From an uncultured Serinicoccus sp. (GTDB lineage Bacteria; Actinomycetota; Actinomycetes; Actinomycetales; Dermatophilaceae), in NCBI RefSeq assembly GCF_947500995.1, contig NZ_CANMUA010000010.1, positions 62,001 through 126,000 on the forward strand: 64,000 nt of DNA. Reading direction: 5' to 3'. Numbering within the stretch: the stretch's first letter is position 1; the number at the start of each line of letters is the position of its first letter. Under the pieces are notes generated by a model that was given only the letters and a program-made list of their open reading frames with translations, searched no databases and was not told the DNA's origin. The position numbers and the translations under genes were made by a program. Shown here piece by piece: positions 1-64,000 of the stretch.

Positions 1-33
1 GTGGGGACGACAGACCGGCACGCCGCAGGCAGG

Positions 34-54
34 TGTGGACAGTGCTGTGGACAG
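34..54. repeat. Two DnaA-box-like 9-mers in tandem
   Basis: TGTGGACAG occurs at 34-42 and again at 46-54, a 12-base period. It resembles the actinobacterial DnaA box TGTGGACAA with a last-base change. Two imperfect boxes are far fewer than an origin holds, so this is only a possible DnaA contact or chance. Otherwise 1-146 contains no gene I can support. Confidence 0.2.
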
Positions 55-146
55 CCCAGAAACTTGAGTCACACCACCGCGCTGACCTGCAAGGACTCCC
101 CGCACACCCTGTGGAGGAAAAGTCTTCCTCGACCCCCTCGGGAAGG

Positions 147-192
147 TTGACACCCCCACCCGCGTTTAGCACTCTATAAGCACGAGTGCCAA
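147..192 (+). promoter_or_regulatory. CIRCE operator (HrcA site) with -35 box
   Basis: A TTGACA -35 box lies at 147-152. The inverted repeat TTAGCACTC (166-174), nine spacer bases (175-183) and GAGTGCCAA (184-192) matches the CIRCE consensus with one mismatch in the right arm. CIRCE is the binding site of the heat-shock repressor HrcA. It overlaps the expected -10 region, so HrcA should block transcription of the hsp20 gene starting at 224. Confidence 0.85.
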
Positions 193-223
193 TGCACCCG
201 CGTCGAGACAAGGAGGAACCCTG

Positions 224-667
224 ATGAACCGCTTCGACCCGCTGCGCGAGATGGACCGCCTGATGTCCGAGCTGCGCACGGCCCCCACCACCGCGTCCGC
301 CATGCCGATGGACCTCTACCGCGCCGGCGACCACTTCGTCGCGCGTGTCGACCTCCCCGGGGTCGACCCGGGGTCGATCGACATCGACGTCGAGGACCGC
401 ACCCTCACCCTGCGAGCCGAGCGCCGGGAGCAGACCGACGTCGAGCAGTGGCTCTCTCACGAGCGGCCCGCCGGCACCTTCGCCCGGCAGCTGACCCTCG
501 GCTACGGGGTGGCGCTGGACCGCATCGAGGCCGACTACACCGACGGTGTGCTCACGCTGACCTTCCCGGTGGCCGAGGAGGCCAAGCCGCGCAAGATCAC
601 CGTCACCCACCGCGGTCAGCAGAGCATCGAGGGAGAGCGCGTGCCGGAGGAGGCCGCAGCCCGATGA
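224..667 (+). CDS. Hsp20/alpha-crystallin small heat-shock protein
   Basis: A 147-residue cytosolic holdase chaperone of the small heat-shock family, which binds unfolding proteins without ATP. The alpha-crystallin domain spans about residues 28-130, including the VDLPGVDPGSIDIDV strand pair, the RTLTLRAER strand and a C-terminal DGVLTLTFPV segment near residues 106-115. Length fits the family. The start is fixed by AAGGAGG at 210-216, eight bases before ATG. A CIRCE element upstream predicts HrcA repression and heat induction. The gene appears monocistronic; the MATE gene downstream has its own -10 element. Confidence 0.93.
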   Translation: MNRFDPLREMDRLMSELRTAPTTASAMPMDLYRAGDHFVARVDLPGVDPGSIDIDVEDRTLTLRAERREQTDVEQWLSHERPAGTFARQLTLGYGVALDRIEADYTDGVLTLTFPVAEEAKPRKITVTHRGQQSIEGERVPEEAAAR

Positions 668-690
668 CCGGGGGTGTCGCCCGCCGGTGA

Positions 691-696
691 CAGACT
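691..696 (+). promoter_or_regulatory. -10 element, leaderless promoter of the MATE gene
   Basis: CAGACT lies seven bases before the GTG at 704, the spacing expected when transcription starts at the start codon itself. Other genes in the window share this arrangement. No good -35 box is visible. Confidence 0.4.
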
Positions 697-703
697 CGGT
701 CGG

Positions 704-2038
704 GTGAGCCATACCGCACCACGGGACGGCCAGGCCAGGGAGATCCTGCGCCTGGCCGTCCCGGCGTTCCTCGCCCTCGTGGCCGAGCCGCTGTTCCTGC
801 TCGCCGACTCGGCCATCGTCGGCTACCTCGGCACCTCCGCCCTGGCCGGCCTCGGCGTCGCGAGCGCGGTCCTGCTCACCGCCGTCAACATCTTCGTCTT
901 CCTGGCCTACGGCACCACGGCGGTCGTGGCCCGTCGCCTCGGGGCCGGTGACCAGCGCGGCGCCGTCAGCGCCGGCATCGACGGCATCTGGCTGGCGCTG
1001 CTCCTCGGGACGGTGGGCGCGGTCGTCACCGCCGTCCTGGCGGGGCCGCTCGTGCAGCTCTTCGGCGCCGGACCCGACGTCTCGGCCGAGGCGGTGACCT
1101 ACCTGCGCTGGTCGGCGCTCGGCATCCCCTCGATGCTCGTCGTGCTGGCTGCGACCGGCGTCCTGCGGGGCCTCCAGGACACCCGCACCCCGCTGGTCGC
1201 CTCGGTGGTCGGCTTCTCCGCCAACGCCCTGCTGTCGCTGCTGCTCGTGCACGGCGTCGGGTGGGGCATCGCCGGCGCCGCGATCGGGACGGTCCTGGCA
1301 CAGACGGGTATGGCGCTCGGCCTCGTGGTCGTCGTCGTCCGGGGCGCCCGCCGCCTGGGGTCCTCGCTCACCTTCCACGGAGCCGGGGTGCTGCGCGCGG
1401 CACGCGGCGGCATACCCCTGCTCGTGCGGACCGTCGCCCTGCGCGCGGCGCTGCTGCTCACCACCTGGTCGGCGGCCGGGCTGGGCGACGAGCAGCTCGC
1501 CGCCCACCAGGTCGCGATGACGGTGTGGTCCACGCTGGCCTTCGCGCTCGACGCCCTGGCCATCGCCGCCCAGGCGCTCACCGGCAAGACCCTGGGGGCC
1601 GGCGACCGCGAGGGGACGCGCGCGGCGACCACGCTCATGCTCCGGTGGTCCATCTGGTTCGGGGTCATCCTCACCGCTGTGATCCTGGCCCTGCACCGGG
1701 TCATCCCCCTCGGCTTCAGCCAGGACCTCGACGTGCGCTCCGCCCTGGGCGCGGCGCTCGTCGTCGTCGCGGTCGGGCAGCCGATCGCCGGCATCGCCTT
1801 CATCCTCGACGGGGTGCTCATCGGGGCCGGGGACACCCGCTGGCTGGCGTGGGCGCAGACCGCGGCGACCGTGGCCTACCTCCCGATGGTGCTCGGGGTC
1901 CGGCTCAGCGGGGTGGACGGCACGACCGGCCTGGTCTGGCTGTGGGTCGCCTTCACCGGCTTCATGACCGTGCGCGCCCTGCTCATGTGGCGTCGCGCCC
2001 GCGGGGAGACCTGGATGGTGGTGGGCGCCGAGCGCTGA
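704..2038 (+). CDS. MATE family efflux transporter (DinF-like)
   Basis: A 444-residue membrane protein with about 12 hydrophobic segments, a member of the MatE/DinF branch that exports drugs or metabolites in exchange for Na+ or H+. Two homologous halves are visible: both begin with a helix preceding a short basic loop (AVVARRLGAGDQRGA in the first half, ALTGKTLGAGDREGT in the second), the usual MATE internal repeat. I chose GTG 704 because a -10 element sits seven bases upstream; GTG 674 in the same frame would add ten residues but has no well-placed ribosome site. The stop codon lies within a terminator stem shared with the converging patatin gene. Confidence 0.85.
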   Translation: MSHTAPRDGQAREILRLAVPAFLALVAEPLFLLADSAIVGYLGTSALAGLGVASAVLLTAVNIFVFLAYGTTAVVARRLGAGDQRGAVSAGIDGIWLALLLGTVGAVVTAVLAGPLVQLFGAGPDVSAEAVTYLRWSALGIPSMLVVLAATGVLRGLQDTRTPLVASVVGFSANALLSLLLVHGVGWGIAGAAIGTVLAQTGMALGLVVVVVRGARRLGSSLTFHGAGVLRAARGGIPLLVRTVALRAALLLTTWSAAGLGDEQLAAHQVAMTVWSTLAFALDALAIAAQALTGKTLGAGDREGTRAATTLMLRWSIWFGVILTAVILALHRVIPLGFSQDLDVRSALGAALVVVAVGQPIAGIAFILDGVLIGAGDTRWLAWAQTAATVAYLPMVLGVRLSGVDGTTGLVWLWVAFTGFMTVRALLMWRRARGETWMVVGAER

Positions 2039-2055
2039 GCCGCGGGCCTCAGCGC
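2032..2055. terminator. Bidirectional terminator overlapping two stop codons
   Basis: GCGCTGAG (2032-2039), an 8-base loop and CTCAGCGC (2048-2055) form a perfect 8-bp stem. The TGA of the MATE gene (2036-2038) and the TGA of the converging patatin gene (2049-2051, minus) are in opposite arms. It can end both transcripts, though no U-tract follows. Confidence 0.55.
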
Positions 2056-5000
2056 CGCAGCCGCTCGCACCCGTCCAGCGCCACGAGCAGCTCGGCCAGG
2101 CCGGGATACCGCGCCGGTCTCCCCTCGACCGGAACGTCGGTGGGCTCGGCGCTGCGCCCGCACCGGGCGACCGCCTCGTCCACCCCCTCACCCAGGGAGT
2201 CGAGCATGTCCTCCCGGCTGGCCGGGGACAGCACCCAGCCGAGGGGAGCCTCGACCGCGGGACGGCTCGCCTGGGTGACGACGTAGACGGTCGGGACGTC
2301 GGGGCTGACCGCGACGGTCAGCTCGCGGGCCCGCTGCAGGAGCGCAGGGGTGTCCTTCTGCGTGGACGCGGCGCTGCCGTTCCCGACGAGCGGGACCAGC
2401 ACCTCCGACACCGGCTCCGGCGGGGGCTGCACCAGGTCGCTGCCGCGGCCGTTGTCGAGGTAGACGACGATCGGCACGACCCGCGCGGTCGGGTCCTGCG
2501 CGGCCGCCTCCGCCAGCAGCCGGGGCGCCAGGTCGACGACGGTGCCGAGGCCGCTGCCCTCGGCATAGCCACCGTCGATGAGCTGGGCCTGCGGTGCGTC
2601 GCCGCAGGGGCCCACCACGCCCGAGGGCGTCACGTAGGGGAAACGCGCCGAGGTCATCGAGGCCGTCGACGCCGGGACCGACCCGACGCACGTCTCCGTC
2701 CCGGGTGCGGACCCCTCTCCACTGGCGGGCGCCGGGGGCAGGTAGTCGGCGTAGAAGTCCCGGCTGTAGGCCAGCGGCGAGCCCAGGTCCGCGCAGTCCG
2801 ACACCGGGCCGGACCCGAGGTCGACCTGGCTCACCAGCACCCGGCACCCCGAGGAGGTGGCCGTCGAGTTGAGCACCAGGGCGGCGCTCAGCTGTCCCGG
2901 AGGGCGGTCCTGCGGCGGGTCGAGGAAGTCGCCCGCGAGGCCCGGCGAGCTCTGCTCCCACGCCAGCTCCATCAGCGCCGCCCGGTCGTGCCACCCCTCT
3001 CCCGGTGCGTCCGACCCCGCGGGCAGCCCGGTCACGGCATAGGCGGGGTCACGGACGAGGAGACCGAGGCTGGCCTGGGCCAGCGCGTCCGGGGCGCCCA
3101 TGGCCCAGACCTCGTCGACCGCACGGGCCTGGTCGTCGGCGAACCGGCTCACGGCCAGCCCGACCGAACCACCGCTGACGCCGCTGGCGAGCAGGACCGC
3201 GTCCAGCCCGCAGGGGTTGTTCAGCCCGATCTCGCGGAGCGCTGCAGCGCTCCAGTACGCAGCCCGGATCCCACCGCCCTCGGCCGCCACGAGGATCATC
3301 GGGCGGGCCGAGCCCTGCGGTGTCTCCACGAGGCAGTCCTCGGTACGCGCCAGCCAGTCGGCCACCGCGTCGGACAGGGGTGCAGGGCGGGCGACCGCGC
3401 CGGGCACCTGCCCGGCCAGCGACCCCCGGATGCCGTGGACCTGGTGGCTGCTGCCCGGGACCAGGGCCGCGACGACGACAGCGGTGAGGAGGAGGGCCAC
3501 CGGAGCCTCGCGCAGCCGCAGGGCCGGCCACCAGAAGAGCTGCGGCGGGGCGTAGAAGTGGTGGAGCACCACGCTCGAGCCCACCAGCAGCATGAGCGCC
3601 CCCAGCCCCAGCATGACGACGCCGATCACCCCGAGCACGGCGGACAGGCACACCGGCCAGACCGCCAGCGCGACGACCACCGCGGTGCTCACCCAGATCA
3701 ACGACCACGCCAGCCACCACAGGCGCCGGGACCCGGGCTGCGTCGGCCGCCCCCACGGTCCGATCTCGTCCTCCCCCACCACCGTGCTGGTGCCGGCACC
3801 GGGGGTGAAGAGCCCACCGCCCCAGCGCAGCGCCTGGAGCCGGTCGATGGCCCACGGCCCGAACCACCACACGACGATCGCCGCGGCCAGCGCGAGCAGC
3901 GGCACGCAGCGCTGGAAGGACGTGCCCTCGCCCAGGACCGTGAGCACGAGGTGGGAACGGATGAGCGCCAGGGTGCCCACGACCAGCCCGCTCAGCGCCA
4001 GGATGTCGCCGACGCGACGCACCTGGGCGGCGGTCGCGGCGTCGTAGGTCCTCGGGGGAGGACCGACCAGGGCCGGGGCGCGCCGGGTGGTGACCCACGA
4101 CCCCAGGACGATGAGCACCGGCACCGCGACGAAGGCCAGGGTCCAGCCCCACCGCACCTCTCCGGTGCCCGCCAGCCCGGCCCACCCCCACAGCACGACG
4201 ACGACCGCCGGGCCGAAGAGCCACTGCCGCAGCGCCGGCGCGGGACGGGGCGCGAGGTCAGAGGCGCCCACCACCCGACGGGCGACGTTGTCGGCGATCA
4301 ACCGACCCAGCAGCACGAGGCCGAGGGTGATGAGGAGCAGCAGCGCCGAGGCCAGGAGGGCGTGCACCCAGCCCGGCACGGCGGTGCGACCGTCACCGGT
4401 GGCGAACCACGTGCGCTGGATGTCCGGGAGCTGGTCCAGGATCCCGCTGCCCGGGACCAGGGCCAGCACGGCGACCGGGGCGAAGGCCAGCGCCGAGAAC
4501 CGCTGGGCGTAGACCGCGCGCCCCCGGCGGGAGAGCCAGGTGCGGCCTGCCGGGGTGCCGAGCAGCGCGTACCCGAGCTGCCCCGCCACCGCCAGCAGCA
4601 GCACCCACTTCAGGGCGCTGGTCCACGCGGTGATCGGCACCAGGAGCCCGGGCGGGGCCTCGCTGGCCGGCCCGAGGACCAGCAGGGCCAGCAGGACGTT
4701 CTCCAGCACGTCGGCGGCCACGGCGAGCCAGACCAACCACGGACGGGGCCAGGTGAGCATCCGCAGGGGAGCCCCCGGCTGCACGGCCCCGCGCGCCACG
4801 ACCCGGGACAGCAGCGAGGAGAGGAGCAGCCCGTAGGTGACGGCGAGGACCACGTCCACCCCGAGCCACAGCCCGACGAGCAGGTCCGCCTGCGCCATGG
4901 CCGCGGCGTCGCCACGCATGCCGAGCTGGTGGATGGCCAGCCACGGCTGCGACGTCGCTCCGGGCGGAGGCAGCGGCAGCCGCGGAGAGCTCACCTGCGC

Positions 5001-5135
5001 CAGCCCGAGCGAGAACCCCTCCGGGCCGGCCTGGACCATCCGGATGAGCCGGTCGATCTCGGTGAGGGAGATGAGCAGCGCGCCGCAGACCGTGAGCAGG
5101 ATGAGCGTGCGTCGGGGCAGGGTCGTCGGGTCCAT
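2049..5135 (-). CDS. Multi-spanning membrane protein with C-terminal patatin-like phospholipase domain
   Basis: A 1028-residue protein. Residues 1 to about 580 hold roughly 12 hydrophobic segments; the remainder is a patatin-like acyl hydrolase. The oxyanion motif GGGIR is at 620-624, the nucleophile motif GVSGGS at 652-657 (Ser654), and the dyad DGG at 854-856 (Asp854), so all catalytic features are present. Family knowledge suggests hydrolysis of lipid acyl esters; the substrate is unknown. Patatins are usually soluble or have few helices, so this membrane block is unusual. I chose ATG 5135 (start MDPTTLPRR) with GGAG six bases upstream; the frame stays open further, but that would run through mnhG. 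It lies 86 bp downstream of mnhG and may be its distal operon member. Confidence 0.82.
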   Translation of the reverse strand: MDPTTLPRRTLILLTVCGALLISLTEIDRLIRMVQAGPEGFSLGLAQVSSPRLPLPPPGATSQPWLAIHQLGMRGDAAAMAQADLLVGLWLGVDVVLAVTYGLLLSSLLSRVVARGAVQPGAPLRMLTWPRPWLVWLAVAADVLENVLLALLVLGPASEAPPGLLVPITAWTSALKWVLLLAVAGQLGYALLGTPAGRTWLSRRGRAVYAQRFSALAFAPVAVLALVPGSGILDQLPDIQRTWFATGDGRTAVPGWVHALLASALLLLITLGLVLLGRLIADNVARRVVGASDLAPRPAPALRQWLFGPAVVVVLWGWAGLAGTGEVRWGWTLAFVAVPVLIVLGSWVTTRRAPALVGPPPRTYDAATAAQVRRVGDILALSGLVVGTLALIRSHLVLTVLGEGTSFQRCVPLLALAAAIVVWWFGPWAIDRLQALRWGGGLFTPGAGTSTVVGEDEIGPWGRPTQPGSRRLWWLAWSLIWVSTAVVVALAVWPVCLSAVLGVIGVVMLGLGALMLLVGSSVVLHHFYAPPQLFWWPALRLREAPVALLLTAVVVAALVPGSSHQVHGIRGSLAGQVPGAVARPAPLSDAVADWLARTEDCLVETPQGSARPMILVAAEGGGIRAAYWSAAALREIGLNNPCGLDAVLLASGVSGGSVGLAVSRFADDQARAVDEVWAMGAPDALAQASLGLLVRDPAYAVTGLPAGSDAPGEGWHDRAALMELAWEQSSPGLAGDFLDPPQDRPPGQLSAALVLNSTATSSGCRVLVSQVDLGSGPVSDCADLGSPLAYSRDFYADYLPPAPASGEGSAPGTETCVGSVPASTASMTSARFPYVTPSGVVGPCGDAPQAQLIDGGYAEGSGLGTVVDLAPRLLAEAAAQDPTARVVPIVVYLDNGRGSDLVQPPPEPVSEVLVPLVGNGSAASTQKDTPALLQRARELTVAVSPDVPTVYVVTQASRPAVEAPLGWVLSPASREDMLDSLGEGVDEAVARCGRSAEPTDVPVEGRPARYPGLAELLVALDGCERLRR

Positions 5136-5221
5136 GGTGCTCCAGGTCGTGTGCGCGGCGGGGCCTGCTGGACAGAGCCGATGTCTGCGCGGCAGATACC
5201 TGGAGGGCTGGCGACTGGGGG

Positions 5222-5578
5222 TTACCCCTCGGGTCGGTCGTCGACCTCCCCGTCGCGCTGCCCCAGGTGGATGTGGGCCGGGGCGATCTGGCCGGTGCGG
5301 AAACCGGCACGGCCCACCATGTGCGACCCCGCCGGGATGGTCAGCAGCTGGAACAGCCCGATGAGCACGAGCATCCCGATGTCGAGCCCCGAGCGCGAGC
5401 GCAGCCCGACGCCCAGGATGACGAGCAGGACACCCAGCACCTGCGGCTTGGTCCCGGCGTGCATGCGGGTGAGCAGGTCGGGGAAGCGCAGCAGCCCGAT
5501 GGCCGCGGCGAGGCAGAGCAGGGCCCCGAGGAGCAGGCACACCAGCCCCAGGACGTCCAGCACGTCGACCACCGTCAT
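5222..5578 (-). CDS. mnhG: Mrp/Mnh Na+(K+)/H+ antiporter subunit G
   Basis: A 118-residue subunit of the multi-protein Mrp antiporter complex in the cytoplasmic membrane, which exchanges cytoplasmic Na+ or K+ for protons. Three hydrophobic helices and the typical LLRFPDLLTRMHAGTKP loop (about residues 29-46) identify the PhaG/MnhG family. Its ATG overlaps the stop of mnhF as ATGA (5575-5578), implying translational coupling. It is the last mrp gene; a patatin-like gene follows on the same strand. Confidence 0.93.
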   Translation of the reverse strand: MTVVDVLDVLGLVCLLLGALLCLAAAIGLLRFPDLLTRMHAGTKPQVLGVLLVILGVGLRSRSGLDIGMLVLIGLFQLLTIPAGSHMVGRAGFRTGQIAPAHIHLGQRDGEVDDRPEG

Positions 5579-5961
5579 ACCGATCCCTCCCCCTCCGGGG
5601 TGCGACGCCCGCCGGCGGGAGCCTGCGGACCGGCGTCCCGTTCGCCGACCTCGAGCCGGTCCGGCACCGGCTCGGGCGCCGGCGTGTCCCGGTCGCGGGC
5701 GACGAAGCGGGCCACGGCGACCGAGCCGAGGAAGCCGACGAGGGAGAGCGAGATGAGCAGCGGCAGCGTGGTCCAGGCGTCGCTCAGGGCGGCGTAGGCC
5801 CCCAGCGCGCAGATGACGATGGAGACGAGGACGTCGGTGGCGACCACCCGGTCCAGCACGCTGGGTCCGATGGTGATGCGGATGAGGGTCAGCGTGGCGG
5901 AGACCGCCAGCAGCCCACCGACGATCCAGGTGAGGACGAGCTCGACGAGGTCGATGGTCAC
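5575..5961 (-). CDS. mnhF: Mrp/Mnh antiporter subunit F
   Basis: A 128-residue subunit with three membrane helices; the RITIGPSVLDRVVATDVL segment near residues 27-44 is diagnostic for MnhF/MrpF. The last 35 or so residues form an acidic, proline-rich cytoplasmic tail longer than usual. I chose GTG 5961, because it overlaps the stop of mnhE as GTGA and places the first helix right after the start. It is required with the other subunits for a functional antiporter. Confidence 0.92.
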   Translation of the reverse strand: MTIDLVELVLTWIVGGLLAVSATLTLIRITIGPSVLDRVVATDVLVSIVICALGAYAALSDAWTTLPLLISLSLVGFLGSVAVARFVARDRDTPAPEPVPDRLEVGERDAGPQAPAGGRRTPEGEGSV

Positions 5962-6581
5962 GGCGCCTCCTGCGTGGTCGTGGTCTCGGGGCCTGCTCCC
6001 CGGCTGCCGTTCCGGTGCCGACGAGGGTCCAGCACCGAGGCCGGGTCGGGATGCAGGGCCCGCAGCACCCGCGCCTCCTGCGCCCGCACCTTGTGCCGGA
6101 CCTGCTCGGCCTGGTGACGCGTGCGCACGTTCAGCGCGTGCAGCGTCAGCACCCGGCTGCCCGGGTCCAGCTCGACGACCACCGAGCCCGGCACCAGCGA
6201 GACCATCTCCGCGGTCAGCGTCTGCAGCAGCGGGTCGTCGGTGGCCAGCTGCAGGTCCATCACCACCCCCGTGGCGACCGGCCCGGGCCGGACCGAGAGC
6301 CAGGCCACCTCCACCGACGCGCGCACGAGGTCCACGAGGAACCGACCGAGGAGCACCAGCAGCCCCAGCGGCCGCACCCGCAGGTGCAGGTCCACCCGGG
6401 GGAGCGGGAAGAGCACGAGCACCAGCAGCGCGACGAGGAGCCCGCCCAGGAGGTTGAGCACGTTGAGGGAGCCCCACAGCAGCACCCACACGACGGTGAG
6501 CCAGAGCAGGCCCCACGGGGACACGGGTGGGAGCAGGCGGCGCACGCCCCGCCGTCCTCTCTGCCGGTCGGCGCCCGTCAC
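5958..6581 (-). CDS. mnhE: Mrp/Mnh antiporter subunit E
   Basis: A 207-residue subunit. Two or three N-terminal helices (about residues 20-75) are followed by the conserved cytoplasmic part with SVEVAWLSVRPG and the VSLVPGSVVVELD motif typical of MnhE. The C-terminus extends about 40 charged residues beyond the domain. GTG 6581 was chosen because GTGA overlaps the mnhD stop, as in the rest of this operon; longer readings of this frame would cover mnhD antiparallel-free but implausible low-complexity sequence. Confidence 0.9.
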   Translation of the reverse strand: MTGADRQRGRRGVRRLLPPVSPWGLLWLTVVWVLLWGSLNVLNLLGGLLVALLVLVLFPLPRVDLHLRVRPLGLLVLLGRFLVDLVRASVEVAWLSVRPGPVATGVVMDLQLATDDPLLQTLTAEMVSLVPGSVVVELDPGSRVLTLHALNVRTRHQAEQVRHKVRAQEARVLRALHPDPASVLDPRRHRNGSRGAGPETTTTQEAP

Positions 6582-8137
6582 GGCCCGGCCTCCGCCCGGA
6601 CCCCGAGCACGGCGTCGAGATAGGGCTCGCGCAGCACGAGGTCGACGGCGGACCTCGTCGTGATGTCGAAGAGCGGCCCGGCCACCACGGTCAGGGTGAG
6701 GCCGACCGCGACCAGCGCCACGGTCGGGGCCAGCACCCCCAGACCGAGGGCCTCGTGGTGCCCGCCGCGCACCGGCCCCTGGCCGGTGATGCCGCGGGCG
6801 TTCTCGGACCAGAACGCGCGCCCCCAGACCTTGGCCACGGCATACAGGGTGAGCAGGGAGGTGAGCACCGAGCCCGCCACCAGCAGCAGCGCCAGCCAGG
6901 ACCCCTCGGCCACCCCGGCCTGGACCAGGCCGACCTTGCCGAGGAAGCCGCTGAAGGGCGGGATCCCGGCCATGTTCATCGCCGGGATGAAGAACAGGAC
7001 CCCCACCAGGGGTGAGATGCGGGCCAGGTCGCCGAGCCGGGTGCTGTCGGTCGAGCCGCCCACCCGCTCCACCAGCCCCAGCACCAGGAAGAGCGTGGTC
7101 TGGACGGTGATGTGGTGGACGACGTAGAAGATGGCGGCGGCCAGCCCGTGGGTGCTGCCCAGGGCGATCCCGAAGAGCAGGAAGCCGATGTGGCTGACGA
7201 GGGTGAAGCTCAGCATCCGCTTGATGTCGTCCTGGGCGATCGCGCCGAGGATCCCGACGACCATAGTGAGCAAGGCCGCCACCAGCAGCAGGTCGGAGAA
7301 GGGGGAGCCGGGGAACAGCAGCGTCTGGGTGCGGATCATCGCGTAGACGCCGACCTTGGTCAGCAACCCGGCGAAGACCGCCGTCACCGGTGCGGGCGCC
7401 GTCGGGTAGGAGTCGGGCAGCCACCCCGACATGGGGAAGACGGCCGCCTTGACGGCGAAGGCGACGAGCAGCATGAGCTGCAGCAGCGCGGCCGTGCCGG
7501 GGGCGATCTCCCCGAGCCGCTCGCTGAGGAGGGCCAGGTTGATGGTGCCCGTGGCGCCGTAGGTGAGCCCGATGGCGGCCAGGAAGATGATGGAGGACAG
7601 CAGGGAGACGAGGACGTATGTCGTGCCCGCCCGGACCCGTTCCGCGGTGCCGCCCAGCGTGAGCAGCACGAAGCTCGCCGCCAGCAGCATCTCGAACCCG
7701 ACGTAGAGGTGGAACAGGTCGCCGGAGATGAAGGTGGTGGTCACCCCGGCCGCGAGGACCAGCAGCGTGGGGTGGAAGACCGGCAGCGGGGAGTGCCCGT
7801 CGCTCTCCTCGTCGAAGCCGCTGGCGCCCTGCCCGATGGAGTAGGCGAGCACCGCCAGGGTGACGACCGTCGAGACGATGACCATGAGGGCCGCCAGCCG
7901 GTCCACCACCAGGACGATGCCCTCGTTGGCGGCCCAGCCCCCGACGAACATCACCTGGGGGCCCTGGGTGTCGCTCGCCCACAGCAGGACCCCGGCCAGC
8001 ACGGTCATCCCCGAGAGCGCCGTGACGCTCACGACCCGCTGCACGGCGGTGCGTCCGGCCGCGGCCAGCGTCAATCCGGCCCCGATGAGCGGCAGCAGGA
8101 CCAGCAGGGGCACCATCCAGGCGTAGCCGTCGCTCAT
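6578..8137 (-). CDS. mnhD: Mrp/Mnh antiporter subunit D
   Basis: A 519-residue polytopic subunit of about 14 helices, homologous to the proton-pumping NuoM/NuoN subunits of complex I. It carries the helix-5 glutamate in the FEMLLAASFVLL segment, the helix-7 lysine region AVKAAVFPMSGWLPDSYPTA, and TKVGVYAMIRTQ, all typical antiporter-like residues in the proton path. Its ATG overlaps the mnhC stop (ATGA), and its own stop overlaps the mnhE start. Confidence 0.95.
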   Translation of the reverse strand: MSDGYAWMVPLLVLLPLIGAGLTLAAAGRTAVQRVVSVTALSGMTVLAGVLLWASDTQGPQVMFVGGWAANEGIVLVVDRLAALMVIVSTVVTLAVLAYSIGQGASGFDEESDGHSPLPVFHPTLLVLAAGVTTTFISGDLFHLYVGFEMLLAASFVLLTLGGTAERVRAGTTYVLVSLLSSIIFLAAIGLTYGATGTINLALLSERLGEIAPGTAALLQLMLLVAFAVKAAVFPMSGWLPDSYPTAPAPVTAVFAGLLTKVGVYAMIRTQTLLFPGSPFSDLLLVAALLTMVVGILGAIAQDDIKRMLSFTLVSHIGFLLFGIALGSTHGLAAAIFYVVHHITVQTTLFLVLGLVERVGGSTDSTRLGDLARISPLVGVLFFIPAMNMAGIPPFSGFLGKVGLVQAGVAEGSWLALLLVAGSVLTSLLTLYAVAKVWGRAFWSENARGITGQGPVRGGHHEALGLGVLAPTVALVAVGLTLTVVAGPLFDITTRSAVDLVLREPYLDAVLGVRAEAGP

Positions 8138-8625
8138 GCGGTGCCCCCTTCCTCGTCCGTGGCGGCGTCGTCGCGTCGCCCGTGGTGGCCCCGCTCCGAG
8201 CGCTCGGTCTCGGCCGCGATCTCCTCCGCCTGCTCACGTGCCCCCGGCTCGGAGCCGAGGTCGTCGGCCTCGGCGCGGGCGTGGATGCGCGCGGACTCGG
8301 TGTCGTCGGCGACCAGGTCGTCCCGGCCCACCTGCCAGCCCCGGTGCGCCAGGGCGAGCACGAAGGCCGTCATCGCCAGGGTGATGACGATGGCGGTCAG
8401 CACCAGCGCCTGGGGCACCGGGTCGGCCATCGGGCCGCCGTCGCCGGCGCCGACGATGGGCGGCGAGCCGGCCGGGCCGGAGCCGATGATGAACAGCAGG
8501 TTGACCCCGTTGCCCATGAGGAGGAAGCCCATGAGCGCGCGCACCAGCGACCGGGACAGGAAGAGGTAGGCCCCGGTGCCCACGAGCACGCTCGCGACGA
8601 GGGTGAGGGTGAGGTTGACGCTCAC
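8134..8625 (-). CDS. mnhC: Mrp/Mnh antiporter subunit C with long hydrophilic tail
   Basis: A 163-residue NuoK-like subunit with three helices in residues 1-105 and the GFLLMGNGVNLLFIIGS segment conserved in MrpC. Typical MrpC proteins are about 110-130 residues; here about 50 extra, strongly charged residues (rich in E, D, R and H) extend into the cytoplasm. GTG 8625 overlaps the mnhA stop as GTGA. The tail is of unknown purpose. Confidence 0.92.
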   Translation of the reverse strand: MSVNLTLTLVASVLVGTGAYLFLSRSLVRALMGFLLMGNGVNLLFIIGSGPAGSPPIVGAGDGGPMADPVPQALVLTAIVITLAMTAFVLALAHRGWQVGRDDLVADDTESARIHARAEADDLGSEPGAREQAEEIAAETERSERGHHGRRDDAATDEEGGTA

Positions 8626-11570
8626 GGGCCCACCTCCGCCTCGGCAGGCGCGCTCTCGCGCTCCCGGGCGATCTGCGCGTCGATGCCGGAGCCCAGGCTG
8701 CGCAGCACGTCGAGCATGAGGCCGATGACGACGAGGTAGACGCCGATGTCGAAGAGCAGGGAGGTCACCAGGTGCACCTCACCCACCAGCGGGATGGTGA
8801 GGTAGGCGTCCCAGGTCCGCAGGGCCGGGGAGCCGAAGAGCATGGGGATCACGGCGGACCCGGCGGCGATGAACAGGCCGCTGCCCAGGAGCACGGCCGG
8901 CATGACCGGGAGGGCGGCCCGCAGCTCATACCCTCGGCCACCGAGGTAGCGCAGGCAGAGGGCGAGCCCGGCCACGATGCCGGCGGCGAACCCGCCCCCG
9001 GGCTGGTTGTGGCCGGAGAGCAGCAGGTAGACCGACCACAGCAGGATGGTGTGGAAGACCAGCCGGGTCACCACCTCGAGGATGACCGAGCGCCGTTCCG
9101 GGTCGAGGGCGAGGATGCCGGTGATCCGGCGGCTGGGCAGGATCGCCCCCGTGGTCTCGGAGGTGCCCGCCCGCATCCCCGCCCGGTCACCGCGGGCGGT
9201 GCGCAGCCCGGCGCGCACCCGGTCCATCGCCTCCTCGCGGAGGAAGACCAGGCTGGCGACACCGGTCGCGCAGGCGAGCACCACGGACAGCTCGCCCATC
9301 GTGTCCCAGGCGCGGACGTCGACGAGGATGACGTTGACGATGTTGCGGCCGGCGCCGTAGTCGACGGACCGTTCGGCCAGGTCGGCGGCGGCCGGGGGGT
9401 GGACCCGGCTGGCGGAGACCACCAGCGTGGTCGCGCCCACGACCACGCCGACCGCGACGCCGAGCAGCGCCCTGAGCCGTCGGGTCAGGGCGCTCGGGTC
9501 GTCGGGGAACCGCCCGGACAGCCGGCGCAGGACCAGCACCAGGACCACGAGCGACACCGTCTCCACGAGGATCTGGGTCAGCGCGAGGTCCGGGGCTCCG
9601 TGCAGCAGGAACAGGATGGCGGTGCCATAGCCGGTCACGGCCACCAGGAACGCGGCCCGCAGCCGGCGCCGGGCCCGGGCGGCCAGCACCGCCGAGGCGA
9701 CGACGAGGGCTGCCACCGCGACCTGCGCCGCGCTGTCCGCGAGCCGCAGCCCGTCGACCCGCGGCCAGCGGTTCTGCCCCAGCAGCAGCTGGGTCCCGGG
9801 CAGCAGCACCAGCACGGTGAAGATCGTCCCGAGCAGCACCGGCAGCGAGCCCCGCTGCAGGAAGCCGGTGGTCTCCAGCGCGAGCCGGTCCAGGCCCCGC
9901 ATGAGGCCGTGGTAGGCGCGGGCCGCGTCGACGGGCGACAGCGGGATCGGGACCTCCGCCGGGCGGCGCGCCTGCACCCAGAACCACAGGCCGCCCAGGG
10001 CCCACACCGCGACCGAGACGAGCAGGGGGGCGTTGACCCCGTGCCACAGGCCCAGGTGGACCTCCGGCCCGGGGGCCGACATCTGCTGCACGGTGGCGGA
10101 GTACCCCTCCAGCCCCCGCTCGAGCCGGACGGAGGCCGGCCCGAGCACCAGGCCGGCGACCGCCAGCGCGAGCGGGACCCCGACGAGCACGGCGCCGGGG
10201 GCGTGCCACACGTGGGCGCGCGGCGCGACGGAGACCGGCCCACCGGCCGGTGGACGCGCACCGTCGGTGAACGCGCCCCAGACGAACCGCAGCGAGTAGG
10301 CCATGGTGAGGACCGAGCCGAGCACGAAGGACAGGGCCGCTGCGCCCTGCAGCGAGGCCCACCCGGCCGCCGGCGTCAGCAGTGCCGTGAGCGCCGCCTC
10401 CTTGCCCACGAACCCGAGCAGCACCGGCAGCCCGGCCATCGAGGCGGCGGCCAGGGTCCCCGCCACCATGAGCCAGGGTGCGCGCCGACCGACCCCGCGG
10501 AGGTGGCGTATATCGCGGGTGCCGGTGGCGTGGTCGATGGCCCCGACGGTGAGGAAGAGCGCGGACTTGAACAGCGCGTGCGCGAGGAGCAGCGTGAGCC
10601 CCGCCAGCGCGGCACCCTCGGTGCCGTAGCCCAGCAGGAGGACCAGCATCCCGAGCTGGCTCACCGTGCCGTAGGCCAGCAGCAGCTTGAGGTCGAGCTG
10701 GCGGGTCGCGCGGATCCCGCCCAGGAGCATCGTGCCCGCCCCGAGCCCCAGGACCATGACCTGCCAGACGGTCAGGTCGGCATACCCGGAGGCGAACCTG
10801 GCCACGAGGTAGACGCCCGCCTTCACCATCGCCGCGGCGTGCAGGTAGGCGCTCACCGGGGTGGGGGCGGCCATCGCGCCGGGCAGCCAGAAGTGGAAGG
10901 GCACCAGGGCCGACTTGGTCACCGCGCCCAGCAGCAGCAGGCCGACCCCCCAGGCGACCAGCGGGCCCGTCGAGGTGACCGGGTCGGCCACCAGCTCGCT
11001 GATGCGGTAGGTCCCCGCCGTCTCGCCGAGGATCACGACGCCGACCAGCATCGCCAGCCCCCCGCCCGCGGTGACCACCAGGGCCTGGCGGGCGGCGCGG
11101 GTGCTGGCGGCGCTCGTGGTGAGGTAGCCCACGAGCAGGTAGGACAGGACGGTCGTGATCTCCCAGAACACGTAGAGCGCCAGGAGGTCGTCCGTGGTGA
11201 CCAGACCCAGCATGGCCCCGGCGAAGCCGACGAGCGCCCCGCCCAGCAGGCCCGGGCTGCCCCCGGTCGAGCCCAGGTCGACGTAGCGGGAGCAGTAGAG
11301 CAGGATCAGCGCGCCGACGACCGTCACCACGAAGGCGAGGACGATCGACAGGGTGTCGAGCCGGAAGGTCAGGCTCAGGCCGAGGTCCCGGACCCAGGCG
11401 ACGGACTCCTCGTGCGCGGCGCCCCTGCCACCGGCCTGCGTCGCGAGCCAGGCGGCGGACGCGGCGGGCACGAGCGCGAGCACCGCGAACGCCCGGCCAC
11501 CGAGGGCCCGCATGAGGGAGGGCGCGACGACCGCTGCGGCGAGGTGCGCCCCCAGGAGAGCCAAGATCAC
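8622..11570 (-). CDS. mnhA: Mrp/Mnh antiporter subunit A fused to subunit B
   Basis: A 982-residue protein. Residues 1 to about 800 are MrpA: a NuoL-like core (ITTVLSYLLVGYLTT with its glutamate, and the ALFKSALFLTVGAIDHATG segment) plus the MrpA C-terminal helices. Residues about 830-982 are a MnhB domain (RLVFHTILLWSVYLLLSGHN). A-B fusion is common in actinobacteria, so no separate mnhB is expected. I chose GTG 11570, preceded by GGGGAGAG; an upstream frame to 11633 would cross the promoter. It heads the six-gene operon A/B-C-D-E-F-G. Confidence 0.93.
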   Translation of the reverse strand: MILALLGAHLAAAVVAPSLMRALGGRAFAVLALVPAASAAWLATQAGGRGAAHEESVAWVRDLGLSLTFRLDTLSIVLAFVVTVVGALILLYCSRYVDLGSTGGSPGLLGGALVGFAGAMLGLVTTDDLLALYVFWEITTVLSYLLVGYLTTSAASTRAARQALVVTAGGGLAMLVGVVILGETAGTYRISELVADPVTSTGPLVAWGVGLLLLGAVTKSALVPFHFWLPGAMAAPTPVSAYLHAAAMVKAGVYLVARFASGYADLTVWQVMVLGLGAGTMLLGGIRATRQLDLKLLLAYGTVSQLGMLVLLLGYGTEGAALAGLTLLLAHALFKSALFLTVGAIDHATGTRDIRHLRGVGRRAPWLMVAGTLAAASMAGLPVLLGFVGKEAALTALLTPAAGWASLQGAAALSFVLGSVLTMAYSLRFVWGAFTDGARPPAGGPVSVAPRAHVWHAPGAVLVGVPLALAVAGLVLGPASVRLERGLEGYSATVQQMSAPGPEVHLGLWHGVNAPLLVSVAVWALGGLWFWVQARRPAEVPIPLSPVDAARAYHGLMRGLDRLALETTGFLQRGSLPVLLGTIFTVLVLLPGTQLLLGQNRWPRVDGLRLADSAAQVAVAALVVASAVLAARARRRLRAAFLVAVTGYGTAILFLLHGAPDLALTQILVETVSLVVLVLVLRRLSGRFPDDPSALTRRLRALLGVAVGVVVGATTLVVSASRVHPPAAADLAERSVDYGAGRNIVNVILVDVRAWDTMGELSVVLACATGVASLVFLREEAMDRVRAGLRTARGDRAGMRAGTSETTGAILPSRRITGILALDPERRSVILEVVTRLVFHTILLWSVYLLLSGHNQPGGGFAAGIVAGLALCLRYLGGRGYELRAALPVMPAVLLGSGLFIAAGSAVIPMLFGSPALRTWDAYLTIPLVGEVHLVTSLLFDIGVYLVVIGLMLDVLRSLGSGIDAQIARERESAPAEAEVGP

Positions 11571-11604
11571 GCTGCTCTCCCCTCGGCGCTTGACGCGTCC
11601 AGCC

Positions 11605-11633
11605 AGTTTATCGGCGCGCGCTACCCGACCCAA
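11605..11633 (-). promoter_or_regulatory. Predicted promoter of the mrp operon
   Basis: On the minus strand TTGGGT (11633-11628), 17 spacer bases and TAAACT (11610-11605) make a reasonable -35/-10 pair, leaving a leader of about 28 bases before GTG 11570, which includes the GGAG ribosome site. Confidence 0.45.
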
Positions 11634-11761
11634 ATGACCGACGGGCGCCCTGATCCGTCGCGTGCTGCCGTGGCGGTGCTACACCGGTCAGCAGGAGGAC
11701 CGACCACGCTCACCTGTGGACGACCTCGGGGCGAGGTGGCGCGCACGCCGCAGACTGGGGT

Positions 11762-12730
11762 ATGCCGACGACGCGCGCCGAGCGCAGGACGACCCAGGCG
11801 CTCGAACGCGCCCGGCGGCACCGGCTCGCTCGGGGGCTGGCCGAGCCGCACGACGGGGTGGTCACGAGGCGGATGCTCCTGGAGGCCGGGCTGACACCGG
11901 GGGAGATCGCCACGGAGGTCGACCACGGCGCGTGGAGCCGGGCGGGCGCGCATACCCTCTGCATCACCTCGGACGTGCCGACCGGCCGGGCGCTGTGGTG
12001 GTGGGCCATCTGGGAGTCCGGGACCCACAGCGTCCTGGACGGCGCGACGGCGTTGCTGGCTGCCGGGCTGCAGCACTGGGACGAGCCGGTCATCCACGTC
12101 ACCGTGCCCAACAACGCCACGGTCCGCCGGCTGGAGGGGGTCCGGCACCACCGGCTGCGTGACGTGGGCCCACGCACCACCGCGGGACTTCGTCGCACAC
12201 CGAGCGACGTCGCGGTGGTCCGTGCGGCGCGGTGGGCCCGGACCGACCGGCAGGCGGCGACCGTCGTGGCGATGACCGTGCAGCAGCGGCTCGTGACGCC
12301 AGACGCCCTGCTCGTCCGCTGGCAGCAGACGCGGAAGGGCCCGGCAGCCTCGGTGCTGGACGATGTCATCAGGGACGTCTGCGACGGTGCGCACTCGCTG
12401 AACGAGCTGGACTTCGCCGCCGAGTGCCGTCGCCGCGGCCTTCCGGAGCCGACCCGGCAGGCGGTGCGGACGGGCCGGAACGGGCGGGTCTACCTCGACG
12501 TGTTCTGGGAGGAGCTCGGGGTGCACGTCGAGATCCACGGCGCCCAGCACTTCCAGGGCACGGCCGGTCTCGACGACGCCCTGCGGCACAACGACCTGCA
12601 GTTCAGGGACCGTTCGATGGTCAGCCTGCAGATCCCGGTCCTGGGCCTTCGGACGACGCCCGAGCCCTTCTTCGCCCAGGTCGGGCAAGCCCTCCACGCG
12701 GCCCATGCGCGTCGCCAGCACACCGGCTGA
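11762..12730 (+). CDS. AbiEi/DUF559-like protein with Vsr-type endonuclease-fold C-terminus
   Basis: A 322-residue protein of a family common as paralogues in high-GC actinobacteria. Residues 1-90 resemble an AbiEi-like winged helix (TRRMLLEAGLTPGEIATEVD, then a GAWSRAG strand). Residues about 110-130 carry the HVTVP motif. The C-terminal part (about 210-300) has LDVFWEELGVHVEIHGAQHF, the DUF559/Vsr-like core with D and E in endonuclease positions. No cognate antitoxin-type partner lies beside it, so a toxin role is not shown; function is unproven. ATG 11762 is five bases after a CAGACT -10 element (11751-11756), so the mRNA may be leaderless. Confidence 0.65.
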   Translation: MPTTRAERRTTQALERARRHRLARGLAEPHDGVVTRRMLLEAGLTPGEIATEVDHGAWSRAGAHTLCITSDVPTGRALWWWAIWESGTHSVLDGATALLAAGLQHWDEPVIHVTVPNNATVRRLEGVRHHRLRDVGPRTTAGLRRTPSDVAVVRAARWARTDRQAATVVAMTVQQRLVTPDALLVRWQQTRKGPAASVLDDVIRDVCDGAHSLNELDFAAECRRRGLPEPTRQAVRTGRNGRVYLDVFWEELGVHVEIHGAQHFQGTAGLDDALRHNDLQFRDRSMVSLQIPVLGLRTTPEPFFAQVGQALHAAHARRQHTG

Positions 12731-12767
12731 CGACCCGTGCGGCTCCCACCGGCGCCTCGACCGGGAG

Positions 12768-12861
12768 AATGCTGCCCCGGCCACGAATCCACGGTCACCA
12801 GCCCCACCGAGCAGGCATCCGACCGGCGAAGTGCCGCCGCGGCCACGATTCCACGGTCACC
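12768..12861. repeat. Pair of imperfect direct repeats in the intergenic gap
   Basis: GGCCACGAATCCACGGTCAC (12779-12798) recurs as GGCCACGATTCCACGGTCAC (12841-12860) with one mismatch, 62 bases apart; both are also followed by C, and similarity extends about 10 bases to the left. The repeats sit between the 3' ends of the AbiEi-like gene and rplI in 12731-12946, a gap with no gene. Origin and role are unknown. Confidence 0.6.
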
Positions 12862-12887
12862 GGGACGCCGGGACCCCGGCGCACAGA

Positions 12888-12922
12888 ACGGCCCCGCCTC
12901 CCTCGAGGGGAGACGGGGCCGT
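12888..12922. terminator. Bidirectional terminator after rplI
   Basis: ACGGCCCCG (12888-12896) pairs with CGGGGCCGT (12914-12922); the inner bases CCTCCC and GGGGAG extend the stem around a short loop. It lies 25 bases beyond the rplI stop and also faces the converging gene at 11762. Confidence 0.65.
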
Positions 12923-12946
12923 CCGCTGCGTGCGCGCAGCCGTCGG

Positions 12947-13393
12947 TCAGCCGGCGACGACGCTCACGGTGAGGTCGGCCGCGACGTCCTCGTGCAGACG
13001 CACGTGCACGGCGTGCTCGCCGACGCTGCGGATCGGGGTGCGGACCTCGATGCGGCGCTTGTCGACCTGGGGGCCGCCACCGGCGAGGATCGCGTCGGCG
13101 ATCTCACCGGGGGTGACGGCGCCGAAGAGGCGCCCGCCGGAACCGGCGCGCGCGGCGACGGTGATCTCCGCGCCCTCGAGCCGGGCCTTGGCGGCGGCGG
13201 CGTCCTCGGCGCTGCGGACGGCGCGCTTGTCGCGCGCGGCCTTGATCGAGTCGACCTGCTTCTGACCGCCCTTGGTCCAGGGCGTCGCCACCTTGCGGGG
13301 CAGCAGGAAGTTGCGGGCGTAGCCGTCCTTGACGTCGACGACGTCGCCGGCGTCACCGAGGCCGGTGACGGGCTGGGTGAGGATGATCTTCAT
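12947..13393 (-). CDS. rplI: 50S ribosomal protein L9
   Basis: A 148-residue protein of the large ribosomal subunit that contacts 23S rRNA near the L1 stalk base. The N-terminal signature GDVVDVKDGYARNFLLP (about residues 16-32), the long connecting helix and the C-terminal domain are intact and of normal length. Last gene of the rpsF-ssb-rpsR-rplI operon; dnaB, which often follows in relatives, is absent here. Confidence 0.97.
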   Translation of the reverse strand: MKIILTQPVTGLGDAGDVVDVKDGYARNFLLPRKVATPWTKGGQKQVDSIKAARDKRAVRSAEDAAAAKARLEGAEITVAARAGSGGRLFGAVTPGEIADAILAGGGPQVDKRRIEVRTPIRSVGEHAVHVRLHEDVAADLTVSVVAG

Positions 13394-13413
13394 CTGAGTG
13401 CTCCTTCGCCGAC

Positions 13414-13650
13414 TCAGCGGGCGGAGCTGCTGTAGGGCAGCAGCGCCATCTCGCGGGCGTTCTTGACGGCGTTGGCGATGCGGCGCTGCTCCTGGACGGA
13501 GACACCGGTCACCCGACGGGCACGGATCTTGCCCCGGTCGGAGATGAACTTGCGCAGGAGCGCGGTGTCCTTGTAGTCGATCGACTCGATCTTCGCGGAC
13601 TTGAGCGGGTTCGCCTTCTTCTTCGGCTTACGCATGACGGGCTTGGCCAT
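13414..13650 (-). CDS. rpsR: 30S ribosomal protein S18, cysteine-free form
   Basis: A 78-residue small-subunit protein that dimerises with S6 on 16S rRNA. The core [20 protein letters not shown] (about residues 24-43) and [17 protein letters not shown] are intact. The CxxC zinc-ligand pair found before IDYKD in zinc-binding S18 proteins is absent; there is no cysteine at all, so this is the zinc-independent (C-) form. Twenty bases separate it from rplI. Confidence 0.96.
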
Positions 13651-13740
13651 CGTGGTGCTCTCCCCTTTCGTGAGAGCCCGAGCTCATCGCTCGGGATGGT
13701 GGTGGTTGAACGGTGTGGTGCTGGTGGTGGGGCGGTCGGC

Positions 13741-14373
13741 TCAGAAGGGCGGCTCGTCGTAGGACGGCGCGCCGCCCCACCCCGAGCCCCCGCCGGAGCC
13801 GCCGGATCCCCCACCGGGGGTGTTGCTGGCGCCTCCGGTGGCCCAGGGGTCGTTGGCCGGGGCCTGCTGGCCACCGCCCTGCTGACCGCCGGACTGGCCA
13901 CCCTGGCCGCCCTGCTGGCCGCCGGAGCTGCCGCCCCAGCCGCCCTGCTGGCCGCCGGACTGGCCACCCTGGCCGCCCTGCCAGCCGCCTCCGCCGCCAC
14001 CCTGGCCGCGCTGGGCCTTGGTGACCTGGGCGGTGGCATACCGCATGGACGGACCGACCTCGTCGACCTGCATCTCCATGACCGTGCGGTTCTCGCCCTC
14101 CTGGGTCTGCCAGGAGCGGGAGACCAGCCGGCCGGTGGCGATGACCCGGTCACCGCGGTGCAGCGACTCCGAGACGTGCTCGGCAGCCTCACGCCAGACC
14201 GAGCAGCGCATGAACAGCGTCTCGCCGTCCTTGAACTCGTTGGTCTGCCGGTCGAACTGCCGCGGCGTCGAGGCCACGGTGAAGTTGGCGACGGCCGCAC
14301 CGCTGGGGGTGAAGCGCAGCTCGGGGTCGGCGGTCAGGTTGCCGACGACGGTGATCGGAGTCTCTCCGGCCAT
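13741..14373 (-). CDS. ssb: Single-stranded DNA-binding protein
   Basis: A 210-residue SSB acting in replication, recombination and repair. The OB fold covers about residues 1-115, beginning with [19 protein letters not shown] long, low-complexity glycine/glutamine tail (about 120-195) follows, ending in the acidic DEPPF tip that recruits partner proteins. Between rpsF and rpsR, the usual bacterial arrangement, so it is co-transcribed with ribosomal genes. Confidence 0.97.
13860..13998 (-). repeat. Degenerate tandem repeat encoding the SSB Gly/Gln tail
   Basis: Repeated units translating as [13 protein letters not shown] occur back to back within ssb. DNA units such as gccgccggactggccaccc recur at 13887 and 13950 (minus-strand coding). 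Length variation of the linker by slippage is likely among strains. Confidence 0.6.
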
Positions 14374-14424
14374 GTCAGGTGCTCCTTCGCGGGTCGTGCG
14401 GTCGGGGTGGGCGGCGGGCGCGGA

Positions 14425-14712
14425 TCAGGCGTCGCGGCGCAGCAGCTTGGTCCGCAGGACGGACTCGTTGAGCCCGAGCTGACGGTCCAGCTCCTTGGCC
14501 GTGGCGGGCTCCGTGGTCAGGTTGACCACCGCGTAGATCCCCTCGGCCTGCTTCTTGATCTCGTAGGCCAGGCGGCGCCGGCCCAGGACGTCGATCTCGT
14601 CGATGGTGCCACCGTCCTTGGGGACGACGGCGAGCATCTTCTCCAGCGTGGGCTGGAGGGTGCGCTCATCGGTCTCGGGGTCGAGGATGATCATGAGTTC
14701 GTACTGACGCAT
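14425..14712 (-). CDS. rpsF: 30S ribosomal protein S6
   Basis: A 95-residue small-subunit protein, partner of S18. [16 protein letters not shown] at the N-terminus, RRLAYEI near residue 46 and the beta strand AVVNLTTEP are typical. ATG 14712 gives the family length; AAGGAGG lies 12 bases upstream, a longer gap than usual and part of the leader stem described for this operon. First gene of rpsF-ssb-rpsR-rplI. Confidence 0.96.
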
Positions 14713-14724
14713 GGTGAGGACCCA

Positions 14725-14769
14725 CCTCCTTCGGTCTGTAGCGGTCACGGTCTCTCCGTGACAGGAGGG
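14725..14769 (-). promoter_or_regulatory. S6:S18-binding leader of the rpsF mRNA
   Basis: In the mRNA, CCTCCT (14769-14764) can pair with AGGAGG (14730-14725), the ribosome site of rpsF. Inside lies a perfect hairpin, GTCACGG-AGAGA-CCGTGAC (14762-14744), and a CCG immediately before the 3' arm (14734-14732). This is the architecture of the S6:S18 leader motif, in which free S6:S18 dimer binds the CCG and represses the operon. Recognition is from structure; I could not run a covariance model. Confidence 0.6.
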
Positions 14770-14984
14770 CTTCACACGTCTCACCGCTTCGCTGCCAGCA
14801 TGCCATCGTCGCGGCACGGCCGCAGGAACTGTCCACAGGCCCCGGGGTCCCGGAGTCGTGGACGGCGGTGAACCCGACCACGATACCGACCGGGGCGGAC
14901 CCACGCCTAATCCCCGCCCCACCGCCTCATGATGTTCTCACCCGCGCCGGGACATACTGGGCGCCACCGACCCGAAGGAGAGGC

Positions 14985-16151
14985 ATGAAGATCGCCATCG
15001 CCGGCACCGGATACGTGGGGCTCTCCCTCGCCGTCGTCCTGGCCCAGCACCACCAGGTGTCCGCGCTGGACATCGACCCGGCCAAGGTCGCGCTCATCAA
15101 CGAGCGGCGCAGCCCGATCCACGACCCGGAGATCAGCGCCTACCTCGCGACCCGGGAGCTGGCCCTGCACGCCACCACCGACGCGCAGGAGGCCTACGCC
15201 GACGCCGACTGGGTGGTGGTGGCGACGCCGACGGACTACGACACCGAGACCAACTTCTTCGACACCCGCAGCGTGGAGTCGGTCGTGGCCGACGTCCGCG
15301 CCACCAACCCTGACGCCGCCATCGTCATCAAGTCCACCATCCCCGTCGGCTACACCGAGCAGCTGCGCGCGGAGCACCCCGGCGCGACCATCATCTTCAG
15401 CCCGGAGTTCCTCCGCGAGGGCCGCGCCCTGCACGACAACCTGCACCCCTCCCGGGTCATCGTCGGCGACACCGGCGAGCGCGGGCAGGAGTTCGCAGAC
15501 CTTCTGCTGGAGGGCGCGCTGGACACCGACGTCCCGGTGCTGCTCACCCACTCCACCGAGGCCGAGGCCATCAAGCTGTTCGCCAACACCTACCTCGCGA
15601 TGCGGGTGGCGTACTTCAACGAGCTCGACACGTATGCCGTGACCCGCGGCCTCGACACCCGGCAGATCATCGAGGGCGTCGGTCTGGACCCGCGCATCGG
15701 CGCGCACTACAACAACCCCAGCTTCGGCTACGGCGGCTACTGCCTGCCCAAGGACACCCGCCAGCTGCTGGCGAACTACGGGACCGTCCCGCAGACCCTC
15801 ATCACCGCCGTGGTCGACGCCAACACGACCCGGATGGACTTCATCGCCGCCGACATCCTGGACCGGCACCCGCACCGGGTCGGGATCTACCGGCTCATCA
15901 TGAAGGCCGGCTCCGACAACTTCCGCGCCTCCAGCGTGCAGGGCGTCATGTCGCGCCTGCAGGCCCGCGGGGTGGAGATCGTCATCTACGAACCGTCCTA
16001 CGACCGCGACACCTTCCAGGGGTGCCGCGTCGTGCGCGACCTCGGCGCGTTCACGGACACGGCCGACGTCATCATCGCCAACCGTCTCGACGAGCACAGC
16101 GAGCAGTTCGGCGACAAGCTCTACACCCGCGACCTCTACGGGCGGGACTGA
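14985..16151 (+). CDS. ugd: UDP-glucose 6-dehydrogenase
   Basis: A 388-residue cytosolic enzyme that oxidises UDP-glucose twice with NAD+ to UDP-glucuronate. Visible are the N-terminal Rossmann motif AGTGYVG (residues 6-12), STIPVGYT, the SPEFLREG substrate loop, the [16 protein letters not shown] dimer helix and the catalytic cysteine in [10 protein letters not shown]. Length equals the short E. coli-type Ugd. ATG 14985 has AAGGAG at 14975-14980; CATACT at 14953-14958 may be the -10 box. It is the first gene of the polysaccharide region and is divergent from rpsF. Confidence 0.92.
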
Positions 16152-16184
16152 CCGCTCGACGCCGGCGACCCTCCGGGCGTTTGG

Positions 16185-16190
16185 CACGAT
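16185..16190 (+). promoter_or_regulatory. -10 element, leaderless promoter of the first acyltransferase
   Basis: CACGAT is followed by seven bases and then ATG 16198, so transcription is expected to start at the initiation codon. Confidence 0.4.
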
Positions 16191-16197
16191 GAGCCCC

Positions 16198-18270
16198 ATG
16201 CCGCGCCCGGACCCCACCACCGCACGGGGGCGTGCCCGACGGCGGGACATCGAGGGTCTGCGTGCCGTCGCCGTCCTCGCCGTGCTGCTCTACCACCTGC
16301 GCGTCCCGGGACTCGGCGGCGGCTTCGCCGGGGTCGACGTCTTCTTCGTCATCTCCGGCTTCCTCATCACCGGCATCCTGCTGCGCGAGATCGACCGGAC
16401 CGGCCGGGTGTCGCTGGGTGACTTCTGGGCCCGCCGGGCCCGGCGGCTGCTCCCGGCGGCCCTGGTGGTCGTCGCGGCCACCTTCGCCGCCGGCTGGGTC
16501 GTGCTGCCGACGAGCAGCCGTCCGGACCTGCTCGCCGACGTGCTCGGCTCCACGCTCTACGTCGTCAACTGGGTCCTGGCCGCCCGGTCGGTCGACTACC
16601 TCGCCGAGGGGGCGGGCGTGTCCCCGCTGCAGCACTACTGGTCGCTGGCGGTCGAGGAGCAGTTCTACCTGCTCTGGCCGCTCCTGGTCGTCGTCGGACT
16701 CGCGCTCGCCGCGCGCACCGGCACCTCCCCGCGCCGCCCCCTGGCCGTCGTGCTCGGCCTGGTCACCGCCCTGTCGCTGGGGTGGTCGGTGGTGGCGACC
16801 GCGCAGTCGCCGCAGACGGCATACCTCATCACCCCGACGCGCCTGTGGGAGCTGGGCGCCGGCGCCCTCCTGGCGTTCACCGTGCCCGCCCTGCGCCGGC
16901 TGCCGGCCCGGGCGGCGCAGGTCGCGGCGGCCGCCGGGCTCGCCCTCGTCCTGCTCACCGTGCTCGCCGTGGGTCCGGGCACCCCCTGGCCGGGGTCCGC
17001 CGCCCTGCTGCCGGTCGTCGGCAGCGCACTGATCCTCGCCGCCGGCACCTCCGCCACCCCCACGCTCGTGGGGCGGCTGCTCTCGGTGCCGCCGATGGTG
17101 TGGGTCGGCGGGTTGTCCTACGGCATCTACCTCGTCCACTGGCCGCTGCTGGTGCTCGTGGAGGAGCAGCGCGGCCCGCTGGGTCCGGCCGGTCTCGTCC
17201 TGGTCGGCGTGCTCACCGTGCTGCTGGCCTGGCTGCTGCGCCTGCTCGTCGAGGACCCGGTCCGCTACAGCGCCCACCTCGGCGTCCGCCCCGCGCGCTC
17301 GCTGCTCGCCGCCGGCACCGCCATGGCCCTGGTGACCGGGGCCGCCGGCGTGGCGTGGGCCGCCCGACCGACCCTGGGCGCCACCACGGCACCGGGCCCG
17401 GCCGCGCTCGTGGCCGACGCCACGGCCGAGGTCTGGGAGCCGGTGGGGCTGCCCCGGCGGGCCTACGACCGGGCGGGCCCGGTCCAGCCCGACCCGTCCC
17501 TGGCCCGGGAGGACGTGCCCGGCTACTACGCCGACGGCTGCCAGGTGCAGCAGGGGGTCGTGGTGCCGGACCCGACCTGCGTCTACGGGGACGTCGACGC
17601 GCCGACGCGCGTCGCCCTCTGGGGCGACTCCAAGCTCGGGCAGTACGCCTCCGCCCTGGAGGCGATCGCGCAGGCCGAGTCCTGGCGCCTCGAGCTCTAC
17701 CTCAAGAGCGCCTGCTCGCCCACCGTGTCCGGCGCGACCGAGCCGGAGTGCGACGCCTTCGGCCAGGAGGTGGTGCGGCAGCTGCTGGCCGACCCGCCGC
17801 ACCTCGTGCTCCTCGGCTCCGGCGGTTTCGAGGCGGCGGAGCGCTCGGGCATGGTCGAGGGGGCCAGGGCCCTCACCGACGCCGGGATCGACGTGGTCGT
17901 CGTCGACGACAACGCCCACCCCGACCACCAGGCCTACGAGTGCGCGGCCGAGCACCCGGAGGACCTGCTGGCCTGCGAGCGCCCTCCGCGGGGGACCTTC
18001 GGCCGGCCCCACCTGCGGGCCGTGCACGAGGCCACCGGCGCCCCGGTCATCGACCTCAACCCGTGGATCTGCCCGGAGGAGACCACCTGCCCGGTCGCCC
18101 TGGGCGGGCAGCTGGTCTACCGGCAGGGCAGCCACCTCACCGACACCTACGCCCGCTCCCTCACCCCCTTCCTCTACCGCGAGCTCAGCGCCCTGGGTCT
18201 CACCGAGGCGGCGCCGGGCGACATCGCGCTGGACGACGTGCCGCGCCAGCCCTCCGGAGGGAGACGATGA
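16198..18270 (+). CDS. OafA-type membrane O-acyltransferase with SGNH domain (copy 1)
   Basis: A 690-residue protein. Residues about 15-390 are an acyltransferase-3 membrane domain of about ten helices with the LLYHLRVPG histidine and the GFAGVDVFFVISGF signature. Residues about 430-690 are an extracytoplasmic SGNH domain: nucleophile in GDSK (476-479, Ser478) and catalytic histidine in GSHLT (His646). Such proteins acetylate extracytoplasmic sugars, peptidoglycan or wall polymers. The second SGNH motif reads GDSK rather than the commoner GDSH. ATG 16198 fits a leaderless start; ATG 16189 is also possible. Its stop overlaps the next paralogue as ATGA. Confidence 0.9.
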   Translation: MPRPDPTTARGRARRRDIEGLRAVAVLAVLLYHLRVPGLGGGFAGVDVFFVISGFLITGILLREIDRTGRVSLGDFWARRARRLLPAALVVVAATFAAGWVVLPTSSRPDLLADVLGSTLYVVNWVLAARSVDYLAEGAGVSPLQHYWSLAVEEQFYLLWPLLVVVGLALAARTGTSPRRPLAVVLGLVTALSLGWSVVATAQSPQTAYLITPTRLWELGAGALLAFTVPALRRLPARAAQVAAAAGLALVLLTVLAVGPGTPWPGSAALLPVVGSALILAAGTSATPTLVGRLLSVPPMVWVGGLSYGIYLVHWPLLVLVEEQRGPLGPAGLVLVGVLTVLLAWLLRLLVEDPVRYSAHLGVRPARSLLAAGTAMALVTGAAGVAWAARPTLGATTAPGPAALVADATAEVWEPVGLPRRAYDRAGPVQPDPSLAREDVPGYYADGCQVQQGVVVPDPTCVYGDVDAPTRVALWGDSKLGQYASALEAIAQAESWRLELYLKSACSPTVSGATEPECDAFGQEVVRQLLADPPHLVLLGSGGFEAAERSGMVEGARALTDAGIDVVVVDDNAHPDHQAYECAAEHPEDLLACERPPRGTFGRPHLRAVHEATGAPVIDLNPWICPEETTCPVALGGQLVYRQGSHLTDTYARSLTPFLYRELSALGLTEAAPGDIALDDVPRQPSGGRR

Positions 18271-20420
18271 CCGCCGCCACCGCGCCCCCGACCGGGGCCG
18301 TCTCCCCGGCCCCGGGGACCGCCCGCCTCCGCGGGGACATCGAGGGCCTGCGCGCGATCGCGGTCCTCATGGTCCTCGCCTACCACGTCGGGCTGCCCGG
18401 GTCGGGCGGGGGTTTCGCCGGCGTCGACGTCTTCTTCGTCATCTCCGGCTACCTCATCACCAGCCAGCTGGTGCGCGAGGCCCGGCGGGACGGACGCATC
18501 TCGCTGCCGCGCTTCTACGCCCGCCGGGCGCGCCGGCTGCTGCCGGCGGCGTCCCTGGTGCTCGTGGTCACGACGCTCGCGGGATGGCTGCTCCTGCCGC
18601 GGGGGCGGCACGCCGACCTCGGCACCGAGGTCCTCGCGGCGACGGGGTATGTCGTCAACTGGCTCCTCGCGTGGCGCGAGGTCGACTACCTCGCCGAGGA
18701 CCAGAACCCCTCCCTGGTGCAGCACTACTGGTCGCTCTCCGTGGAGGAGCAGTTCTACGTGGTGTGGCCGCTGCTCATCATCGCCGTGCTGTGGCTGGTC
18801 CGGCGTCAGCAGCTGCGGCTCCTTCCGCTGCTGACCCTGACGCTGACCGTCGTCGTCCTCGCCAGCTTCTGGTGGTCGGTCGTCCGGACCGCGGCCTCGC
18901 CGGGCGAGGCCTACTTCGCCACCACCACCCGGGTCTGGCAGCTGGGGGTCGGTGCGCTGCTCGTGCTCCTCACCTCACGGCTGGAGCGGTTGCCACGGAC
19001 CGCCCGGACGGTCCTGGCCGCCGCCGGGGTGGCCGGCATCGCCCTCACCCTCGTCACGGTCGACACGGCGACCCCGTGGCCGGGCAGCGCCGCCGCGCTG
19101 CCCACCCTCGCGACGGCGGCCGTCATCGCGGCCGGCCTCCACCCGGGCGGCTCCCCCGTCGGACGGCTGCTCGGGGTCGCGCCGCTACGCCTCGTGGGCG
19201 GGCTGTCCTACGGCCTCTACCTCTGGCACTGGCCGCTGCTCCAGCTGCTCGCCGAGCGGGTGCCGGAGGCCGGGCTGCCGGTCCGTCTCTGCGTGGCGCT
19301 CCTCGCGGTCCTGCTGTCCTGGCTGACGCTGCACCTCGTCGAGAACCCGCTGCGGTACTCCCCCGCCCTCACCCGCTCCCCCCGACCGGCCCTCCTGGCC
19401 GGCGCCGCGGCGATGGCCACCTCGGCCGCCCTGGCCGCCGCACTCGTGGCGAGCGCCCCCTCCCTGGAGGAGCCGGACGCCGGGGCGGTGCCGGGGTCGG
19501 TGGGGGCCCTGGCCCTGGTCGACCCGGCCAGTCGCGACGCCGCGCAGCTGGAGCTGGTCGACGACCCGGGGGCCGTGACCGGCCAGGTCGACCGACCCGT
19601 CCCCGACCCGGCCGTCGCCGACGAGGACATCTCGCTCGCCTACCGCGAGGGCTGCCAGGTCAGCACGAGCGGCACCGAGCTGCCCGACGAGCAGGACTGC
19701 ACCTTCGGCGACCCCGACGGAGACGTCGAGGTCGCCGTCGTCGGCGACTCCAAGATGGAGCAGTGGAGCTCGGCGCTGCACGCCATCGGGGTGCAGGAGG
19801 GCTGGCGGGTGCGCTTCTACACCAAGTCGGCGTGCGGCTTCGTCGCGGAGGGGCGCTCGCCGGAGTGCCACGACTACAACCGGATGCTCGCGCGGCACCT
19901 CGGGGAGCCCGAGCACGCCCCCGACCTCGTCCTCACCTCCGTGGGCCAGGGCTACCCCGCGGAGCTCGCCGGGTCCATGGTCGACCTGCTGCGGCCCGCC
20001 ACCGACCAGGGCGCCCGGGTCGTGCTCGTCGCCGACACCCCGCTGCCCGAGCCGCGCGGGGTCGCCGAGGGGGTCAGCAGCTTCGAGTGCCTGGACCAGC
20101 ACCGCGAGGACATCACGCCGTGCTGGAGCCCGGCCGCCCCCGCCTCGGGGACCCGTCTGCTGACCGAGGTGGCCGGCCGGCTCGACGCCCCGCTGGTGGA
20201 GCTGCTGCCCTGGGTCTGCCCCGCGCCCGAGCGGCTCGACGGGTGCGCGCCCGTCGTCGGCGGCGTCGTCGTCAACCGTCAGGGCAGCCACCTGACCGCG
20301 ACCTACGTGCGCTCGCTGACCCCGGTGCTCCACCACGAGCTCACCCGGCTCGGGGTGACGACGACCCCGCCGGAGGAGATCAGCTGGGAGCTGCCGCAGG
20401 ACCCGGCGCCGGGGCGCTGA
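18267..20420 (+). CDS. OafA-type membrane O-acyltransferase with SGNH domain (copy 2)
   Basis: A 717-residue paralogue of the gene before it, probably a tandem duplicate. The membrane domain carries LAYHVGLPG and GFAGVDVFFVISGY; the extracytoplasmic SGNH domain carries GDSK (493-496, Ser495) and GSHLT (His675). ATG 18267 overlaps the upstream stop, with GGAGG at 18256-18260. The two copies have diverged in their linker and SGNH parts, so they may acylate different positions of one polymer. It converges on the ATP-grasp gene seven bases away. Confidence 0.9.
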   Translation: MTAATAPPTGAVSPAPGTARLRGDIEGLRAIAVLMVLAYHVGLPGSGGGFAGVDVFFVISGYLITSQLVREARRDGRISLPRFYARRARRLLPAASLVLVVTTLAGWLLLPRGRHADLGTEVLAATGYVVNWLLAWREVDYLAEDQNPSLVQHYWSLSVEEQFYVVWPLLIIAVLWLVRRQQLRLLPLLTLTLTVVVLASFWWSVVRTAASPGEAYFATTTRVWQLGVGALLVLLTSRLERLPRTARTVLAAAGVAGIALTLVTVDTATPWPGSAAALPTLATAAVIAAGLHPGGSPVGRLLGVAPLRLVGGLSYGLYLWHWPLLQLLAERVPEAGLPVRLCVALLAVLLSWLTLHLVENPLRYSPALTRSPRPALLAGAAAMATSAALAAALVASAPSLEEPDAGAVPGSVGALALVDPASRDAAQLELVDDPGAVTGQVDRPVPDPAVADEDISLAYREGCQVSTSGTELPDEQDCTFGDPDGDVEVAVVGDSKMEQWSSALHAIGVQEGWRVRFYTKSACGFVAEGRSPECHDYNRMLARHLGEPEHAPDLVLTSVGQGYPAELAGSMVDLLRPATDQGARVVLVADTPLPEPRGVAEGVSSFECLDQHREDITPCWSPAAPASGTRLLTEVAGRLDAPLVELLPWVCPAPERLDGCAPVVGGVVVNRQGSHLTATYVRSLTPVLHHELTRLGVTTTPPEEISWELPQDPAPGR

Positions 20421-20426
20421 GCGGGC

Positions 20427-21548
20427 TCATCCGCACTGCGCGCAGGGTACGACGCGCGGCGCCCACGCCCCGGGGTCGGCCGAGCGGGAGACGTGCCCCT
20501 CGGGGTAGAGCTCGGGCATGGGCTGCTCGCCGTGCAGGATGCCCGGGGGCCGGCCGGCCACGAGGTCGAGCTCGAGGCGGCTGGCGGCCGCCTCCCACCC
20601 GAGACCCATCCGTTCGTCGTGGTCGGCGCGGAACGGCTGGCGACCACCCGGGGTCCGGGTGAGCTCGCCGAGCACGGCCCCCCGCTCGGTGCCGTAGAGA
20701 TCCACCCGGATGAAGGGCAGCCCGGTCGCGAGGGAGAGGTGCCGGGCCATCTCGACCATCTCCGGCAGGTCCGTCGGCACCGGGACGGAGGAGTCGTCCT
20801 CGCGCCCGATCATGACCGCGCCCAGCTCCGCCCCGTCCGCGTCGACGTACCGGTAGCCCATGGACCGCAGGTGACCGTGCCGGGAGACGCGCCGGAGCAT
20901 GACGTGCTGCACCTCCCCGTAGCTGACGTTGATCTTCACGTCGTCGGGGATCGGGCCTCCCCCGGGCTGACGGAGCACCTCCTCGGCGAAGAAGGGCCCG
21001 CTGATCCGGTGCTGCGCCGTGCGGGAGATGAAGTGCTCCCGCACCTCGGCGGCGCTGAGCGAGAGCACCCCGTCGAGGGTCTCGTAGCCGCCCCCGGCGA
21101 CCCGCCGCAGCGGCAGCACCCCATGGCTGCCGGCGCCCCCGTCGGACTTGACGACCACCTCGTCGGGAAGGGCGTCCAGGTCGATGCTCGCCGGGTCCTC
21201 CCACACCCCGAGGATGCGGGGGGTGGGGATGCCGTGGCTGGCGGCGAGGCGGTAGTTGCGCAGCTTGAACGGCACCTGGCGCAACGGGTGGCGTCGCCCG
21301 GGGTCGAGCTCGCGCAGCGCGACGGTCACCCGGCGCAGGGTCACGAGGTGCTGGGTGAAGCTGGAGCGCCGGGCGAGCTCGGCGGGGTCGACCAGGGTCG
21401 CCGACCAGTCCCTCTCGGCCGCCAGCTCCTGCTCCAGCGCCGTGCGTCGCGCCTCCAGCGCGCGGATCCGCTGGTTGCGGCGGCGCAGCTCGGCGTCGCG
21501 CTTCTCCAGGGGCGGGATGCGCCGGATGACCTCACGTCGCAGGTTCAT
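20427..21548 (-). CDS. TupA-like ATP-grasp ligase
   Basis: A 373-residue protein. Residues about 10-50 are a charged coiled coil (LEKRDAELRRRNQRIRALEA). The ATP-grasp part shows VVVKSDGGAGSHGV (glycine-rich loop, near residue 140), DDVKINVSYGEVQHVMLRR and the metal-binding end IRVDLYGTERGAVLGELTRTPGGR. The family is named after TupA of teichuronopeptide synthesis, where it is thought to join amino acids to a uronic polymer. Here it is coupled (ATGA at 21545-21548) to a glycosyltransferase gene in a cluster predicted to make uronic acids, which agrees. Substrate not provable from sequence. Confidence 0.78.
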   Translation of the reverse strand: MNLRREVIRRIPPLEKRDAELRRRNQRIRALEARRTALEQELAAERDWSATLVDPAELARRSSFTQHLVTLRRVTVALRELDPGRRHPLRQVPFKLRNYRLAASHGIPTPRILGVWEDPASIDLDALPDEVVVKSDGGAGSHGVLPLRRVAGGGYETLDGVLSLSAAEVREHFISRTAQHRISGPFFAEEVLRQPGGGPIPDDVKINVSYGEVQHVMLRRVSRHGHLRSMGYRYVDADGAELGAVMIGREDDSSVPVPTDLPEMVEMARHLSLATGLPFIRVDLYGTERGAVLGELTRTPGGRQPFRADHDERMGLGWEAAASRLELDLVAGRPPGILHGEQPMPELYPEGHVSRSADPGAWAPRVVPCAQCG

Positions 21549-24451
21549 GACCTCTCCTCGGTGGTGGGGGCCGTCGTGGCCTCGGTATGCCTGGGGGCCG
21601 CCCACCACACCCAGCCCGGCGGCGGTGCGCCCCACAGCCGGTGCGCGAGGGCCGTCGCGTCGCCCCCGGCCGGGCCGACCTCACCGGCCCGGTCGGCGGT
21701 GAGGGTCAGGCCGCCCTGCCGCAGGCGCACGCCTCGCACGCCGGAGGGCGCGCCGGCGAGCAGCGGCCCGGGGGTCCATGCCGGCCCGGGCGGGTCGGGC
21801 ACCTCGCGGACCAGCCATCCCCGCAGCTCGGCCCCGGTGAGCCCGGCGTGCTCCACCACGAGCTCGTCCGCGCGGGTGCCGTCGCCGGCGCTGCGCAGAG
21901 GGACCCGGACGGGCGAGGTCGCCGGCGCGTCCGCCTCCGCCGCCCCCTCGTCGTCCCCCGACAGGTGCGGCCGCAGACGGTCCACGAAGCCCGCGTGGCC
22001 GTAGCGCTCGCGCACGAGCGCGGCCGTGCGCTCGACGCGCTCGCGGTAGGCGCCCGGGTCGGCGGTGTAGCGCGCCACCAGGGCCTGCGCCTCCCCCGGC
22101 CCCGCGTAGTCGAAGAGGTCGCCGAAGGTGGGTCGGTGCTTGGGGTGGGCGATGACGAGGACGCCGCTGGCGGCCGCCTCGAGCAGGGTCCGGCCGAAGG
22201 CCTCGTGGGCGTCCGGGTTGTCGAGGTAGACGTAGAAGTCCAGGCCGGCGAGGAAGGGCCGCACGTCCTCCGTCGTGGCCGGCAGGACCGTCCACCCGGC
22301 CGGCTCCCCACCCGGGGCGCCGGCGGCGGCACGCAGCGCGGCCACGGTCTGCTCCCCGCCGAGGACCCGCACCTCGTGGCCGGGACCGAAGGCATACCCC
22401 CGCCGCAGCTCCTCCCACGTCGGCGGGAACTTGATCCGGTCGTCCCGGGAGTGCCGTCCGACCACCACCGTGCCCGACGCACCGGGCGGCCGGTCGGTGG
22501 GCCGCACCGCCCAGGCGTCGGCGTCGATGAGCCCGGGGTTGTCCCAGGGGGTGAGCACCACCTCCGGGTCCTGCTCGCGCAGCACCCGGCGGATGGTCGG
22601 GCTCTGCGGCACCCAGGTGACCGGCGCCCCGAAGAGCTCGCCGGCGCGCCGGGTGACGTCGGTGACGACGTACCGCTGGTCGCTGCCGTCGGGCTCCAGC
22701 GGTCCCTGGTTGGCCATGACGAGCAGCTGGCGCACGCGCGCGGCCCGGGCGAGCACCGGGGGGTACTGCAGGATGGGCGGGTAGCGCACCAGGAGCACGT
22801 CGATGTCGACGTCGTCGTCCGGGAGCACCCAGGTGACCGCGCCCGAGCGCACCAGGTCGGTGAAGGCGGCGGCCAGCGGCTGGTCCTGGGCGGACATGAA
22901 GCGCAGCGCCTCCAGGTGCATGACCCCGACCTCCAGCCCGGCCTCGAGGGCCGCGCGGATCTCCTCCAACATGGAGCGCTGGGGGCCGCCGAACTTGCGC
23001 CAGTCCCCGGCGACGACGAGGTCGAGCCGCGTCGGCCGGGCATCGAGCAGCGGGTGGGTGGGCCGGGCCCAGCGCAGCGGCTCCGGGAGGCGACGCGACG
23101 CCTCGGGGTCGAGGTATGCCGTGTCCTCGCCGCCGCGGACGGCGTCGTGCCAGGGCGTGTAGAGCGCCTTGTAGAGCTGGCGTGCAGGGTGACGGTAGCC
23201 GTTGGCGAACTCCTCCGAGGACAGCGTGGCGGACCCGCCGCGCAGGATGGTCGTGGTCTCCTCGACGTCGCGGACCACCGGCCCGAACGCCGCCTCCAGG
23301 CGGCGGGTGAACTCGGTGTCGGCGCCCTTGCGGGTGGGGTCGAAGAAGCCGATGCGGTTCATCACGGGCAGGCGCCGGAAGAGCACGGTCGCGGCGGAGG
23401 CGAAGCGGGGCAGGTAGCCGGGCCGGGTGAGGACGAGGTCGGGGGTGACGCGCACGCCCTGCGCCCGGGTCGCGAGCAGAGCGGGGTCGGCCAGCAGCGG
23501 CGCCACGCAGACCTCGAGCGTCTGCGGGTGCCACCAGTCGTCGGAGTCGACCACCACGACGTAGTCGCCGCGGGCCAGGCGCAGGGCCGTGTTGCGGGCG
23601 CGGTAGGTGCCGCCGTTGACCGCCTTGCGGACCACCCGGACGCGGGCGTCGAGCCGCTCCACCTCGGCCAGCAGACCGGCCGTCTCCTCGTCCCCGGAGG
23701 CGTCGTCCACGACGAGCAGCTCCAGGTCGGACCAGCTCTGCGCGAGGACCGAGCGGACGGCCGTGAGCAGCGCCGGCCCGGGGCGGTAGCTGCTCATGAG
23801 CACGGTCACCAGACCGCTCCCGCCCATCGGCTCGACGGCCCGGGTGCTCAGCGTGTCGAGGTGCGGGGCGGCACCGTCCTCGGGTGCCCGGACGGGGACG
23901 AGCCGGCCGCTGCCGAGCGCGGCGGAGAAGGCCGCCGCCCACTCCTCGCCCTGCCCGACGGCAGCGGGGTGGAGCCGGGGGTGCAGGGCGTCGGCCCGCA
24001 CCGACGCGGCCACGCCGGGCCGGACCCGGCGGTCGGCGACGAGGTCCACGGCGCCGCCGGGGTCGCCCCCCAGGACGCGCAGCTGGGCCAGCATCTCGAC
24101 GTGCTCCCGACGCAGCGTCGCCGCGTGGGGGGAGGTCAGGAGCTGCTCGAGCAGCCCGCGCGCCACCGCGACGTCCTGCGGGTCACCCGTCTGGACGGCG
24201 AGGACACGGGCGTGGTCGGCCACGCCGAGCGGGTCGGCGTCGTCGGGGACCCCGGCCCGGGGGCCGCGGTGCGCCCACGCGGCCAGGTCAGCGGGGAGGT
24301 GGCCGGGCCAGGCCGCCTCGGCCAGCACCTCCCGGCTGTGGACGGACCGGGTGCGCAGCGCCGTGGCGACCAGCGCCCTGGAGCGTCGGCCGGCGATGCG
24401 GGCGTGGTCGGCCGCCACCCCCGTGGTGGTGGCGCGAGGGGTCGTGCTCAC
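21545..24451 (-). CDS. Two-domain glycosyltransferase (GT2 plus GT-B)
   Basis: A 968-residue protein. Residues 1 to about 205 are unassigned. A GT2 domain follows (LVTVLMSSYRPGPALL near 212, VDDASGDEE, and DSDDWWHP near 302 for metal and sugar-nucleotide binding). From about 480 a GT-B domain resembling GT4 runs to about 850 (AGDWRKFGG, then FGRTLLEAAASGVLVIAHPKH near 750). The last 110 residues are unassigned. Two catalytic modules suggest it adds two different sugars, or polymerises a disaccharide. GTG 24451 overlaps the stop of the upstream small membrane gene as GTGA. Confidence 0.82.
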   Translation of the reverse strand: MSTTPRATTTGVAADHARIAGRRSRALVATALRTRSVHSREVLAEAAWPGHLPADLAAWAHRGPRAGVPDDADPLGVADHARVLAVQTGDPQDVAVARGLLEQLLTSPHAATLRREHVEMLAQLRVLGGDPGGAVDLVADRRVRPGVAASVRADALHPRLHPAAVGQGEEWAAAFSAALGSGRLVPVRAPEDGAAPHLDTLSTRAVEPMGGSGLVTVLMSSYRPGPALLTAVRSVLAQSWSDLELLVVDDASGDEETAGLLAEVERLDARVRVVRKAVNGGTYRARNTALRLARGDYVVVVDSDDWWHPQTLEVCVAPLLADPALLATRAQGVRVTPDLVLTRPGYLPRFASAATVLFRRLPVMNRIGFFDPTRKGADTEFTRRLEAAFGPVVRDVEETTTILRGGSATLSSEEFANGYRHPARQLYKALYTPWHDAVRGGEDTAYLDPEASRRLPEPLRWARPTHPLLDARPTRLDLVVAGDWRKFGGPQRSMLEEIRAALEAGLEVGVMHLEALRFMSAQDQPLAAAFTDLVRSGAVTWVLPDDDVDIDVLLVRYPPILQYPPVLARAARVRQLLVMANQGPLEPDGSDQRYVVTDVTRRAGELFGAPVTWVPQSPTIRRVLREQDPEVVLTPWDNPGLIDADAWAVRPTDRPPGASGTVVVGRHSRDDRIKFPPTWEELRRGYAFGPGHEVRVLGGEQTVAALRAAAGAPGGEPAGWTVLPATTEDVRPFLAGLDFYVYLDNPDAHEAFGRTLLEAAASGVLVIAHPKHRPTFGDLFDYAGPGEAQALVARYTADPGAYRERVERTAALVRERYGHAGFVDRLRPHLSGDDEGAAEADAPATSPVRVPLRSAGDGTRADELVVEHAGLTGAELRGWLVREVPDPPGPAWTPGPLLAGAPSGVRGVRLRQGGLTLTADRAGEVGPAGGDATALAHRLWGAPPPGWVWWAAPRHTEATTAPTTEERS

Positions 24452-24822
24452 CGCAGGTCGTGGTCGGCCTGCGAGCCCGTCCGGGCCAGGGCGTCGTCCA
24501 GCGCCGCCTGCATGCGGTCCAGGCGCCCGGTGTACTGCGCCTGCAGGAGCTGCACGGCTCCGAGCAGGTCCGCCTCCGAGGGCCCGGCCGCCGCCGTGGG
24601 CTGAGCCGGCGCCCGGCTGGCCCGGATCTCGTCGCGCAGGTAGGTGCGCAGGCTGCGGACGCGGCGCCAGGAGTCCAGCTGGACCGCGAGGACGGCGGTG
24701 CCCAGCAGGCCTCCGGCCAGGGCCGCGAGCACCGGGCTGTCGATCGCCGCGCCGATGACCAGCACCACGGCGAGGACGAGCCCGAGGGCGCTGCCGACGA
24801 CGGGGACGAGGCGGACGGGCAC
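24448..24822 (-). CDS. Small two-helix membrane protein with charged tail
   Basis: A 124-residue protein I do not recognise. Residues about 3-45 hold two hydrophobic helices (VGSALGLVLAVVLVIGAAI, then VLAALAGGLLGTAVLAV); the remainder is hydrophilic and helical (LGAVQLLQAQYTGRLDRMQAAL), possibly a coiled coil. GTG 24822 has GGAAGG eight bases upstream; GTG 24867 in frame is a longer alternative without one. Translationally coupled to the two-domain glycosyltransferase, so it may anchor that soluble enzyme to the membrane. A TACAGT at 24890-24885 (minus) may be the operon's -10 box. Confidence 0.7.
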   Translation of the reverse strand: MPVRLVPVVGSALGLVLAVVLVIGAAIDSPVLAALAGGLLGTAVLAVQLDSWRRVRSLRTYLRDEIRASRAPAQPTAAAGPSEADLLGAVQLLQAQYTGRLDRMQAALDDALARTGSQADHDLR

Positions 24823-24956
24823 GCGACGGACCTTCCTGCACGGGGTGGGGTGTCGGAGTTCCGGCACCGGGCCAGACGGTGTTCACTGTACCCCGGGGCC
24901 GGGCGCCCCGGCCCGGCACGACGCACCCGAGAGCCCGAGGGAGAGCTGTCCACCCC

Positions 24957-27035
24957 ATGAGCACCGATCCGGTCCCGTCGTGGCTCGCCTGGCAGCTGGG
25001 GCACGGTCCCGCCGGGGACGACCCGGCAGCGCTCTTCCACCTGGCTCTCCGGCACCGCTCCCCGGACGCCCTCGAGGTGCTCGCCGGCCGGGCCAGCACG
25101 GGGCGGCACACGGCGTCGACGCTGCTCGCGGCCGTCCTCGGGGACAGCGTGCCGAGGGTATGCCTGCGCGCGACCCCGCAACGCCGGGCGCTCGCGGGGG
25201 TCGCCTTCGTGTGGGCGGGTCTGCTGCGCTCCCAGGAGGAGCTGCTGGCCGCGGCCCTGGTGGTGGAGACCCTGTGGCGGGGTGAGGGCCTGTCGTGGGT
25301 CTCCCCGCAGCTACGGATGACCGCGCTGCAGACGCTCTACCTCGCCGGTCGCCACGAGCAGCTGAAGCAGCTGCTGGCGGACGCCGAGGGTCTGCACCCC
25401 GACGCCGACCTCTATCTCCGGGTGGACCTGGCGAACCCGCACGGGGCGAGCACCGTGGCCCTGCCGGAGGCCGGGTGGGAGCGGTTGCTGGGCACCCGCT
25501 TCGCCGAGCGGGGTCTCGCCGCGCCGCGGCTGCGCCCGGTCGGTGGGGACGACGCGGTCGACGTCGGCGGGCCACCCAGCCCCTTCGACCGGCTCGGGGC
25601 GCCCGGCCCGGTGCCGGGCTCGGCCACCGCCGGCGAGCTGGTCACCGTCATCATGCCCAGCTGGCGCCCGGACACCGGGCTGCTGACCGCGGTGCGCTCC
25701 ATCACCGAGCAGACCTACCCCGAGCTGGAGATCGTCGTGGTCGACGACTGCTCGGGACCCGACTACGCGGAGGTGTATGCGCGGGCGGCGGCGCTCGACC
25801 CCCGGGTCCGGGTCCTGACGATGGAGCGCAACGGAGGCTCCTACCTCGGCCGGGCCGCCGCGATCGAGGCCTCGCGGGGCAGCCTCATCACCTTCCAGGA
25901 CGCCGACGACTGGTCGCACCCGAGCCGCATCGAGCACCAGGTGCAGGCCCTGGTCGAGGCGGGTCCGCAGGCCCCGATGAGCCGCAGCCTCGCGGTCCGG
26001 GCCAAGGACGACCTGACCCACCAGTGGCTGGGCTACCGGGCGGTGCGCGAGAACGCCTCCTCCCTGCTGCTGCGCCGCAGCATCCTGGAGCGGACCGGCG
26101 GGTTCCTGCCGGTGCGCAAGGGAGCCGACTCCGAGTTCGCCGAGCGGGTGGCCCGGCTGCACGGCCAGATCGTCGACGTGGAGCTGCCGCTGGCGGTGAC
26201 CCGGTTGCGGGCCGGCTCGCTCTCCCGGGGCGACTTCACCTTCTCCTGGGCCGCCCCCGAGCGTCGCGCCTTCCGCTCCAGCTTCATGGCCTGGCACCGC
26301 CGGCTCAGCAGGCGCCGGCGGGACGAGGGCGAGGTCACCGTCGACGACGCCACCCTCGGCGCGCTGCCCTTCCCCGTCCCCCGCGGCTGGACGCGCGGGC
26401 TCCCCGTCGGCGCGCTCGTCCCGGACCGGCTGGCCACGGCATACCTCGGCTCCTTCTCGGCGCCCCCCACCAGCCGCGCGAGCGCGTGGCTCCAGCGACG
26501 GCTGCGGACCGACCCGCCCGGGCCCCTGGTCGGCCTGTGGCACCAGGAGGGCCACGCCGCCGCGGGGGTGCGCCGCGCCGAGCTGGACCGGGGCCTCGAC
26601 GACGCCCTGCTGGACGGCCGGGCCTGGCTGCTCTCCCGGACCGACGACATCACCGTGGACCGGCTCGTCGTCCTCGACCTCTCGGTCCTGGCCCTGCTGG
26701 CCGGGCAGGGAGTGCGCGTGCAGGCCGGTGCGGTGGAAGTCTGGCTCGGCACCGAGAGCGTGCGGCCGGGGGCCTCCGGCCTCCCGGAGGACCTCCTGGG
26801 AGCCGGTGACGTGCTGCGCTCCTGGTGGGGGGTCCGGCCCCGCTGGGTCGTGGCGCCGTGGCTGGACGACGACGAGGAGGCCGGGCTGCGCCGGGCGCTG
26901 CCCGGGCTCGACCTGCACGCGCACGGGTCCTCGCCGCGGGACGGGGGCCACCCACCCGCACCGGGTCCCCCCGCGGGGCCCCGGTCGGCGCACGTCGCCC
27001 GGACGGCGACGACGGAGGTCCGCGGTGCCGGCTGA
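24957..27035 (+). CDS. GT2 family glycosyltransferase
   Basis: A 692-residue protein. Residues 1 to about 220 are unassigned helical sequence similar in style to the N-terminus of the minus-strand glycosyltransferase at 21545. A GT2 domain starts near residue 225 (VTVIMPSWRPDTGLL, VVDDCSGPD, then DADDWSHPSR near 314) and extends to about 450. The C-terminal 240 residues are unassigned. ATG 24957 is preceded by GAGGGAGAG. Divergent from the 24448 gene, and its end overlaps the start of the next glycosyltransferase by 11 bases. Confidence 0.8.
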   Translation: MSTDPVPSWLAWQLGHGPAGDDPAALFHLALRHRSPDALEVLAGRASTGRHTASTLLAAVLGDSVPRVCLRATPQRRALAGVAFVWAGLLRSQEELLAAALVVETLWRGEGLSWVSPQLRMTALQTLYLAGRHEQLKQLLADAEGLHPDADLYLRVDLANPHGASTVALPEAGWERLLGTRFAERGLAAPRLRPVGGDDAVDVGGPPSPFDRLGAPGPVPGSATAGELVTVIMPSWRPDTGLLTAVRSITEQTYPELEIVVVDDCSGPDYAEVYARAAALDPRVRVLTMERNGGSYLGRAAAIEASRGSLITFQDADDWSHPSRIEHQVQALVEAGPQAPMSRSLAVRAKDDLTHQWLGYRAVRENASSLLLRRSILERTGGFLPVRKGADSEFAERVARLHGQIVDVELPLAVTRLRAGSLSRGDFTFSWAAPERRAFRSSFMAWHRRLSRRRRDEGEVTVDDATLGALPFPVPRGWTRGLPVGALVPDRLATAYLGSFSAPPTSRASAWLQRRLRTDPPGPLVGLWHQEGHAAAGVRRAELDRGLDDALLDGRAWLLSRTDDITVDRLVVLDLSVLALLAGQGVRVQAGAVEVWLGTESVRPGASGLPEDLLGAGDVLRSWWGVRPRWVVAPWLDDDEEAGLRRALPGLDLHAHGSSPRDGGHPPAPGPPAGPRSAHVARTATTEVRGAG

Positions 27036-30000
27036 CCCCGCGGCCGGGCAGGGCGACCGGCCGGCGGTCCTGGTCCTGGTCGGTGGCGACCCCGACGAGC
27101 ATGCCGCGCTGGTCCGGGACCTCGAGGTCCTGCTCCCCTCGCTCACCATCCTGCAGACCGGGCCCGGTGCGGGACCGGTGCCCGGCCGGACCGTCCTGCG
27201 GGCCGGGCACGGGCGGCCCCGGTGGCAGCGGGCGCCGCTGCGGGTGACCGGGAGGCTGCTGCCCGCCGGCCCGCGGGCGGCCCTGGCCGCGCGGCTGGAC
27301 CCGCGGCTCCTCCCGGCCGTGCGCTCGGCGGACCTCGTCCTGGTCTTCGGCCCCGGCGCGAAGGCGGTCGCCGCCCGCACCCGGGCCCTGGCCCCGACCA
27401 CCCGCGTCGCCGTCGGGGCGGCGCCGGTGCGGACGGCCGCCGCCCAGGTCGCTCTGGGGTGGCTCCCGGCAGGCCCCCCGCGGCGCCGCGCGAGCCTGCC
27501 GCAGGACGAGCTCGACGCCCTGTGCGCGGCCGTGCGCCTGCTCCGTGGGGACGGCTCCCCGACGCCCGAGGTCCGTGAGCGCGCCCGACTGGTGCCCTGG
27601 ACCACCCTCGACGACCCCCAGCGGCAGGTCCTCGTCGAGGCCCTCGTCCCGCTGCTCGGGGCCGACGACGTCGTCCTGCGCGCCTGGGCGGTCCTCGGGG
27701 GGAGCGGCACCGGTGCCCGGCACGCCGCCGCCTCCGGCGGTGCTCGGGGTCACCTGCGGCGGGTGGGCACGGACCCGCGCGAGGCCGTCGAGGCGGCCAC
27801 CGACCTGCTCGCCGCGGCCGACGGCGTGCTGGAGGCCGAGCCCGGCACCGCCGCGCGCTGGGCGGCCCTCGCGCTGCGTCTGCTGCCCCCCGGAGGAGCC
27901 CTCTCGGCACGCGACCTGCTGCAGGGCAGCCGGACGGGCCGGGCGCTCACCGACCCCGTCCGTGCCCGGCCGCAGACCGCCGTAAGGGCAGCCGCGGCGG
28001 GCGCGGCAGGTGCCGACGCCGCACCGGAGCCGAGCTCGCACCACCGGGTCCTGGTCCTGCCGAAGGAGGGCTCGGGCCCGCCGCTGCGCACGGCCCTGCG
28101 GGTCTCCCCGGTGGTGGACCTCACCCTGCTCGGCGGTGGCGACGGCGCCGTCCCCTCCTCGCTGCGCGGGGACGGCGTCCCCGACGCCCTCGTGGAGGCC
28201 CGGCTGCGGGCCGGCCTCGGCACGCCGGGTCCGGCATACCCCTCCTTCACCGCGGCGGTGCAGGACGGTCGGCCCGACGTCGTCCTCGTCGACGGCGCCG
28301 ACCAGCGCGCCGTCCTGGCCTCGCTCGTCGCCCCCGTCAGCGCCCGCCTCCTGGTCCTGCTGCGCCCGGAGGACCTCGACGCCCCGTGGCTGCCGCTGCT
28401 GGAGACCGGACGGGTGGAGCGCCTGCTCGTCGAGGACGACGCGTCCGGTGACCTGGTCCGCGGGCTGGCGCCGGGAGCGGTCGTCGAGGTGGTGCCCGGG
28501 CTCGGCTCGCTGCGCTCGGAGGGATCGCCCGAGGACGCCGCCACGGTCTTGCGCGAGGCCGTCCTGGGCGACGTCGGGCGGCTGGCGGACCGGACGAGGG
28601 CCGGCGAGCACGAGGACGCCATGGCCCTCGTCCACGAGCTGCTCGACCGTCCCGACGGCGCGGTCGGACCCGCCGTGCTGCAGCAGGCGGCCCTCACGGC
28701 GACCAAGGCCGGGGAGCCCGGCGCCCGGCTGGCCGTCCTGCGTCGCTGGGCCGCGACCGACGACCGGCCCCTGGTCGCGACGCTCGTCCGCGAGCAGGAG
28801 GGCCGGCTGCGCGAGTTCGACCCAAACTGGTGGCCCGGCGACCTCGCACCCCGCCCGGTCGACCCGGTCCCCGGCCGGGTCCTGCACGTGCTCAAGGCCT
28901 CCCTCCCGCAGCGCACCAGCGGGTATGCCGTGCGCTCGTTCTACCTCCTGCGCGAGCGCCGGCGCTCCGGCGAGGACGTGCTGGCCGCCACCGCCCTGGA
29001 CTTCCCGGACGAGCCGGCGCCGCCGGTGCAGGACGTGGGCGGCGTCCCCCACCTGCGGCTCACCCGCACGGACGTACCGGACCGGGAGGCGCCCGACCAG
29101 CACCTCGACGCCTTCGCCCGTCGCCTGCTCGACGTCGTCACCGAGCACCGGCCGGCCGTCCTGCACGCCCACTCCGGGCACCGCGGCTACGAGCTCGCGC
29201 TGGTCGCGCTCGCCGTCGGCCGCGCCACCGGCATACCGGTCGTCTACGAGGTCCGCGGCCTCTTCGAGGCGGTGTGGACCTCCGACGTCGGGCGGGCGAC
29301 CCGCAGCGAGCTCTACCGGCTGCGGCGCGAGCTGGAGACCCGGGTCCTCACCGAGGCCGATGCGGTGGTGACGTTGAGCGAGTCCATGCGCGAGGACATC
29401 GTGCAGCGGCCCCCGACCCGGGCCGGCCGCAGGCCGGACCCGGCGCGGGTCGTGGTCGTCCCCAACGGGGTGGACGCGGAGGCGATCGGGCCGCGCGCCC
29501 CGCGGGCCGACCTGCGCGAGCGGCTCGCGCTCGGCGAGGGCCTGGTCGTCGGCTACGTGAGCAACCTGGACCACCCGCGGGAGGGCCAGGAGACGCTGGT
29601 CGAGGCGGTGTCGGTGCTGCGCGGCCGGGGACTCGCCGTGAGCGCGCTGCTCGTCGGGGGTGGCGAGCGACAGGAGGCCCTGGAGCGGCTGGCCGCCGAG
29701 CGCGGGGTCGCCGAGCACGTGGTCCTCACCGGGCAGGTCCCGCACGAGGAGGTCGGCGACTACTACGCCCTCCTCGACGTCTTCGTCGTCCCCCGGATCG
29801 ACGAGCGGGCGGCGCGGCTGGTGACCCCGCTCAAGCCCTACGAGGCCATGTCCATGGGCCTGCCGCTGGTGGTCTCGGCGCTCCCCGCCCTGCTGGAGGT
29901 CGTCGGCGGAGGCGAGCGCGGGGCGACCTTCCCGCCGGGCGACGCCGAGGCGCTCGCCGACGTGCTCGCCGAGCTCCTGCACGACCCTGCCCGCCGGGCG

Positions 30001-30159
30001 GAGATGGCCCGGTCCGCCCGGGCGTGGGTGCGCGAGCACCGGACCTGGTCCGCGATCGCGACCCGCTACGACGAGGTCTACGAGATCGCCACCAGGGCGC
30101 GGCCGCCCTCAGCGGGGCGCGTCGGCCAGCCGGTCCATGGCGTCGACGAAGGCGCGTGA
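27025..30159 (+). CDS. GT4 family glycosyltransferase with long N-terminal region
   Basis: A 1044-residue protein. The first 610 residues are unassigned, alanine- and arginine-rich, without membrane helices. Residues about 615-1030 are a GT4 enzyme: VLHVLKASLPQRTSGYAVRS, VLHAHSGHRGYELA, VVPNGVD, and near residue 936 KPYEAMSMGLPLVVS, the donor-binding glutamate motif. GTG 27025 has GGAGG at 27014-27018 and overlaps the preceding stop. Its 3' end overlaps the converging glycosyltransferase gene by 51 bases. Confidence 0.82.
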   Translation: MPADPAAGQGDRPAVLVLVGGDPDEHAALVRDLEVLLPSLTILQTGPGAGPVPGRTVLRAGHGRPRWQRAPLRVTGRLLPAGPRAALAARLDPRLLPAVRSADLVLVFGPGAKAVAARTRALAPTTRVAVGAAPVRTAAAQVALGWLPAGPPRRRASLPQDELDALCAAVRLLRGDGSPTPEVRERARLVPWTTLDDPQRQVLVEALVPLLGADDVVLRAWAVLGGSGTGARHAAASGGARGHLRRVGTDPREAVEAATDLLAAADGVLEAEPGTAARWAALALRLLPPGGALSARDLLQGSRTGRALTDPVRARPQTAVRAAAAGAAGADAAPEPSSHHRVLVLPKEGSGPPLRTALRVSPVVDLTLLGGGDGAVPSSLRGDGVPDALVEARLRAGLGTPGPAYPSFTAAVQDGRPDVVLVDGADQRAVLASLVAPVSARLLVLLRPEDLDAPWLPLLETGRVERLLVEDDASGDLVRGLAPGAVVEVVPGLGSLRSEGSPEDAATVLREAVLGDVGRLADRTRAGEHEDAMALVHELLDRPDGAVGPAVLQQAALTATKAGEPGARLAVLRRWAATDDRPLVATLVREQEGRLREFDPNWWPGDLAPRPVDPVPGRVLHVLKASLPQRTSGYAVRSFYLLRERRRSGEDVLAATALDFPDEPAPPVQDVGGVPHLRLTRTDVPDREAPDQHLDAFARRLLDVVTEHRPAVLHAHSGHRGYELALVALAVGRATGIPVVYEVRGLFEAVWTSDVGRATRSELYRLRRELETRVLTEADAVVTLSESMREDIVQRPPTRAGRRPDPARVVVVPNGVDAEAIGPRAPRADLRERLALGEGLVVGYVSNLDHPREGQETLVEAVSVLRGRGLAVSALLVGGGERQEALERLAAERGVAEHVVLTGQVPHEEVGDYYALLDVFVVPRIDERAARLVTPLKPYEAMSMGLPLVVSALPALLEVVGGGERGATFPPGDAEALADVLAELLHDPARRAEMARSARAWVREHRTWSAIATRYDEVYEIATRARPPSAGRVGQPVHGVDEGA

Positions 30160-31242
30160 GTGCACGGCCCAGTCCAGCTCCCGGGCGGCGAGGGCGTGCC
30201 CCTGGCGACCCAGGACCGCGGCGGCCGCGGGGTCCTCCACCCAGCCGAGCAGCGTCCGCACGGTCTGCTCCACGTCGTGGAAGGGCACGACGACCCCCGC
30301 GGCGCTGCGCTCGACGAGGTCGACGGCCCGCGGCAACGGCGTCGTGACGACGGGGACCGCGTGGGCGATGTACTCGACGACCTTGGTCGGCATGCTCGGG
30401 CGGAAGTTGGCGACGTCGTGCAGCAGCGACAGCCCGGCGAGGGCCCCGTCGAGGCGGGCCAGCGCCTCGCGCGCCGGCAGGAACCCCGTCCACTCCAGGT
30501 GCCCCTGCTCCCGGGCCTCCTCGAGCTCGGCGGTGACGGCGGCGCCGTGCGCCGGCCCGACGACCTCGAGCACCGCCCGTCCGCCGGTGCGGCGGTGCAG
30601 CTGCTCCCCCACCGCGACGAGCTCGGCGACGCCGCGTTCGCGGGCCAGGCTGCCGAGGTAGACGACGCGCAGGCGCCCCTGCTCGTCCGGGGTCCCGGCC
30701 GGGGGCGGGTCGGCCGGCACCGGGGTGGTGTTGGGGACGACGAGGTGCTCGCGGGCGAACCGGTCGGCATACTCCTCGTCGGCCAGGATGAGGACCATCC
30801 GCCGCTCCGCGCTGCGCTCGAGCGCGGAGGCCACCGAGGACAGCGGGGCGCGCAACCGGTCGGGCACCCAGGAGCGCAGGGCGACGACGGCCCTCGTGTC
30901 CTCGTGCACGTCCCACACCGTCACCGGGAGCGCGATGCCGAGGGTGGCCGGGACCAGCTCGGGGTCGTGCAGCAGCACCACGTCGTGGCGGGGCCCGAGC
31001 TCGCGCAGCACCCGGCGGGCGTCCCGCTGGGCGGCGAGCCGGCGCCGACCGGTGGACCGGGTGACGTCCACGGTGCGCAGCCCCGGCACGTCCGTCGGGC
31101 GCTCGACGCCGTGCCCCTCGAAGGGCGCGGCGAAGGTCACCTCCCAGCCGGCCTCCAGCAGGCTGGCGACCTGGCGGTGCCGGATGCGCGCGTCGTCCGG
31201 GTGGTGGACGACGGTGACGACGAGGATCCGGCGTGGGCTCAC
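30109..31242 (-). CDS. GT4 family glycosyltransferase
   Basis: A 377-residue enzyme with a normal two-Rossmann GT-B layout: an acceptor half starting RRILVVTVVHHPDDARIR and a donor half with VVYLGSLARERGVAELV and KVVEYIAHAVPVVTTPLP near residue 290. Retaining transfer of a nucleotide sugar to a growing lipid-linked glycan is the family role. GTG 31242 overlaps the stop of the ABC ATPase as GTGA, so it is the last gene of wecC-permease-ATPase-GT. Confidence 0.88.
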   Translation of the reverse strand: MSPRRILVVTVVHHPDDARIRHRQVASLLEAGWEVTFAAPFEGHGVERPTDVPGLRTVDVTRSTGRRRLAAQRDARRVLRELGPRHDVVLLHDPELVPATLGIALPVTVWDVHEDTRAVVALRSWVPDRLRAPLSSVASALERSAERRMVLILADEEYADRFAREHLVVPNTTPVPADPPPAGTPDEQGRLRVVYLGSLARERGVAELVAVGEQLHRRTGGRAVLEVVGPAHGAAVTAELEEAREQGHLEWTGFLPAREALARLDGALAGLSLLHDVANFRPSMPTKVVEYIAHAVPVVTTPLPRAVDLVERSAAGVVVPFHDVEQTVRTLLGWVEDPAAAAVLGRQGHALAARELDWAVHSRAFVDAMDRLADAPR

Positions 31243-32168
31243 CAGTTCCCCTCCGGCTCCCACCTGCGCAGCAGCTCACGGGCCGCCTCGGGGCCCTGCT
31301 CGCTCATGACCCGCTCGATCTGCTCGTAGCGTTCCTTCCACACCTGGCGGTGCCGGCCGTACTTGCGGCCGTAGAGGCCGTTGACGACCGAGGGACGCCC
31401 GTCGCCGAGCAGCCGCCCGTCGTCCATCCACAGCACCCGCGTGCACAGCTGGTTGATCCGCTTGCGGCTGTGGGCCACGATGAAGACCGTCCCGGCCTGC
31501 TCGCGGATCTCCTCGATGCGCTCGGTGGCCCGGGCCCGGAAGTGCTCGTCGCCGGTGGCGAGCGCCTCGTCGACGATGAGGATGTCGGGGACCACGGCCG
31601 TGGAGATCGCGAACCGCAGCCGGGCCGCCATACCGCTGGAGTAGCTGCTCATCGGCAGGTCGATGAAGTCGCCGATGTCGGCGAAGTCGATGATGTCGTC
31701 CATCCGACGGCGGACCTGCGCCGGCGTGAGGCCGAGGGCCTGGGCGCCGATCCAGATGTTGTCGCGGCCGCTGAGCTTCTTCTGCAGGACGGCGTTGACG
31801 CCGAGCAGGGCGGCGCGGCCCCCGAGCCAGATGGTGCCGCTGCTCGGCGGCACCAGGCCGGCGACCGAGCGGAGCAGCGTCGACTTGCCCGACCCGTTGC
31901 GGCCGATGATGCCGATCGACTCCCCGCGGTAGGCGACGAACGAGACGTCCTTGACCGCGTGCACCTCCTGCACCCCCAGGCCGGCCTGCCCGCCCCGGCT
32001 GAGCAGGCGGCGCACGGCCCCCTCCTCGTCAGTCTCCTCCGGGCGCTTGGGGCTGCCGTAGATGCGGTAGCGGATGTCGACGTGCGACACGATGACCGAG
32101 GGGACCCGCTCGTCCTCCGTGGTGGGCGTCGCGGCGGTGCGCCCGCCGGCGTCCTCAGGCCCGGCCAT
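31239..32168 (-). CDS. Polysaccharide export ABC transporter, ATP-binding subunit (TagH/Wzt-like)
   Basis: A 309-residue ATPase energising export of lipid-linked polysaccharide or teichoic acid. Walker A GRNGSGKST, signature SYSSGMAARLRF, Walker B DILIVDEAL and the switch histidine in FIVAHS are all present. YRIYGSPKRP near the N-terminus is typical of TagH-type proteins. It lacks the long C-terminal glycan-recognition domain of O-antigen Wzt proteins. It overlaps the permease gene by 14 bases. Confidence 0.92.
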   Translation of the reverse strand: MAGPEDAGGRTAATPTTEDERVPSVIVSHVDIRYRIYGSPKRPEETDEEGAVRRLLSRGGQAGLGVQEVHAVKDVSFVAYRGESIGIIGRNGSGKSTLLRSVAGLVPPSSGTIWLGGRAALLGVNAVLQKKLSGRDNIWIGAQALGLTPAQVRRRMDDIIDFADIGDFIDLPMSSYSSGMAARLRFAISTAVVPDILIVDEALATGDEHFRARATERIEEIREQAGTVFIVAHSRKRINQLCTRVLWMDDGRLLGDGRPSVVNGLYGRKYGRHRQVWKERYEQIERVMSEQGPEAARELLRRWEPEGNW

Positions 32169-33069
32169 ACGTCCCCTCCCCCCGCCAGAAGACGATGAAG
32201 CCGCTCACGAAGAGGACGACCGCCCAGCCGGCTGCCACGACCCAGGTCTGCCAGCGCAGCTCGAAGCCCTGCAGCAGGGTCTCCCGGACCAGGGTGAGGC
32301 TCACGGCCACGGGTTGGTACTCCAGCAGCAGGCCCACCCACCGCGGGGCGTCGTCGATGCTGGCGAACCGCACCTGGATGGAGAAGAACACCCCGGAGAC
32401 GTAGCGCAGCAACCGGGTGATGAGGGGCACGATGTTGGCGAGGTCGCGGACGTTGTGCACCGCGCGGGAGATGAGCATGGAGATGCCCAGCCCCATGACG
32501 ACGACGATGAGCAGCGCGACCGGGAAGAGCAGCCACTCCCAGGTGACCGGCTCCTTGGTGATGAGGGCGATGAGCACCAGGACGAGGAAGGCCGGGATGT
32601 TGTTGACGAACTCGGAGATGACCTTGACGACGGGCAGCAGCACCCGGGGGAAGGCCAGCGAGCGCATCATCCCGACGTTGCCGAGCAGCGAGCGCGCCCC
32701 GGAGGTGAGGGTCGCCGAGATGAAGGAGAAGGTGAACAGGCCGACGGTGAGGAAGGCGACGAAGTTGTCGACGTCGCGGTCCAGGCCGAGCAGGACGCCG
32801 AAGATGAGGTAGTAGGCCACCCCGAGCAGGATCGGGTTGATGACCGACCAGAGGATGCCGAGGTAGTTGTCGCGGTGCTGGCTGACGACCTCGCCCTTGG
32901 CGAGGGACCACATGAGGTGGCGGTAGCGCCAGATCTCCCGGACGTAGCCACCCAGCGAGGGCCGCACCGCGACCTGCGTCATGCCGTGCCGGCGCGCCAG
33001 CTCGGCGGCCTCGGCGTAGGGCAGGACGGAGGGTTGGTGGCGCGGCTCGGGCCCGAGGTCGGCGCTCAC
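32155..33069 (-). CDS. Polysaccharide export ABC transporter, permease (TagG/Wzm-like)
   Basis: A 304-residue ABC2-type permease with six predicted helices after an amphipathic N-terminal part (WRYRHLMWSLAKGEVVSQHR). YLGILWSVINPILLGVAYYLIFG and a conserved helical hairpin near RYVSGVFFSI match the TagG/Wzm family. With the ATPase downstream it forms the channel carrying lipid-linked polymer across the membrane. GTG 33069 overlaps the stop of wecC (GTGA). Confidence 0.9.
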   Translation of the reverse strand: MSADLGPEPRHQPSVLPYAEAAELARRHGMTQVAVRPSLGGYVREIWRYRHLMWSLAKGEVVSQHRDNYLGILWSVINPILLGVAYYLIFGVLLGLDRDVDNFVAFLTVGLFTFSFISATLTSGARSLLGNVGMMRSLAFPRVLLPVVKVISEFVNNIPAFLVLVLIALITKEPVTWEWLLFPVALLIVVVMGLGISMLISRAVHNVRDLANIVPLITRLLRYVSGVFFSIQVRFASIDDAPRWVGLLLEYQPVAVSLTLVRETLLQGFELRWQTWVVAAGWAVVLFVSGFIVFWRGEGTYGRA

Positions 33070-34325
33070 AGCCGGACGACCTTCTCCCCTCCGGTGGCGG
33101 CCCCGCGGGTGTCGAAGAAGGTGCGGGAGGCGTCGGCCAGCGCGTCCACGTCGTAGCCGCGGTGGTTCTGCACGAGGATCGTCAGGTCGGCCCGGCCCGC
33201 CGCGTCGGCGGCGTCCTGCACCCGCTCCGCCTCCGGGACGGCGTGCCAGTCCTGCACGTGCGGGTCGTGGAAGAGCACCCGCGCGCCCTTGGCGGCCAGC
33301 TGCCGGGCCAGCGGGACCGCCGGGCTCTCGCGCTGGTCGGCGATGTTGGGCTTGTACGTCACCCCGAGCAGCAGGACGCTCGAGCCGTTGAGCGCCTTGC
33401 CCTCGGTGTTGAGGATGTCCTGGGCGCGGGAGACGACGTAGGCCGGCATACCGGCGTTGATCTCCTGCGCCAGCTCGACGAACCGGAACGGGTAGCCCAG
33501 GCGGGCACGCACGTTGTGCGACAGGTAGTTCGGGTCGATCGGGATGCAGTGGCCGCCCACCCCGGGGCCGGGGTAGAACGCCTGGAACCCGAACGGCTTG
33601 GAGCTGGCCGCGTCGATGACGTCCCACAGGTCGATCCCGAGCTGGTGGCAGAACCGGGTCATCTCGTTGACCAGGGCGATGTTGATGTGCCGGTAGGTGT
33701 TCTCCAGCAGCTTGGCCGTCTCGGCCTCACGGGTCCCCTTGGTCCGCACCACCGTGTCCACGAAGGTGCCGTAGAACGCGGCCGCCGCGTCGCTGCACGC
33801 CGGGGTGTGCCCGCCCACCACCTTGGGGGTGTTCTTGGCCCCGAAGCTGGTGTTGCCCGGGTCGATGCGCTCCGGGGAGAACGCGAGGTGGAAGTCCTGA
33901 CCGGCCACCAGTCCGCCCGCCTCCAGCGCCGGGCGGACCACCTCGTCGGTGGTGCCCGGGTAGGTCGTCGACTCCAGCACGACCAGCATCCCCGGACGCA
34001 GGTTGCGGGCCACCGCCGCGACCGCCGACTCCACCGCCCGCAGGTCCGGGCCGCCGTCCGGGGACAGCGGCGTCGGCACGCAGATCACCGCGGTGGAGGC
34101 CTCGGCGATCCGCGCCTCGTCCGTCGTCGCCTCGAAGCCCCCCTCGCGCATCTGCGCGATGTCGGCGTCGGCCAGGTCGTCCACGTGCGAACGCCCCGCG
34201 TTGAGGTCGTCCACCACGCCCTGGTGGATGTCGAAACCCAGGACCCTCATCCCGGCGCGGGTCGCCTCCTGCGCCAGGGGGAGGCCCACATAGCCCAGGC
34301 CGATGATGACAGCGTCGACAGCCAC
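33066..34325 (-). CDS. wecC: UDP-N-acetyl-D-mannosamine dehydrogenase type nucleotide-sugar dehydrogenase
   Basis: A 419-residue NAD-dependent dehydrogenase. Rossmann motif GLGYVGLPLAQ, LESTTYPGTT, FSPERIDPG, the AKLLENTYRHINIALVNE helix, catalytic cysteine in GVGGHCIPIDP, and GVTYKPNIADQRES in the C-terminal domain indicate the UDP-HexNAc branch (WecC/WbpA/TviB) rather than Ugd. With WecB encoded divergently at 36100 it would convert UDP-GlcNAc through UDP-ManNAc to UDP-ManNAcA; UDP-GlcNAcA is an alternative product. First gene of the operon that includes the ABC exporter. Confidence 0.9.
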   Translation of the reverse strand: MAVDAVIIGLGYVGLPLAQEATRAGMRVLGFDIHQGVVDDLNAGRSHVDDLADADIAQMREGGFEATTDEARIAEASTAVICVPTPLSPDGGPDLRAVESAVAAVARNLRPGMLVVLESTTYPGTTDEVVRPALEAGGLVAGQDFHLAFSPERIDPGNTSFGAKNTPKVVGGHTPACSDAAAAFYGTFVDTVVRTKGTREAETAKLLENTYRHINIALVNEMTRFCHQLGIDLWDVIDAASSKPFGFQAFYPGPGVGGHCIPIDPNYLSHNVRARLGYPFRFVELAQEINAGMPAYVVSRAQDILNTEGKALNGSSVLLLGVTYKPNIADQRESPAVPLARQLAAKGARVLFHDPHVQDWHAVPEAERVQDAADAAGRADLTILVQNHRGYDVDALADASRTFFDTRGAATGGEKVVRL

Positions 34326-34402
34326 GGTGGCCAGTCTCCTTCACGACAAGAGGGTGGGTCGGGGGCGCCCGCCGGGCGCGTCCCGAGCATAACGCCCTGT
34401 GC

Positions 34403-34408
34403 CATGAT
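34403..34408 (+). promoter_or_regulatory. -10 element, leaderless promoter
   Basis: CATGAT is followed by seven bases and ATG 34416. It contains the alternative ATG 34404, which is therefore more likely promoter than start codon. Confidence 0.45.
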
Positions 34409-34415
34409 CGCCGGT

Positions 34416-35480
34416 ATGTCCTCGGTGCTCCTGCTGTCCAGCAACGGCGCGGGGATGGGGCACCTGACGCGGCTGCTGGCGTACGCGCGCCGGATGCCGC
34501 CGGAGGTCCGCCGGCACGTGGTGTCGCTGTCGCAGGCGGTGCCGGTCGTGCAGGCCGAGGGCCTCCCCTGGGAGTACCTCGCCTCCCAGGGCGCCTCCGG
34601 GCTGCGGCCGGCGGCGTGGCGGCGCCTCTTCGCCGAGCAGGTCGGCGAGATCCTGCACCGGGTCGACCCCGACGTGCTCGTCTTCGACGGCACCCACCCC
34701 TACTCCGGGCTGGACGAGGCCCTCGCCGGCCACCCCCGGACCCGCGCCGTGTGGTCGCGGCGGGGGATGTGGCGCGCGGGCCGCAACAGCGACCAGCTGG
34801 AGAAGGCGGCCTGGTTCGACGCGGTGGTCGAGCCCGGCGACCTGTCGGCCGCCGCGGACCGCGGGGCGACGGCCACGGTGCCCGACGAGGCGGTCCGACG
34901 GGTCCCTCCGGTCACCCTCGTCGACGCCGGCCAGGCGCACGAGCGGGCTGCCTCGCGCGCGGCCCTCGGTCTGCCCGCGGAGGGCACCCTCGCGCTGGTC
35001 TCGCTGGGGGCCGGCAACATCAACGACACCGACGACGAGGTGGGGGCGGCCGCGGCGGCGCTGACGGCGCGGGGGGTCGGCGTCTGCGTCACCGCCCCCG
35101 CGATCGCCGAGCGCGCGTATGCCGGTGACGTCCACCTCGTGCGGCACTTCCCGCTGTCCGAGCACTACCGGGCCTTCGACCTCGTCGTCGCGGCGGCCGG
35201 CTACAACTCCTTCCACGAGTCCCTGCGGCTCGGGGTGCCGACCCTGCTCGTCCCCAACACGCACACCTCGCTGGACGACCAGGAGGCCCGGGCGCGCGAG
35301 GCCGCCCGGCAGGGCTGGGCCCTCGTCGCCCCCACCCTCACGGGTGGCGCGGCCGGGCCCCTCGTCGACGAGCTGCTGGCGCGCGGCGGGGAGCTCGCTA
35401 CGGCTGCGCTGGACGCCGACCCGGGCAACGGGGCCCAGGCCGCCGCCGACCACATCCTGGCCGTGGCGGGAGCGGCATGA
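34416..35480 (+). CDS. MurG/GT28-like glycosyltransferase
   Basis: A 354-residue GT-B enzyme. The N-terminal glycine-rich loop SSNGAGMGHLTRLL (about residues 8-21) and the C-terminal donor motif AGYNSFHESLRLGVPTLLVP (about 262-281) are those of the GT28/MurG group that uses UDP-sugars such as UDP-GlcNAc. Start chosen by the -10 element seven bases upstream. Divergent from wecC; its stop overlaps the next gene as ATGA. Likely builds the repeat unit or linkage sugar of the polymer. Confidence 0.82.
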   Translation: MSSVLLLSSNGAGMGHLTRLLAYARRMPPEVRRHVVSLSQAVPVVQAEGLPWEYLASQGASGLRPAAWRRLFAEQVGEILHRVDPDVLVFDGTHPYSGLDEALAGHPRTRAVWSRRGMWRAGRNSDQLEKAAWFDAVVEPGDLSAAADRGATATVPDEAVRRVPPVTLVDAGQAHERAASRAALGLPAEGTLALVSLGAGNINDTDDEVGAAAAALTARGVGVCVTAPAIAERAYAGDVHLVRHFPLSEHYRAFDLVVAAAGYNSFHESLRLGVPTLLVPNTHTSLDDQEARAREAARQGWALVAPTLTGGAAGPLVDELLARGGELATAALDADPGNGAQAAADHILAVAGAA

Positions 35481-36103
35481 CCCCGACCCCCGCCCAGCGA
35501 CGCCGCCAGCAGACGCTCGCCCGGTGGAGCCGCCGGCTGCCCGGCTACCGCCTGGCCCTGGAGGAGGTCCTCCCCCGCGTGCGCCGCAGCGCGACCCTGT
35601 CCGACCTGGCGTGGCGCGTCTTCGCCCCGCGCCACGGCGCCGGCCAGGTCGACGTGCCGATGCGGGCCGGGCGCGCCGTCGGCGGCGCCGACGTCTCCCG
35701 GCTGCCGGTGGTGGGGGTCCTGGCGACCGGGCTGGACGAGGCCGCCACGGAGCGGCTGATCGACGAGGTGTGCGGCCTGCAGCGCGAGCTGCTCTCCTTC
35801 CGGCCGCTCTTCGTGCTCGACCTCCCCGTGTTCGGCGCCGCCCGCCGGCACGACGTCCCGGTGGAGCTGGTGGTGCCGCGCGCGGTCTTCGCCCGCGGCG
35901 CGCACGGCGACCCGGACGGGTGGGAGGACCACGTGGCCCGGCGGGTGGCCGGCATCGTCGACCACTACCAGCTGTGGCACCTCGCCCGCGCCGACGAGCG
36001 GGGGCTGGACCCGGCGGACGAGCGGCTCCTGCGCGTGCTGGGCGAGCGGCTGCCGGGCGAGCTGCAGGTGCACGCCGCGGACGAGGGGCAGGGGGCCGGG
36101 TGA
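35477..36103 (+). CDS. Uncharacterised protein in polysaccharide operon
   Basis: A 208-residue soluble protein I do not recognise. The first 55 residues are basic and helical. The middle has a regular alternating pattern (VSRLPVVGVLATGLDEAATERLIDEV, then FRPLFVLDLPVFGAARRHDVPVELVVP), which looks like a single Rossmann-type half with two beta-alpha units. The end is acidic. No catalytic motif is obvious. It is coupled by ATGA to the MurG-like gene and by GTGA to wecB, so it is surely co-expressed with them and probably a partner or half-domain of a glycosyltransferase. Confidence 0.75.
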   Translation: MTPTPAQRRRQQTLARWSRRLPGYRLALEEVLPRVRRSATLSDLAWRVFAPRHGAGQVDVPMRAGRAVGGADVSRLPVVGVLATGLDEAATERLIDEVCGLQRELLSFRPLFVLDLPVFGAARRHDVPVELVVPRAVFARGAHGDPDGWEDHVARRVAGIVDHYQLWHLARADERGLDPADERLLRVLGERLPGELQVHAADEGQGAG

Positions 36104-37203
36104 CCGGGCGCCCGCTCGTGCTGCACGTCACGGGCGCCCGTCCCAACTTCCCCAAGGCGGCGCCGGTCCTCCAGGCGCTCCGTGCCCACGACGTGGAGCA
36201 GCTGCTCGTGCACACCGGGCAGCACTACGACGACCGGATGAGCCAGGTCTTCTTCACCGAGCTCGGGCTGCCCCGGCCGGACGTCGACCTGGGCATCGGC
36301 TCCGGCACCCACGCGGGGCAGACGGCGGCGGCCATGGTCGGTCTCGAGGAGGTCATGACCACGCGGCGCCCGGCCCTGGTGGTCGTCTACGGCGACGTCA
36401 ACTCCACCGTGGCGGCGGCGCTCGTGGCCGCCAAGCTGCACCTCCCGGTCGCGCACGTCGAGGCCGGGCTGCGCTCCTTCGACCGGACGATGCCCGAGGA
36501 GGTCAACCGGGTGGTCACCGACCGGCTCAGCGACCTGCTGCTGGTGACCTGCGCCGACGCGGCCGACAACCTGCGCGCCGAGGGGGTCGACCCGGCCACC
36601 GTGCACCTGGTGGGCAACCCGATGATCGACACCCTCCTGCGGCACCGGGGCCGTCTGGACCAGGCCCGGGCACGCAGCGAGGTGGGGCTGGCCGAGGAGG
36701 GCGACTACGTCGTGGCCACCCTGCACCGCCCGGGCAACGTCGACGACCGGGAGCACGCCCGGCGGGCGGTGGCCACGCTGCACCAGGTGGCCGACCACTG
36801 CCCGGTGGTGCTGCCGATGCACCCGCGCAGCCGTCCGCGGCTGCTCGACGTCGGGCTGCTCGACCACCCGGGGATCCGGCCGGCCGACCCGCTGGGCTAC
36901 CTCGGTTTCCTCTCCCTCGTGCAGGGCGCCTCCGTCGTGGTGACCGACTCCGGGGGCGTCCAGGAGGAGACCACCGTCCTCGGGGTGCCCTGCCTCACCC
37001 TGCGGCCCAACACCGAGCGCCCGGTGACCATCACCCACGGCACCAACGCCCTGACCACCCACGCCGAGCTCCCCGCGGCGGTGGCGAGCCGCCTGGCCGC
37101 GGGGCGGCCCCCCGCGGGGAGCACTCCGGTGCCACCGCTCTGGGACGGCCACGCCGGTCCGCGGATCGCCGCCGTGCTGGCCGGGTCGCTGGGGGCGACC
37201 TGA
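36100..37203 (+). CDS. wecB: UDP-N-acetylglucosamine 2-epimerase (non-hydrolysing)
   Basis: A 367-residue cytosolic enzyme interconverting UDP-GlcNAc and UDP-ManNAc. TGARPNFPKAAPV near the N-terminus, HTGQHYDDRMS, GDVNST, HVEAGLRSFDRTMPEEVNR and the C-terminal DSGGVQEET with the following TERP segment are the family signature; length is normal. GTG 36100 overlaps the preceding stop. It supplies substrate for the WecC-type dehydrogenase. Confidence 0.95.
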   Translation: MTGRPLVLHVTGARPNFPKAAPVLQALRAHDVEQLLVHTGQHYDDRMSQVFFTELGLPRPDVDLGIGSGTHAGQTAAAMVGLEEVMTTRRPALVVVYGDVNSTVAAALVAAKLHLPVAHVEAGLRSFDRTMPEEVNRVVTDRLSDLLLVTCADAADNLRAEGVDPATVHLVGNPMIDTLLRHRGRLDQARARSEVGLAEEGDYVVATLHRPGNVDDREHARRAVATLHQVADHCPVVLPMHPRSRPRLLDVGLLDHPGIRPADPLGYLGFLSLVQGASVVVTDSGGVQEETTVLGVPCLTLRPNTERPVTITHGTNALTTHAELPAAVASRLAAGRPPAGSTPVPPLWDGHAGPRIAAVLAGSLGAT

Positions 37204-39969
37204 GTGGAGGTGGACGAGGCGGCGGTGCTGCTGGGCGCGCACCCGCACGGCTACCTCCTGCTCGTGGGGGACGCGCAGGGCGGGGCGCCGGCCGACTGCC
37301 GGGGATGGCGGCAGCTCCCCGGCCTCCTGCCCGGCAGCACCCTGCACCTGCAGCCGCGCACCGTCGTCGGCCACGCCAGGGGGCCCTTGGACGACCGTGA
37401 CGTGGTCCTCCTGGGGCACCCGGTGGACGTCGCCGCCGGGATCACCGACCCCACGGCCATCGCGAGCCGGCTCGCCACGACCTGGGCCCGGTCGGGGACG
37501 GACGCGATGGTCCGGGAGGCGGCCGACCTGGGGGGACGCTGGACCCTGCTGGCCGGCCGCCGGCCGCCGCCCGGCGCGGGCACCGGCGTGGCCGAGGCCC
37601 GTCCGCCCGCGGCCGCCCACCGCGAGGTGGAGCTCCTGGTCGTCCCCGACACCCACGCCAGCCAACCGGTCCACGTGGGCCGCGTCGCCCGCCGCGCCGC
37701 CGTCGCGAGCGCGCCCGCTCTCGTCGCCGCTGCCCTCGGCCTCGACGAGGACGAGCGCGCGCTGGATCTCCTCGACCTGCTGCGCGAGCGCAGGTCCGGC
37801 CGGGTCACCTACCTGCCGGGGCTGCGCACGGCATACCTCGGGGTGGAGGCGCTCGTCCCCAACTCGCTGCTGCGCCTGAGCCTCGACGCGGACGGCCTCG
37901 AGGTCGAGCAGCGACGATTCTGGCCCTTCCGTCCCCGGGTGGCGACCGAGGACGTGGACGCGGTGTATGCCGCGTTCCGGGAGCGGATCACCGCCCACAC
38001 GGCGCTCCTCGCGGGTCTGGGACGACCCACGGTCAGCCTCACCGGCGGCCTGGACAGCCGGGTGACCGCCGCCGTGGCCGCGCCCGCCCTGCGGGGCGCC
38101 GGCGGGTTCGCCTTCACCTACCTCAACCCGCGGGACGCCGCCCGTGCCCCGGCCGCCGTCGAGGACGTGACCGTGGCGCGGGAGGTGGCCCGGGCGCTCG
38201 GCCTGCCGCACCGCGTCCTGCGCTGGCGACAGCCTCCGGCCCACGGGACCTTCGACGTCCTGCACCGTCGCACGTACGCCCCCCTGCTGCCCTCGCGGGG
38301 CGCGGCGCACGCCATGTGGGCCGACCTGCCCACCGACCTCGTGCAGCTGCAGAGCAACGGCGGGGAGACCGGGACGACCTTCCTCCGGCACCGACCCGAG
38401 CACGTCCTCACGCCACGACGGCTCACCGAGCTCTACCTCGGCAGCGGCGCCGACGTCGGCGACGACCTCGTCGAGGAGCTCTACGGCGGCTACCTCGACC
38501 GGGTGCCGATGGACGCGGACGCGCTGCTGGGCTTCGACGACTACGACGTCCTCTACTGGGAGCAGCGGATGGGGCGGTGGGGGTGGCACAAGTTCGTGGA
38601 CGGGGACTTCGGGCACCGCATCCTGCTGCCCTTCAACGACCGCGTCCTGCTGGAGACCATGCTGTCGCTGCCCTACCCGCTGCGCCACGACCGTCTGCTC
38701 CTCGAGCGGCTCGTCGCCGAGGCCGGGGTGCGGCGTGTCCCGGGGGGCGCCCAGTCCACCGTCGCCCGCCCGAGCCGCACGCGAGACACCCGTGGCCCGG
38801 GCGCCTCGCGGCTCCGCAGGGGCGCGGGGCGGCTGCGCCGGGCGGTGCGACGTCGGGTCGGGGGCCCGCCGCGGCCCGGGACCCACGGGGGGTCGGTGGT
38901 CACCGCACGGACGGACCGGTCCACCGCCTCCCGCGACTCCGCGCCCCGCGCGGGCGCACGCTCCTTCGCCGTGCTGCCGCCCGGGTCGGCCGGGCGGCCC
39001 CCCGAGGGCCTGCGCCGGCACCCGTTGCCGGACGGCGGGCTGAGCCTGTGGGCCCACCCGGGCCTGCCCCGCGCCGTCACCGGCGACGCCTCGGCCTGGG
39101 TCCTCGTGCTGGGTGACCCCGTGGACGTCCCCGACGGGCTCGACAGCGCCGCGGAGGTGGCGCACCTGCTGCACCGGCTCCTCGCCGACGGGCCCGGCCT
39201 CACCGCCGCGACCGAACGGGCCGCGGCGCTGTGCGGGTCGTGGACCGTGGTCCTGGGCGGGCCGGAGGGTGGTCGGGCCCTCACCGACCCGCTGCCCAGC
39301 TGGGACCTGCGGCTCGGCGCGGAGGCCACGGCCCTGGTGGGCGACCCCGCGCTGCTCAGGGCGCTCGGGGCCGGTGAGGGCGTCGCGGTGGGTGGCGACC
39401 GGCTGGCGCGCACGACCACCCCGGGCCCGGGGGTGCGGTGGCAGCCGGACCGCCTGCCCGACCTCGGCGCTCTCGCCACCGCGTCGGGCACCGACGGGAC
39501 GCACCGGCTGGCCGCGCACGCCCGGCTGCTCGACCGACGGGGCCGGCCGGTGCTGGGGCTGGGTGGTGAGGCCGGCCTCCTGCGCCTCCTGCCGCTGCTG
39601 ACCGGTCCCCGCGAGGGGTCCGGTGCTGCGGGGTCCTGTGCTGCGGGGTCCCCGGTCGAGGCGGTGACGTGGTGGCACCCGGCCAGCACCGACAGCACCC
39701 GGGCCATGATCAGCGGTGGGGACCTGGCCTTCCGGGCGGGGATCGACCAGCGGCTGGTCCTGGTCGACGACGCGGACCCGGCCGAGGTGGCCCGTGTCCT
39801 GGACCGGGCGCTCGCGGCCGAGGAGGTCCTCTGGCTCGGCCACCGACCGGGCGAGGCCGCGGGCCGGCGGGTGCGCTCCCTGCTCGCGGCGCCGGGGTCG
39901 ACCCGCCGGGTGGCCCTGCCCTGGAGCGACCGGCTCCTGCCCCTGCTGCCGGGCGCCGCACTAGAGTGA
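37204..39969 (+). CDS. Tandem asparagine-synthase-like protein with degenerate second copy
   Basis: A 921-residue protein starting directly after the wecB stop. The first half (1 to about 560) has an N-terminal glutaminase-fold-like region without Cys2, then an asparagine-synthase-type ATP-pyrophosphatase with SLTGGLDSR (278-286). A basic linker (about 520-580) leads to a second half that repeats the layout: GHPVDV (71-76) matches GDPVDV (637-642), GGRWTLL matches GSWTVVL, and GGLDS (281-285) is matched by GGEA (787-790), so the second nucleotide loop has lost its DS pair. Without Cys2 it cannot use glutamine in the usual way. In similar clusters such proteins amidate sugar uronic acids; a beta-lactam-synthetase-like role is another possibility. 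Confidence 0.72.
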   Translation: MEVDEAAVLLGAHPHGYLLLVGDAQGGAPADCRGWRQLPGLLPGSTLHLQPRTVVGHARGPLDDRDVVLLGHPVDVAAGITDPTAIASRLATTWARSGTDAMVREAADLGGRWTLLAGRRPPPGAGTGVAEARPPAAAHREVELLVVPDTHASQPVHVGRVARRAAVASAPALVAAALGLDEDERALDLLDLLRERRSGRVTYLPGLRTAYLGVEALVPNSLLRLSLDADGLEVEQRRFWPFRPRVATEDVDAVYAAFRERITAHTALLAGLGRPTVSLTGGLDSRVTAAVAAPALRGAGGFAFTYLNPRDAARAPAAVEDVTVAREVARALGLPHRVLRWRQPPAHGTFDVLHRRTYAPLLPSRGAAHAMWADLPTDLVQLQSNGGETGTTFLRHRPEHVLTPRRLTELYLGSGADVGDDLVEELYGGYLDRVPMDADALLGFDDYDVLYWEQRMGRWGWHKFVDGDFGHRILLPFNDRVLLETMLSLPYPLRHDRLLLERLVAEAGVRRVPGGAQSTVARPSRTRDTRGPGASRLRRGAGRLRRAVRRRVGGPPRPGTHGGSVVTARTDRSTASRDSAPRAGARSFAVLPPGSAGRPPEGLRRHPLPDGGLSLWAHPGLPRAVTGDASAWVLVLGDPVDVPDGLDSAAEVAHLLHRLLADGPGLTAATERAAALCGSWTVVLGGPEGGRALTDPLPSWDLRLGAEATALVGDPALLRALGAGEGVAVGGDRLARTTTPGPGVRWQPDRLPDLGALATASGTDGTHRLAAHARLLDRRGRPVLGLGGEAGLLRLLPLLTGPREGSGAAGSCAAGSPVEAVTWWHPASTDSTRAMISGGDLAFRAGIDQRLVLVDDADPAEVARVLDRALAAEEVLWLGHRPGEAAGRRVRSLLAAPGSTRRVALPWSDRLLPLLPGAALE

Positions 39970-39975
39970 GCGGCG

Positions 39976-41226
39976 ATGGCTGACACGACCGCCGCGCCCG
40001 GCCCCGGCGAGGACCTCGACGGCGGCGGGTCCGCACCCGGTCCCGTCGACCCGGCACCGGCGGCGCGCGACCTCGTCGTCTCCTACTGCTTCCCGCCGTT
40101 CGTCGACACCTCCGCGATCGTCGCCGCCAAGCGGGTGCGCGAGATGGGCCGGCCGGTCGACGTGCTGCAGAACCGCATGTCGGCCGAGCGCCGGACCGAC
40201 CGCGGCCTGGCCCGCATCGCCGACCACCTCGTGGTGCGCCGCCAGCAGCTGCCCAGCCCCACCCTGTTCTCCTCGTGGCGCGGGATCACCGGCTTCACCC
40301 GACGCGGCGTGCAGCGGGCGCTGGAGTGGGACCGTGAGGGGGAGGGCTACCTCCGGATGTACAGCCGCGCGCACTTCACGGCCAGCCACGTGCTCGCGGC
40401 CCGGCTCGCCGTGCTGCGCCCCGGCGTGGAGTGGACGGCGGAGTTCTCCGACCCCCTCTCCCGGGACGTCACCGGCGCGGTCCGGCACGCCCCGGTCCGG
40501 GAGGACGCCCTGCTGGACACCCTGCGCGAGGGTATGCGGTCTGCGGGCTTCACCCCGCCGGCCAGCGGGAACTCCTTCGAGTGGGCCGAGCAGCTCGCCT
40601 TCGCCCTCGCCGGCACCCTGGTCTTCACCAACGAGCACCAGCGCGAGCTCATGCTCGAGCGGGTCGAGGACGCCGAGCTGGTCGACCGGGTCCGGGAGCG
40701 CAGCCGGGTCTCCCCCCACCCGACCCTCCCCGAGGAGTTCTACGCGATGGCCGACCCGGAGTACCCGCTCCCCGGTGACCGGCGGCACATCGGCTACTTC
40801 GGCAACTTCTACGCGACCCGGGGCATGGGGAGCGTCCTCGCCGCCCTGGAGGCCCTGCCGCAGCGGCTGCGCGACGAGGTCTGCCTGCACGTGTTCGCCG
40901 GGCGGCCCGACGAGGTCGAGCAGGAGGTCCACCGGCGGGGCCTGGAGGACTGCGTGCGCACCGGGCCCTTCCTCGGCTACCTCGAGTTCCTGGCGATGTG
41001 CCGGCGGATGGACGTCCTGCTGGTGAGCGACGCCCTCACCCAGGGCCTGCTCGCCACGAACCCGTTCCTGCCGAGCAAGTGGAGCGACTACCGCGGCAGC
41101 GGCACCCCGGTGTGGGGGATGGTCGAGCCCGGGTCGGTCCTGGACGCCCAGCCGCTGGACCACCGCTCACCGGTGGACCACACGTCGGCCGCCGTGCAGG
41201 TGCTCGCCGACATCGCCCGCTCCTAG
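39976..41226 (+). CDS. Probable glycosyltransferase (GT-B fold)
   Basis: A 416-residue soluble protein. VVSYCFPPFVDTSAIVAAKRV near residues 33-53 is a GT4-like acceptor loop. The donor half has HIGYFGNFYATRGMGSVLAALE and HVFAGRP, then MCRRMDVLLVSDA and PFLPSKWSDYRGSGTPVWG, which replaces the usual E-x7-E region but resembles donor-binding segments of distant GT4 proteins. ATG 39976 follows TAGAGT (39962-39967) by eight bases, so it may have its own leaderless promoter as well as read-through from upstream. Confidence 0.7.
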   Translation: MADTTAAPGPGEDLDGGGSAPGPVDPAPAARDLVVSYCFPPFVDTSAIVAAKRVREMGRPVDVLQNRMSAERRTDRGLARIADHLVVRRQQLPSPTLFSSWRGITGFTRRGVQRALEWDREGEGYLRMYSRAHFTASHVLAARLAVLRPGVEWTAEFSDPLSRDVTGAVRHAPVREDALLDTLREGMRSAGFTPPASGNSFEWAEQLAFALAGTLVFTNEHQRELMLERVEDAELVDRVRERSRVSPHPTLPEEFYAMADPEYPLPGDRRHIGYFGNFYATRGMGSVLAALEALPQRLRDEVCLHVFAGRPDEVEQEVHRRGLEDCVRTGPFLGYLEFLAMCRRMDVLLVSDALTQGLLATNPFLPSKWSDYRGSGTPVWGMVEPGSVLDAQPLDHRSPVDHTSAAVQVLADIARS

Positions 41227-41278
41227 GACTGCGACGGCACCCGGCCCGGTCCGCCCGACAGGCCCTGCCGGGGGTGTC

Positions 41279-41359
41279 TCTGAGGTGAGCCGGGGAGCAT
41301 CTGAGGTAGCCGGCGGGTGCAGGTCAGGGAGATCGCCCGATGTCCCGGCCTACCTCAGA
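41279..41359. promoter_or_regulatory. Three copies of a TCTGAGGT(AG) motif, possible operators
   Basis: TCTGAGGT occurs at 41279-41286 and again at 41300-41307 on the plus strand, starts exactly 21 bases apart (two helical turns); both are followed by AGCCGG with or without one extra base. An inverted copy, CTACCTCAGA, lies at 41350-41359. They occupy the otherwise empty gap 41227-41416 upstream of a small gene and a LuxR-family regulator, so an operator is plausible; the binding protein is unknown. Confidence 0.45.
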
Positions 41360-41416
41360 GGCCGACTCTGGACGTGTCGGACCCACCCGGGTCCTGCTGT
41401 CGAGAGAGGACGTCGC

Positions 41417-41602
41417 ATGTTCACCACCACCTTCCTGCAGACCGAGGGTGCCTACCGCCGCGAGCAGCTGCGCCGCGCCTGGGGCGGGCCCGTCCTGCCC
41501 CGCCTGCGCCGGCACCGCCGGGCGGCGGCGACGCGGCCGCGGCCCTCGGCCCTCGGTGCCGCACCGGCCCCGTGCACCGAGGCCGTGGTCGGCGCCCGGT
41601 GA
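41417..41602 (+). CDS. Small basic protein upstream of LAL regulator
   Basis: A 61-residue protein of unknown function, starting [16 protein letters not shown] and rich in arginine and alanine, with no membrane helix. GAGAGGA precedes ATG by a proper distance. Its TGA overlaps a GTG of the regulator frame (41599-41602). It may be a short regulatory peptide or a coupling leader for the regulator. Confidence 0.5.
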
Positions 41603-41660
41603 CGGGGCGACCCCCGTCCCCGTCCGCCGGCACCGGGCTGGACCTGTCCGTGCCGCGCGC

Positions 41661-41666
41661 CATGAT
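41661..41666 (+). promoter_or_regulatory. -10 element, leaderless promoter of the LAL regulator
   Basis: CATGAT then seven bases then GTG 41674, the same arrangement as at 34403. TGGACC at 41639-41644 is a possible -35 box with 16-base spacing. Confidence 0.4.
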
Positions 41667-41673
41667 GGGGGAC

Positions 41674-44600
41674 GTGAGACCGGAGGAACGCGCCGCCACC
41701 CCGTTGCTGGGGCGTCAGCGGGAGCTGTCGGAGCTGGGGACCGCGGTCGGCCTGGGTGAGCGTCCCAGGCCGGCCGCGGTCGTGCTCGGTGGGGACGCCG
41801 GGGTGGGCAAGACCCGACTGCTGGGCGAGGTCGGCAGCCGGGCCTCGGAGCAGGGCTGGCGGGTGCTGGTCGGACACTGCCTGGACCTCGGCGACAGCGC
41901 TCTCCCCCTGCTGCCGTTCACCGAGATCCTCGGGCGGGTGGACGACGAGGCGCGCGAGATCCTCGCCCCGGTCGTGGCGCACCACCCCGGCCTGGCGCGC
42001 CTGCTACCCGCGGTCCGGGCCATGACCGCCCAGCAGCCCGCAGGGCCGACGGACGGGAGGCCGGGTGCCGCACCCCCGTCGGTGCGGGGTCGTGAGGGCC
42101 GCGACGGTCGCGACGAGGGCGCGGCGCGGGCCGAGCTCGTCGAGGCGCTGCACGCCGTGCTCGAGGTGCTGGGGGCCGACCGGCCGCTGCTGCTCGTCGT
42201 GGAGGACGTCCACTGGGCCGACCGCTCGACCCGCGACCTGCTCTCCGTCCTCCTCGCCCGGGGCTTCACGGCCCCGGTCTCGGTGATCGTCTCCTACCGC
42301 GCCGACGACCTGCACCGCCGCCACCCCCTCCGCCGCGCGCTGGCCGAGTGGGGGCGGATGCCGGCCGTGCACCGGATGCACCTGGGCCCGCTGCGCGACG
42401 CCGACGTCCGCGCGCTGGTCCACGCGGTCCGGCCCGGGCTGGCCGACCAGCGGGCGGTGGACGAGATCGTGCGACGAGCCGAGGGCAACGCGTTCTTTGC
42501 CGAGGAACTGGTCGTGGCCCGCGAGCTCGGTGACGACGCGCTGCCCACGGACCTGGCGGACCTGCTGCTGGTCCGGCTGGACCGTCTGCCCGACGACACC
42601 CGGACCGTGGTGCGGGCGGCGGCCTGCGTCGGCCGCCGGGTCCCGCACGTGCTGCTCGCCGAGGTGGTCGCACTCCCCGACGACGAGCTCGACGAGGCGC
42701 TGCGAGCAGCCGTCGAGGCCAACATCCTGGTCCCGGTGCCCGACGCCGGCTACGTCTTCCGGCACGCCCTGCTCGGCGAGGCGGTCTACGACGACCTGCT
42801 GCCCGGCGAGCGCGCCAGGGTGCACGCCGCCTGCGCCCGCGCCCTCCGCGACGGCCGGGTGCCGGGCACCGCGGCCGAGCTGGCCCGCCACGCCCGCGCC
42901 GGGCAGGACCCGGTCACCGCGGTCCGGGCCTCGGTCCAGGCCGGGCAGGACGCCCTCGGCGTCGGCGGCCCCGCCGAGGCGGCGGTGCACCTGCTCGGGG
43001 CCCTGGAGCTGCTCGAACCTCCCGAGGTCGCCGCCCAGGCCGAGGTCGACCGCACGACGGTCGTGCTGGAGGCGGTGGAGGCGCTGGTGACCGCGGGCGA
43101 CGCGCCCAGGGCTGTCGCGCTGCTCCGTCAGGAGGTGGCGGTGGTCGACCCCTCGGCGCTGACGGCACGGGCGGACCTCCTCGTCGCCCTGGCCCAGGCG
43201 TCGTTGCTCCTCGACGAGCCCGGGGTGAGCGTCCTCGCCGCGACCGAGGAGTCGCTGGACCTGCTGGGGGAGGAGAGCACCGCCCGTCGGGTGCGGGCCC
43301 TCGTCGTGCACGCGCGGGCACTGGCCGACCGGGGGCGGTTCGAGGTGGCGACCCGGGCGGCGACCGCGGCCCACGACCTCGCCGGTGAGCTGGGCCAGGA
43401 CCGGCTGCAGACCGAGGCTGCCACCGTCCTCGGACGGCTCACGTCGTTCCTGGGTGAGCCGGAGGCTGCGGTGGAGGAGATGGCCAGGGTCATCGACCGG
43501 TTGCGCCCCAGCGGGTATGCCGCCGGGCTGGTCCGCGCCCTGCACCAGCTGGGCGGCATCCTCCTCGAGCAGGGCCGCTTCGAGGAGGCCCTCGGCTCCT
43601 ACCGGGAGGCCGCCGAGCTGACCCGCCAGCACGGTCGGCCCTGGGCGCCGTTCGGCTTCGACGCGCGCCTGCTCGCCGGCATCGCCGCCTACGTGGTCGG
43701 CGACTGGCCGGAGGTGGACCGGCTGGCCGACGTCCGGGACGAGTCGCCGCCCGCCCCCCTGGCCGCGCTCCTGGGGGCGTTGGCGCTGCACACCCTCGCC
43801 GGTCGGGGAGACCCGTCGGCGCCGCGGGCGCTCGAGGCGCTGCCGCTGTCGACGGTGCACGACGGCTGGGCCGTGGTGCTGGCGACCGGGCCGGCGATCG
43901 ACATCCTGGGCGACACCGGTGAGGTGTCCCAGGCCGTCACGGCCTACGACCGTGCCGTGGCCACGGTCACGGAGCTGTGGCACGTGTCGAGCTTTGCGGC
44001 GCAGGTCAGGTTCGGGGCCCTGCTGCTGGGGCACCTGGCCGGTCGCGCGGTCGCGGCGGTGGGACAGGAGCGGGCTGAGCTGGTGGCCGTCGGCGAGCGC
44101 CTGCTGGAGGACGAGCGTGCGGTGGCCCGCAGACGTGCGGAACTGGGCCGCGACGACGGCCCCGAGGGAGCCGCCTGGACCCTGCGCCTGCGGGCCGAGC
44201 ACCTGCGGCTGCGGTGGCGCGCCGACGCCGCACCTCCCGCCCCCGAGGAGCTGATCGGGGCGTGGGAGGAGGCCCACGACGCCTTCGACCGGCTGGGGCA
44301 CCGCTTCGAGCGCGCCCGGTCGGCGACCCGGCTGGCCTCCGTCCTGGCCCACGCAGGGCCGGAGCGTGCGCCGCGCGCCCGGGAGCTCCTGGCCGAGGCG
44401 CGCCGGGAGGCCGAGAGGCTGGGCGCCCTCCCCCTGCTGGCCGAGATCGGCGCGCTCGACGGACGCACGGCGCCGCCGCCGCCGACCGGCGGGCAGGGCC
44501 CGCGGGGACGGCTCGAGGTCGAGCTCACGCCGCGCGAGCGCGAGGTGCTGGCGCTCGTGGCCGCCGGGCGCAGCAACGGCGAGATCGGCCGGCAGCTGTT

Positions 44601-44712
44601 CATCGCGACCAAGACCGTGAGCGTCCACGTGTCCAACATCCTGGCCAAGCTGGGCGTCAGCAGCCGGACCGAGGCGGCCGCGGTCGCCCGTGAGCGGGGG
44701 TTGCTGGGCTGA
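41674..44712 (+). CDS. LuxR-family large ATP-binding (LAL) transcriptional regulator
   Basis: A 1012-residue regulator. An AAA/STAND-type ATPase comes first (Walker [10 protein letters not shown] near residues 39-47, Walker [13 protein letters not shown]), then a long helical TPR-like region, then a LuxR DNA-binding domain at about 950-1012 ([36 protein letters not shown]). It likely senses a ligand through the central region. Its place at the end of the polysaccharide region suggests, but does not show, control of that region. GTG 41674 is chosen on the -10 spacing; ATG 41662 or GTG 41599, which overlaps the small gene, are alternatives. Confidence 0.88.
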
Positions 44713-44733
44713 GGACCTGCTCGGCGGGCCCCC

Positions 44734-44756
44734 GGCGGCGACCCGACCCGGCCGCC
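44734..44756. terminator. Possible bidirectional terminator
   Basis: GGCGGC (44734-44739) and GCCGCC (44751-44756) can pair around an 11-base loop between the converging regulator and glycosyltransferase genes. The stem is short. Confidence 0.3.
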
Positions 44757-44772
44757 ACGCCGGGCCGTCGGC

Positions 44773-46881
44773 TCACTCCCCCAGGATCACGCCGGCCAGC
44801 TCCGTCCGGGTCACCCCGGCGGCGAAGCGCTCCTGCACCACCGCGCGGGCCTGCGCCGAGGCGTCCGACCACGCGGGGTCCTCCGCGAGCGCGACGACCC
44901 GGGCCGCCGCCTCCTCGACCGACCCGACCACCCAGTCGTCCGGGAAGAGGCTGCGGGCACCGTCGAGGGGGGCGAAGATCGGCCAGTCCCGGACCACCGG
45001 TACGGCGCCGGACGCCGCTCCCTCGACAAGGGCGAGACCGAAGGACTCCCGGCGGCTGGTCGAGAGGACGAAACCGGCCGCCTCCAGGTGCGGCGCCAGG
45101 TCACGGGTCCAGCCGACGAAGGACACCGCGCCGCGGACGTCGTCGTCGGCCAGCCGTCGGCGGAAGGCCCGGGCGTAGTCCTGCTGCGAGGCGACCGTGC
45201 TCTCCGGGAAGTCGACGCCGACGAGGACCAACCGCCAGCTCGGGTCCTCCCGGCGCAGCAGCGCGAGGACCTCGAGCGCCCACAGCGGGTCCTTGACCCG
45301 CTGGGCCCAGCCGACCATGAGCAGCGTCCTGCGGTGCCCCGGCGCCTTGCCGGTCGGGATGCGGGCGGGGTCGAGCACGTTGCCCACCACGCGCACCTGC
45401 GTGCCGGCCAGCCGGTCGCCCAGGAGCGCCTCGACGACCCTGCGCAGGTGCTCGCTCACCAGGACCAGCGCGTCCACCCTGGTCCAGTCCAGCAGGTGGA
45501 TCCACGGGGAGAGCGCGTCCATGCTGTGGATGCGCAGCGTGACCCGCACCCCCGTGGGGGTACTCATCACCGCCGCGACCGAACCGCGGTCGGCCCAGTC
45601 GACGAAGAGCGCGTCGGCCGCCTCGAGCTCCTCCAGCAGCTCGTAGTCCGGCACCCAGGCCTGCCCGGCCGCCTGCCGCAGCCGGGCCGCGACGAGCTCC
45701 CCGCGGGTGCCGAGCCCGCGCAGCTGCTCCTTCGCCCGCAGGTCCAGGACCCGGACGTCGGCCCGGCGGGTCAGCTCCTCCACCACCGGCGTCGCGAACT
45801 GCGGGTAGGACCCGGGCGCGACGACGACCCGGGGTCCGCGGCTCCCGTCCCCGGAGGGGTGCACGGCTCCCGTCCGCGGATGGGGTGGCAGCCGCGGCAC
45901 CGGCGCGGCCAGCAGCTGCCCCACCCGGGAGGCGCGCCAGCCGGCCAGGAAGGTCTCCGGGTCGGTGACGAGGGGTGAGTCGAGGCCGTCCGCGTGCAGC
46001 TCGCGGTGGAAGAGGAGCTGCAGGGCCAGGGTGGTGGCACGGACCACCTCCTCGGAGACGTCGTCGACGCCCTCGCCGAGGGCGTCGTCGGCCCGGGCGA
46101 GCACCGACCGGACCGTGTCGTCGAGGTCGGCGGGTGCCTCCCCGGTGCGGGACAGCTCCACGAGCGTGCGCAGGGCGCGGTGCACCGCCGCGTCCGGGCC
46201 GTGGGCGGGGTCGTCGTCGAGCCGCTCCGCGAGCCGGGCGGCCAGGGCATACTCCCCGGTGCCGTGCAGCGCCACGACCAGGGGCACGAGGAGGGCCTGC
46301 CGCCGAGGAGGTATGCGGCTCCCGCCGGGTGGGAGCTGCGCGAGCACCTCCCGCGCCAGGTCGGCGTCGAGACGGGCCCCGCCGGCGCGGGACCGGCGGT
46401 GCAGGGTGGTCCACACCGCCGCCTCGCCCGCCCTGTCGTCGAGATCCTCCAGCCGGAGGAGGGGGGCGGGTGCGGCGCCGGCGCGGTCGAAGAGCCGGTG
46501 CGCCTGCGGGCCCACCGGCACCAGCGCGTTCACGCCGCCCAGCGTGCGCCGTGCCCGAGGATCGGCGCGCAGGGCCCGGGCGAGGGGCCCCCCGTCTCGC
46601 CACCACGCGGCCGGGCCGGGCCGGCGCAGACGCCCGGCGAGCTCGCGCGGGGTGCGGGGCGGACGGGCGCGCACCGGCACCCGCGCGCGGAAGGAGCGCA
46701 ACCCGGGCCCGGGCTCGCCCCGGCACCACAGCAGGACCACCTGGTGCCCCTGGTCGGTGAGCGTGCGCAAGCGGTCCGCCGCCGCGTCGAGGTCGCCGGC
46801 GTCGAGGGCGACGGCGGCGATCCGCTGCCGGTCGCGCCCGGTGGAGGTCACCCCGGCGGCGTCGTGAGGGCGGTCGGACAC
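44773..46881 (-). CDS. GT4-like glycosyltransferase
   Basis: A 702-residue protein. Residues 1 to about 330 are unassigned and helical, as in other large glycosyltransferases here. The rest is GT-B: PRVVVAPGSYPQFATPVVEEL, LVLVSEHLRRVVEAL, then a donor half with LLMVGWAQRVKDPLWALEV near 520 and SRRESFGLALVEGAASGAVPV (the E-x7-E region) near 605. Starts with GTG 46881; 31 bases after ino1 on the same strand, so probably co-transcribed with it. A mannosyl- or inositol-linked acceptor is conceivable from that pairing but unproven. Confidence 0.78.
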   Translation of the reverse strand: MSDRPHDAAGVTSTGRDRQRIAAVALDAGDLDAAADRLRTLTDQGHQVVLLWCRGEPGPGLRSFRARVPVRARPPRTPRELAGRLRRPGPAAWWRDGGPLARALRADPRARRTLGGVNALVPVGPQAHRLFDRAGAAPAPLLRLEDLDDRAGEAAVWTTLHRRSRAGGARLDADLAREVLAQLPPGGSRIPPRRQALLVPLVVALHGTGEYALAARLAERLDDDPAHGPDAAVHRALRTLVELSRTGEAPADLDDTVRSVLARADDALGEGVDDVSEEVVRATTLALQLLFHRELHADGLDSPLVTDPETFLAGWRASRVGQLLAAPVPRLPPHPRTGAVHPSGDGSRGPRVVVAPGSYPQFATPVVEELTRRADVRVLDLRAKEQLRGLGTRGELVAARLRQAAGQAWVPDYELLEELEAADALFVDWADRGSVAAVMSTPTGVRVTLRIHSMDALSPWIHLLDWTRVDALVLVSEHLRRVVEALLGDRLAGTQVRVVGNVLDPARIPTGKAPGHRRTLLMVGWAQRVKDPLWALEVLALLRREDPSWRLVLVGVDFPESTVASQQDYARAFRRRLADDDVRGAVSFVGWTRDLAPHLEAAGFVLSTSRRESFGLALVEGAASGAVPVVRDWPIFAPLDGARSLFPDDWVVGSVEEAAARVVALAEDPAWSDASAQARAVVQERFAAGVTRTELAGVILGE

Positions 46882-46912
46882 GCCCCGACCCTACGCGAGC
46901 CGTGCCCGGTGG

Positions 46913-47980
46913 TCAGCCGCGGATGAAGGCCTCGACCTCGGCGCGCCCCTGGTCGTCCGGCATCTGCACGGGCGGGCTCTTCATGAGGTAGGCGCTGGCC
47001 CCGACGACCGGACCACCCTGTCCCCGGTCCTTGGCGATCTTGGCCGCCCGGATGGCGTCGATGATGATGCCGGCCGAGTTGGGGCTGTCCCACACCTCGA
47101 GCTTGTACTCCAGGTTGATCGGCACGTCGCCGAACGCGCGACCCTCGAGGCGGACGTAGGCCCACTTGCGGTCGTCCAGCCACTGGACGTAGTCCGAGGG
47201 CCCGATGTGCACGTCCCGATCGGCCATGGTGCGCGCCATGTTGGACGTGACGGCCTGGGTCTTGGAGACCTTCTTGCTCTCCAGCCGCTCGCGCTCCAGC
47301 ATGTTCTTGAAGTCCATGTTGCCGCCGACGTTGAGCTGGTAGGTCCGGTCGAGGGCCACGCCCCGCTCCTCGAACAGCCGGGCCAGCACGCGGTGGGTGA
47401 TGGTGGCACCGACCTGGCTCTTGATGTCGTCACCGACGATCGGCACGCCGGCCGCCTCGAACCTGGCCGCCCACTCGGGGTCGCTCGCGATGAAGACCGG
47501 CAGGGCGTTGACGAAGGCCACGCCCGCGTCGAGCGCGCACTGCGCGTAGAACTTGTCGGCCTCCTCGCTGCCCACCGGCAGGTAGGACACGAGCACGTCG
47601 ACCTCGGCGTCGCGCAGCACCTGCACGACGTCGACCGGCTCGACCGGCGACTCCTCCACCGTGAGGGCGTAGTACTTGCCGAGCCCGTCGAGGGTGGGGC
47701 CGCGCTGGACGGTCACCCCCGTGTCCGGCACCTGCGCGATGGAGATCGTGTTGTTCTCCCCGGCCTGGATGGCCTTGGCGAGGTCCTGGCCGACCTTGGC
47801 GGAGTCGACGTCGAACGCCGCCACGAACTCCAGGTCGCCCACGTGGTAGTCGCCGAACGACACGTGCATCAGCCCCGGGACCGACGCCGAGGGATCGGCG
47901 TCGCGGTAGTACTCCACACCTTGCACGAGCGAGCTGGCGCAGTTGCCCACGCCGACGATCGCGACCCTGACCGATGACAT
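46913..47980 (-). CDS. ino1: Inositol-3-phosphate synthase
   Basis: A 355-residue cytosolic enzyme that converts glucose 6-phosphate to myo-inositol 3-phosphate with NAD+, the first step to phosphatidylinositol and mycothiol. [16 protein letters not shown] at the N-terminus binds [27 protein letters not shown] and the [12 protein letters not shown] segment mark the active site of the actinobacterial family. ATG 47980 has AAGGAG upstream and gives the expected length. Divergent from the PBP gene, with a strong hairpin in its leader. Confidence 0.96.
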
Positions 47981-48004
47981 CCATGCTCCTTGCCGACATA
48001 CCAC

Positions 48005-48025
48005 GGGCGGCCCAGCGGGCCGCCC
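48005..48025. promoter_or_regulatory. Perfect hairpin in the ino1 leader
   Basis: GGGCGGCCC (48005-48013), AGC, then GGGCCGCCC (48017-48025): a perfect 9-bp stem with a 3-base loop, 25 bases before the ino1 start on the minus strand. It could be a transcription attenuator, a translation control hairpin or a protein-binding palindrome in the divergent ino1/PBP promoter region. Confidence 0.5.
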
Positions 48026-48087
48026 CTTCACGTACGGGGAACGCCGCCGAACGCGGACGCATTCCGGCTGCCCCCCGACGAGATGGG

Positions 48088-48093
48088 CACAAT
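48088..48093 (+). promoter_or_regulatory. -10 element, leaderless promoter of the PBP gene
   Basis: CACAAT then seven bases then GTG 48101, matching the spacing seen at other starts in this window. Confidence 0.4.
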
Positions 48094-48100
48094 AGGGAGC

Positions 48101-50305
48101 GTGAGCCGATCCAGCACCGCCTCCGCCTCCCGTCCCCCCACCGGCCGCCGGCCCTCCCGTCCGCGCCGCGGGGGGAGGTTGCGTCGGGTCCTGCTCTGGC
48201 TGACGGGACTCGGGCTGCTGGCGATCCTGCTGGCCGTGGGGGTCTTCGCCTGGGCCTACAACCGGACCGACGTCCCCGAACCCAACGACTTCGCCGAGGC
48301 GCAGAGCTCGATCCTCTACTACGCCGACGGCGAGACCGAGCTGGCCCGCTTCACCGGTGGCTACGACCGCGAGGCGGTGCCGCTGTCGGAGGTGCCCGAG
48401 CACGTCCGCTACGCGATGCTCGCGGCCGAGGACCGCTCGTTCTACGAAAACGAGGGCGTGTCCATCACCGGCACGGCGCGCGGCGCCTGGCGCACGCTGA
48501 CCGGTGACGGGCTCCAGGGCGGGTCCACCATCACCCAGCAGTACGTCAAGAACTACTACCTCACGGCCGACCAGACGCTGCAGCGCAAGTTCACCGAGGT
48601 CATCATCGCGGTCAAGATCGACAACGAGCTCTCCAAGGACCAGATCCTGGAGAACTACCTCAACACCATCTACTTCGGGCGGGGCGCCTACGGCATCCAG
48701 ACCGCGAGCCAGGCCTACTTCGGCAAGGACGTCTCCGAGCTGTCCGTCGAGGAGGGCGCCTTCCTCGCCGGCGTCACCAACGCCCCCTCGCTGTTCGACC
48801 CCGACTACGCCGAGGGCAACGAGCAGCGGGCCGAGGACCGGGTCGCCTACGTCCTGGACGGCATGGTCGAGGAGGGCTGGCTGGAGCCCGCGGAACGGGA
48901 GGGCCTGGGCCTGCCCGAGATCCAGGAGCCGAGCCCCTCGACGGCGGCGCAGGGGGTCGAGGGCTACATCGCCGAGCAGGCGCGCAGCGAGCTCAGGGAG
49001 CTCCTGGGGGTGGACGACGCGGAGATCGACGGCGGCGGGCTGCGGGTCACCACCACGATCGTCGAACGGCACCAGCAGGCGGCGGAGGAGGCGGTCGACC
49101 TCTACCGTCCCACCGGGACGGGCACGGACGACATCACCGTCGCCCTCACCGCCGTCCGACCCGGCGACGGGGCCATCACCGCGATGTACGGCGGCGACGA
49201 CTACCAGGAGACGCAGCTCAACGCGGCCACCGACGCCCGGGTCCAGGCCGGCTCCCTCTTCAAGCCGGTGACCCTGGTCGCCGCCGTGGAGGACGGCGTC
49301 GACACCCTCCAGACCTTCGAGGGCCCCACCCCGATGACCTTCGGCGAGGACGGGACGGAGGTCAACAACTTCCAGGACCTCTCCTTCGGCCTCATCGACC
49401 TGCGGGTCGCGCTCGCCGAGTCCGTCAACACCATCTACGTGCAGCTCAACGAGCAGATCGGCCCGGACCGCACCCGGGAGGCGGCCGTCGACCTCGGCCT
49501 GCCGGAGGACACCCCGGGCCTGGACACCGACCTGACCAACGTCCTGGGGACCGCCTCGCCGACCCTGCTGGAGATGACGAACGCGTATGCCACGCTCGCC
49601 GCCGAGGGCGAGCGCGCCACCCCCTACCTCATCGACCGGGTCGAGACGGTGGCCGGCGAGGTCACCTACGAGGCCGAGCCCGAGACCGAGGCCGGCGTCG
49701 AGCGCGACGCGGCGGTCGACACGACCGACGCGATGACCTACGTCATCGACCAGGGGTCGGGAATGGCGGCCGGGGACCTCGGCCGTCCGACCGCCGGCAA
49801 GTCCGGCACCAGCGAGAACAACGTGTCGGCCTGGTTCGACGGGTTCGCCCCCCAGCTCGCGGCGGGTGTGGTGATGTACAAGGGGGACGGCACGGTGCCG
49901 ATGCAGGACGTCGCCGGGCTGGAGCAGATCACCGGTGGGACCTTCCCGGCGCAGGTGTGGGGGGGGTTCATGCGGCTCGCCCTCGACGGCGAGGAGGTGC
50001 TCGAGTTCGCGCCACGGGTCGGGACCGGGGGTCCGACCGACGACACCCCCACCACGCAGGAGCCCGCCACCGAGCCCGCCCCGACGAGCGAGGAGCCGAC
50101 GCAGACCTCGGAGGAGCCCACCACCGAGGAGCCCACCACGACCGAGCCCACGGAGGAGCCGACCGACACGGAGCCGGATCCGACCAGCCCGGCGCCGGAG
50201 CCGACCAGCCCCGCGCCGACCGTCCCGGACCCGACGACGCCGGCCCCCACGCCGACGCAGCCCGCGCCTCCCGGTGACGGCACGGAGCCCGAGCCGACGG
50301 GGTGA
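48101..50305 (+). CDS. ponA: Class A penicillin-binding protein (transglycosylase/transpeptidase)
   Basis: A 734-residue cell-wall synthase, PonA1-like. A basic cytoplasmic start and one helix (about residues 30-50) are followed by a GT51 transglycosylase ([24 protein letters not shown]) and a transpeptidase with SLFK (Ser near 384), SVN and KSGTSENN near 567. The final 85 residues are a Thr/Glu/Pro-rich extracellular tail of TEEPT-type repeats. GTG 48101 is chosen by promoter spacing; ATG 48083 is the alternative. Its stop overlaps the next gene as GTGA. The ino1-ponA-membrane-protein set is conserved near rpsF in mycobacteria. Confidence 0.94.
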
Positions 50306-51666
50306 GCCTTCCGGCGGACCCGCGCACGGCGGGAGGGGGTGATGACCGCCCCTGGCAGGTGCCGTCCTGGGTGGACCCGGTCGTCGCCCGGGCCACGGGG
50401 GTCGTCGGCGGGCCGTTGGGCCGGTATGCCGTGGTCGGCGGCCGTGGGCTGGCCGGCGTCGCCGCCGCGCTGACGCTCCTCGGCTCGCTGGTCCTCGGGC
50501 TCGGGGTCTGGCAGAAGGGCCACTGCCTCATGAAGGGCTGGAGCACGCCGGACCAGTTCTGGCGGGCGTGCTACTCCGACCTCCCCGTGGTGCACGTCAG
50601 CTCCCCGCTGGCGCGGGGCTCGCTGCCCTGGGCCGGTGAGGGTGCCGCCACGGGGACCGCCCCGCTGCCCGGCGCGGTGATGTGGCTCCTGGCCCAGGTC
50701 TCGCCCCGCTCCGGCGGCGGTCTGGCGGCCCAGCAGTGGATCTTCTCCCTCTGGGCACTGCTGTCCGTGGTGCTGGTGGGCCTGGCCGTGCTGGCGCTGG
50801 TGAGCCTCGCACCCGGGAGGCCGTGGCAGGCGGCTCACCTGGCCGTGAGCCCGGTGCTGGCCCTGCTCGCCCTCGTCTCCACCGACCTGCTCGGGGTGAG
50901 CCTCCTGCTGCTCGGCCTGTGGGCGTGGCGCCGCGAGCGCAGCTGGACGGCGGGCGTCCTCCTAGGACTCTCCTGCCTCGTCCGCCCGTTCCCGCTGCTC
51001 GTGCTGGCCGCGGTCGTCATCGTCGCGTGGCGGCGCGGCCGGCTGCTGCCCGCCCTGCAGACGGTGGTGGGCGCGGTCCTCGGTGCTCTGGCCGTGATCC
51101 TGCCCCTCGTCGCCGTCCAGCCCGAGGCGCTCTCCGCGGCGCAGCAGTGGTGGGGTCAGCCCGCGGGCTACGGCGCGCTCCAGATGGTGCCCCGGCTCGT
51201 GGGGCTCACCGTGCCGACGGCCCTCACGACGGCCGTGGCCGTGGGGGGCTGGCTGCTGGCCCTGGGCCTGGGGGTGCGTCTGTCGGCACCGGGACGGGCG
51301 GGGGGAGGGCGCGGGGTGGTCCAGCTGTCCGCCCTCATGCTGCTCGTCGTCGCGCTGACCGCGTCGTCCCTGTCGGTGCAGTCCGGCCTGTGGGTCCTCC
51401 CCTTCCTGGCCCTGTCCGCCGTGCGGTGGCCGAGGCACCTGCTGTGGGCGCTGGCCGAGTCGCTGGTCTTCCTCACGACGTGGCTGCACATCGCCTTCGC
51501 CAGCGACCCCGGTCGCGGTCTGCCCGGGGACGCGTACGCCCTCGCCGTGGTCCTCCGGGCCGTGGCCTGGTCCTGGGTCCTGTGGGAGGTCTCACGGGTG
51601 GACCCGTCGGCCGCTCAGCGACCGGTGCCGACCCCCACCCCGGACCGCACGGCCTCCCCCAGCTGA
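50302..51666 (+). CDS. GT87-like polytopic membrane protein
   Basis: A 454-residue membrane protein with about ten helices, resembling the PonA1-linked membrane protein of mycobacteria and the GT87/DUF2029 polyprenyl-phosphate-mannose transferases. An extracytoplasmic loop after helix 1 has conserved-looking [24 protein letters not shown] with two cysteines. GTG 50302 overlaps the PBP stop (GTGA), so it is coupled to cell-wall synthesis. Enzyme activity is inferred from family resemblance only. Its end overlaps the converging acyltransferase by 52 bases. Confidence 0.78.
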
Positions 51667-53924
51667 TCGGCCAGCACGACCTGCGACACCTGCTCCTCCA
51701 CGGCGTCGCGCAACGACCGGACGTAGGTCGCCGACAGGTGGTTGCTGTCCCGCCACACGACGACCTCGCCGACGATGGGGCTGCAGGTGCGGCCGGGGCA
51801 GACCGCGTCGGTCAGGTCCAGGACCGGCAGCTCGGGGCGCTGCTCGGCCATCAGGTCGTGCCCGGTGCCGGAGGTGGCCAGCCCCTGCTCCCGGTCGAAC
51901 GCGCACCGCGGGACGTCGTCCTCGTTCTCCAGCAGGCAGGCCGGCACGTCGAAGGGCGCCCGGGGCACGTCCCGGATGAGGGCGGGCCGCATCCCCTCCT
52001 CGCGCAGCATGTCGATCCGCGCCCCCAGGCCCGCGGCCACCTTCTCGTCCCCGGTGGTGCCGTAGGACGCGCTGGAGAGGAGCACCACGTCCGGGGACTC
52101 GCGGACGAGCGCCTCGTCCAGGCGCTGCTGCCACCGGGTGCACTGACGGTAGTCACCCGCCTGCCCGGAGCGTTCCACCACGAGGCCACGGGCCGGCGGG
52201 CACGACGACTTGGTCATGGCGAGGACCCGCCACCCCCGGTCCCGGCCGATCGCGTCCATGGCCGTCATCCACATCCCCGCATGGCTGTCACCGATGAGCG
52301 CGACCGTGAGATCGCCGTCGGGGTCACCCCCCTCGCACACCCCGACCCGGGTGCCGCCCAGCGCCACGAAGCACTCCTCCGGCTCCAGCACCGGCACGTC
52401 GTCGGGCACCTGCTCCAGCGGCACGGCGAGGTCACCGACCTGCTCGGGGATCTCGACGACGGGAGGCGGCTCCCCGAGGACGTCCGAGGCCCCGCTGCCC
52501 GCGGACGCCGCCACGACCGGGCCCGACCCTGCGCCGGCCGCTCCCGGCGCCGGGTCGTCGACACCGACCGCGAGGGTGTCGGCACCCACCGGGGACCGCA
52601 GCTGCTCCACCACGTCGGGGGTCCGCCAGCGGGCCGCCTGCTCGGTCTCCGACTGCGGGGCGGCCAGCATGAGGGCGAGCCCCAGCGCCGCACCCGCCAG
52701 GGTGCAGTTCACCCCGAGCCGCAAGGTGCGCCGGACGACGACGCCGGGGGGCAGCTGGGCCGCCAGGACCCGCCCGTGCCGGCGGACGGGGTCCTCCACC
52801 AGGGCGAAGGACCACCAGGCGGGCAGGACGGACAGCCCCACGGCCAGCAGGCCCCAGTGGACCGGGAGGGTGTCGGGCCCCCCTCGGCCGACGTGCGCCA
52901 TCTCGGCCGCGACGGCGACGAACGGCCAGTGCCAGAGATAGAGGCTGTAGGACAACCGGCCCACCCACTGCAGGGGCCGGGCCCGCAGCAGCGCCTCCGG
53001 CCCCAGACCGCCCGCGGACGGGCCGGCCACGAGCACGAGCGCGACGCCGACCGTCGGCAGCAGCGCCCACAGGCCGGGGAAGGGGGTCTGCGTGGTGATG
53101 ACGACGAGCGCCACGCCGACCATCGCCAGCCCCAGCCAGCCGAGGGCGGCGGCGACCGCGCGCGGCAGCCGCGGCCACGCGCGGGCGCCCAGGGCGACGA
53201 CCGCCCCGAGCATGAGCTCGTGGACCCGGGTCGGGGTCACGAAGTAGGCGGCCGGCTCCTCCAGGGTCCAGCGCCAGGAGACCACCAGGGACCCGGCGAA
53301 CAGGCCGAGGGTGACCACCCACGTCAGGGTGCTGAAGACGCGGGCCCGGCCGGCGGCATACACGAGGATCAGCAGCAGGACGACCGGCCACACGAGGTAG
53401 AACTGCTCCTCCACCGACAGCGACCAGTAGTGCTGGAGCGGGCTGGGGGCCCGCTCGAGGTCGAGGTAGTCCACCGAGCGCCAGGCCATCCGCCAGTTGA
53501 CGACGTAGGTCGCCGACGCGAGCAGGTCGCCGCCCACCTCGCCCCAGCGGCCCCGGGGCAGGAAGAGGACGGTGAGCAGGGCGGTGCCGGCCAGGGCGGC
53601 CAGCGCCGCCGGAAGCAGTCGCCGGGCACGCCGGGCGTAGAAGCGACCGAGGTCGACCCGTCCGCGTGCGCGTCCCTCCTCCAGCAGCAACGAGGTCATG
53701 AGGAACCCGCTGACCACGAAGAACACGTCGACACCGACGAAGCCGCCCGGGAGCAGGGGGACCCCGGCGTGCCACAGCATGACGGCCAGCACCGCCAGGG
53801 CGCGCATGCCCTCGATGTCGCTGCGGAAGTCGCGGGGCACGGGTGGCACCCGCAGCGCGTGCCGGGCCGCGTGCAGGGCCCGTGCCCGGCGCCGGGTGAG
53901 CGGGGCCTCGGTTGCCGTGCTCAC
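51615..53924 (-). CDS. OafA-type membrane O-acyltransferase with SGNH domain (copy 3)
   Basis: A 769-residue paralogue of the two genes at 16.2-20.4 kb, in the opposite orientation. Membrane domain with MLWHAGVPLLPGGFVGVDVFFVVSGF, about ten helices; extracytoplasmic SGNH domain with GDSH (545-548, Ser547) and DSNHLS (His729). The GDSH form differs from GDSK in copies 1 and 2. GTG 53924 overlaps the stop of the Wzz-like gene, so it belongs to the pcnA operon. It probably O-acylates a surface glycan. Confidence 0.9.
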   Translation of the reverse strand: MSTATEAPLTRRRARALHAARHALRVPPVPRDFRSDIEGMRALAVLAVMLWHAGVPLLPGGFVGVDVFFVVSGFLMTSLLLEEGRARGRVDLGRFYARRARRLLPAALAALAGTALLTVLFLPRGRWGEVGGDLLASATYVVNWRMAWRSVDYLDLERAPSPLQHYWSLSVEEQFYLVWPVVLLLILVYAAGRARVFSTLTWVVTLGLFAGSLVVSWRWTLEEPAAYFVTPTRVHELMLGAVVALGARAWPRLPRAVAAALGWLGLAMVGVALVVITTQTPFPGLWALLPTVGVALVLVAGPSAGGLGPEALLRARPLQWVGRLSYSLYLWHWPFVAVAAEMAHVGRGGPDTLPVHWGLLAVGLSVLPAWWSFALVEDPVRRHGRVLAAQLPPGVVVRRTLRLGVNCTLAGAALGLALMLAAPQSETEQAARWRTPDVVEQLRSPVGADTLAVGVDDPAPGAAGAGSGPVVAASAGSGASDVLGEPPPVVEIPEQVGDLAVPLEQVPDDVPVLEPEECFVALGGTRVGVCEGGDPDGDLTVALIGDSHAGMWMTAMDAIGRDRGWRVLAMTKSSCPPARGLVVERSGQAGDYRQCTRWQQRLDEALVRESPDVVLLSSASYGTTGDEKVAAGLGARIDMLREEGMRPALIRDVPRAPFDVPACLLENEDDVPRCAFDREQGLATSGTGHDLMAEQRPELPVLDLTDAVCPGRTCSPIVGEVVVWRDSNHLSATYVRSLRDAVEEQVSQVVLADQLGEAVRSGVGVGTGR

Positions 53925-54493
53925 GAGACCCCCGTCGGCTCCGGCTCCGGGTGGTCAGCCAGCCCCGCCCGGTGGGCGGCCTCGACGCGCACGGCCACCG
54001 CCAGCAGCGCGGCCGCGACGAGGAGCCACAGGAGACCCCGGTCGTCGACGGGCTCGGTGGGGACCCGGGCGCCGTGGGTCAGCTCGGTGCCGTCGGCGCG
54101 CTCCTGCACGGTGAGGGCCGCCCCGGTGTCCGCGGCGAGCGCCGCCAGCCTCGGGTCGGGCGCCGTGGCCTCGAGGTGCACCTGGCGGTCCTCGGCCTCG
54201 TGCCGGACCGCCAACCGCACGCTGCCGGACAGCTCGGGGTCCAGCTCCACGACCCGCTCGACCTCGGGCCGCAGGGCCGGGTCGGTGAGCTGCACCGAGA
54301 GCTGGTCGGCGGCGCGCTCGGTGGGGGCGGTGAGCGTCGCGCTCGCCGCGTAGGTCCGCGGCTGCACGAGCTCGACGAGGCCGACGGCGAGCACCGCCAG
54401 CAGCACGAGCGTGATCCAGGGCAGGCGGGCGAGGAGATGGGTCCAGCGGCGGGGTGCGGGGTGGCTGCGACGGGCCGGGCGGTGCCTACCCAC
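53921..54493 (-). CDS. Small Wzz/chain-length-determinant-like membrane protein
   Basis: A 190-residue protein with a helix at about 22-42 and another at about 152-170, enclosing an extracytoplasmic part of about 110 residues. RTYAASATLTAPTERAADQLSVQLTDP after helix 1 is like the first beta strand of Wzz/YveK proteins, which regulate polymer length. It is shorter than typical Wzz and lacks a kinase domain. GTG 54493 overlaps pcnA by eight bases. A role with the polysaccharide genes is inferred. Confidence 0.6.
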   Translation of the reverse strand: MGRHRPARRSHPAPRRWTHLLARLPWITLVLLAVLAVGLVELVQPRTYAASATLTAPTERAADQLSVQLTDPALRPEVERVVELDPELSGSVRLAVRHEAEDRQVHLEATAPDPRLAALAADTGAALTVQERADGTELTHGARVPTEPVDDRGLLWLLVAAALLAVAVRVEAAHRAGLADHPEPEPTGVS

Positions 54494-55967
54494 CGGGCGT
54501 CTCCTGCTCCGCCCACCACCTCAGCAGCTCGGCACGGGCTCCCTCCTCGCCCAGCGGACCCTGGTCCAGCCGCACCGCGAGGAGGTGCTGGTAGGCCCGA
54601 CCGAGCTGCGGACCGGGAGGGATGCCGAGGACCGCCCCGATCTGGTGCCCGTCGAGCTCGGGCCGGACCGCGCTGAGCTCCTCCTCCTCCCGGAGCCGCT
54701 CGATGCGCTCCTCGAGGTGGTCGTAGCTCGCCGAGAGGCGGGCGGCCTTGCGCCGGTTGCGGGTGGTGCAGTCGGACCGGGTGAGCTTGTGCAGCCGCCC
54801 GAGGAGCGGCCCTGCGTCGGTGATGTAGCGCCGGACCGCCGCATCGGTCCACTCTCCCGAGCCGTACCCGTGGAAGCGCAGGTGCAGCTCGACCAGCCGG
54901 GTGACGGCGCGCACCGTCTCCTTGTCGAAGCGCAGGGCGCGTAGCCGGGCGCGGGTCATCTTGGCGCCGACCACCTCGTGGTGGTGGAAGCTGACCCCCC
55001 CTCCCGGCTCGAAGCGCCGGGTGGCGGGCTTGCCGATGTCGTGCAGCAGCGCCGCCAGCCGCAGGACGAGGTCCGGGCCCGGCACGCGGTCGGGGTCGTC
55101 CTCCCGCGCCCCCGGTTCGTCCTCGAGGCCGATGGCCTGCTCCAGCACGATGAGGCTGTGCTCGTAGACGTCCTTGTGGCGGTGGTGCTCGTCGACCTCC
55201 AGCCGCAGGGCGGGCAGCTCGGGAAGCACCTGGTCGGCGAGCCCGGTCGTCACGAGGATCTCGAGCCCGGCGCGGGGGTCGGGGGCCAGCACGAGCTTGA
55301 CGAGCTCGTCGCGGACCCGCTCCGCGGACACGATCGAGAGGCGGTCGGCCATGTCGGTCATGGCGGCCAGGACCTCGCTCGTCGGCCGGAAGCCCAGCTG
55401 GGCGGCGAACCGGGCCGCCCGGAGCATCCGCAGGGGGTCGTCGGCGAAGGACACCTCGGGCCCGTGCGGGGTGCGCAGCCGGCGTCCCGCCAGGTCGGCC
55501 AGACCGCCGTGCGGGTCGACGAAGGTGAGCTCGGGCAGGCGCAGGGCCATCGCGTTGACCCTGAAGTCGCGACGGACGAGATCCTCCTCGAGCGAGCTCC
55601 CGAAGGCGACCACGGGCTTGCGGGTCTCACCGTCGTAGGCGTCTGCGCGGTAGGTGGTGATCTCCAGCGTGTGCGCGCCGCGACGCGCACCGATGGTCCC
55701 GAACGCGCGGCCGACGTCCCACGTCGTGTCCGCCCAGCCGGTCAGCACCCGCTCGATCTCCTCGGGCGTGGCCGAGGTGGTGAGGTCGAGGTCGGTGGAG
55801 GGGCGACCGAGGAAGGCGTCGCGGACAGGCCCGCCGACGAGCGCCACCTCGTGCCCGGCAGCACCGAAGAGCTCACCGATCTCGGTGAGCAGCCCCATGG
55901 CCGGGGTCAGCTGGCGCAGGGCGCGCACGAGCAGCGCGCCGTCGGTGGTCATCTCGTCGGCGGACAT
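54486..55967 (-). CDS. cca: CCA-adding tRNA nucleotidyltransferase (PcnA family)
   Basis: A 493-residue enzyme that completes or repairs the CCA end of tRNAs. The nucleotidyltransferase head has GGPVRDAFLG and DLDLTT (metal-binding Asp pair), then EDLVRRDFRVNAMAL and the neck; an HD domain follows with LLHDIGKP and HHH. Overall layout matches the actinobacterial PcnA/Rv3907c type. ATG 55967 lies seven bases after a TACCCT -10 element, deciding it over later in-frame ATG 55952. Heads an operon with the Wzz-like and acyltransferase genes. Confidence 0.95.
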   Translation of the reverse strand: MSADEMTTDGALLVRALRQLTPAMGLLTEIGELFGAAGHEVALVGGPVRDAFLGRPSTDLDLTTSATPEEIERVLTGWADTTWDVGRAFGTIGARRGAHTLEITTYRADAYDGETRKPVVAFGSSLEEDLVRRDFRVNAMALRLPELTFVDPHGGLADLAGRRLRTPHGPEVSFADDPLRMLRAARFAAQLGFRPTSEVLAAMTDMADRLSIVSAERVRDELVKLVLAPDPRAGLEILVTTGLADQVLPELPALRLEVDEHHRHKDVYEHSLIVLEQAIGLEDEPGAREDDPDRVPGPDLVLRLAALLHDIGKPATRRFEPGGGVSFHHHEVVGAKMTRARLRALRFDKETVRAVTRLVELHLRFHGYGSGEWTDAAVRRYITDAGPLLGRLHKLTRSDCTTRNRRKAARLSASYDHLEERIERLREEEELSAVRPELDGHQIGAVLGIPPGPQLGRAYQHLLAVRLDQGPLGEEGARAELLRWWAEQETPGG

Positions 55968-55974
55968 CGGATCT

Positions 55975-55980
55975 AGGGTA
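55975..55980 (-). promoter_or_regulatory. -10 element, leaderless promoter of the CCA-adding enzyme
   Basis: On the minus strand TACCCT is followed by seven bases and ATG 55967. Confidence 0.5.
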
Positions 55981-56034
55981 GACGGCCCCCGCGCCGGGCC
56001 GGGTCGTCGTCCGGTCCGGGCCGACCCCACTCGT

Positions 56035-56040
56035 TACAGT
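56035..56040 (+). promoter_or_regulatory. -10 element, leaderless promoter of the Nudix-mviN operon
   Basis: TACAGT is followed by six bases and ATG 56047. With the divergent element at 55975-55980 it makes an 80-bp two-way promoter region. Confidence 0.5.
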
Positions 56041-56046
56041 GGGTGG

Positions 56047-56532
56047 ATGACCACCACGCCTCCGCGCCAGCACCACGGCGCGCGACGGCTGCCGTCGGTC
56101 AACGAGACCTCGGCGGGGGGTGTGGTCATCGACGTCTACGAGGGGCAGGCCAGGATCGCCATCATCGCGCGCCGCAACCGATCCGGTCGCGTCGAGTGGT
56201 GCCTGCCCAAGGGGCACGTCGAGCCCGGGGAGACCCTCGTGCAGACCGCGGAGCGGGAGGTGGCCGAGGAGACCGGTATCCAGGGTCGGGTCCTCATCAC
56301 CCTGGGCACGATCGAGTACTGGTTCACCACCCCCTCGCACCGCATCCACAAGATGGTCCACCACTACCTCCTCGAGGCGACGGGGGGCTGTCTCACCATC
56401 GACAACGACCCCGACCAGGAGGCGATCGACGCCATCTGGGTCCCGTTGGACGAGGTCCACCGCAAGCTCACCTTCCCCAACGAGCGCCGCATCGCCCGGG
56501 AGGCCTGGCTCCGACTCACCCGGAGCGCCTGA
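56047..56532 (+). CDS. Nudix hydrolase (MutT4-like)
   Basis: A 161-residue cytosolic hydrolase of nucleoside diphosphate derivatives. The Nudix box GHVEPGETLVQTAEREVAEE, followed by TGI, is complete with its catalytic glutamates (about residues 57-79). The gene lies beside pcnA and upstream of a DUF6049-mviN pair, the same order as mutT4 of mycobacteria. Substrate is not certain; 8-oxo-nucleotides or dinucleoside polyphosphates are typical. Confidence 0.92.
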   Translation: MTTTPPRQHHGARRLPSVNETSAGGVVIDVYEGQARIAIIARRNRSGRVEWCLPKGHVEPGETLVQTAEREVAEETGIQGRVLITLGTIEYWFTTPSHRIHKMVHHYLLEATGGCLTIDNDPDQEAIDAIWVPLDEVHRKLTFPNERRIAREAWLRLTRSA

Positions 56533-56544
56533 GGGGCCACGTCG

Positions 56545-58956
56545 TTGACCACCACCTCTCCCCGCCCGCGACGGGCGCTGCGTCCCCGGCGCCTGCCCGC
56601 CACGGCGCTCGCCCTCGGGGTGTGGGCGAGCCTGGTCGCGGCACCGCTGGGCGGACCCCTGACGACCCACGAGGCGTCTGCCGCACCGGGGTCGCCGTCG
56701 ACGACGGAGACGACCGAGGTGTCGGTGCTGCTCGACGAGGTCGACCCGGTCGTGCTCGTCCCCGGGGAGCCCCTGACCCTCACCGGTCGTCTGCTCAACC
56801 ACGGTTCCGTGCCGCGCCGGCTGACCTCGCTCACCGCCAGCCTGTCCGCCACCTCGCTGACCTCGCGGGACCAGGTGGGCCAGTGGCTCGACGGCGAGCT
56901 GAGCCTGGGTCAGGAGGTGGTCCTCGGGGACGACACCGTCGGGCCGGTCGTGCCGGCCAGCGGCGCCGTCCCCTTCCGGGTGGAGGTCCCCGCCTCGGTC
57001 ACCGAGGACCTGCCGGACGACGCGGGGGTCCTCCCCCTGGTCCTGCGCGCCGCCGAGGAGGAGGACGACGGGGCGACGGCGCCGGCGGGCGCCCGGCTGC
57101 GCTCCACGCTGTCGAGCGCCGGCCTGGGCGACGTCGCCAACCCGCTCGAGACCGCCTGGGTGGTCCCGCTCGCCCTGCCCGCCGACCCCGGCCTGTTCAG
57201 CCCGGTCGACGGGGAACACGCCGAGGCCTGGGCCGCCGCCATCGGCCCGGAGTCGATGGTGACCGCGTGGTTGCAGGAGCTGGACGTGCCCGCGGTCACC
57301 TACGTCGTCGATCCGGCGACCGTGCTGGCCCAGCAACCGGCGCCCAGCATCGCCACGCCGCGGGAGGGCTCGGTCGAGCCGACGCCGACGCCCACCACCC
57401 CGGCGCCGCAGGCTCCGACCACGGCCACCGAGACGCCGGCCCCGGAGGGGACGGGCGCCGAGGACGGGACGACGGCCCCGGACCAGACCGTCCCGGCGCC
57501 GGTCCCCGACGACGCCGTCGCCACCACGACCCCGGAGCAGACGACGGCGCCGGCCGAGCCGTCCGGCGCCGACGCCGAGGACGTCCGGGCTGCGGCGGCG
57601 ACCCTGTCGACGACGCTGGCCGGGCTGCCGGACGAGCAGCTCTGGTGGCTGCCCCGGCACGATCCCGACCTCGAGCTGGTCCGGCGTCGCCAACCTCCCC
57701 AGGACGTCGTGGCCGACCTGTTCGCCCCGGCCGCCGACGCCACTGACCCCTTGGTCCTCAGCACCGGCCGGCGCGACGTGGCGTGGCCGGTCGGGGGCGC
57801 CCCGGATCCCGGCGAGATGGCGCAGATGACGGCACTGGTGCGAGGCGTCGACGCGGACCTGCGGGTCGTGGTCCTGCCGCGGGAGAGCCTCACCGCCGAC
57901 TCGGCCGCCCTGCCGCGTCGGGGGGCGGTGCCGTTGGAGCGGCCCGGTGGGCTCCTCGCCCTGGGTGCCGACTCCTGGACCAGCGCCCTGGTCGCCCAGA
58001 GCCCGCAGGAGGCCGAGGAGCGTGGTGCGGGTGCCGCCGCCCAGCACCTCCTGGCCCATACCCTCGGCACCCACCTCGAGGACCCCACCGAGGTGCGGGA
58101 GCTCGTCGTCGCCCCCCCGCGGCGGACCCCGGCGAGCACCGAGATGCTCGAGCAGCTCAGCGACGGCTGGCGACAGGCCCCGTGGATCTCGTCCGTCTCG
58201 GCCCAGGACCTCCTGGACCGGGCCGAGGGCTCCCAGCAGCTGCGCCTGACCGGTGAGGGGCCGCAGGAGGCCGTGCTGGGCGACCTCGTCCAGCAGCTGA
58301 GGGCCCCCGAGAGCCCCGTCGACCCCGAGCGCGCCGAGGTGCTCGCCGTCAGCGCCGAGCAGCTCGACGACCTGACGACGGTGCTCGACGACAGCACGGC
58401 GCTGGACTCCTGGCGGCCGGTGCTCGACACGCTGTGGTCCGGGGTCTGGCGGGGCCACGAGGAGGGGTGGCTGCAGACCCGCGCCGTGGTGCGCGACGAC
58501 ATCCAGTCCACCCGCGACGGCATCTGGGTCACCCCCAGCAGCGTCAACTTCCTCACCAACCAGGGCGACATCGGCATCACCGTCGTCAACGACCTCGGCG
58601 TCGCGGTCGAGGACGTCGTCCTCGAGCTGGTCGCCACGAACGGTCGGCTCCAGGTCATCCAGCAGCCCGACCCGGTCGACATCGGCGCCGACAGCCGGGC
58701 GACCGCCTCCGTGACCGCACGGTCCATCACCCGCGGGGAGACGACGCTCGTCGCCCAGCTGAGCACCCCGGACGGCACGACCCTCGGGGAGCCCGTCGCG
58801 ATCGAGGTGCGGGTCCAGCCCACCGGCATCTGGGTCTACTGGGTCCTGGGAGGCGTCGCCGGTCTCGTCCTCGTCCTCGGTCTCGCCCGGGCGCTGCGCA
58901 GCGCGCCCGACGGCCCCACCGACGGCCCCACCGCGGGCCCGGGAGGATCGACGTGA
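56545..58956 (+). CDS. DUF6049-like exported membrane-anchored protein
   Basis: An 803-residue protein equivalent in place to Rv3909. Basic start, signal helix at about 18-40 ending near SAAPG, a large extracytoplasmic region with a Thr/Pro/Ala-rich disordered stretch (about 270-345), and one C-terminal helix (IWVYWVLGGVAGLVLVLGLA, about 766-785). Start TTG 56545 is preceded by GAGGGG; no ATG or GTG gives a complete signal peptide. Coupled to mviN by GTGA. Function unknown; constant linkage to MviN suggests a role in wall-precursor export. Confidence 0.85.
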   Translation: MTTTSPRPRRALRPRRLPATALALGVWASLVAAPLGGPLTTHEASAAPGSPSTTETTEVSVLLDEVDPVVLVPGEPLTLTGRLLNHGSVPRRLTSLTASLSATSLTSRDQVGQWLDGELSLGQEVVLGDDTVGPVVPASGAVPFRVEVPASVTEDLPDDAGVLPLVLRAAEEEDDGATAPAGARLRSTLSSAGLGDVANPLETAWVVPLALPADPGLFSPVDGEHAEAWAAAIGPESMVTAWLQELDVPAVTYVVDPATVLAQQPAPSIATPREGSVEPTPTPTTPAPQAPTTATETPAPEGTGAEDGTTAPDQTVPAPVPDDAVATTTPEQTTAPAEPSGADAEDVRAAAATLSTTLAGLPDEQLWWLPRHDPDLELVRRRQPPQDVVADLFAPAADATDPLVLSTGRRDVAWPVGGAPDPGEMAQMTALVRGVDADLRVVVLPRESLTADSAALPRRGAVPLERPGGLLALGADSWTSALVAQSPQEAEERGAGAAAQHLLAHTLGTHLEDPTEVRELVVAPPRRTPASTEMLEQLSDGWRQAPWISSVSAQDLLDRAEGSQQLRLTGEGPQEAVLGDLVQQLRAPESPVDPERAEVLAVSAEQLDDLTTVLDDSTALDSWRPVLDTLWSGVWRGHEEGWLQTRAVVRDDIQSTRDGIWVTPSSVNFLTNQGDIGITVVNDLGVAVEDVVLELVATNGRLQVIQQPDPVDIGADSRATASVTARSITRGETTLVAQLSTPDGTTLGEPVAIEVRVQPTGIWVYWVLGGVAGLVLVLGLARALRSAPDGPTDGPTAGPGGST

Positions 58957-61900
58957 GCGACAACGGCACCGGCTCCAGCTCGTCCCTGGCCCGCTCCAGC
59001 GTCATCATGGCCGGGGGCACGCTGGCGTCCCGGCTGCTGGGGATGGCCCGCATGGCGCTCCTCGGCATCGCCATCGGGGTCCTCACCCCGGCGGGGAGCG
59101 TGTGGGACACCGCCAACACCATCCCCAACACCATCTACCTCCTGCTGGCGGCGGGGGTCTTCAACGTCCTCCTCCTGCCCCAGCTGACCCGGGCCATGAC
59201 CCGGGGCCGGGAGGGCCAGGAGTACAGCGACCGGCTCATCACGCTCTCGGTCGCCATCCTCGTGCTGGGCACCGTCGTCTTCACGGCGGCAGCCCCACTC
59301 GTGACCAAGGTGTATGCCCTCTCCTGGGCCTGGGACGACCCCAAGCTGCAGCTCGCGGTCGTCTTCGCCTACCTGTGCATCCCGCAGATGCTCTTCTACG
59401 GCCTGCACACGGTCATGGGGCAGGTCCTGGCCGCCCACCACCGGTTCGCCGCGTTCACGTGGAGCCCGGCGCTGGCCAACATCGTCGCCATCGTCGGCAT
59501 CGTCGTCTTCATGCGCCGCTACCCCGACGCGGGCACGATCGAGCTGCAGGACTGGACCCCCGGGATGATCGGCCTGCTGGCCGGGTCGGCGACGCTCGGC
59601 ATCGTGCTGCAGGCGCTCGTCCTCGTCCCCGCCGTCCGGGCCACCGGGTTCCGGTGGCGTCCGCGGTGGGGCCTGCGGGGGGTCGGCCTCGGCACGGCGG
59701 GGGTGATGGCCGGCTGGGCGCTGGCCGACATGGCCGTCTCCCAGGGCGGGATGCTCGTCGTCACCAACCTGCTCAGCGATGTCATCGACCAGGTGCCGGA
59801 CGCCCCGGGCAAGATCACCTACACCTACGCCTTCTCGCTGTTCGTCCTCCCGCACTCGCTCATCGCGCTGTCCCTGCTCACCGCGATCTACCCCGTCCTG
59901 TCCAAGGACGCCGCGCGCGACGACCTCACCGCGATGGCCGAGCACACCTCCCGCGGGCTGCGCCTGCTCGGGTCGGCCATGGTGCCCATCGCCCTCGGGA
60001 TGGTCCTCTTCGCGCCCCTGCTCGTGCGGGTCGTCTACTTCGGCAGCACTCCCGCCGAGCACGCCGCCATCGCTGCCATCGTGGTCGCCATGGTCGTCGG
60101 CCTGGTGCCCTACGGCGTCTACCTGCTGTGCTCGCGCGTCTTCTACTCCTTCGAGGACGCCCGCACCCCGTTCCTCTTCCAGGTCGCCGTCACCTCGGTG
60201 CTCCTGACGATGTGCCTCGTCGCCGCCTTCGCGGCGCCGGCCCGGGTGGCCATCCTGCTGGGGCTGGGCCAGGCGCTCGGCCAGACGACGGCCGCGGTCC
60301 TGGGGCTGCGGGCGGCCCGCCGTCGCCTGCCCGCGCTGGGCCTGCGGTCCACCGGGGCCACCTTCCTGCGGGCGGGCGCCGCCGCCGTCCTGGCCCTCGC
60401 CCCGGCCTGGCTGGCCATGCGGCTGCTCGACCGGGGTGCGCCGCCCGACCCCACCTCGACCCAGCCGCAGGGGGTGGACGGCTTCGTCAGCGCGGCGGCG
60501 ACCCTGGCGGTGGCGGGGACCTTGTTCCTCGTCGTGTATGCCGTCCTCGCCCACCGCTTCGGGGTGCGTGAGGTCGGTGACGTCGCCGCGCCCCTCCTCC
60601 GTCGGGTCCCGGGGCTGCGCCGGTTCGCCCCCCGGGGGGCGACGGCAGCGGTCACCGACATCGACCCGGCGCGGGTCGACACCACGGCGGCCGCGGACGC
60701 CGCCTCCTCGCTCTCCGGGCTGGAGGAGCAGCCGGCCGGCGGCCCGACCACGGATCGCCCGACCCGGGACGGCGCGGCGACAGCAGCCGGGCCGGGCGGT
60801 CGCGGCACACTAGGGTGGGACGACCACCGCACGCGCCCAGGAGAGGACACCAGCATGGATCGGCTCGAGGTCGGCACCCGCCTGGGTGACCGTTACGTCC
60901 TCGACGAGCTGCTGGCGGAGCGCGAGGGCGGGGGCCTGGAGTACTGGTCGGCCAAGGACAGCACCCTCGGGCGCCTCGTCGCCGTCACCGTGCTGCCCTC
61001 CGAGGGCCCGTCGGCGCAGGTCGCGGCCGCCGTGCTGGACGGTGCCCGGCGAGTCGCCTCGGTCGACGACCCCCGGCTCGTGCGCGTCCTGGACGTCGGC
61101 GACGAGGACGGCCTCTGCTGGATCATCGAGGAGGGGTTGTCCGAGGCGGAGTCCCTGGCCTCGCTGGTCGAGGAGCACCCGCTCCCCGCGGAGGAGGCCC
61201 GTCGTCTGGTCGGCGAGAGTGCTGCCGCTCTCGAGTCGGCCCGGCGCCGTGGGCTGCACCATCTCTACCTCAACCCGCACTCGGTCCTGCGCACGAGCGA
61301 GGGCGCCGTCAAGGTCTCGGGTGTCGGGGTCGCCTCGGCCCTCGAGGGCACCGACGACGTGACCGCGGACGAGGCCTCGCTCATCGACTCCGCGGACCTC
61401 GTCTCCCTGCTCTACACCGCCCTCACCGGCCGGTGGCCCGGCGAGGACCTGGCGGGCGTCCGACCGGCCCGACGTCTCGCCGACGGCACCCTCCCGGCAC
61501 CCTCGGAGCTGGTCTCGGGGGTCCCTGGTGACCTCGACGCCCTCTGCCGGCTGGCGCACGGCTCGGAGGCCGACCTGCACGCGGCCCCGCACACGCCGGG
61601 CGAGCTCGTCCGTCAGCTCTCGCCCTGGTCACCCGAGATGGTGCGCGGAACCCCTCCGGGGGAGCTGGCCACCCCCGCCACGCCCCGCCGCCACGACGGG
61701 CACGACGGGCACGGTGACGACGCGGCGCGCGGTGCGGTCGCTGCCTCCGCCGCAGCCGGCGCGGCCACCGGGTCAGCCACCGGGGCGGAGGCCCACGGCT
61801 CGGGGTCCGACGGCACGACCGCGGACGCCACCGACGAGGTCCCCCGCCCCTACTACCGCACGGAGGCGTCCGCCGCAGCCCCCGCCGGGGCCCGCCCGGC

Positions 61901-62705
61901 GCGGCCGGACGACACGATGGGCGGCCTCCTGCGTGGCGGCGAGGCCAGCCAGGCCCGGGCCGAGCAGGCGCGCACCACGACGACGGCCCAGGCATCGCGC
62001 CCGGCGGCGGGTGCCGCTGCGGGCCTGCCGGAGGAGCGGGGGACGGGGGCGCAGACCGTGATGGTCCTCGTCATCACCCTGGCACTGCTCGGCATCGCCA
62101 TCTTCCTCGGCTGGGGGGTCCTGCGCGGCCTCGGCGGCTCGGAGGAGGATCCCGGCACAGCCGCAGCCACGAGCTCTCCGACCGAGCAGCAGCCCGAGGA
62201 GGGCGACGACGCGGCCGCGACGAGCGAGGCCGCACCGCAGGACACCGAGCAGGCGGAGCCGGCCCCCGAGCCGCAGGGGCCCATCAGCATCGAGGGGATC
62301 ACGTCCTTCGACCCCGAGGGCGACGGCGACGAGCGCAACGACCTGGCGCCGCTGGCCGTCGACGGCGACGAGGGCACCGAGTGGACCTCGCACACCTACC
62401 TGTCCGAGGGGTGGGGCTCGCTGAAGAGCGGCACCGGTCTCGTGCTCGACCTCGGGGAGGAGACCGAGGTGTCGGAGGTGGAGGTCGTGCTCGGGGAGGG
62501 CGACATGGGCGCGACGCTCTACGTCGCGGACACCCCGACGCTGGACGGCGCCACCGAGCTGGGCAGCGAGGACTCCGCAGAGGGGACGTGGACCGTCTCC
62601 CCCGACGAGCCGGCGACGGGGCGCTACGTCATCCTGTGGTTCACCCGGGCCTTCGCCGGACCGGACGGTGAGATCGTGCGAGTGGCCGAGATCACCGTCC
62701 GGTGA
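58953..62705 (+). CDS. mviN: MviN/MurJ lipid II flippase fused to pseudokinase and extracellular domain
   Basis: A 1250-residue protein. Residues 1 to about 560 are MurJ, which flips lipid II outwards, with about 14 helices (SVIMAGGTLASRLLGMAR, DTANTIPNTIYLLLAAG). After a linker, a kinase-fold domain starts near 637 (GDRYVLDELLAE). It lacks the catalytic lysine (VAVTVL), has HLYLNPHS instead of HRDLKP, and SGVG instead of DFG, so it is a pseudokinase, as in mycobacterial MviN where it binds FhaA. A helix (about 1036-1060) leads to an external discoidin-like beta domain. GTG 58953 has GGGAGG upstream. An internal promoter-like element and ATG lie at the domain border. Confidence 0.93.
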   Translation: MSDNGTGSSSSLARSSVIMAGGTLASRLLGMARMALLGIAIGVLTPAGSVWDTANTIPNTIYLLLAAGVFNVLLLPQLTRAMTRGREGQEYSDRLITLSVAILVLGTVVFTAAAPLVTKVYALSWAWDDPKLQLAVVFAYLCIPQMLFYGLHTVMGQVLAAHHRFAAFTWSPALANIVAIVGIVVFMRRYPDAGTIELQDWTPGMIGLLAGSATLGIVLQALVLVPAVRATGFRWRPRWGLRGVGLGTAGVMAGWALADMAVSQGGMLVVTNLLSDVIDQVPDAPGKITYTYAFSLFVLPHSLIALSLLTAIYPVLSKDAARDDLTAMAEHTSRGLRLLGSAMVPIALGMVLFAPLLVRVVYFGSTPAEHAAIAAIVVAMVVGLVPYGVYLLCSRVFYSFEDARTPFLFQVAVTSVLLTMCLVAAFAAPARVAILLGLGQALGQTTAAVLGLRAARRRLPALGLRSTGATFLRAGAAAVLALAPAWLAMRLLDRGAPPDPTSTQPQGVDGFVSAAATLAVAGTLFLVVYAVLAHRFGVREVGDVAAPLLRRVPGLRRFAPRGATAAVTDIDPARVDTTAAADAASSLSGLEEQPAGGPTTDRPTRDGAATAAGPGGRGTLGWDDHRTRPGEDTSMDRLEVGTRLGDRYVLDELLAEREGGGLEYWSAKDSTLGRLVAVTVLPSEGPSAQVAAAVLDGARRVASVDDPRLVRVLDVGDEDGLCWIIEEGLSEAESLASLVEEHPLPAEEARRLVGESAAALESARRRGLHHLYLNPHSVLRTSEGAVKVSGVGVASALEGTDDVTADEASLIDSADLVSLLYTALTGRWPGEDLAGVRPARRLADGTLPAPSELVSGVPGDLDALCRLAHGSEADLHAAPHTPGELVRQLSPWSPEMVRGTPPGELATPATPRRHDGHDGHGDDAARGAVAASAAAGAATGSATGAEAHGSGSDGTTADATDEVPRPYYRTEASAAAPAGARPARPDDTMGGLLRGGEASQARAEQARTTTTAQASRPAAGAAAGLPEERGTGAQTVMVLVITLALLGIAIFLGWGVLRGLGGSEEDPGTAAATSSPTEQQPEEGDDAAATSEAAPQDTEQAEPAPEPQGPISIEGITSFDPEGDGDERNDLAPLAVDGDEGTEWTSHTYLSEGWGSLKSGTGLVLDLGEETEVSEVEVVLGEGDMGATLYVADTPTLDGATELGSEDSAEGTWTVSPDEPATGRYVILWFTRAFAGPDGEIVRVAEITVR
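60811..60857 (+). promoter_or_regulatory. Internal -10 box, ribosome site and in-frame ATG inside mviN
   Basis: TAGGGT (60811-60816), then AGGAGAGG (60839-60846) and ATG 60855, which is codon 635 of mviN and the first residue of the pseudokinase domain. The layout is that of an independent gene start; the sequence before it translates as a low-complexity linker. It may allow separate synthesis of the pseudokinase half. No clear -35 box. Confidence 0.5.
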
Positions 62706-63277
62706 GCCCGACCGGCACCGTGAGCAGCGCCTCCGAGCTCGCCGGGCTGGACGACCTCACCCTCCTGCGCCGCCACCAGGACGGCGACCACGAGGCCTTC
62801 GGCGAGATCTTCCGCCGTCACCGGGACCGGATGTGGGCGGTGGCCCTGCGGACCACCCGTGACCCCGAGCTCGCCTCGGACGCCGTCCAAGACGCCTTCC
62901 TCAACGCCTTCCGTCGCGCCGGGTCCTTCCGTGGCGACGCGCAGGTCACCACCTGGCTGCACCGCATCACGGTCAACGCCTGCCTGGACCGCCTGCGGCG
63001 GAGCCGACCCACCGTCGAGCTCGAGGGGCACGAACCGGTCGACCCCCGGGACCGGCATACCTCGGTGGAGGTGCGTCTGGACGTGCAGGACGCGCTCGCC
63101 CGCCTCCCGGAGGGCCAACGGCTCGCGCTCGTCCTCGTCGACATGCACGGCCTGAGCATCGCCGAGGCGGCCGACGTCCTGGAGGTCGCCCAGGGCACCG
63201 TGAAGTCCCGGTGCTCACGCGGACGCGAGGCGATGGCGCGACTGCTGCACCTCGACGTGCAGGACGAGGGGCGGTGA
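62702..63277 (+). CDS. sigM: SigM-type ECF RNA polymerase sigma factor
   Basis: A 191-residue ECF sigma factor. Region 2 has EAFGEIFRRHRDRMWAVALR and DAVQDAFLNAFRRAGSFRGD with TTWLHRITVNACLDRLRR for -10 recognition; region 4 has LPEGQRLALVLVDMHGLSIAEAADVL and the helix GTVKSRCSRGREAM for -35 recognition. GTG 62702 overlaps the mviN stop (GTGA). Order mviN-sigM-anti-sigma equals that of mycobacteria, where SigM responds to envelope conditions. Confidence 0.93.
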   Translation: MSPTGTVSSASELAGLDDLTLLRRHQDGDHEAFGEIFRRHRDRMWAVALRTTRDPELASDAVQDAFLNAFRRAGSFRGDAQVTTWLHRITVNACLDRLRRSRPTVELEGHEPVDPRDRHTSVEVRLDVQDALARLPEGQRLALVLVDMHGLSIAEAADVLEVAQGTVKSRCSRGREAMARLLHLDVQDEGR

Positions 63278-63299
63278 CCGTCGTGGCGTCGCACCGGCA

Positions 63300-63326
63300 G
63301 GGAACCACGCCCCCGTCCTGCTCGTC
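63300..63326 (+). promoter_or_regulatory. Predicted SigM-type promoter before the anti-sigma gene
   Basis: GGGAAC (63300-63305), 17 bases, then CGTC (63323-63326), followed by GTAT. This matches the GGGAAC-N16-18-CGTC consensus of mycobacterial SigM and related ECF factors. It lies in the sigM to anti-sigma gap, so SigM would drive its own inhibitor. Confidence 0.5.
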
Positions 63327-63418
63327 GTATCCCCGTGGGCCGCACCAGGGGCCCCGGTCCGGGCGCCACCCCGGACCTGACGCAGCCGCGACGCACGAGG
63401 AGAGGAGGTTCTTGCGCC

Positions 63419-64000
63419 ATGCCCCCCGTTGACCCGCCCGAGGGCCACGACCCCGACGACCAGGAGCACGACCCCACCGGCGTCCGCGCCCTGCTCTCCG
63501 GACTGCCCGACCCCGGCCCGATGCCCGAACACCTCGTGCACCGCATCCAGACCCGTCTGGCGGTGGAGCGTGAGCACCTCGTCGACGCCGCCTCCCACCA
63601 CCCGCTGACGGGGTCGGCGGACCGGGTGGTCGACCTCGCCGCCGAGCGGGGTCGGCGACGCCCCGGCCGGACGCTGGGGCTGCTGGCCGCCGCCGCAGCG
63701 GGACTGGCGATCACCACGGTGACCTTCACCCAGCTCCTCGGCGGGACGGGCACCGGCGACAGCGGGGCGCTGGCGCAGTACCCCTCCCGGGCGGAGTCCG
63801 ACGACGCGGCCGTCGCCGACCAGGAGGAGAATGGCGGCGGCGACACCTCGGGCTCGGCGGGCGAGGACGGGACGGCAGCTGACGGCGCGTCGGAGGAGGA
63901 CGCCACCATCCCCTCCGAGGAACGCACCGACGGCGCCGGCAGCCTGGGGACCCTGAGCGAGGTCGCATCACCCACCGTCGTGCCGGACCTGGGCGTGGTG
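63419..64000 (+). CDS. Anti-sigma-M factor, truncated by the window edge
   Basis: Open for 194 codons to the right end. Residues 1-70 form the cytoplasmic part, starting MPPVDPPEGHDPDD, with a short helical segment (MPEHLVHRIQTRLAVEREHL) but no HxxxCxxC zinc motif. A membrane helix follows at about 83-105 (LGLLAAAAAGLAITTVTFT), then an acidic, Ser/Gly-rich extracytoplasmic part. Position matches Rv3912/RsmA. ATG 63419 is preceded by GAGGAGAGGAGG. Holding SigM at the membrane is inferred from context. Confidence 0.8.
   Translation, partial: MPPVDPPEGHDPDDQEHDPTGVRALLSGLPDPGPMPEHLVHRIQTRLAVEREHLVDAASHHPLTGSADRVVDLAAERGRRRPGRTLGLLAAAAAGLAITTVTFTQLLGGTGTGDSGALAQYPSRAESDDAAVADQEENGGGDTSGSAGEDGTAADGASEEDATIPSEERTDGAGSLGTLSEVASPTVVPDLGVV

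Follow-up and report, generated by a model that had tools for sequence, protein, structure and literature searches.

The locus described here, from an uncultured Serinicoccus species, raises the question of which envelope glycan it produces and what is done by two candidate carboxyl-modifying enzymes encoded in it, a TupA-like ATP-grasp ligase and a tandem asparagine-synthase-like protein, here named AsnT. The window, i.e. the whole stretch of 64,000 nucleotides that was analyzed, belongs to a genome of 3,805,170 bases. The nearest named relatives at the locus are Serinicoccus; the first half of AsnT is matched at 86% in S. chungangensis (L002) and at 88% in an uncultured Serinicoccus (L006). 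Genes were called with a simple caller of our own, which gives approximate starts, and family identities were taken from Pfam and NCBIfam profile scans of the called proteins. Gene calling and family scans recovered the complete gene inventory of the preliminary description (Ugd, WecB, a WecC-type dehydrogenase, TagGH, seven glycosyltransferases, acyltransferases, TupA and the AsnB-like protein). Our main reading, to which we assign a probability of roughly 0.5, is that the products of the locus build, export and modify a uronic-acid envelope glycan whose carboxyl groups are turned into amides by the TupA-type ligase and probably also by a glutaminase-less synthetase of the AsnB family.

Two compact operons diverge from a gap of 78 bases (34326-34403). 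The leftward operon has the order wecC-tagG-tagH-GT4, its genes overlapping successively by 4, 14 and 4 bases; the rightward operon has the order GT28-u208-wecB-asnT-GT with two overlaps of 4 bases each followed by gaps of 0 and 6 bases. The region further left holds Ugd, a pair of AT3-SGNH acyltransferases, the TupA-like gene next to a GT2 fusion, a 124-aa protein (24448..24822, minus strand) and two further glycosyltransferase proteins. Neither the 124-aa protein nor the 208-aa protein u208 of the wecB-asnT operon (35477..36103, plus strand) has a Pfam match or an assigned function; relatives of the former are found beside the GT2 fusion in other loci, and the position of u208 is conserved.

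The supply of uronic acids claimed earlier is supported by three enzymes. Ugd (14985..16151, plus strand), of the UDP-glucose 6-dehydrogenase type, contains three UDPG_MGDP_dh domains and a GGYC motif and scores 591 bits against PRK15057, under the cut-off of 757. WecB (36100..37203, plus strand), a non-hydrolysing UDP-GlcNAc 2-epimerase, exceeds the cut-off of the TIGR00236 equivalog (288.9 bits, cut-off 210). The WecC-type nucleotide sugar dehydrogenase (33066..34325, minus strand) reaches 427 bits against TIGR03026 (cut-off 190) and stays under every equivalog cut-off, the best WecC models giving 249 and 245 bits as compared to cut-offs of 750 and 459. Its nearest solved chain is Cap5O and it carries a GGHC motif; as judged from its family, its likeliest product would be UDP-ManNAcA. 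Relatives of this dehydrogenase that are at least 80% identical over the best piece occur in all 25 loci compared, irrespective of whether wecB adjoins. The wecB gene itself lies inside the locus in 12 of the 26 AsnT stretches, and 13 of the 25 AsnT loci that are not truncated lack it. We considered this loss as an argument against UDP-ManNAc and rejected it on account of WecB matches elsewhere in the genomes: every one of the 26 AsnT genomes has a match, 24 of them over the cut-off, with fragments only in G009 and G024 and three matches in the genome of the window. Thus, the supply of UDP-ManNAc is not refuted by a locus lacking wecB.

Seven glycosyltransferase proteins were recognized by profile scans in the wider region: a GT2 fusion with a weak additional GT4 match (21545..24451, minus strand), a GT2 enzyme (24957..27035, plus strand), a protein with a C-terminal GT4 domain and a long N-terminal half of no assigned function (27025..30159, plus strand), a GT4 enzyme (30109..31242, minus strand), a GT28/MurG-like enzyme (34404..35480, plus strand; PF04101, 32 bits) for which a PDB sequence search was fruitless, a probable GT-B enzyme that is weakly recognized (39976..41226, plus strand; Glycos_transf_1, E 0.1) and keeps its position in several loci, and, outside the interval 14985-41226, a further GT4 enzyme (44773..46881, minus strand) that was also placed by locus comparison. 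The presence of TagGH-type export genes and O-acyltransferases is likewise supported by family scans. Among solved chains, TarH and TagH are nearest to the TagH-like ABC ATPase (31239..32168, minus strand), which scores under the TagH equivalog cut-offs, and the TagG/Wzm-like ABC permease (32155..33069, minus strand) matches PF01061 and remains under the cut-off of the galactan-permease equivalog. Both AT3-SGNH acyltransferases (16189..18270 and 18267..20420, plus strand) combine PF01757 with PF19040. A uronic-acid polymer with ABC export is a likely product. Among ten proteins scanned, none reached the Bacillus subtilis Tua equivalogs (TuaD 142.5 bits of 700, TuaG 71.8 of 400), and scores with the TuaC and TuaH models were far under their cut-offs. 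Elsewhere in the genome, four LCP ligases and four PF00953 proteins were found, which are not specific to a wall-linked uronic-acid polymer. Whole-cell sugar assays may miss uronates. With this reservation, one point against such a polymer is that, in the available text of the family description, arabinose, rhamnose and xylose are given as the major whole-cell sugars and no uronic acid is named (PMC6113628). Wall serine of Serinicoccus is mentioned in the title of an entry in a reference list.

The first candidate carboxyl-modifying enzyme (20427..21548, minus strand) is an intact TupA-like ATP-grasp ligase, as had been proposed, with 60.2 bits against PF14305 (cut-off 25). In an alignment of 30 proteins, nine from the genus and 21 from distant genomes, K134, E189, R281, D283 and E295 are invariant, D203 is present in 29 rows, and K205 and T297 in 28 rows each; we take these residues to play the usual ATP-grasp roles. 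The structural model (pLDDT 82) is nearest to LysX/ArgX, D-Ala-D-Ala ligase, RimK and PsnB, with TM scores of only about 0.4. A 4-base overlap with the GT2 fusion gene, as in the window, is seen for 10 of the 24 TupA genes of the genus (23 plus that of the window). The position of the gene differs among loci: it may adjoin the GT2 fusion, stand between u208 and AsnT, or lie upstream of rpsF. PF14305 occurs in 18 of 396 genomes sampled from one phylum, that of the window included, and outside the genus a TupA-like gene was present in none of five other family genomes and in one of 22 order genomes. From the other 17 phylum genomes, 20 TupA stretches were obtained, some of them short and one (L128) matching none of our own profiles, TupA included. 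A Ugd- or WecC-type gene accompanies TupA in seven of these 20, a count to be read without a random-window control. It is fairly likely that a TupA-type amide is formed on a carboxyl group, with a uronate as the presumed substrate.

The second candidate, AsnT, comprises a first copy (37204..38763, plus strand) with a glutaminase-like domain and an ATP-pyrophosphatase domain bearing the motif SLTGGLDSR, followed in the same protein by a linker and a second copy (38764..39969). Against PF00733 the whole protein (37204-39969) gives 18.0 bits and the first copy alone 19.7, both under the cut-off of 21. A single-sequence PDB search with whole AsnT returned no chain, and a profile of 13 AsnT rows found 7ylz, a hydroxyamidotransferase, at E 1.4e-7. 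With the structural model (pLDDT 79), Foldseek matched carbapenam synthetase, beta-lactam synthetase, TsnB9 and human ASNS; the best E-value (2.5e-17) belonged to the carbapenam synthetase 1q15, and TM scores against AsnB-family structures were moderate (0.48-0.61), the highest being that of TsnB9. AsnT thus has the two-domain fold and the SxGGxDS-like PP-loop of the ATP-pyrophosphatase type that characterize the AsnB superfamily, with Ser replaced by Thr in the first motif position; SLTxGxD is intact in all 25 first copies covering it. Beta-lactam and carbapenam synthetases are secondary-metabolite enzymes with small-molecule substrates and employ a Tyr-Glu catalytic pair.

AsnT belongs to the AsnB superfamily, yet it fails the defining test of glutamine-dependent amidotransferases. 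An N-terminal Cys was found in none of the 13 aligned AsnT proteins, in which no Cys is invariant, and Cys at position 2 in none of 25 called AsnT proteins, two of them with an uncertain start. For comparison, six of seven AsnB proteins from other phylum genomes start with CGI, the seven being those with an SGGxDS frame among nine loci (L046 and L053 gave none). The residue ahead of an invariant GYL is His in ten rows, the window among them, Cys in two and Gly in one, so that a cleaved N-terminus is possible in the two rows with Cys. Since the glutaminase Cys is missing, AsnT would have to draw on ammonia or another amine, or to form a ring; it is probably an amide synthetase of the ATP-pyrophosphatase type that works in one of these ways. 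These results do not support the earlier view that AsnT amidates uronates in the manner of the O-antigen enzyme WbpS, and they bear on a first alternative, in which AsnT, as WbpS does, takes nitrogen from glutamine to form primary uronamides and TupA adds amino acids in a teichuronopeptide-like manner. Precedents for the former exist in WbpS, WbqG and PGN_1234, AsnB homologues described as making uronamides in other glycan loci, and in the Bordetella b-Cool glycan, which has two uronate amides and an AsnB-like gene in its locus (PMC7468200, PMC3684757, PMC12407052); moreover, asnT and wecB share one operon in the window. The missing Cys, the PF00733 score and the fact that no poly-glutamate genes were recognized among the locus proteins scanned make this alternative quite unlikely. 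As a second carboxyl-modifying enzyme with a chemistry unlike that first proposed, AsnT is plausible. We also considered that AsnT might be the asparagine synthetase of the cell. This was rejected, as AsnT lacks the N-terminal Cys and was not found in five of the 31 genus genomes, the near-complete G011, G023 and G028 among them. The sole PF00733 match over the cut-off in the host is GMP synthase; thus, no ordinary AsnB was found there.

The tandem nature of AsnT holds as far as two related copies are concerned: the C-terminal half gives a second profile stretch (E 3.7e-8) and the two copies match each other (E 4e-6). The second copy is degenerate and has lost SLTGGLDSR and thereby the PP-loop. 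Across the genus it is fused to the first in 12 genomes and encoded by a separate gene in seven, none was seen in six, and G018 does not cover this part. Fused proteins have 769-949 aa, with a second profile match in 11 of the 12, and separate copies lie directly downstream of asnT, with a 4-base overlap in six of seven cases. None of the second copies, seven separate and 12 fused halves, has an intact PP-loop. Among these genomes, G003, counted with the six lacking a second copy, has AsnT split in two frames (a broken gene), G009 (genome of L011) has several broken genes, and in G018 AsnT is cut by a contig end, a 53-residue piece near TupA being used for the distance given below. The second copy is a probable pseudo-enzyme partner that might have a structural or regulatory part.

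The distribution of both genes was assessed in 31 genomes of the same genus, that of the window included, and in the 396 genomes from the phylum. Within the genus, AsnT is present in 26 genomes, the TupA-like gene in 25 and both in 21. Outside it, AsnT was found in none of 27 family and order genomes at E 1e-10, and a phylum-wide profile search, scoring three candidates per genome, returned only weak matches of at most 84 bits, as compared to 470-770 for the best match of each genus genome. Stretches from 27 genomes were compared with the window (25 with AsnT, plus G011 and G028; G005, G020 and G023 were left out). TagG, TagH and the WecC-type gene accompany AsnT in 25 of 26 loci, the window included, the remaining one (G019) being cut by a contig end. 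The recurrence of this gene order across the genus argues for more than a chance arrangement, and we are dealing with a single polysaccharide locus that is syntenic within the Serinicoccus/Ornithinimicrobium group. The neighborhood check named in the preliminary description as a possible refutation has a divided outcome: the association with WecC and TagGH stands within the genus, whereas none of the 20 TupA stretches from outside had an AsnB-like neighbor.

TupA lies inside 19 of the 26 AsnT stretches, and the pairing recurs: the two genes are less than 20 kb apart in 18 of the 21 genomes holding both. These counts come from relatives that share a syntenic locus and are not independent, so that a binomial p calculated from them was set aside. 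The exceptions are G017 (20.1 kb), G004 (308 kb) and G019 (different contigs). AsnT occurs without TupA in five of 26 genomes (G001, G002, G014, G025, G026) and TupA without AsnT in four of 25 (G005, G011, G020, G028), of which G005 is 84% and G020 75% complete. In G011 the remaining locus is 66-96% identical and wecB and the next called gene are one base apart, so that AsnT was seemingly lost cleanly from an otherwise intact locus. TupA and AsnT thus recur as a pair in this group, each of them an optional addition to a shared export core.

This optional character of both genes, together with the use of small molecules by the top structural matches by E-value, the beta-lactam and carbapenam synthetases, would fit a second alternative in which the targets of AsnT and TupA are not the uronic acids of the exported polymer but, for instance, lipids, amino sugars or small molecules, the two genes being simply co-located with the glycan genes. 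The constant company of TagG, TagH and WecC around AsnT and the overlap of the TupA gene with a glycosyltransferase gene in many loci render it unlikely. A third alternative divides the interval between two glycans: 30109-41226, with AsnT, would account for a polymer of ManNAcA, and 14985-30159, with TupA, for a second glycan that may contain GlcA. A single short repeat would hardly call for seven glycosyltransferase proteins and two dehydrogenases, and in the window AsnT and TupA are separated by 16.6 kb and lie on opposite strands; however, only one exporter pair was recognized among the interval proteins scanned, and TupA directly adjoins AsnT in other species. We consider two separate products improbable.

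In our main reading, that of a uronic-acid polymer with amidated carboxyl groups, Ugd would provide UDP-GlcA, and WecB, from the locus or from elsewhere in the genome, would together with the WecC-type enzyme provide UDP-ManNAcA. Enzymes of the GT2, GT4 and GT28 types would act in the cytoplasm and assemble the chain on a lipid carrier. Before export, the TupA-like ligase could turn a uronate carboxyl into an acyl phosphate and join it to an amine, comparable to Campylobacter Cj1438C acting on GlcA. The first copy of AsnT, encoded in an apparent operon with wecB, may convert a carboxyl via an acyl adenylate into a second kind of amide, its nitrogen coming from ammonia or another amine, or it may form a ring in the way of the beta-lactam and carbapenam synthetases. 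The AT3-SGNH enzymes would acylate the chain, and TagGH, to judge by family, would export it. In favor of this reading are the conserved company of TagG, TagH and WecC around AsnT, the compact operons, the profile score, conserved residues and GT2 overlap of TupA, and the intact PP-loop and Foldseek match of AsnT; points against it are the AsnT score under the PF00733 cut-off, the moderate to low TM scores, the genomes that have only one of the two ligases, and the scores of the WecC-type enzyme under all equivalog cut-offs. A more far-reaching version can be put forward only tentatively and is, taken as a whole, rather doubtful: AsnT would represent a new, genus-confined AsnB-type subfamily that has lost glutamine hydrolysis, works as a pair of one active and one dead copy, encoded either by adjoining genes or as one fusion, and forms an amine-linked amide or an intramolecular lactam on a ManNAcA-containing polymer. 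Together with TupA it would give one polymer two chemically distinct carboxyl caps, and their gain and loss from one species to another would act as a surface switch.

Carboxyl caps would alter the charge and the recognition of such a polymer. A teichuronic-acid-like polymer is reported to be the receptor of a Streptomyces umbrella toxin, and its loci vary by species (PMC13274773). Natural comparisons are available at the locus itself, in G011 without AsnT and in the five genomes with AsnT and without TupA. If the main reading is true, beta-lactam-synthetase-like chemistry would be put to a new use in this glycan locus, by an AsnB-family enzyme that has no glutaminase and is often accompanied by a degenerate sister.

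In the open-access papers searched, we found no report of a TupA-like ligase and an AsnB-like gene paired in one glycan locus; parts of the arrangement have counterparts in known systems. The teichuronic acid repeat of Micrococcus luteus is given as ManNAcA-glucose (PMC3005890). PF14305 is named after TupA of Bacillus halodurans, whose teichuronopeptide is described as an acidic wall polymer (PMC8153356); the present locus differs from it in the poly-glutamate genes, none being recognized among the proteins scanned. The teichuronic-acid-like utr loci of Streptomyces are reported to encode an aminouronic acid pathway and an acyltransferase and to be variable between species; they make ManNAc3NAcA, whereas UDP-ManNAcA is predicted here from the genes alone, and the main text of that paper contains no ATP-grasp or ABC-transporter term (PMC13274773). 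Like the loci of WbpS, WbqG, PGN_1234 and b-Cool, the present one combines an AsnB-superfamily gene with uronic-acid glycan synthesis (PMC7468200, PMC3684757, PMC12407052), and AsnT differs from the WbpS type by the missing N-terminal Cys, its separate genus-confined subfamily and its degenerate second copy. With carbapenam and beta-lactam synthetases and TsnB9, AsnT has the two-domain fold of the AsnB superfamily in common at an identity of 14-17%. For the ligase, the counterparts are Campylobacter Cj1438C, in which a TupA-like domain is joined to a GT2 enzyme, and its roughly 60% identical homologue HS19.11C. They are reported to attach serinol phosphate in amide linkage to C6 of capsular GlcA ahead of addition of the next sugar, Cj1438C also using ethanolamine phosphate (PMC11800379, PMC13276843). 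Ligase and GT2 enzyme form one polypeptide there and are encoded by two overlapping genes here; the likeness, drawn at the level of family and gene arrangement, lies in the coupling of a TupA-like ATP-grasp ligase to a GT2 glycosyltransferase within a glycan locus.

The gene for the TupA-like ATP-grasp amide ligase occurs in more than one copy in several relatives. Three such genes follow one another at positions 6114-9783 of L013, one of the relatives' loci compared, two are present in the stretch from the same-genus genome G010, and in the stretch from G009 two of them flank the gene for the AsnB-like protein AsnT. These tandem or multiple TupA-like genes suggest that several amide ligases act on one polymer. 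The locus L011 belongs to the same genome as G009 (Ornithinimicrobium sp. INDO-MA30-4); here WecC, one TupA-like gene, the GT2 fusion and GT2 are all fragmented, and WecB of this genome is likewise in pieces, reflecting either sequencing errors or decay. The central part of the locus has been exchanged in the stretch from G028 (L111, L112). The TagG, TagH, WecC and TupA-like genes are kept, AsnT and WecB were absent in the locus comparison, and other glycosyltransferases are present.

A PF00733 profile search of the whole host genome did not find an ordinary asparagine synthetase; the only match above the cut-off was GMP synthase.

Downstream, the wecB-asnT operon is followed by a gene for a large LuxR-type regulator (41317-44712, plus strand; AAA_16, TPR and GerE domains), with relatives at the same place only in L003 and G012 among the relatives' loci compared. 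A third AT3-SGNH acyltransferase gene (51615-53924, minus strand) lies outside the interval 14985-41226, and in the locus comparison many relatives have it next to the PBP and Ino1 genes.

A short way upstream of the polysaccharide locus lies an Mrp-type Na+/H+ antiporter operon (5222-11570, minus strand; MnhA/B, C, D, E, F and G domains). Below it, a 1028-aa protein is encoded (2049-5135, minus strand), for which a Pfam scan gave no match at E 1e-10. In Bacillus, acidic wall polymers and antiporters alike serve alkaline pH homeostasis (PMC8153356).
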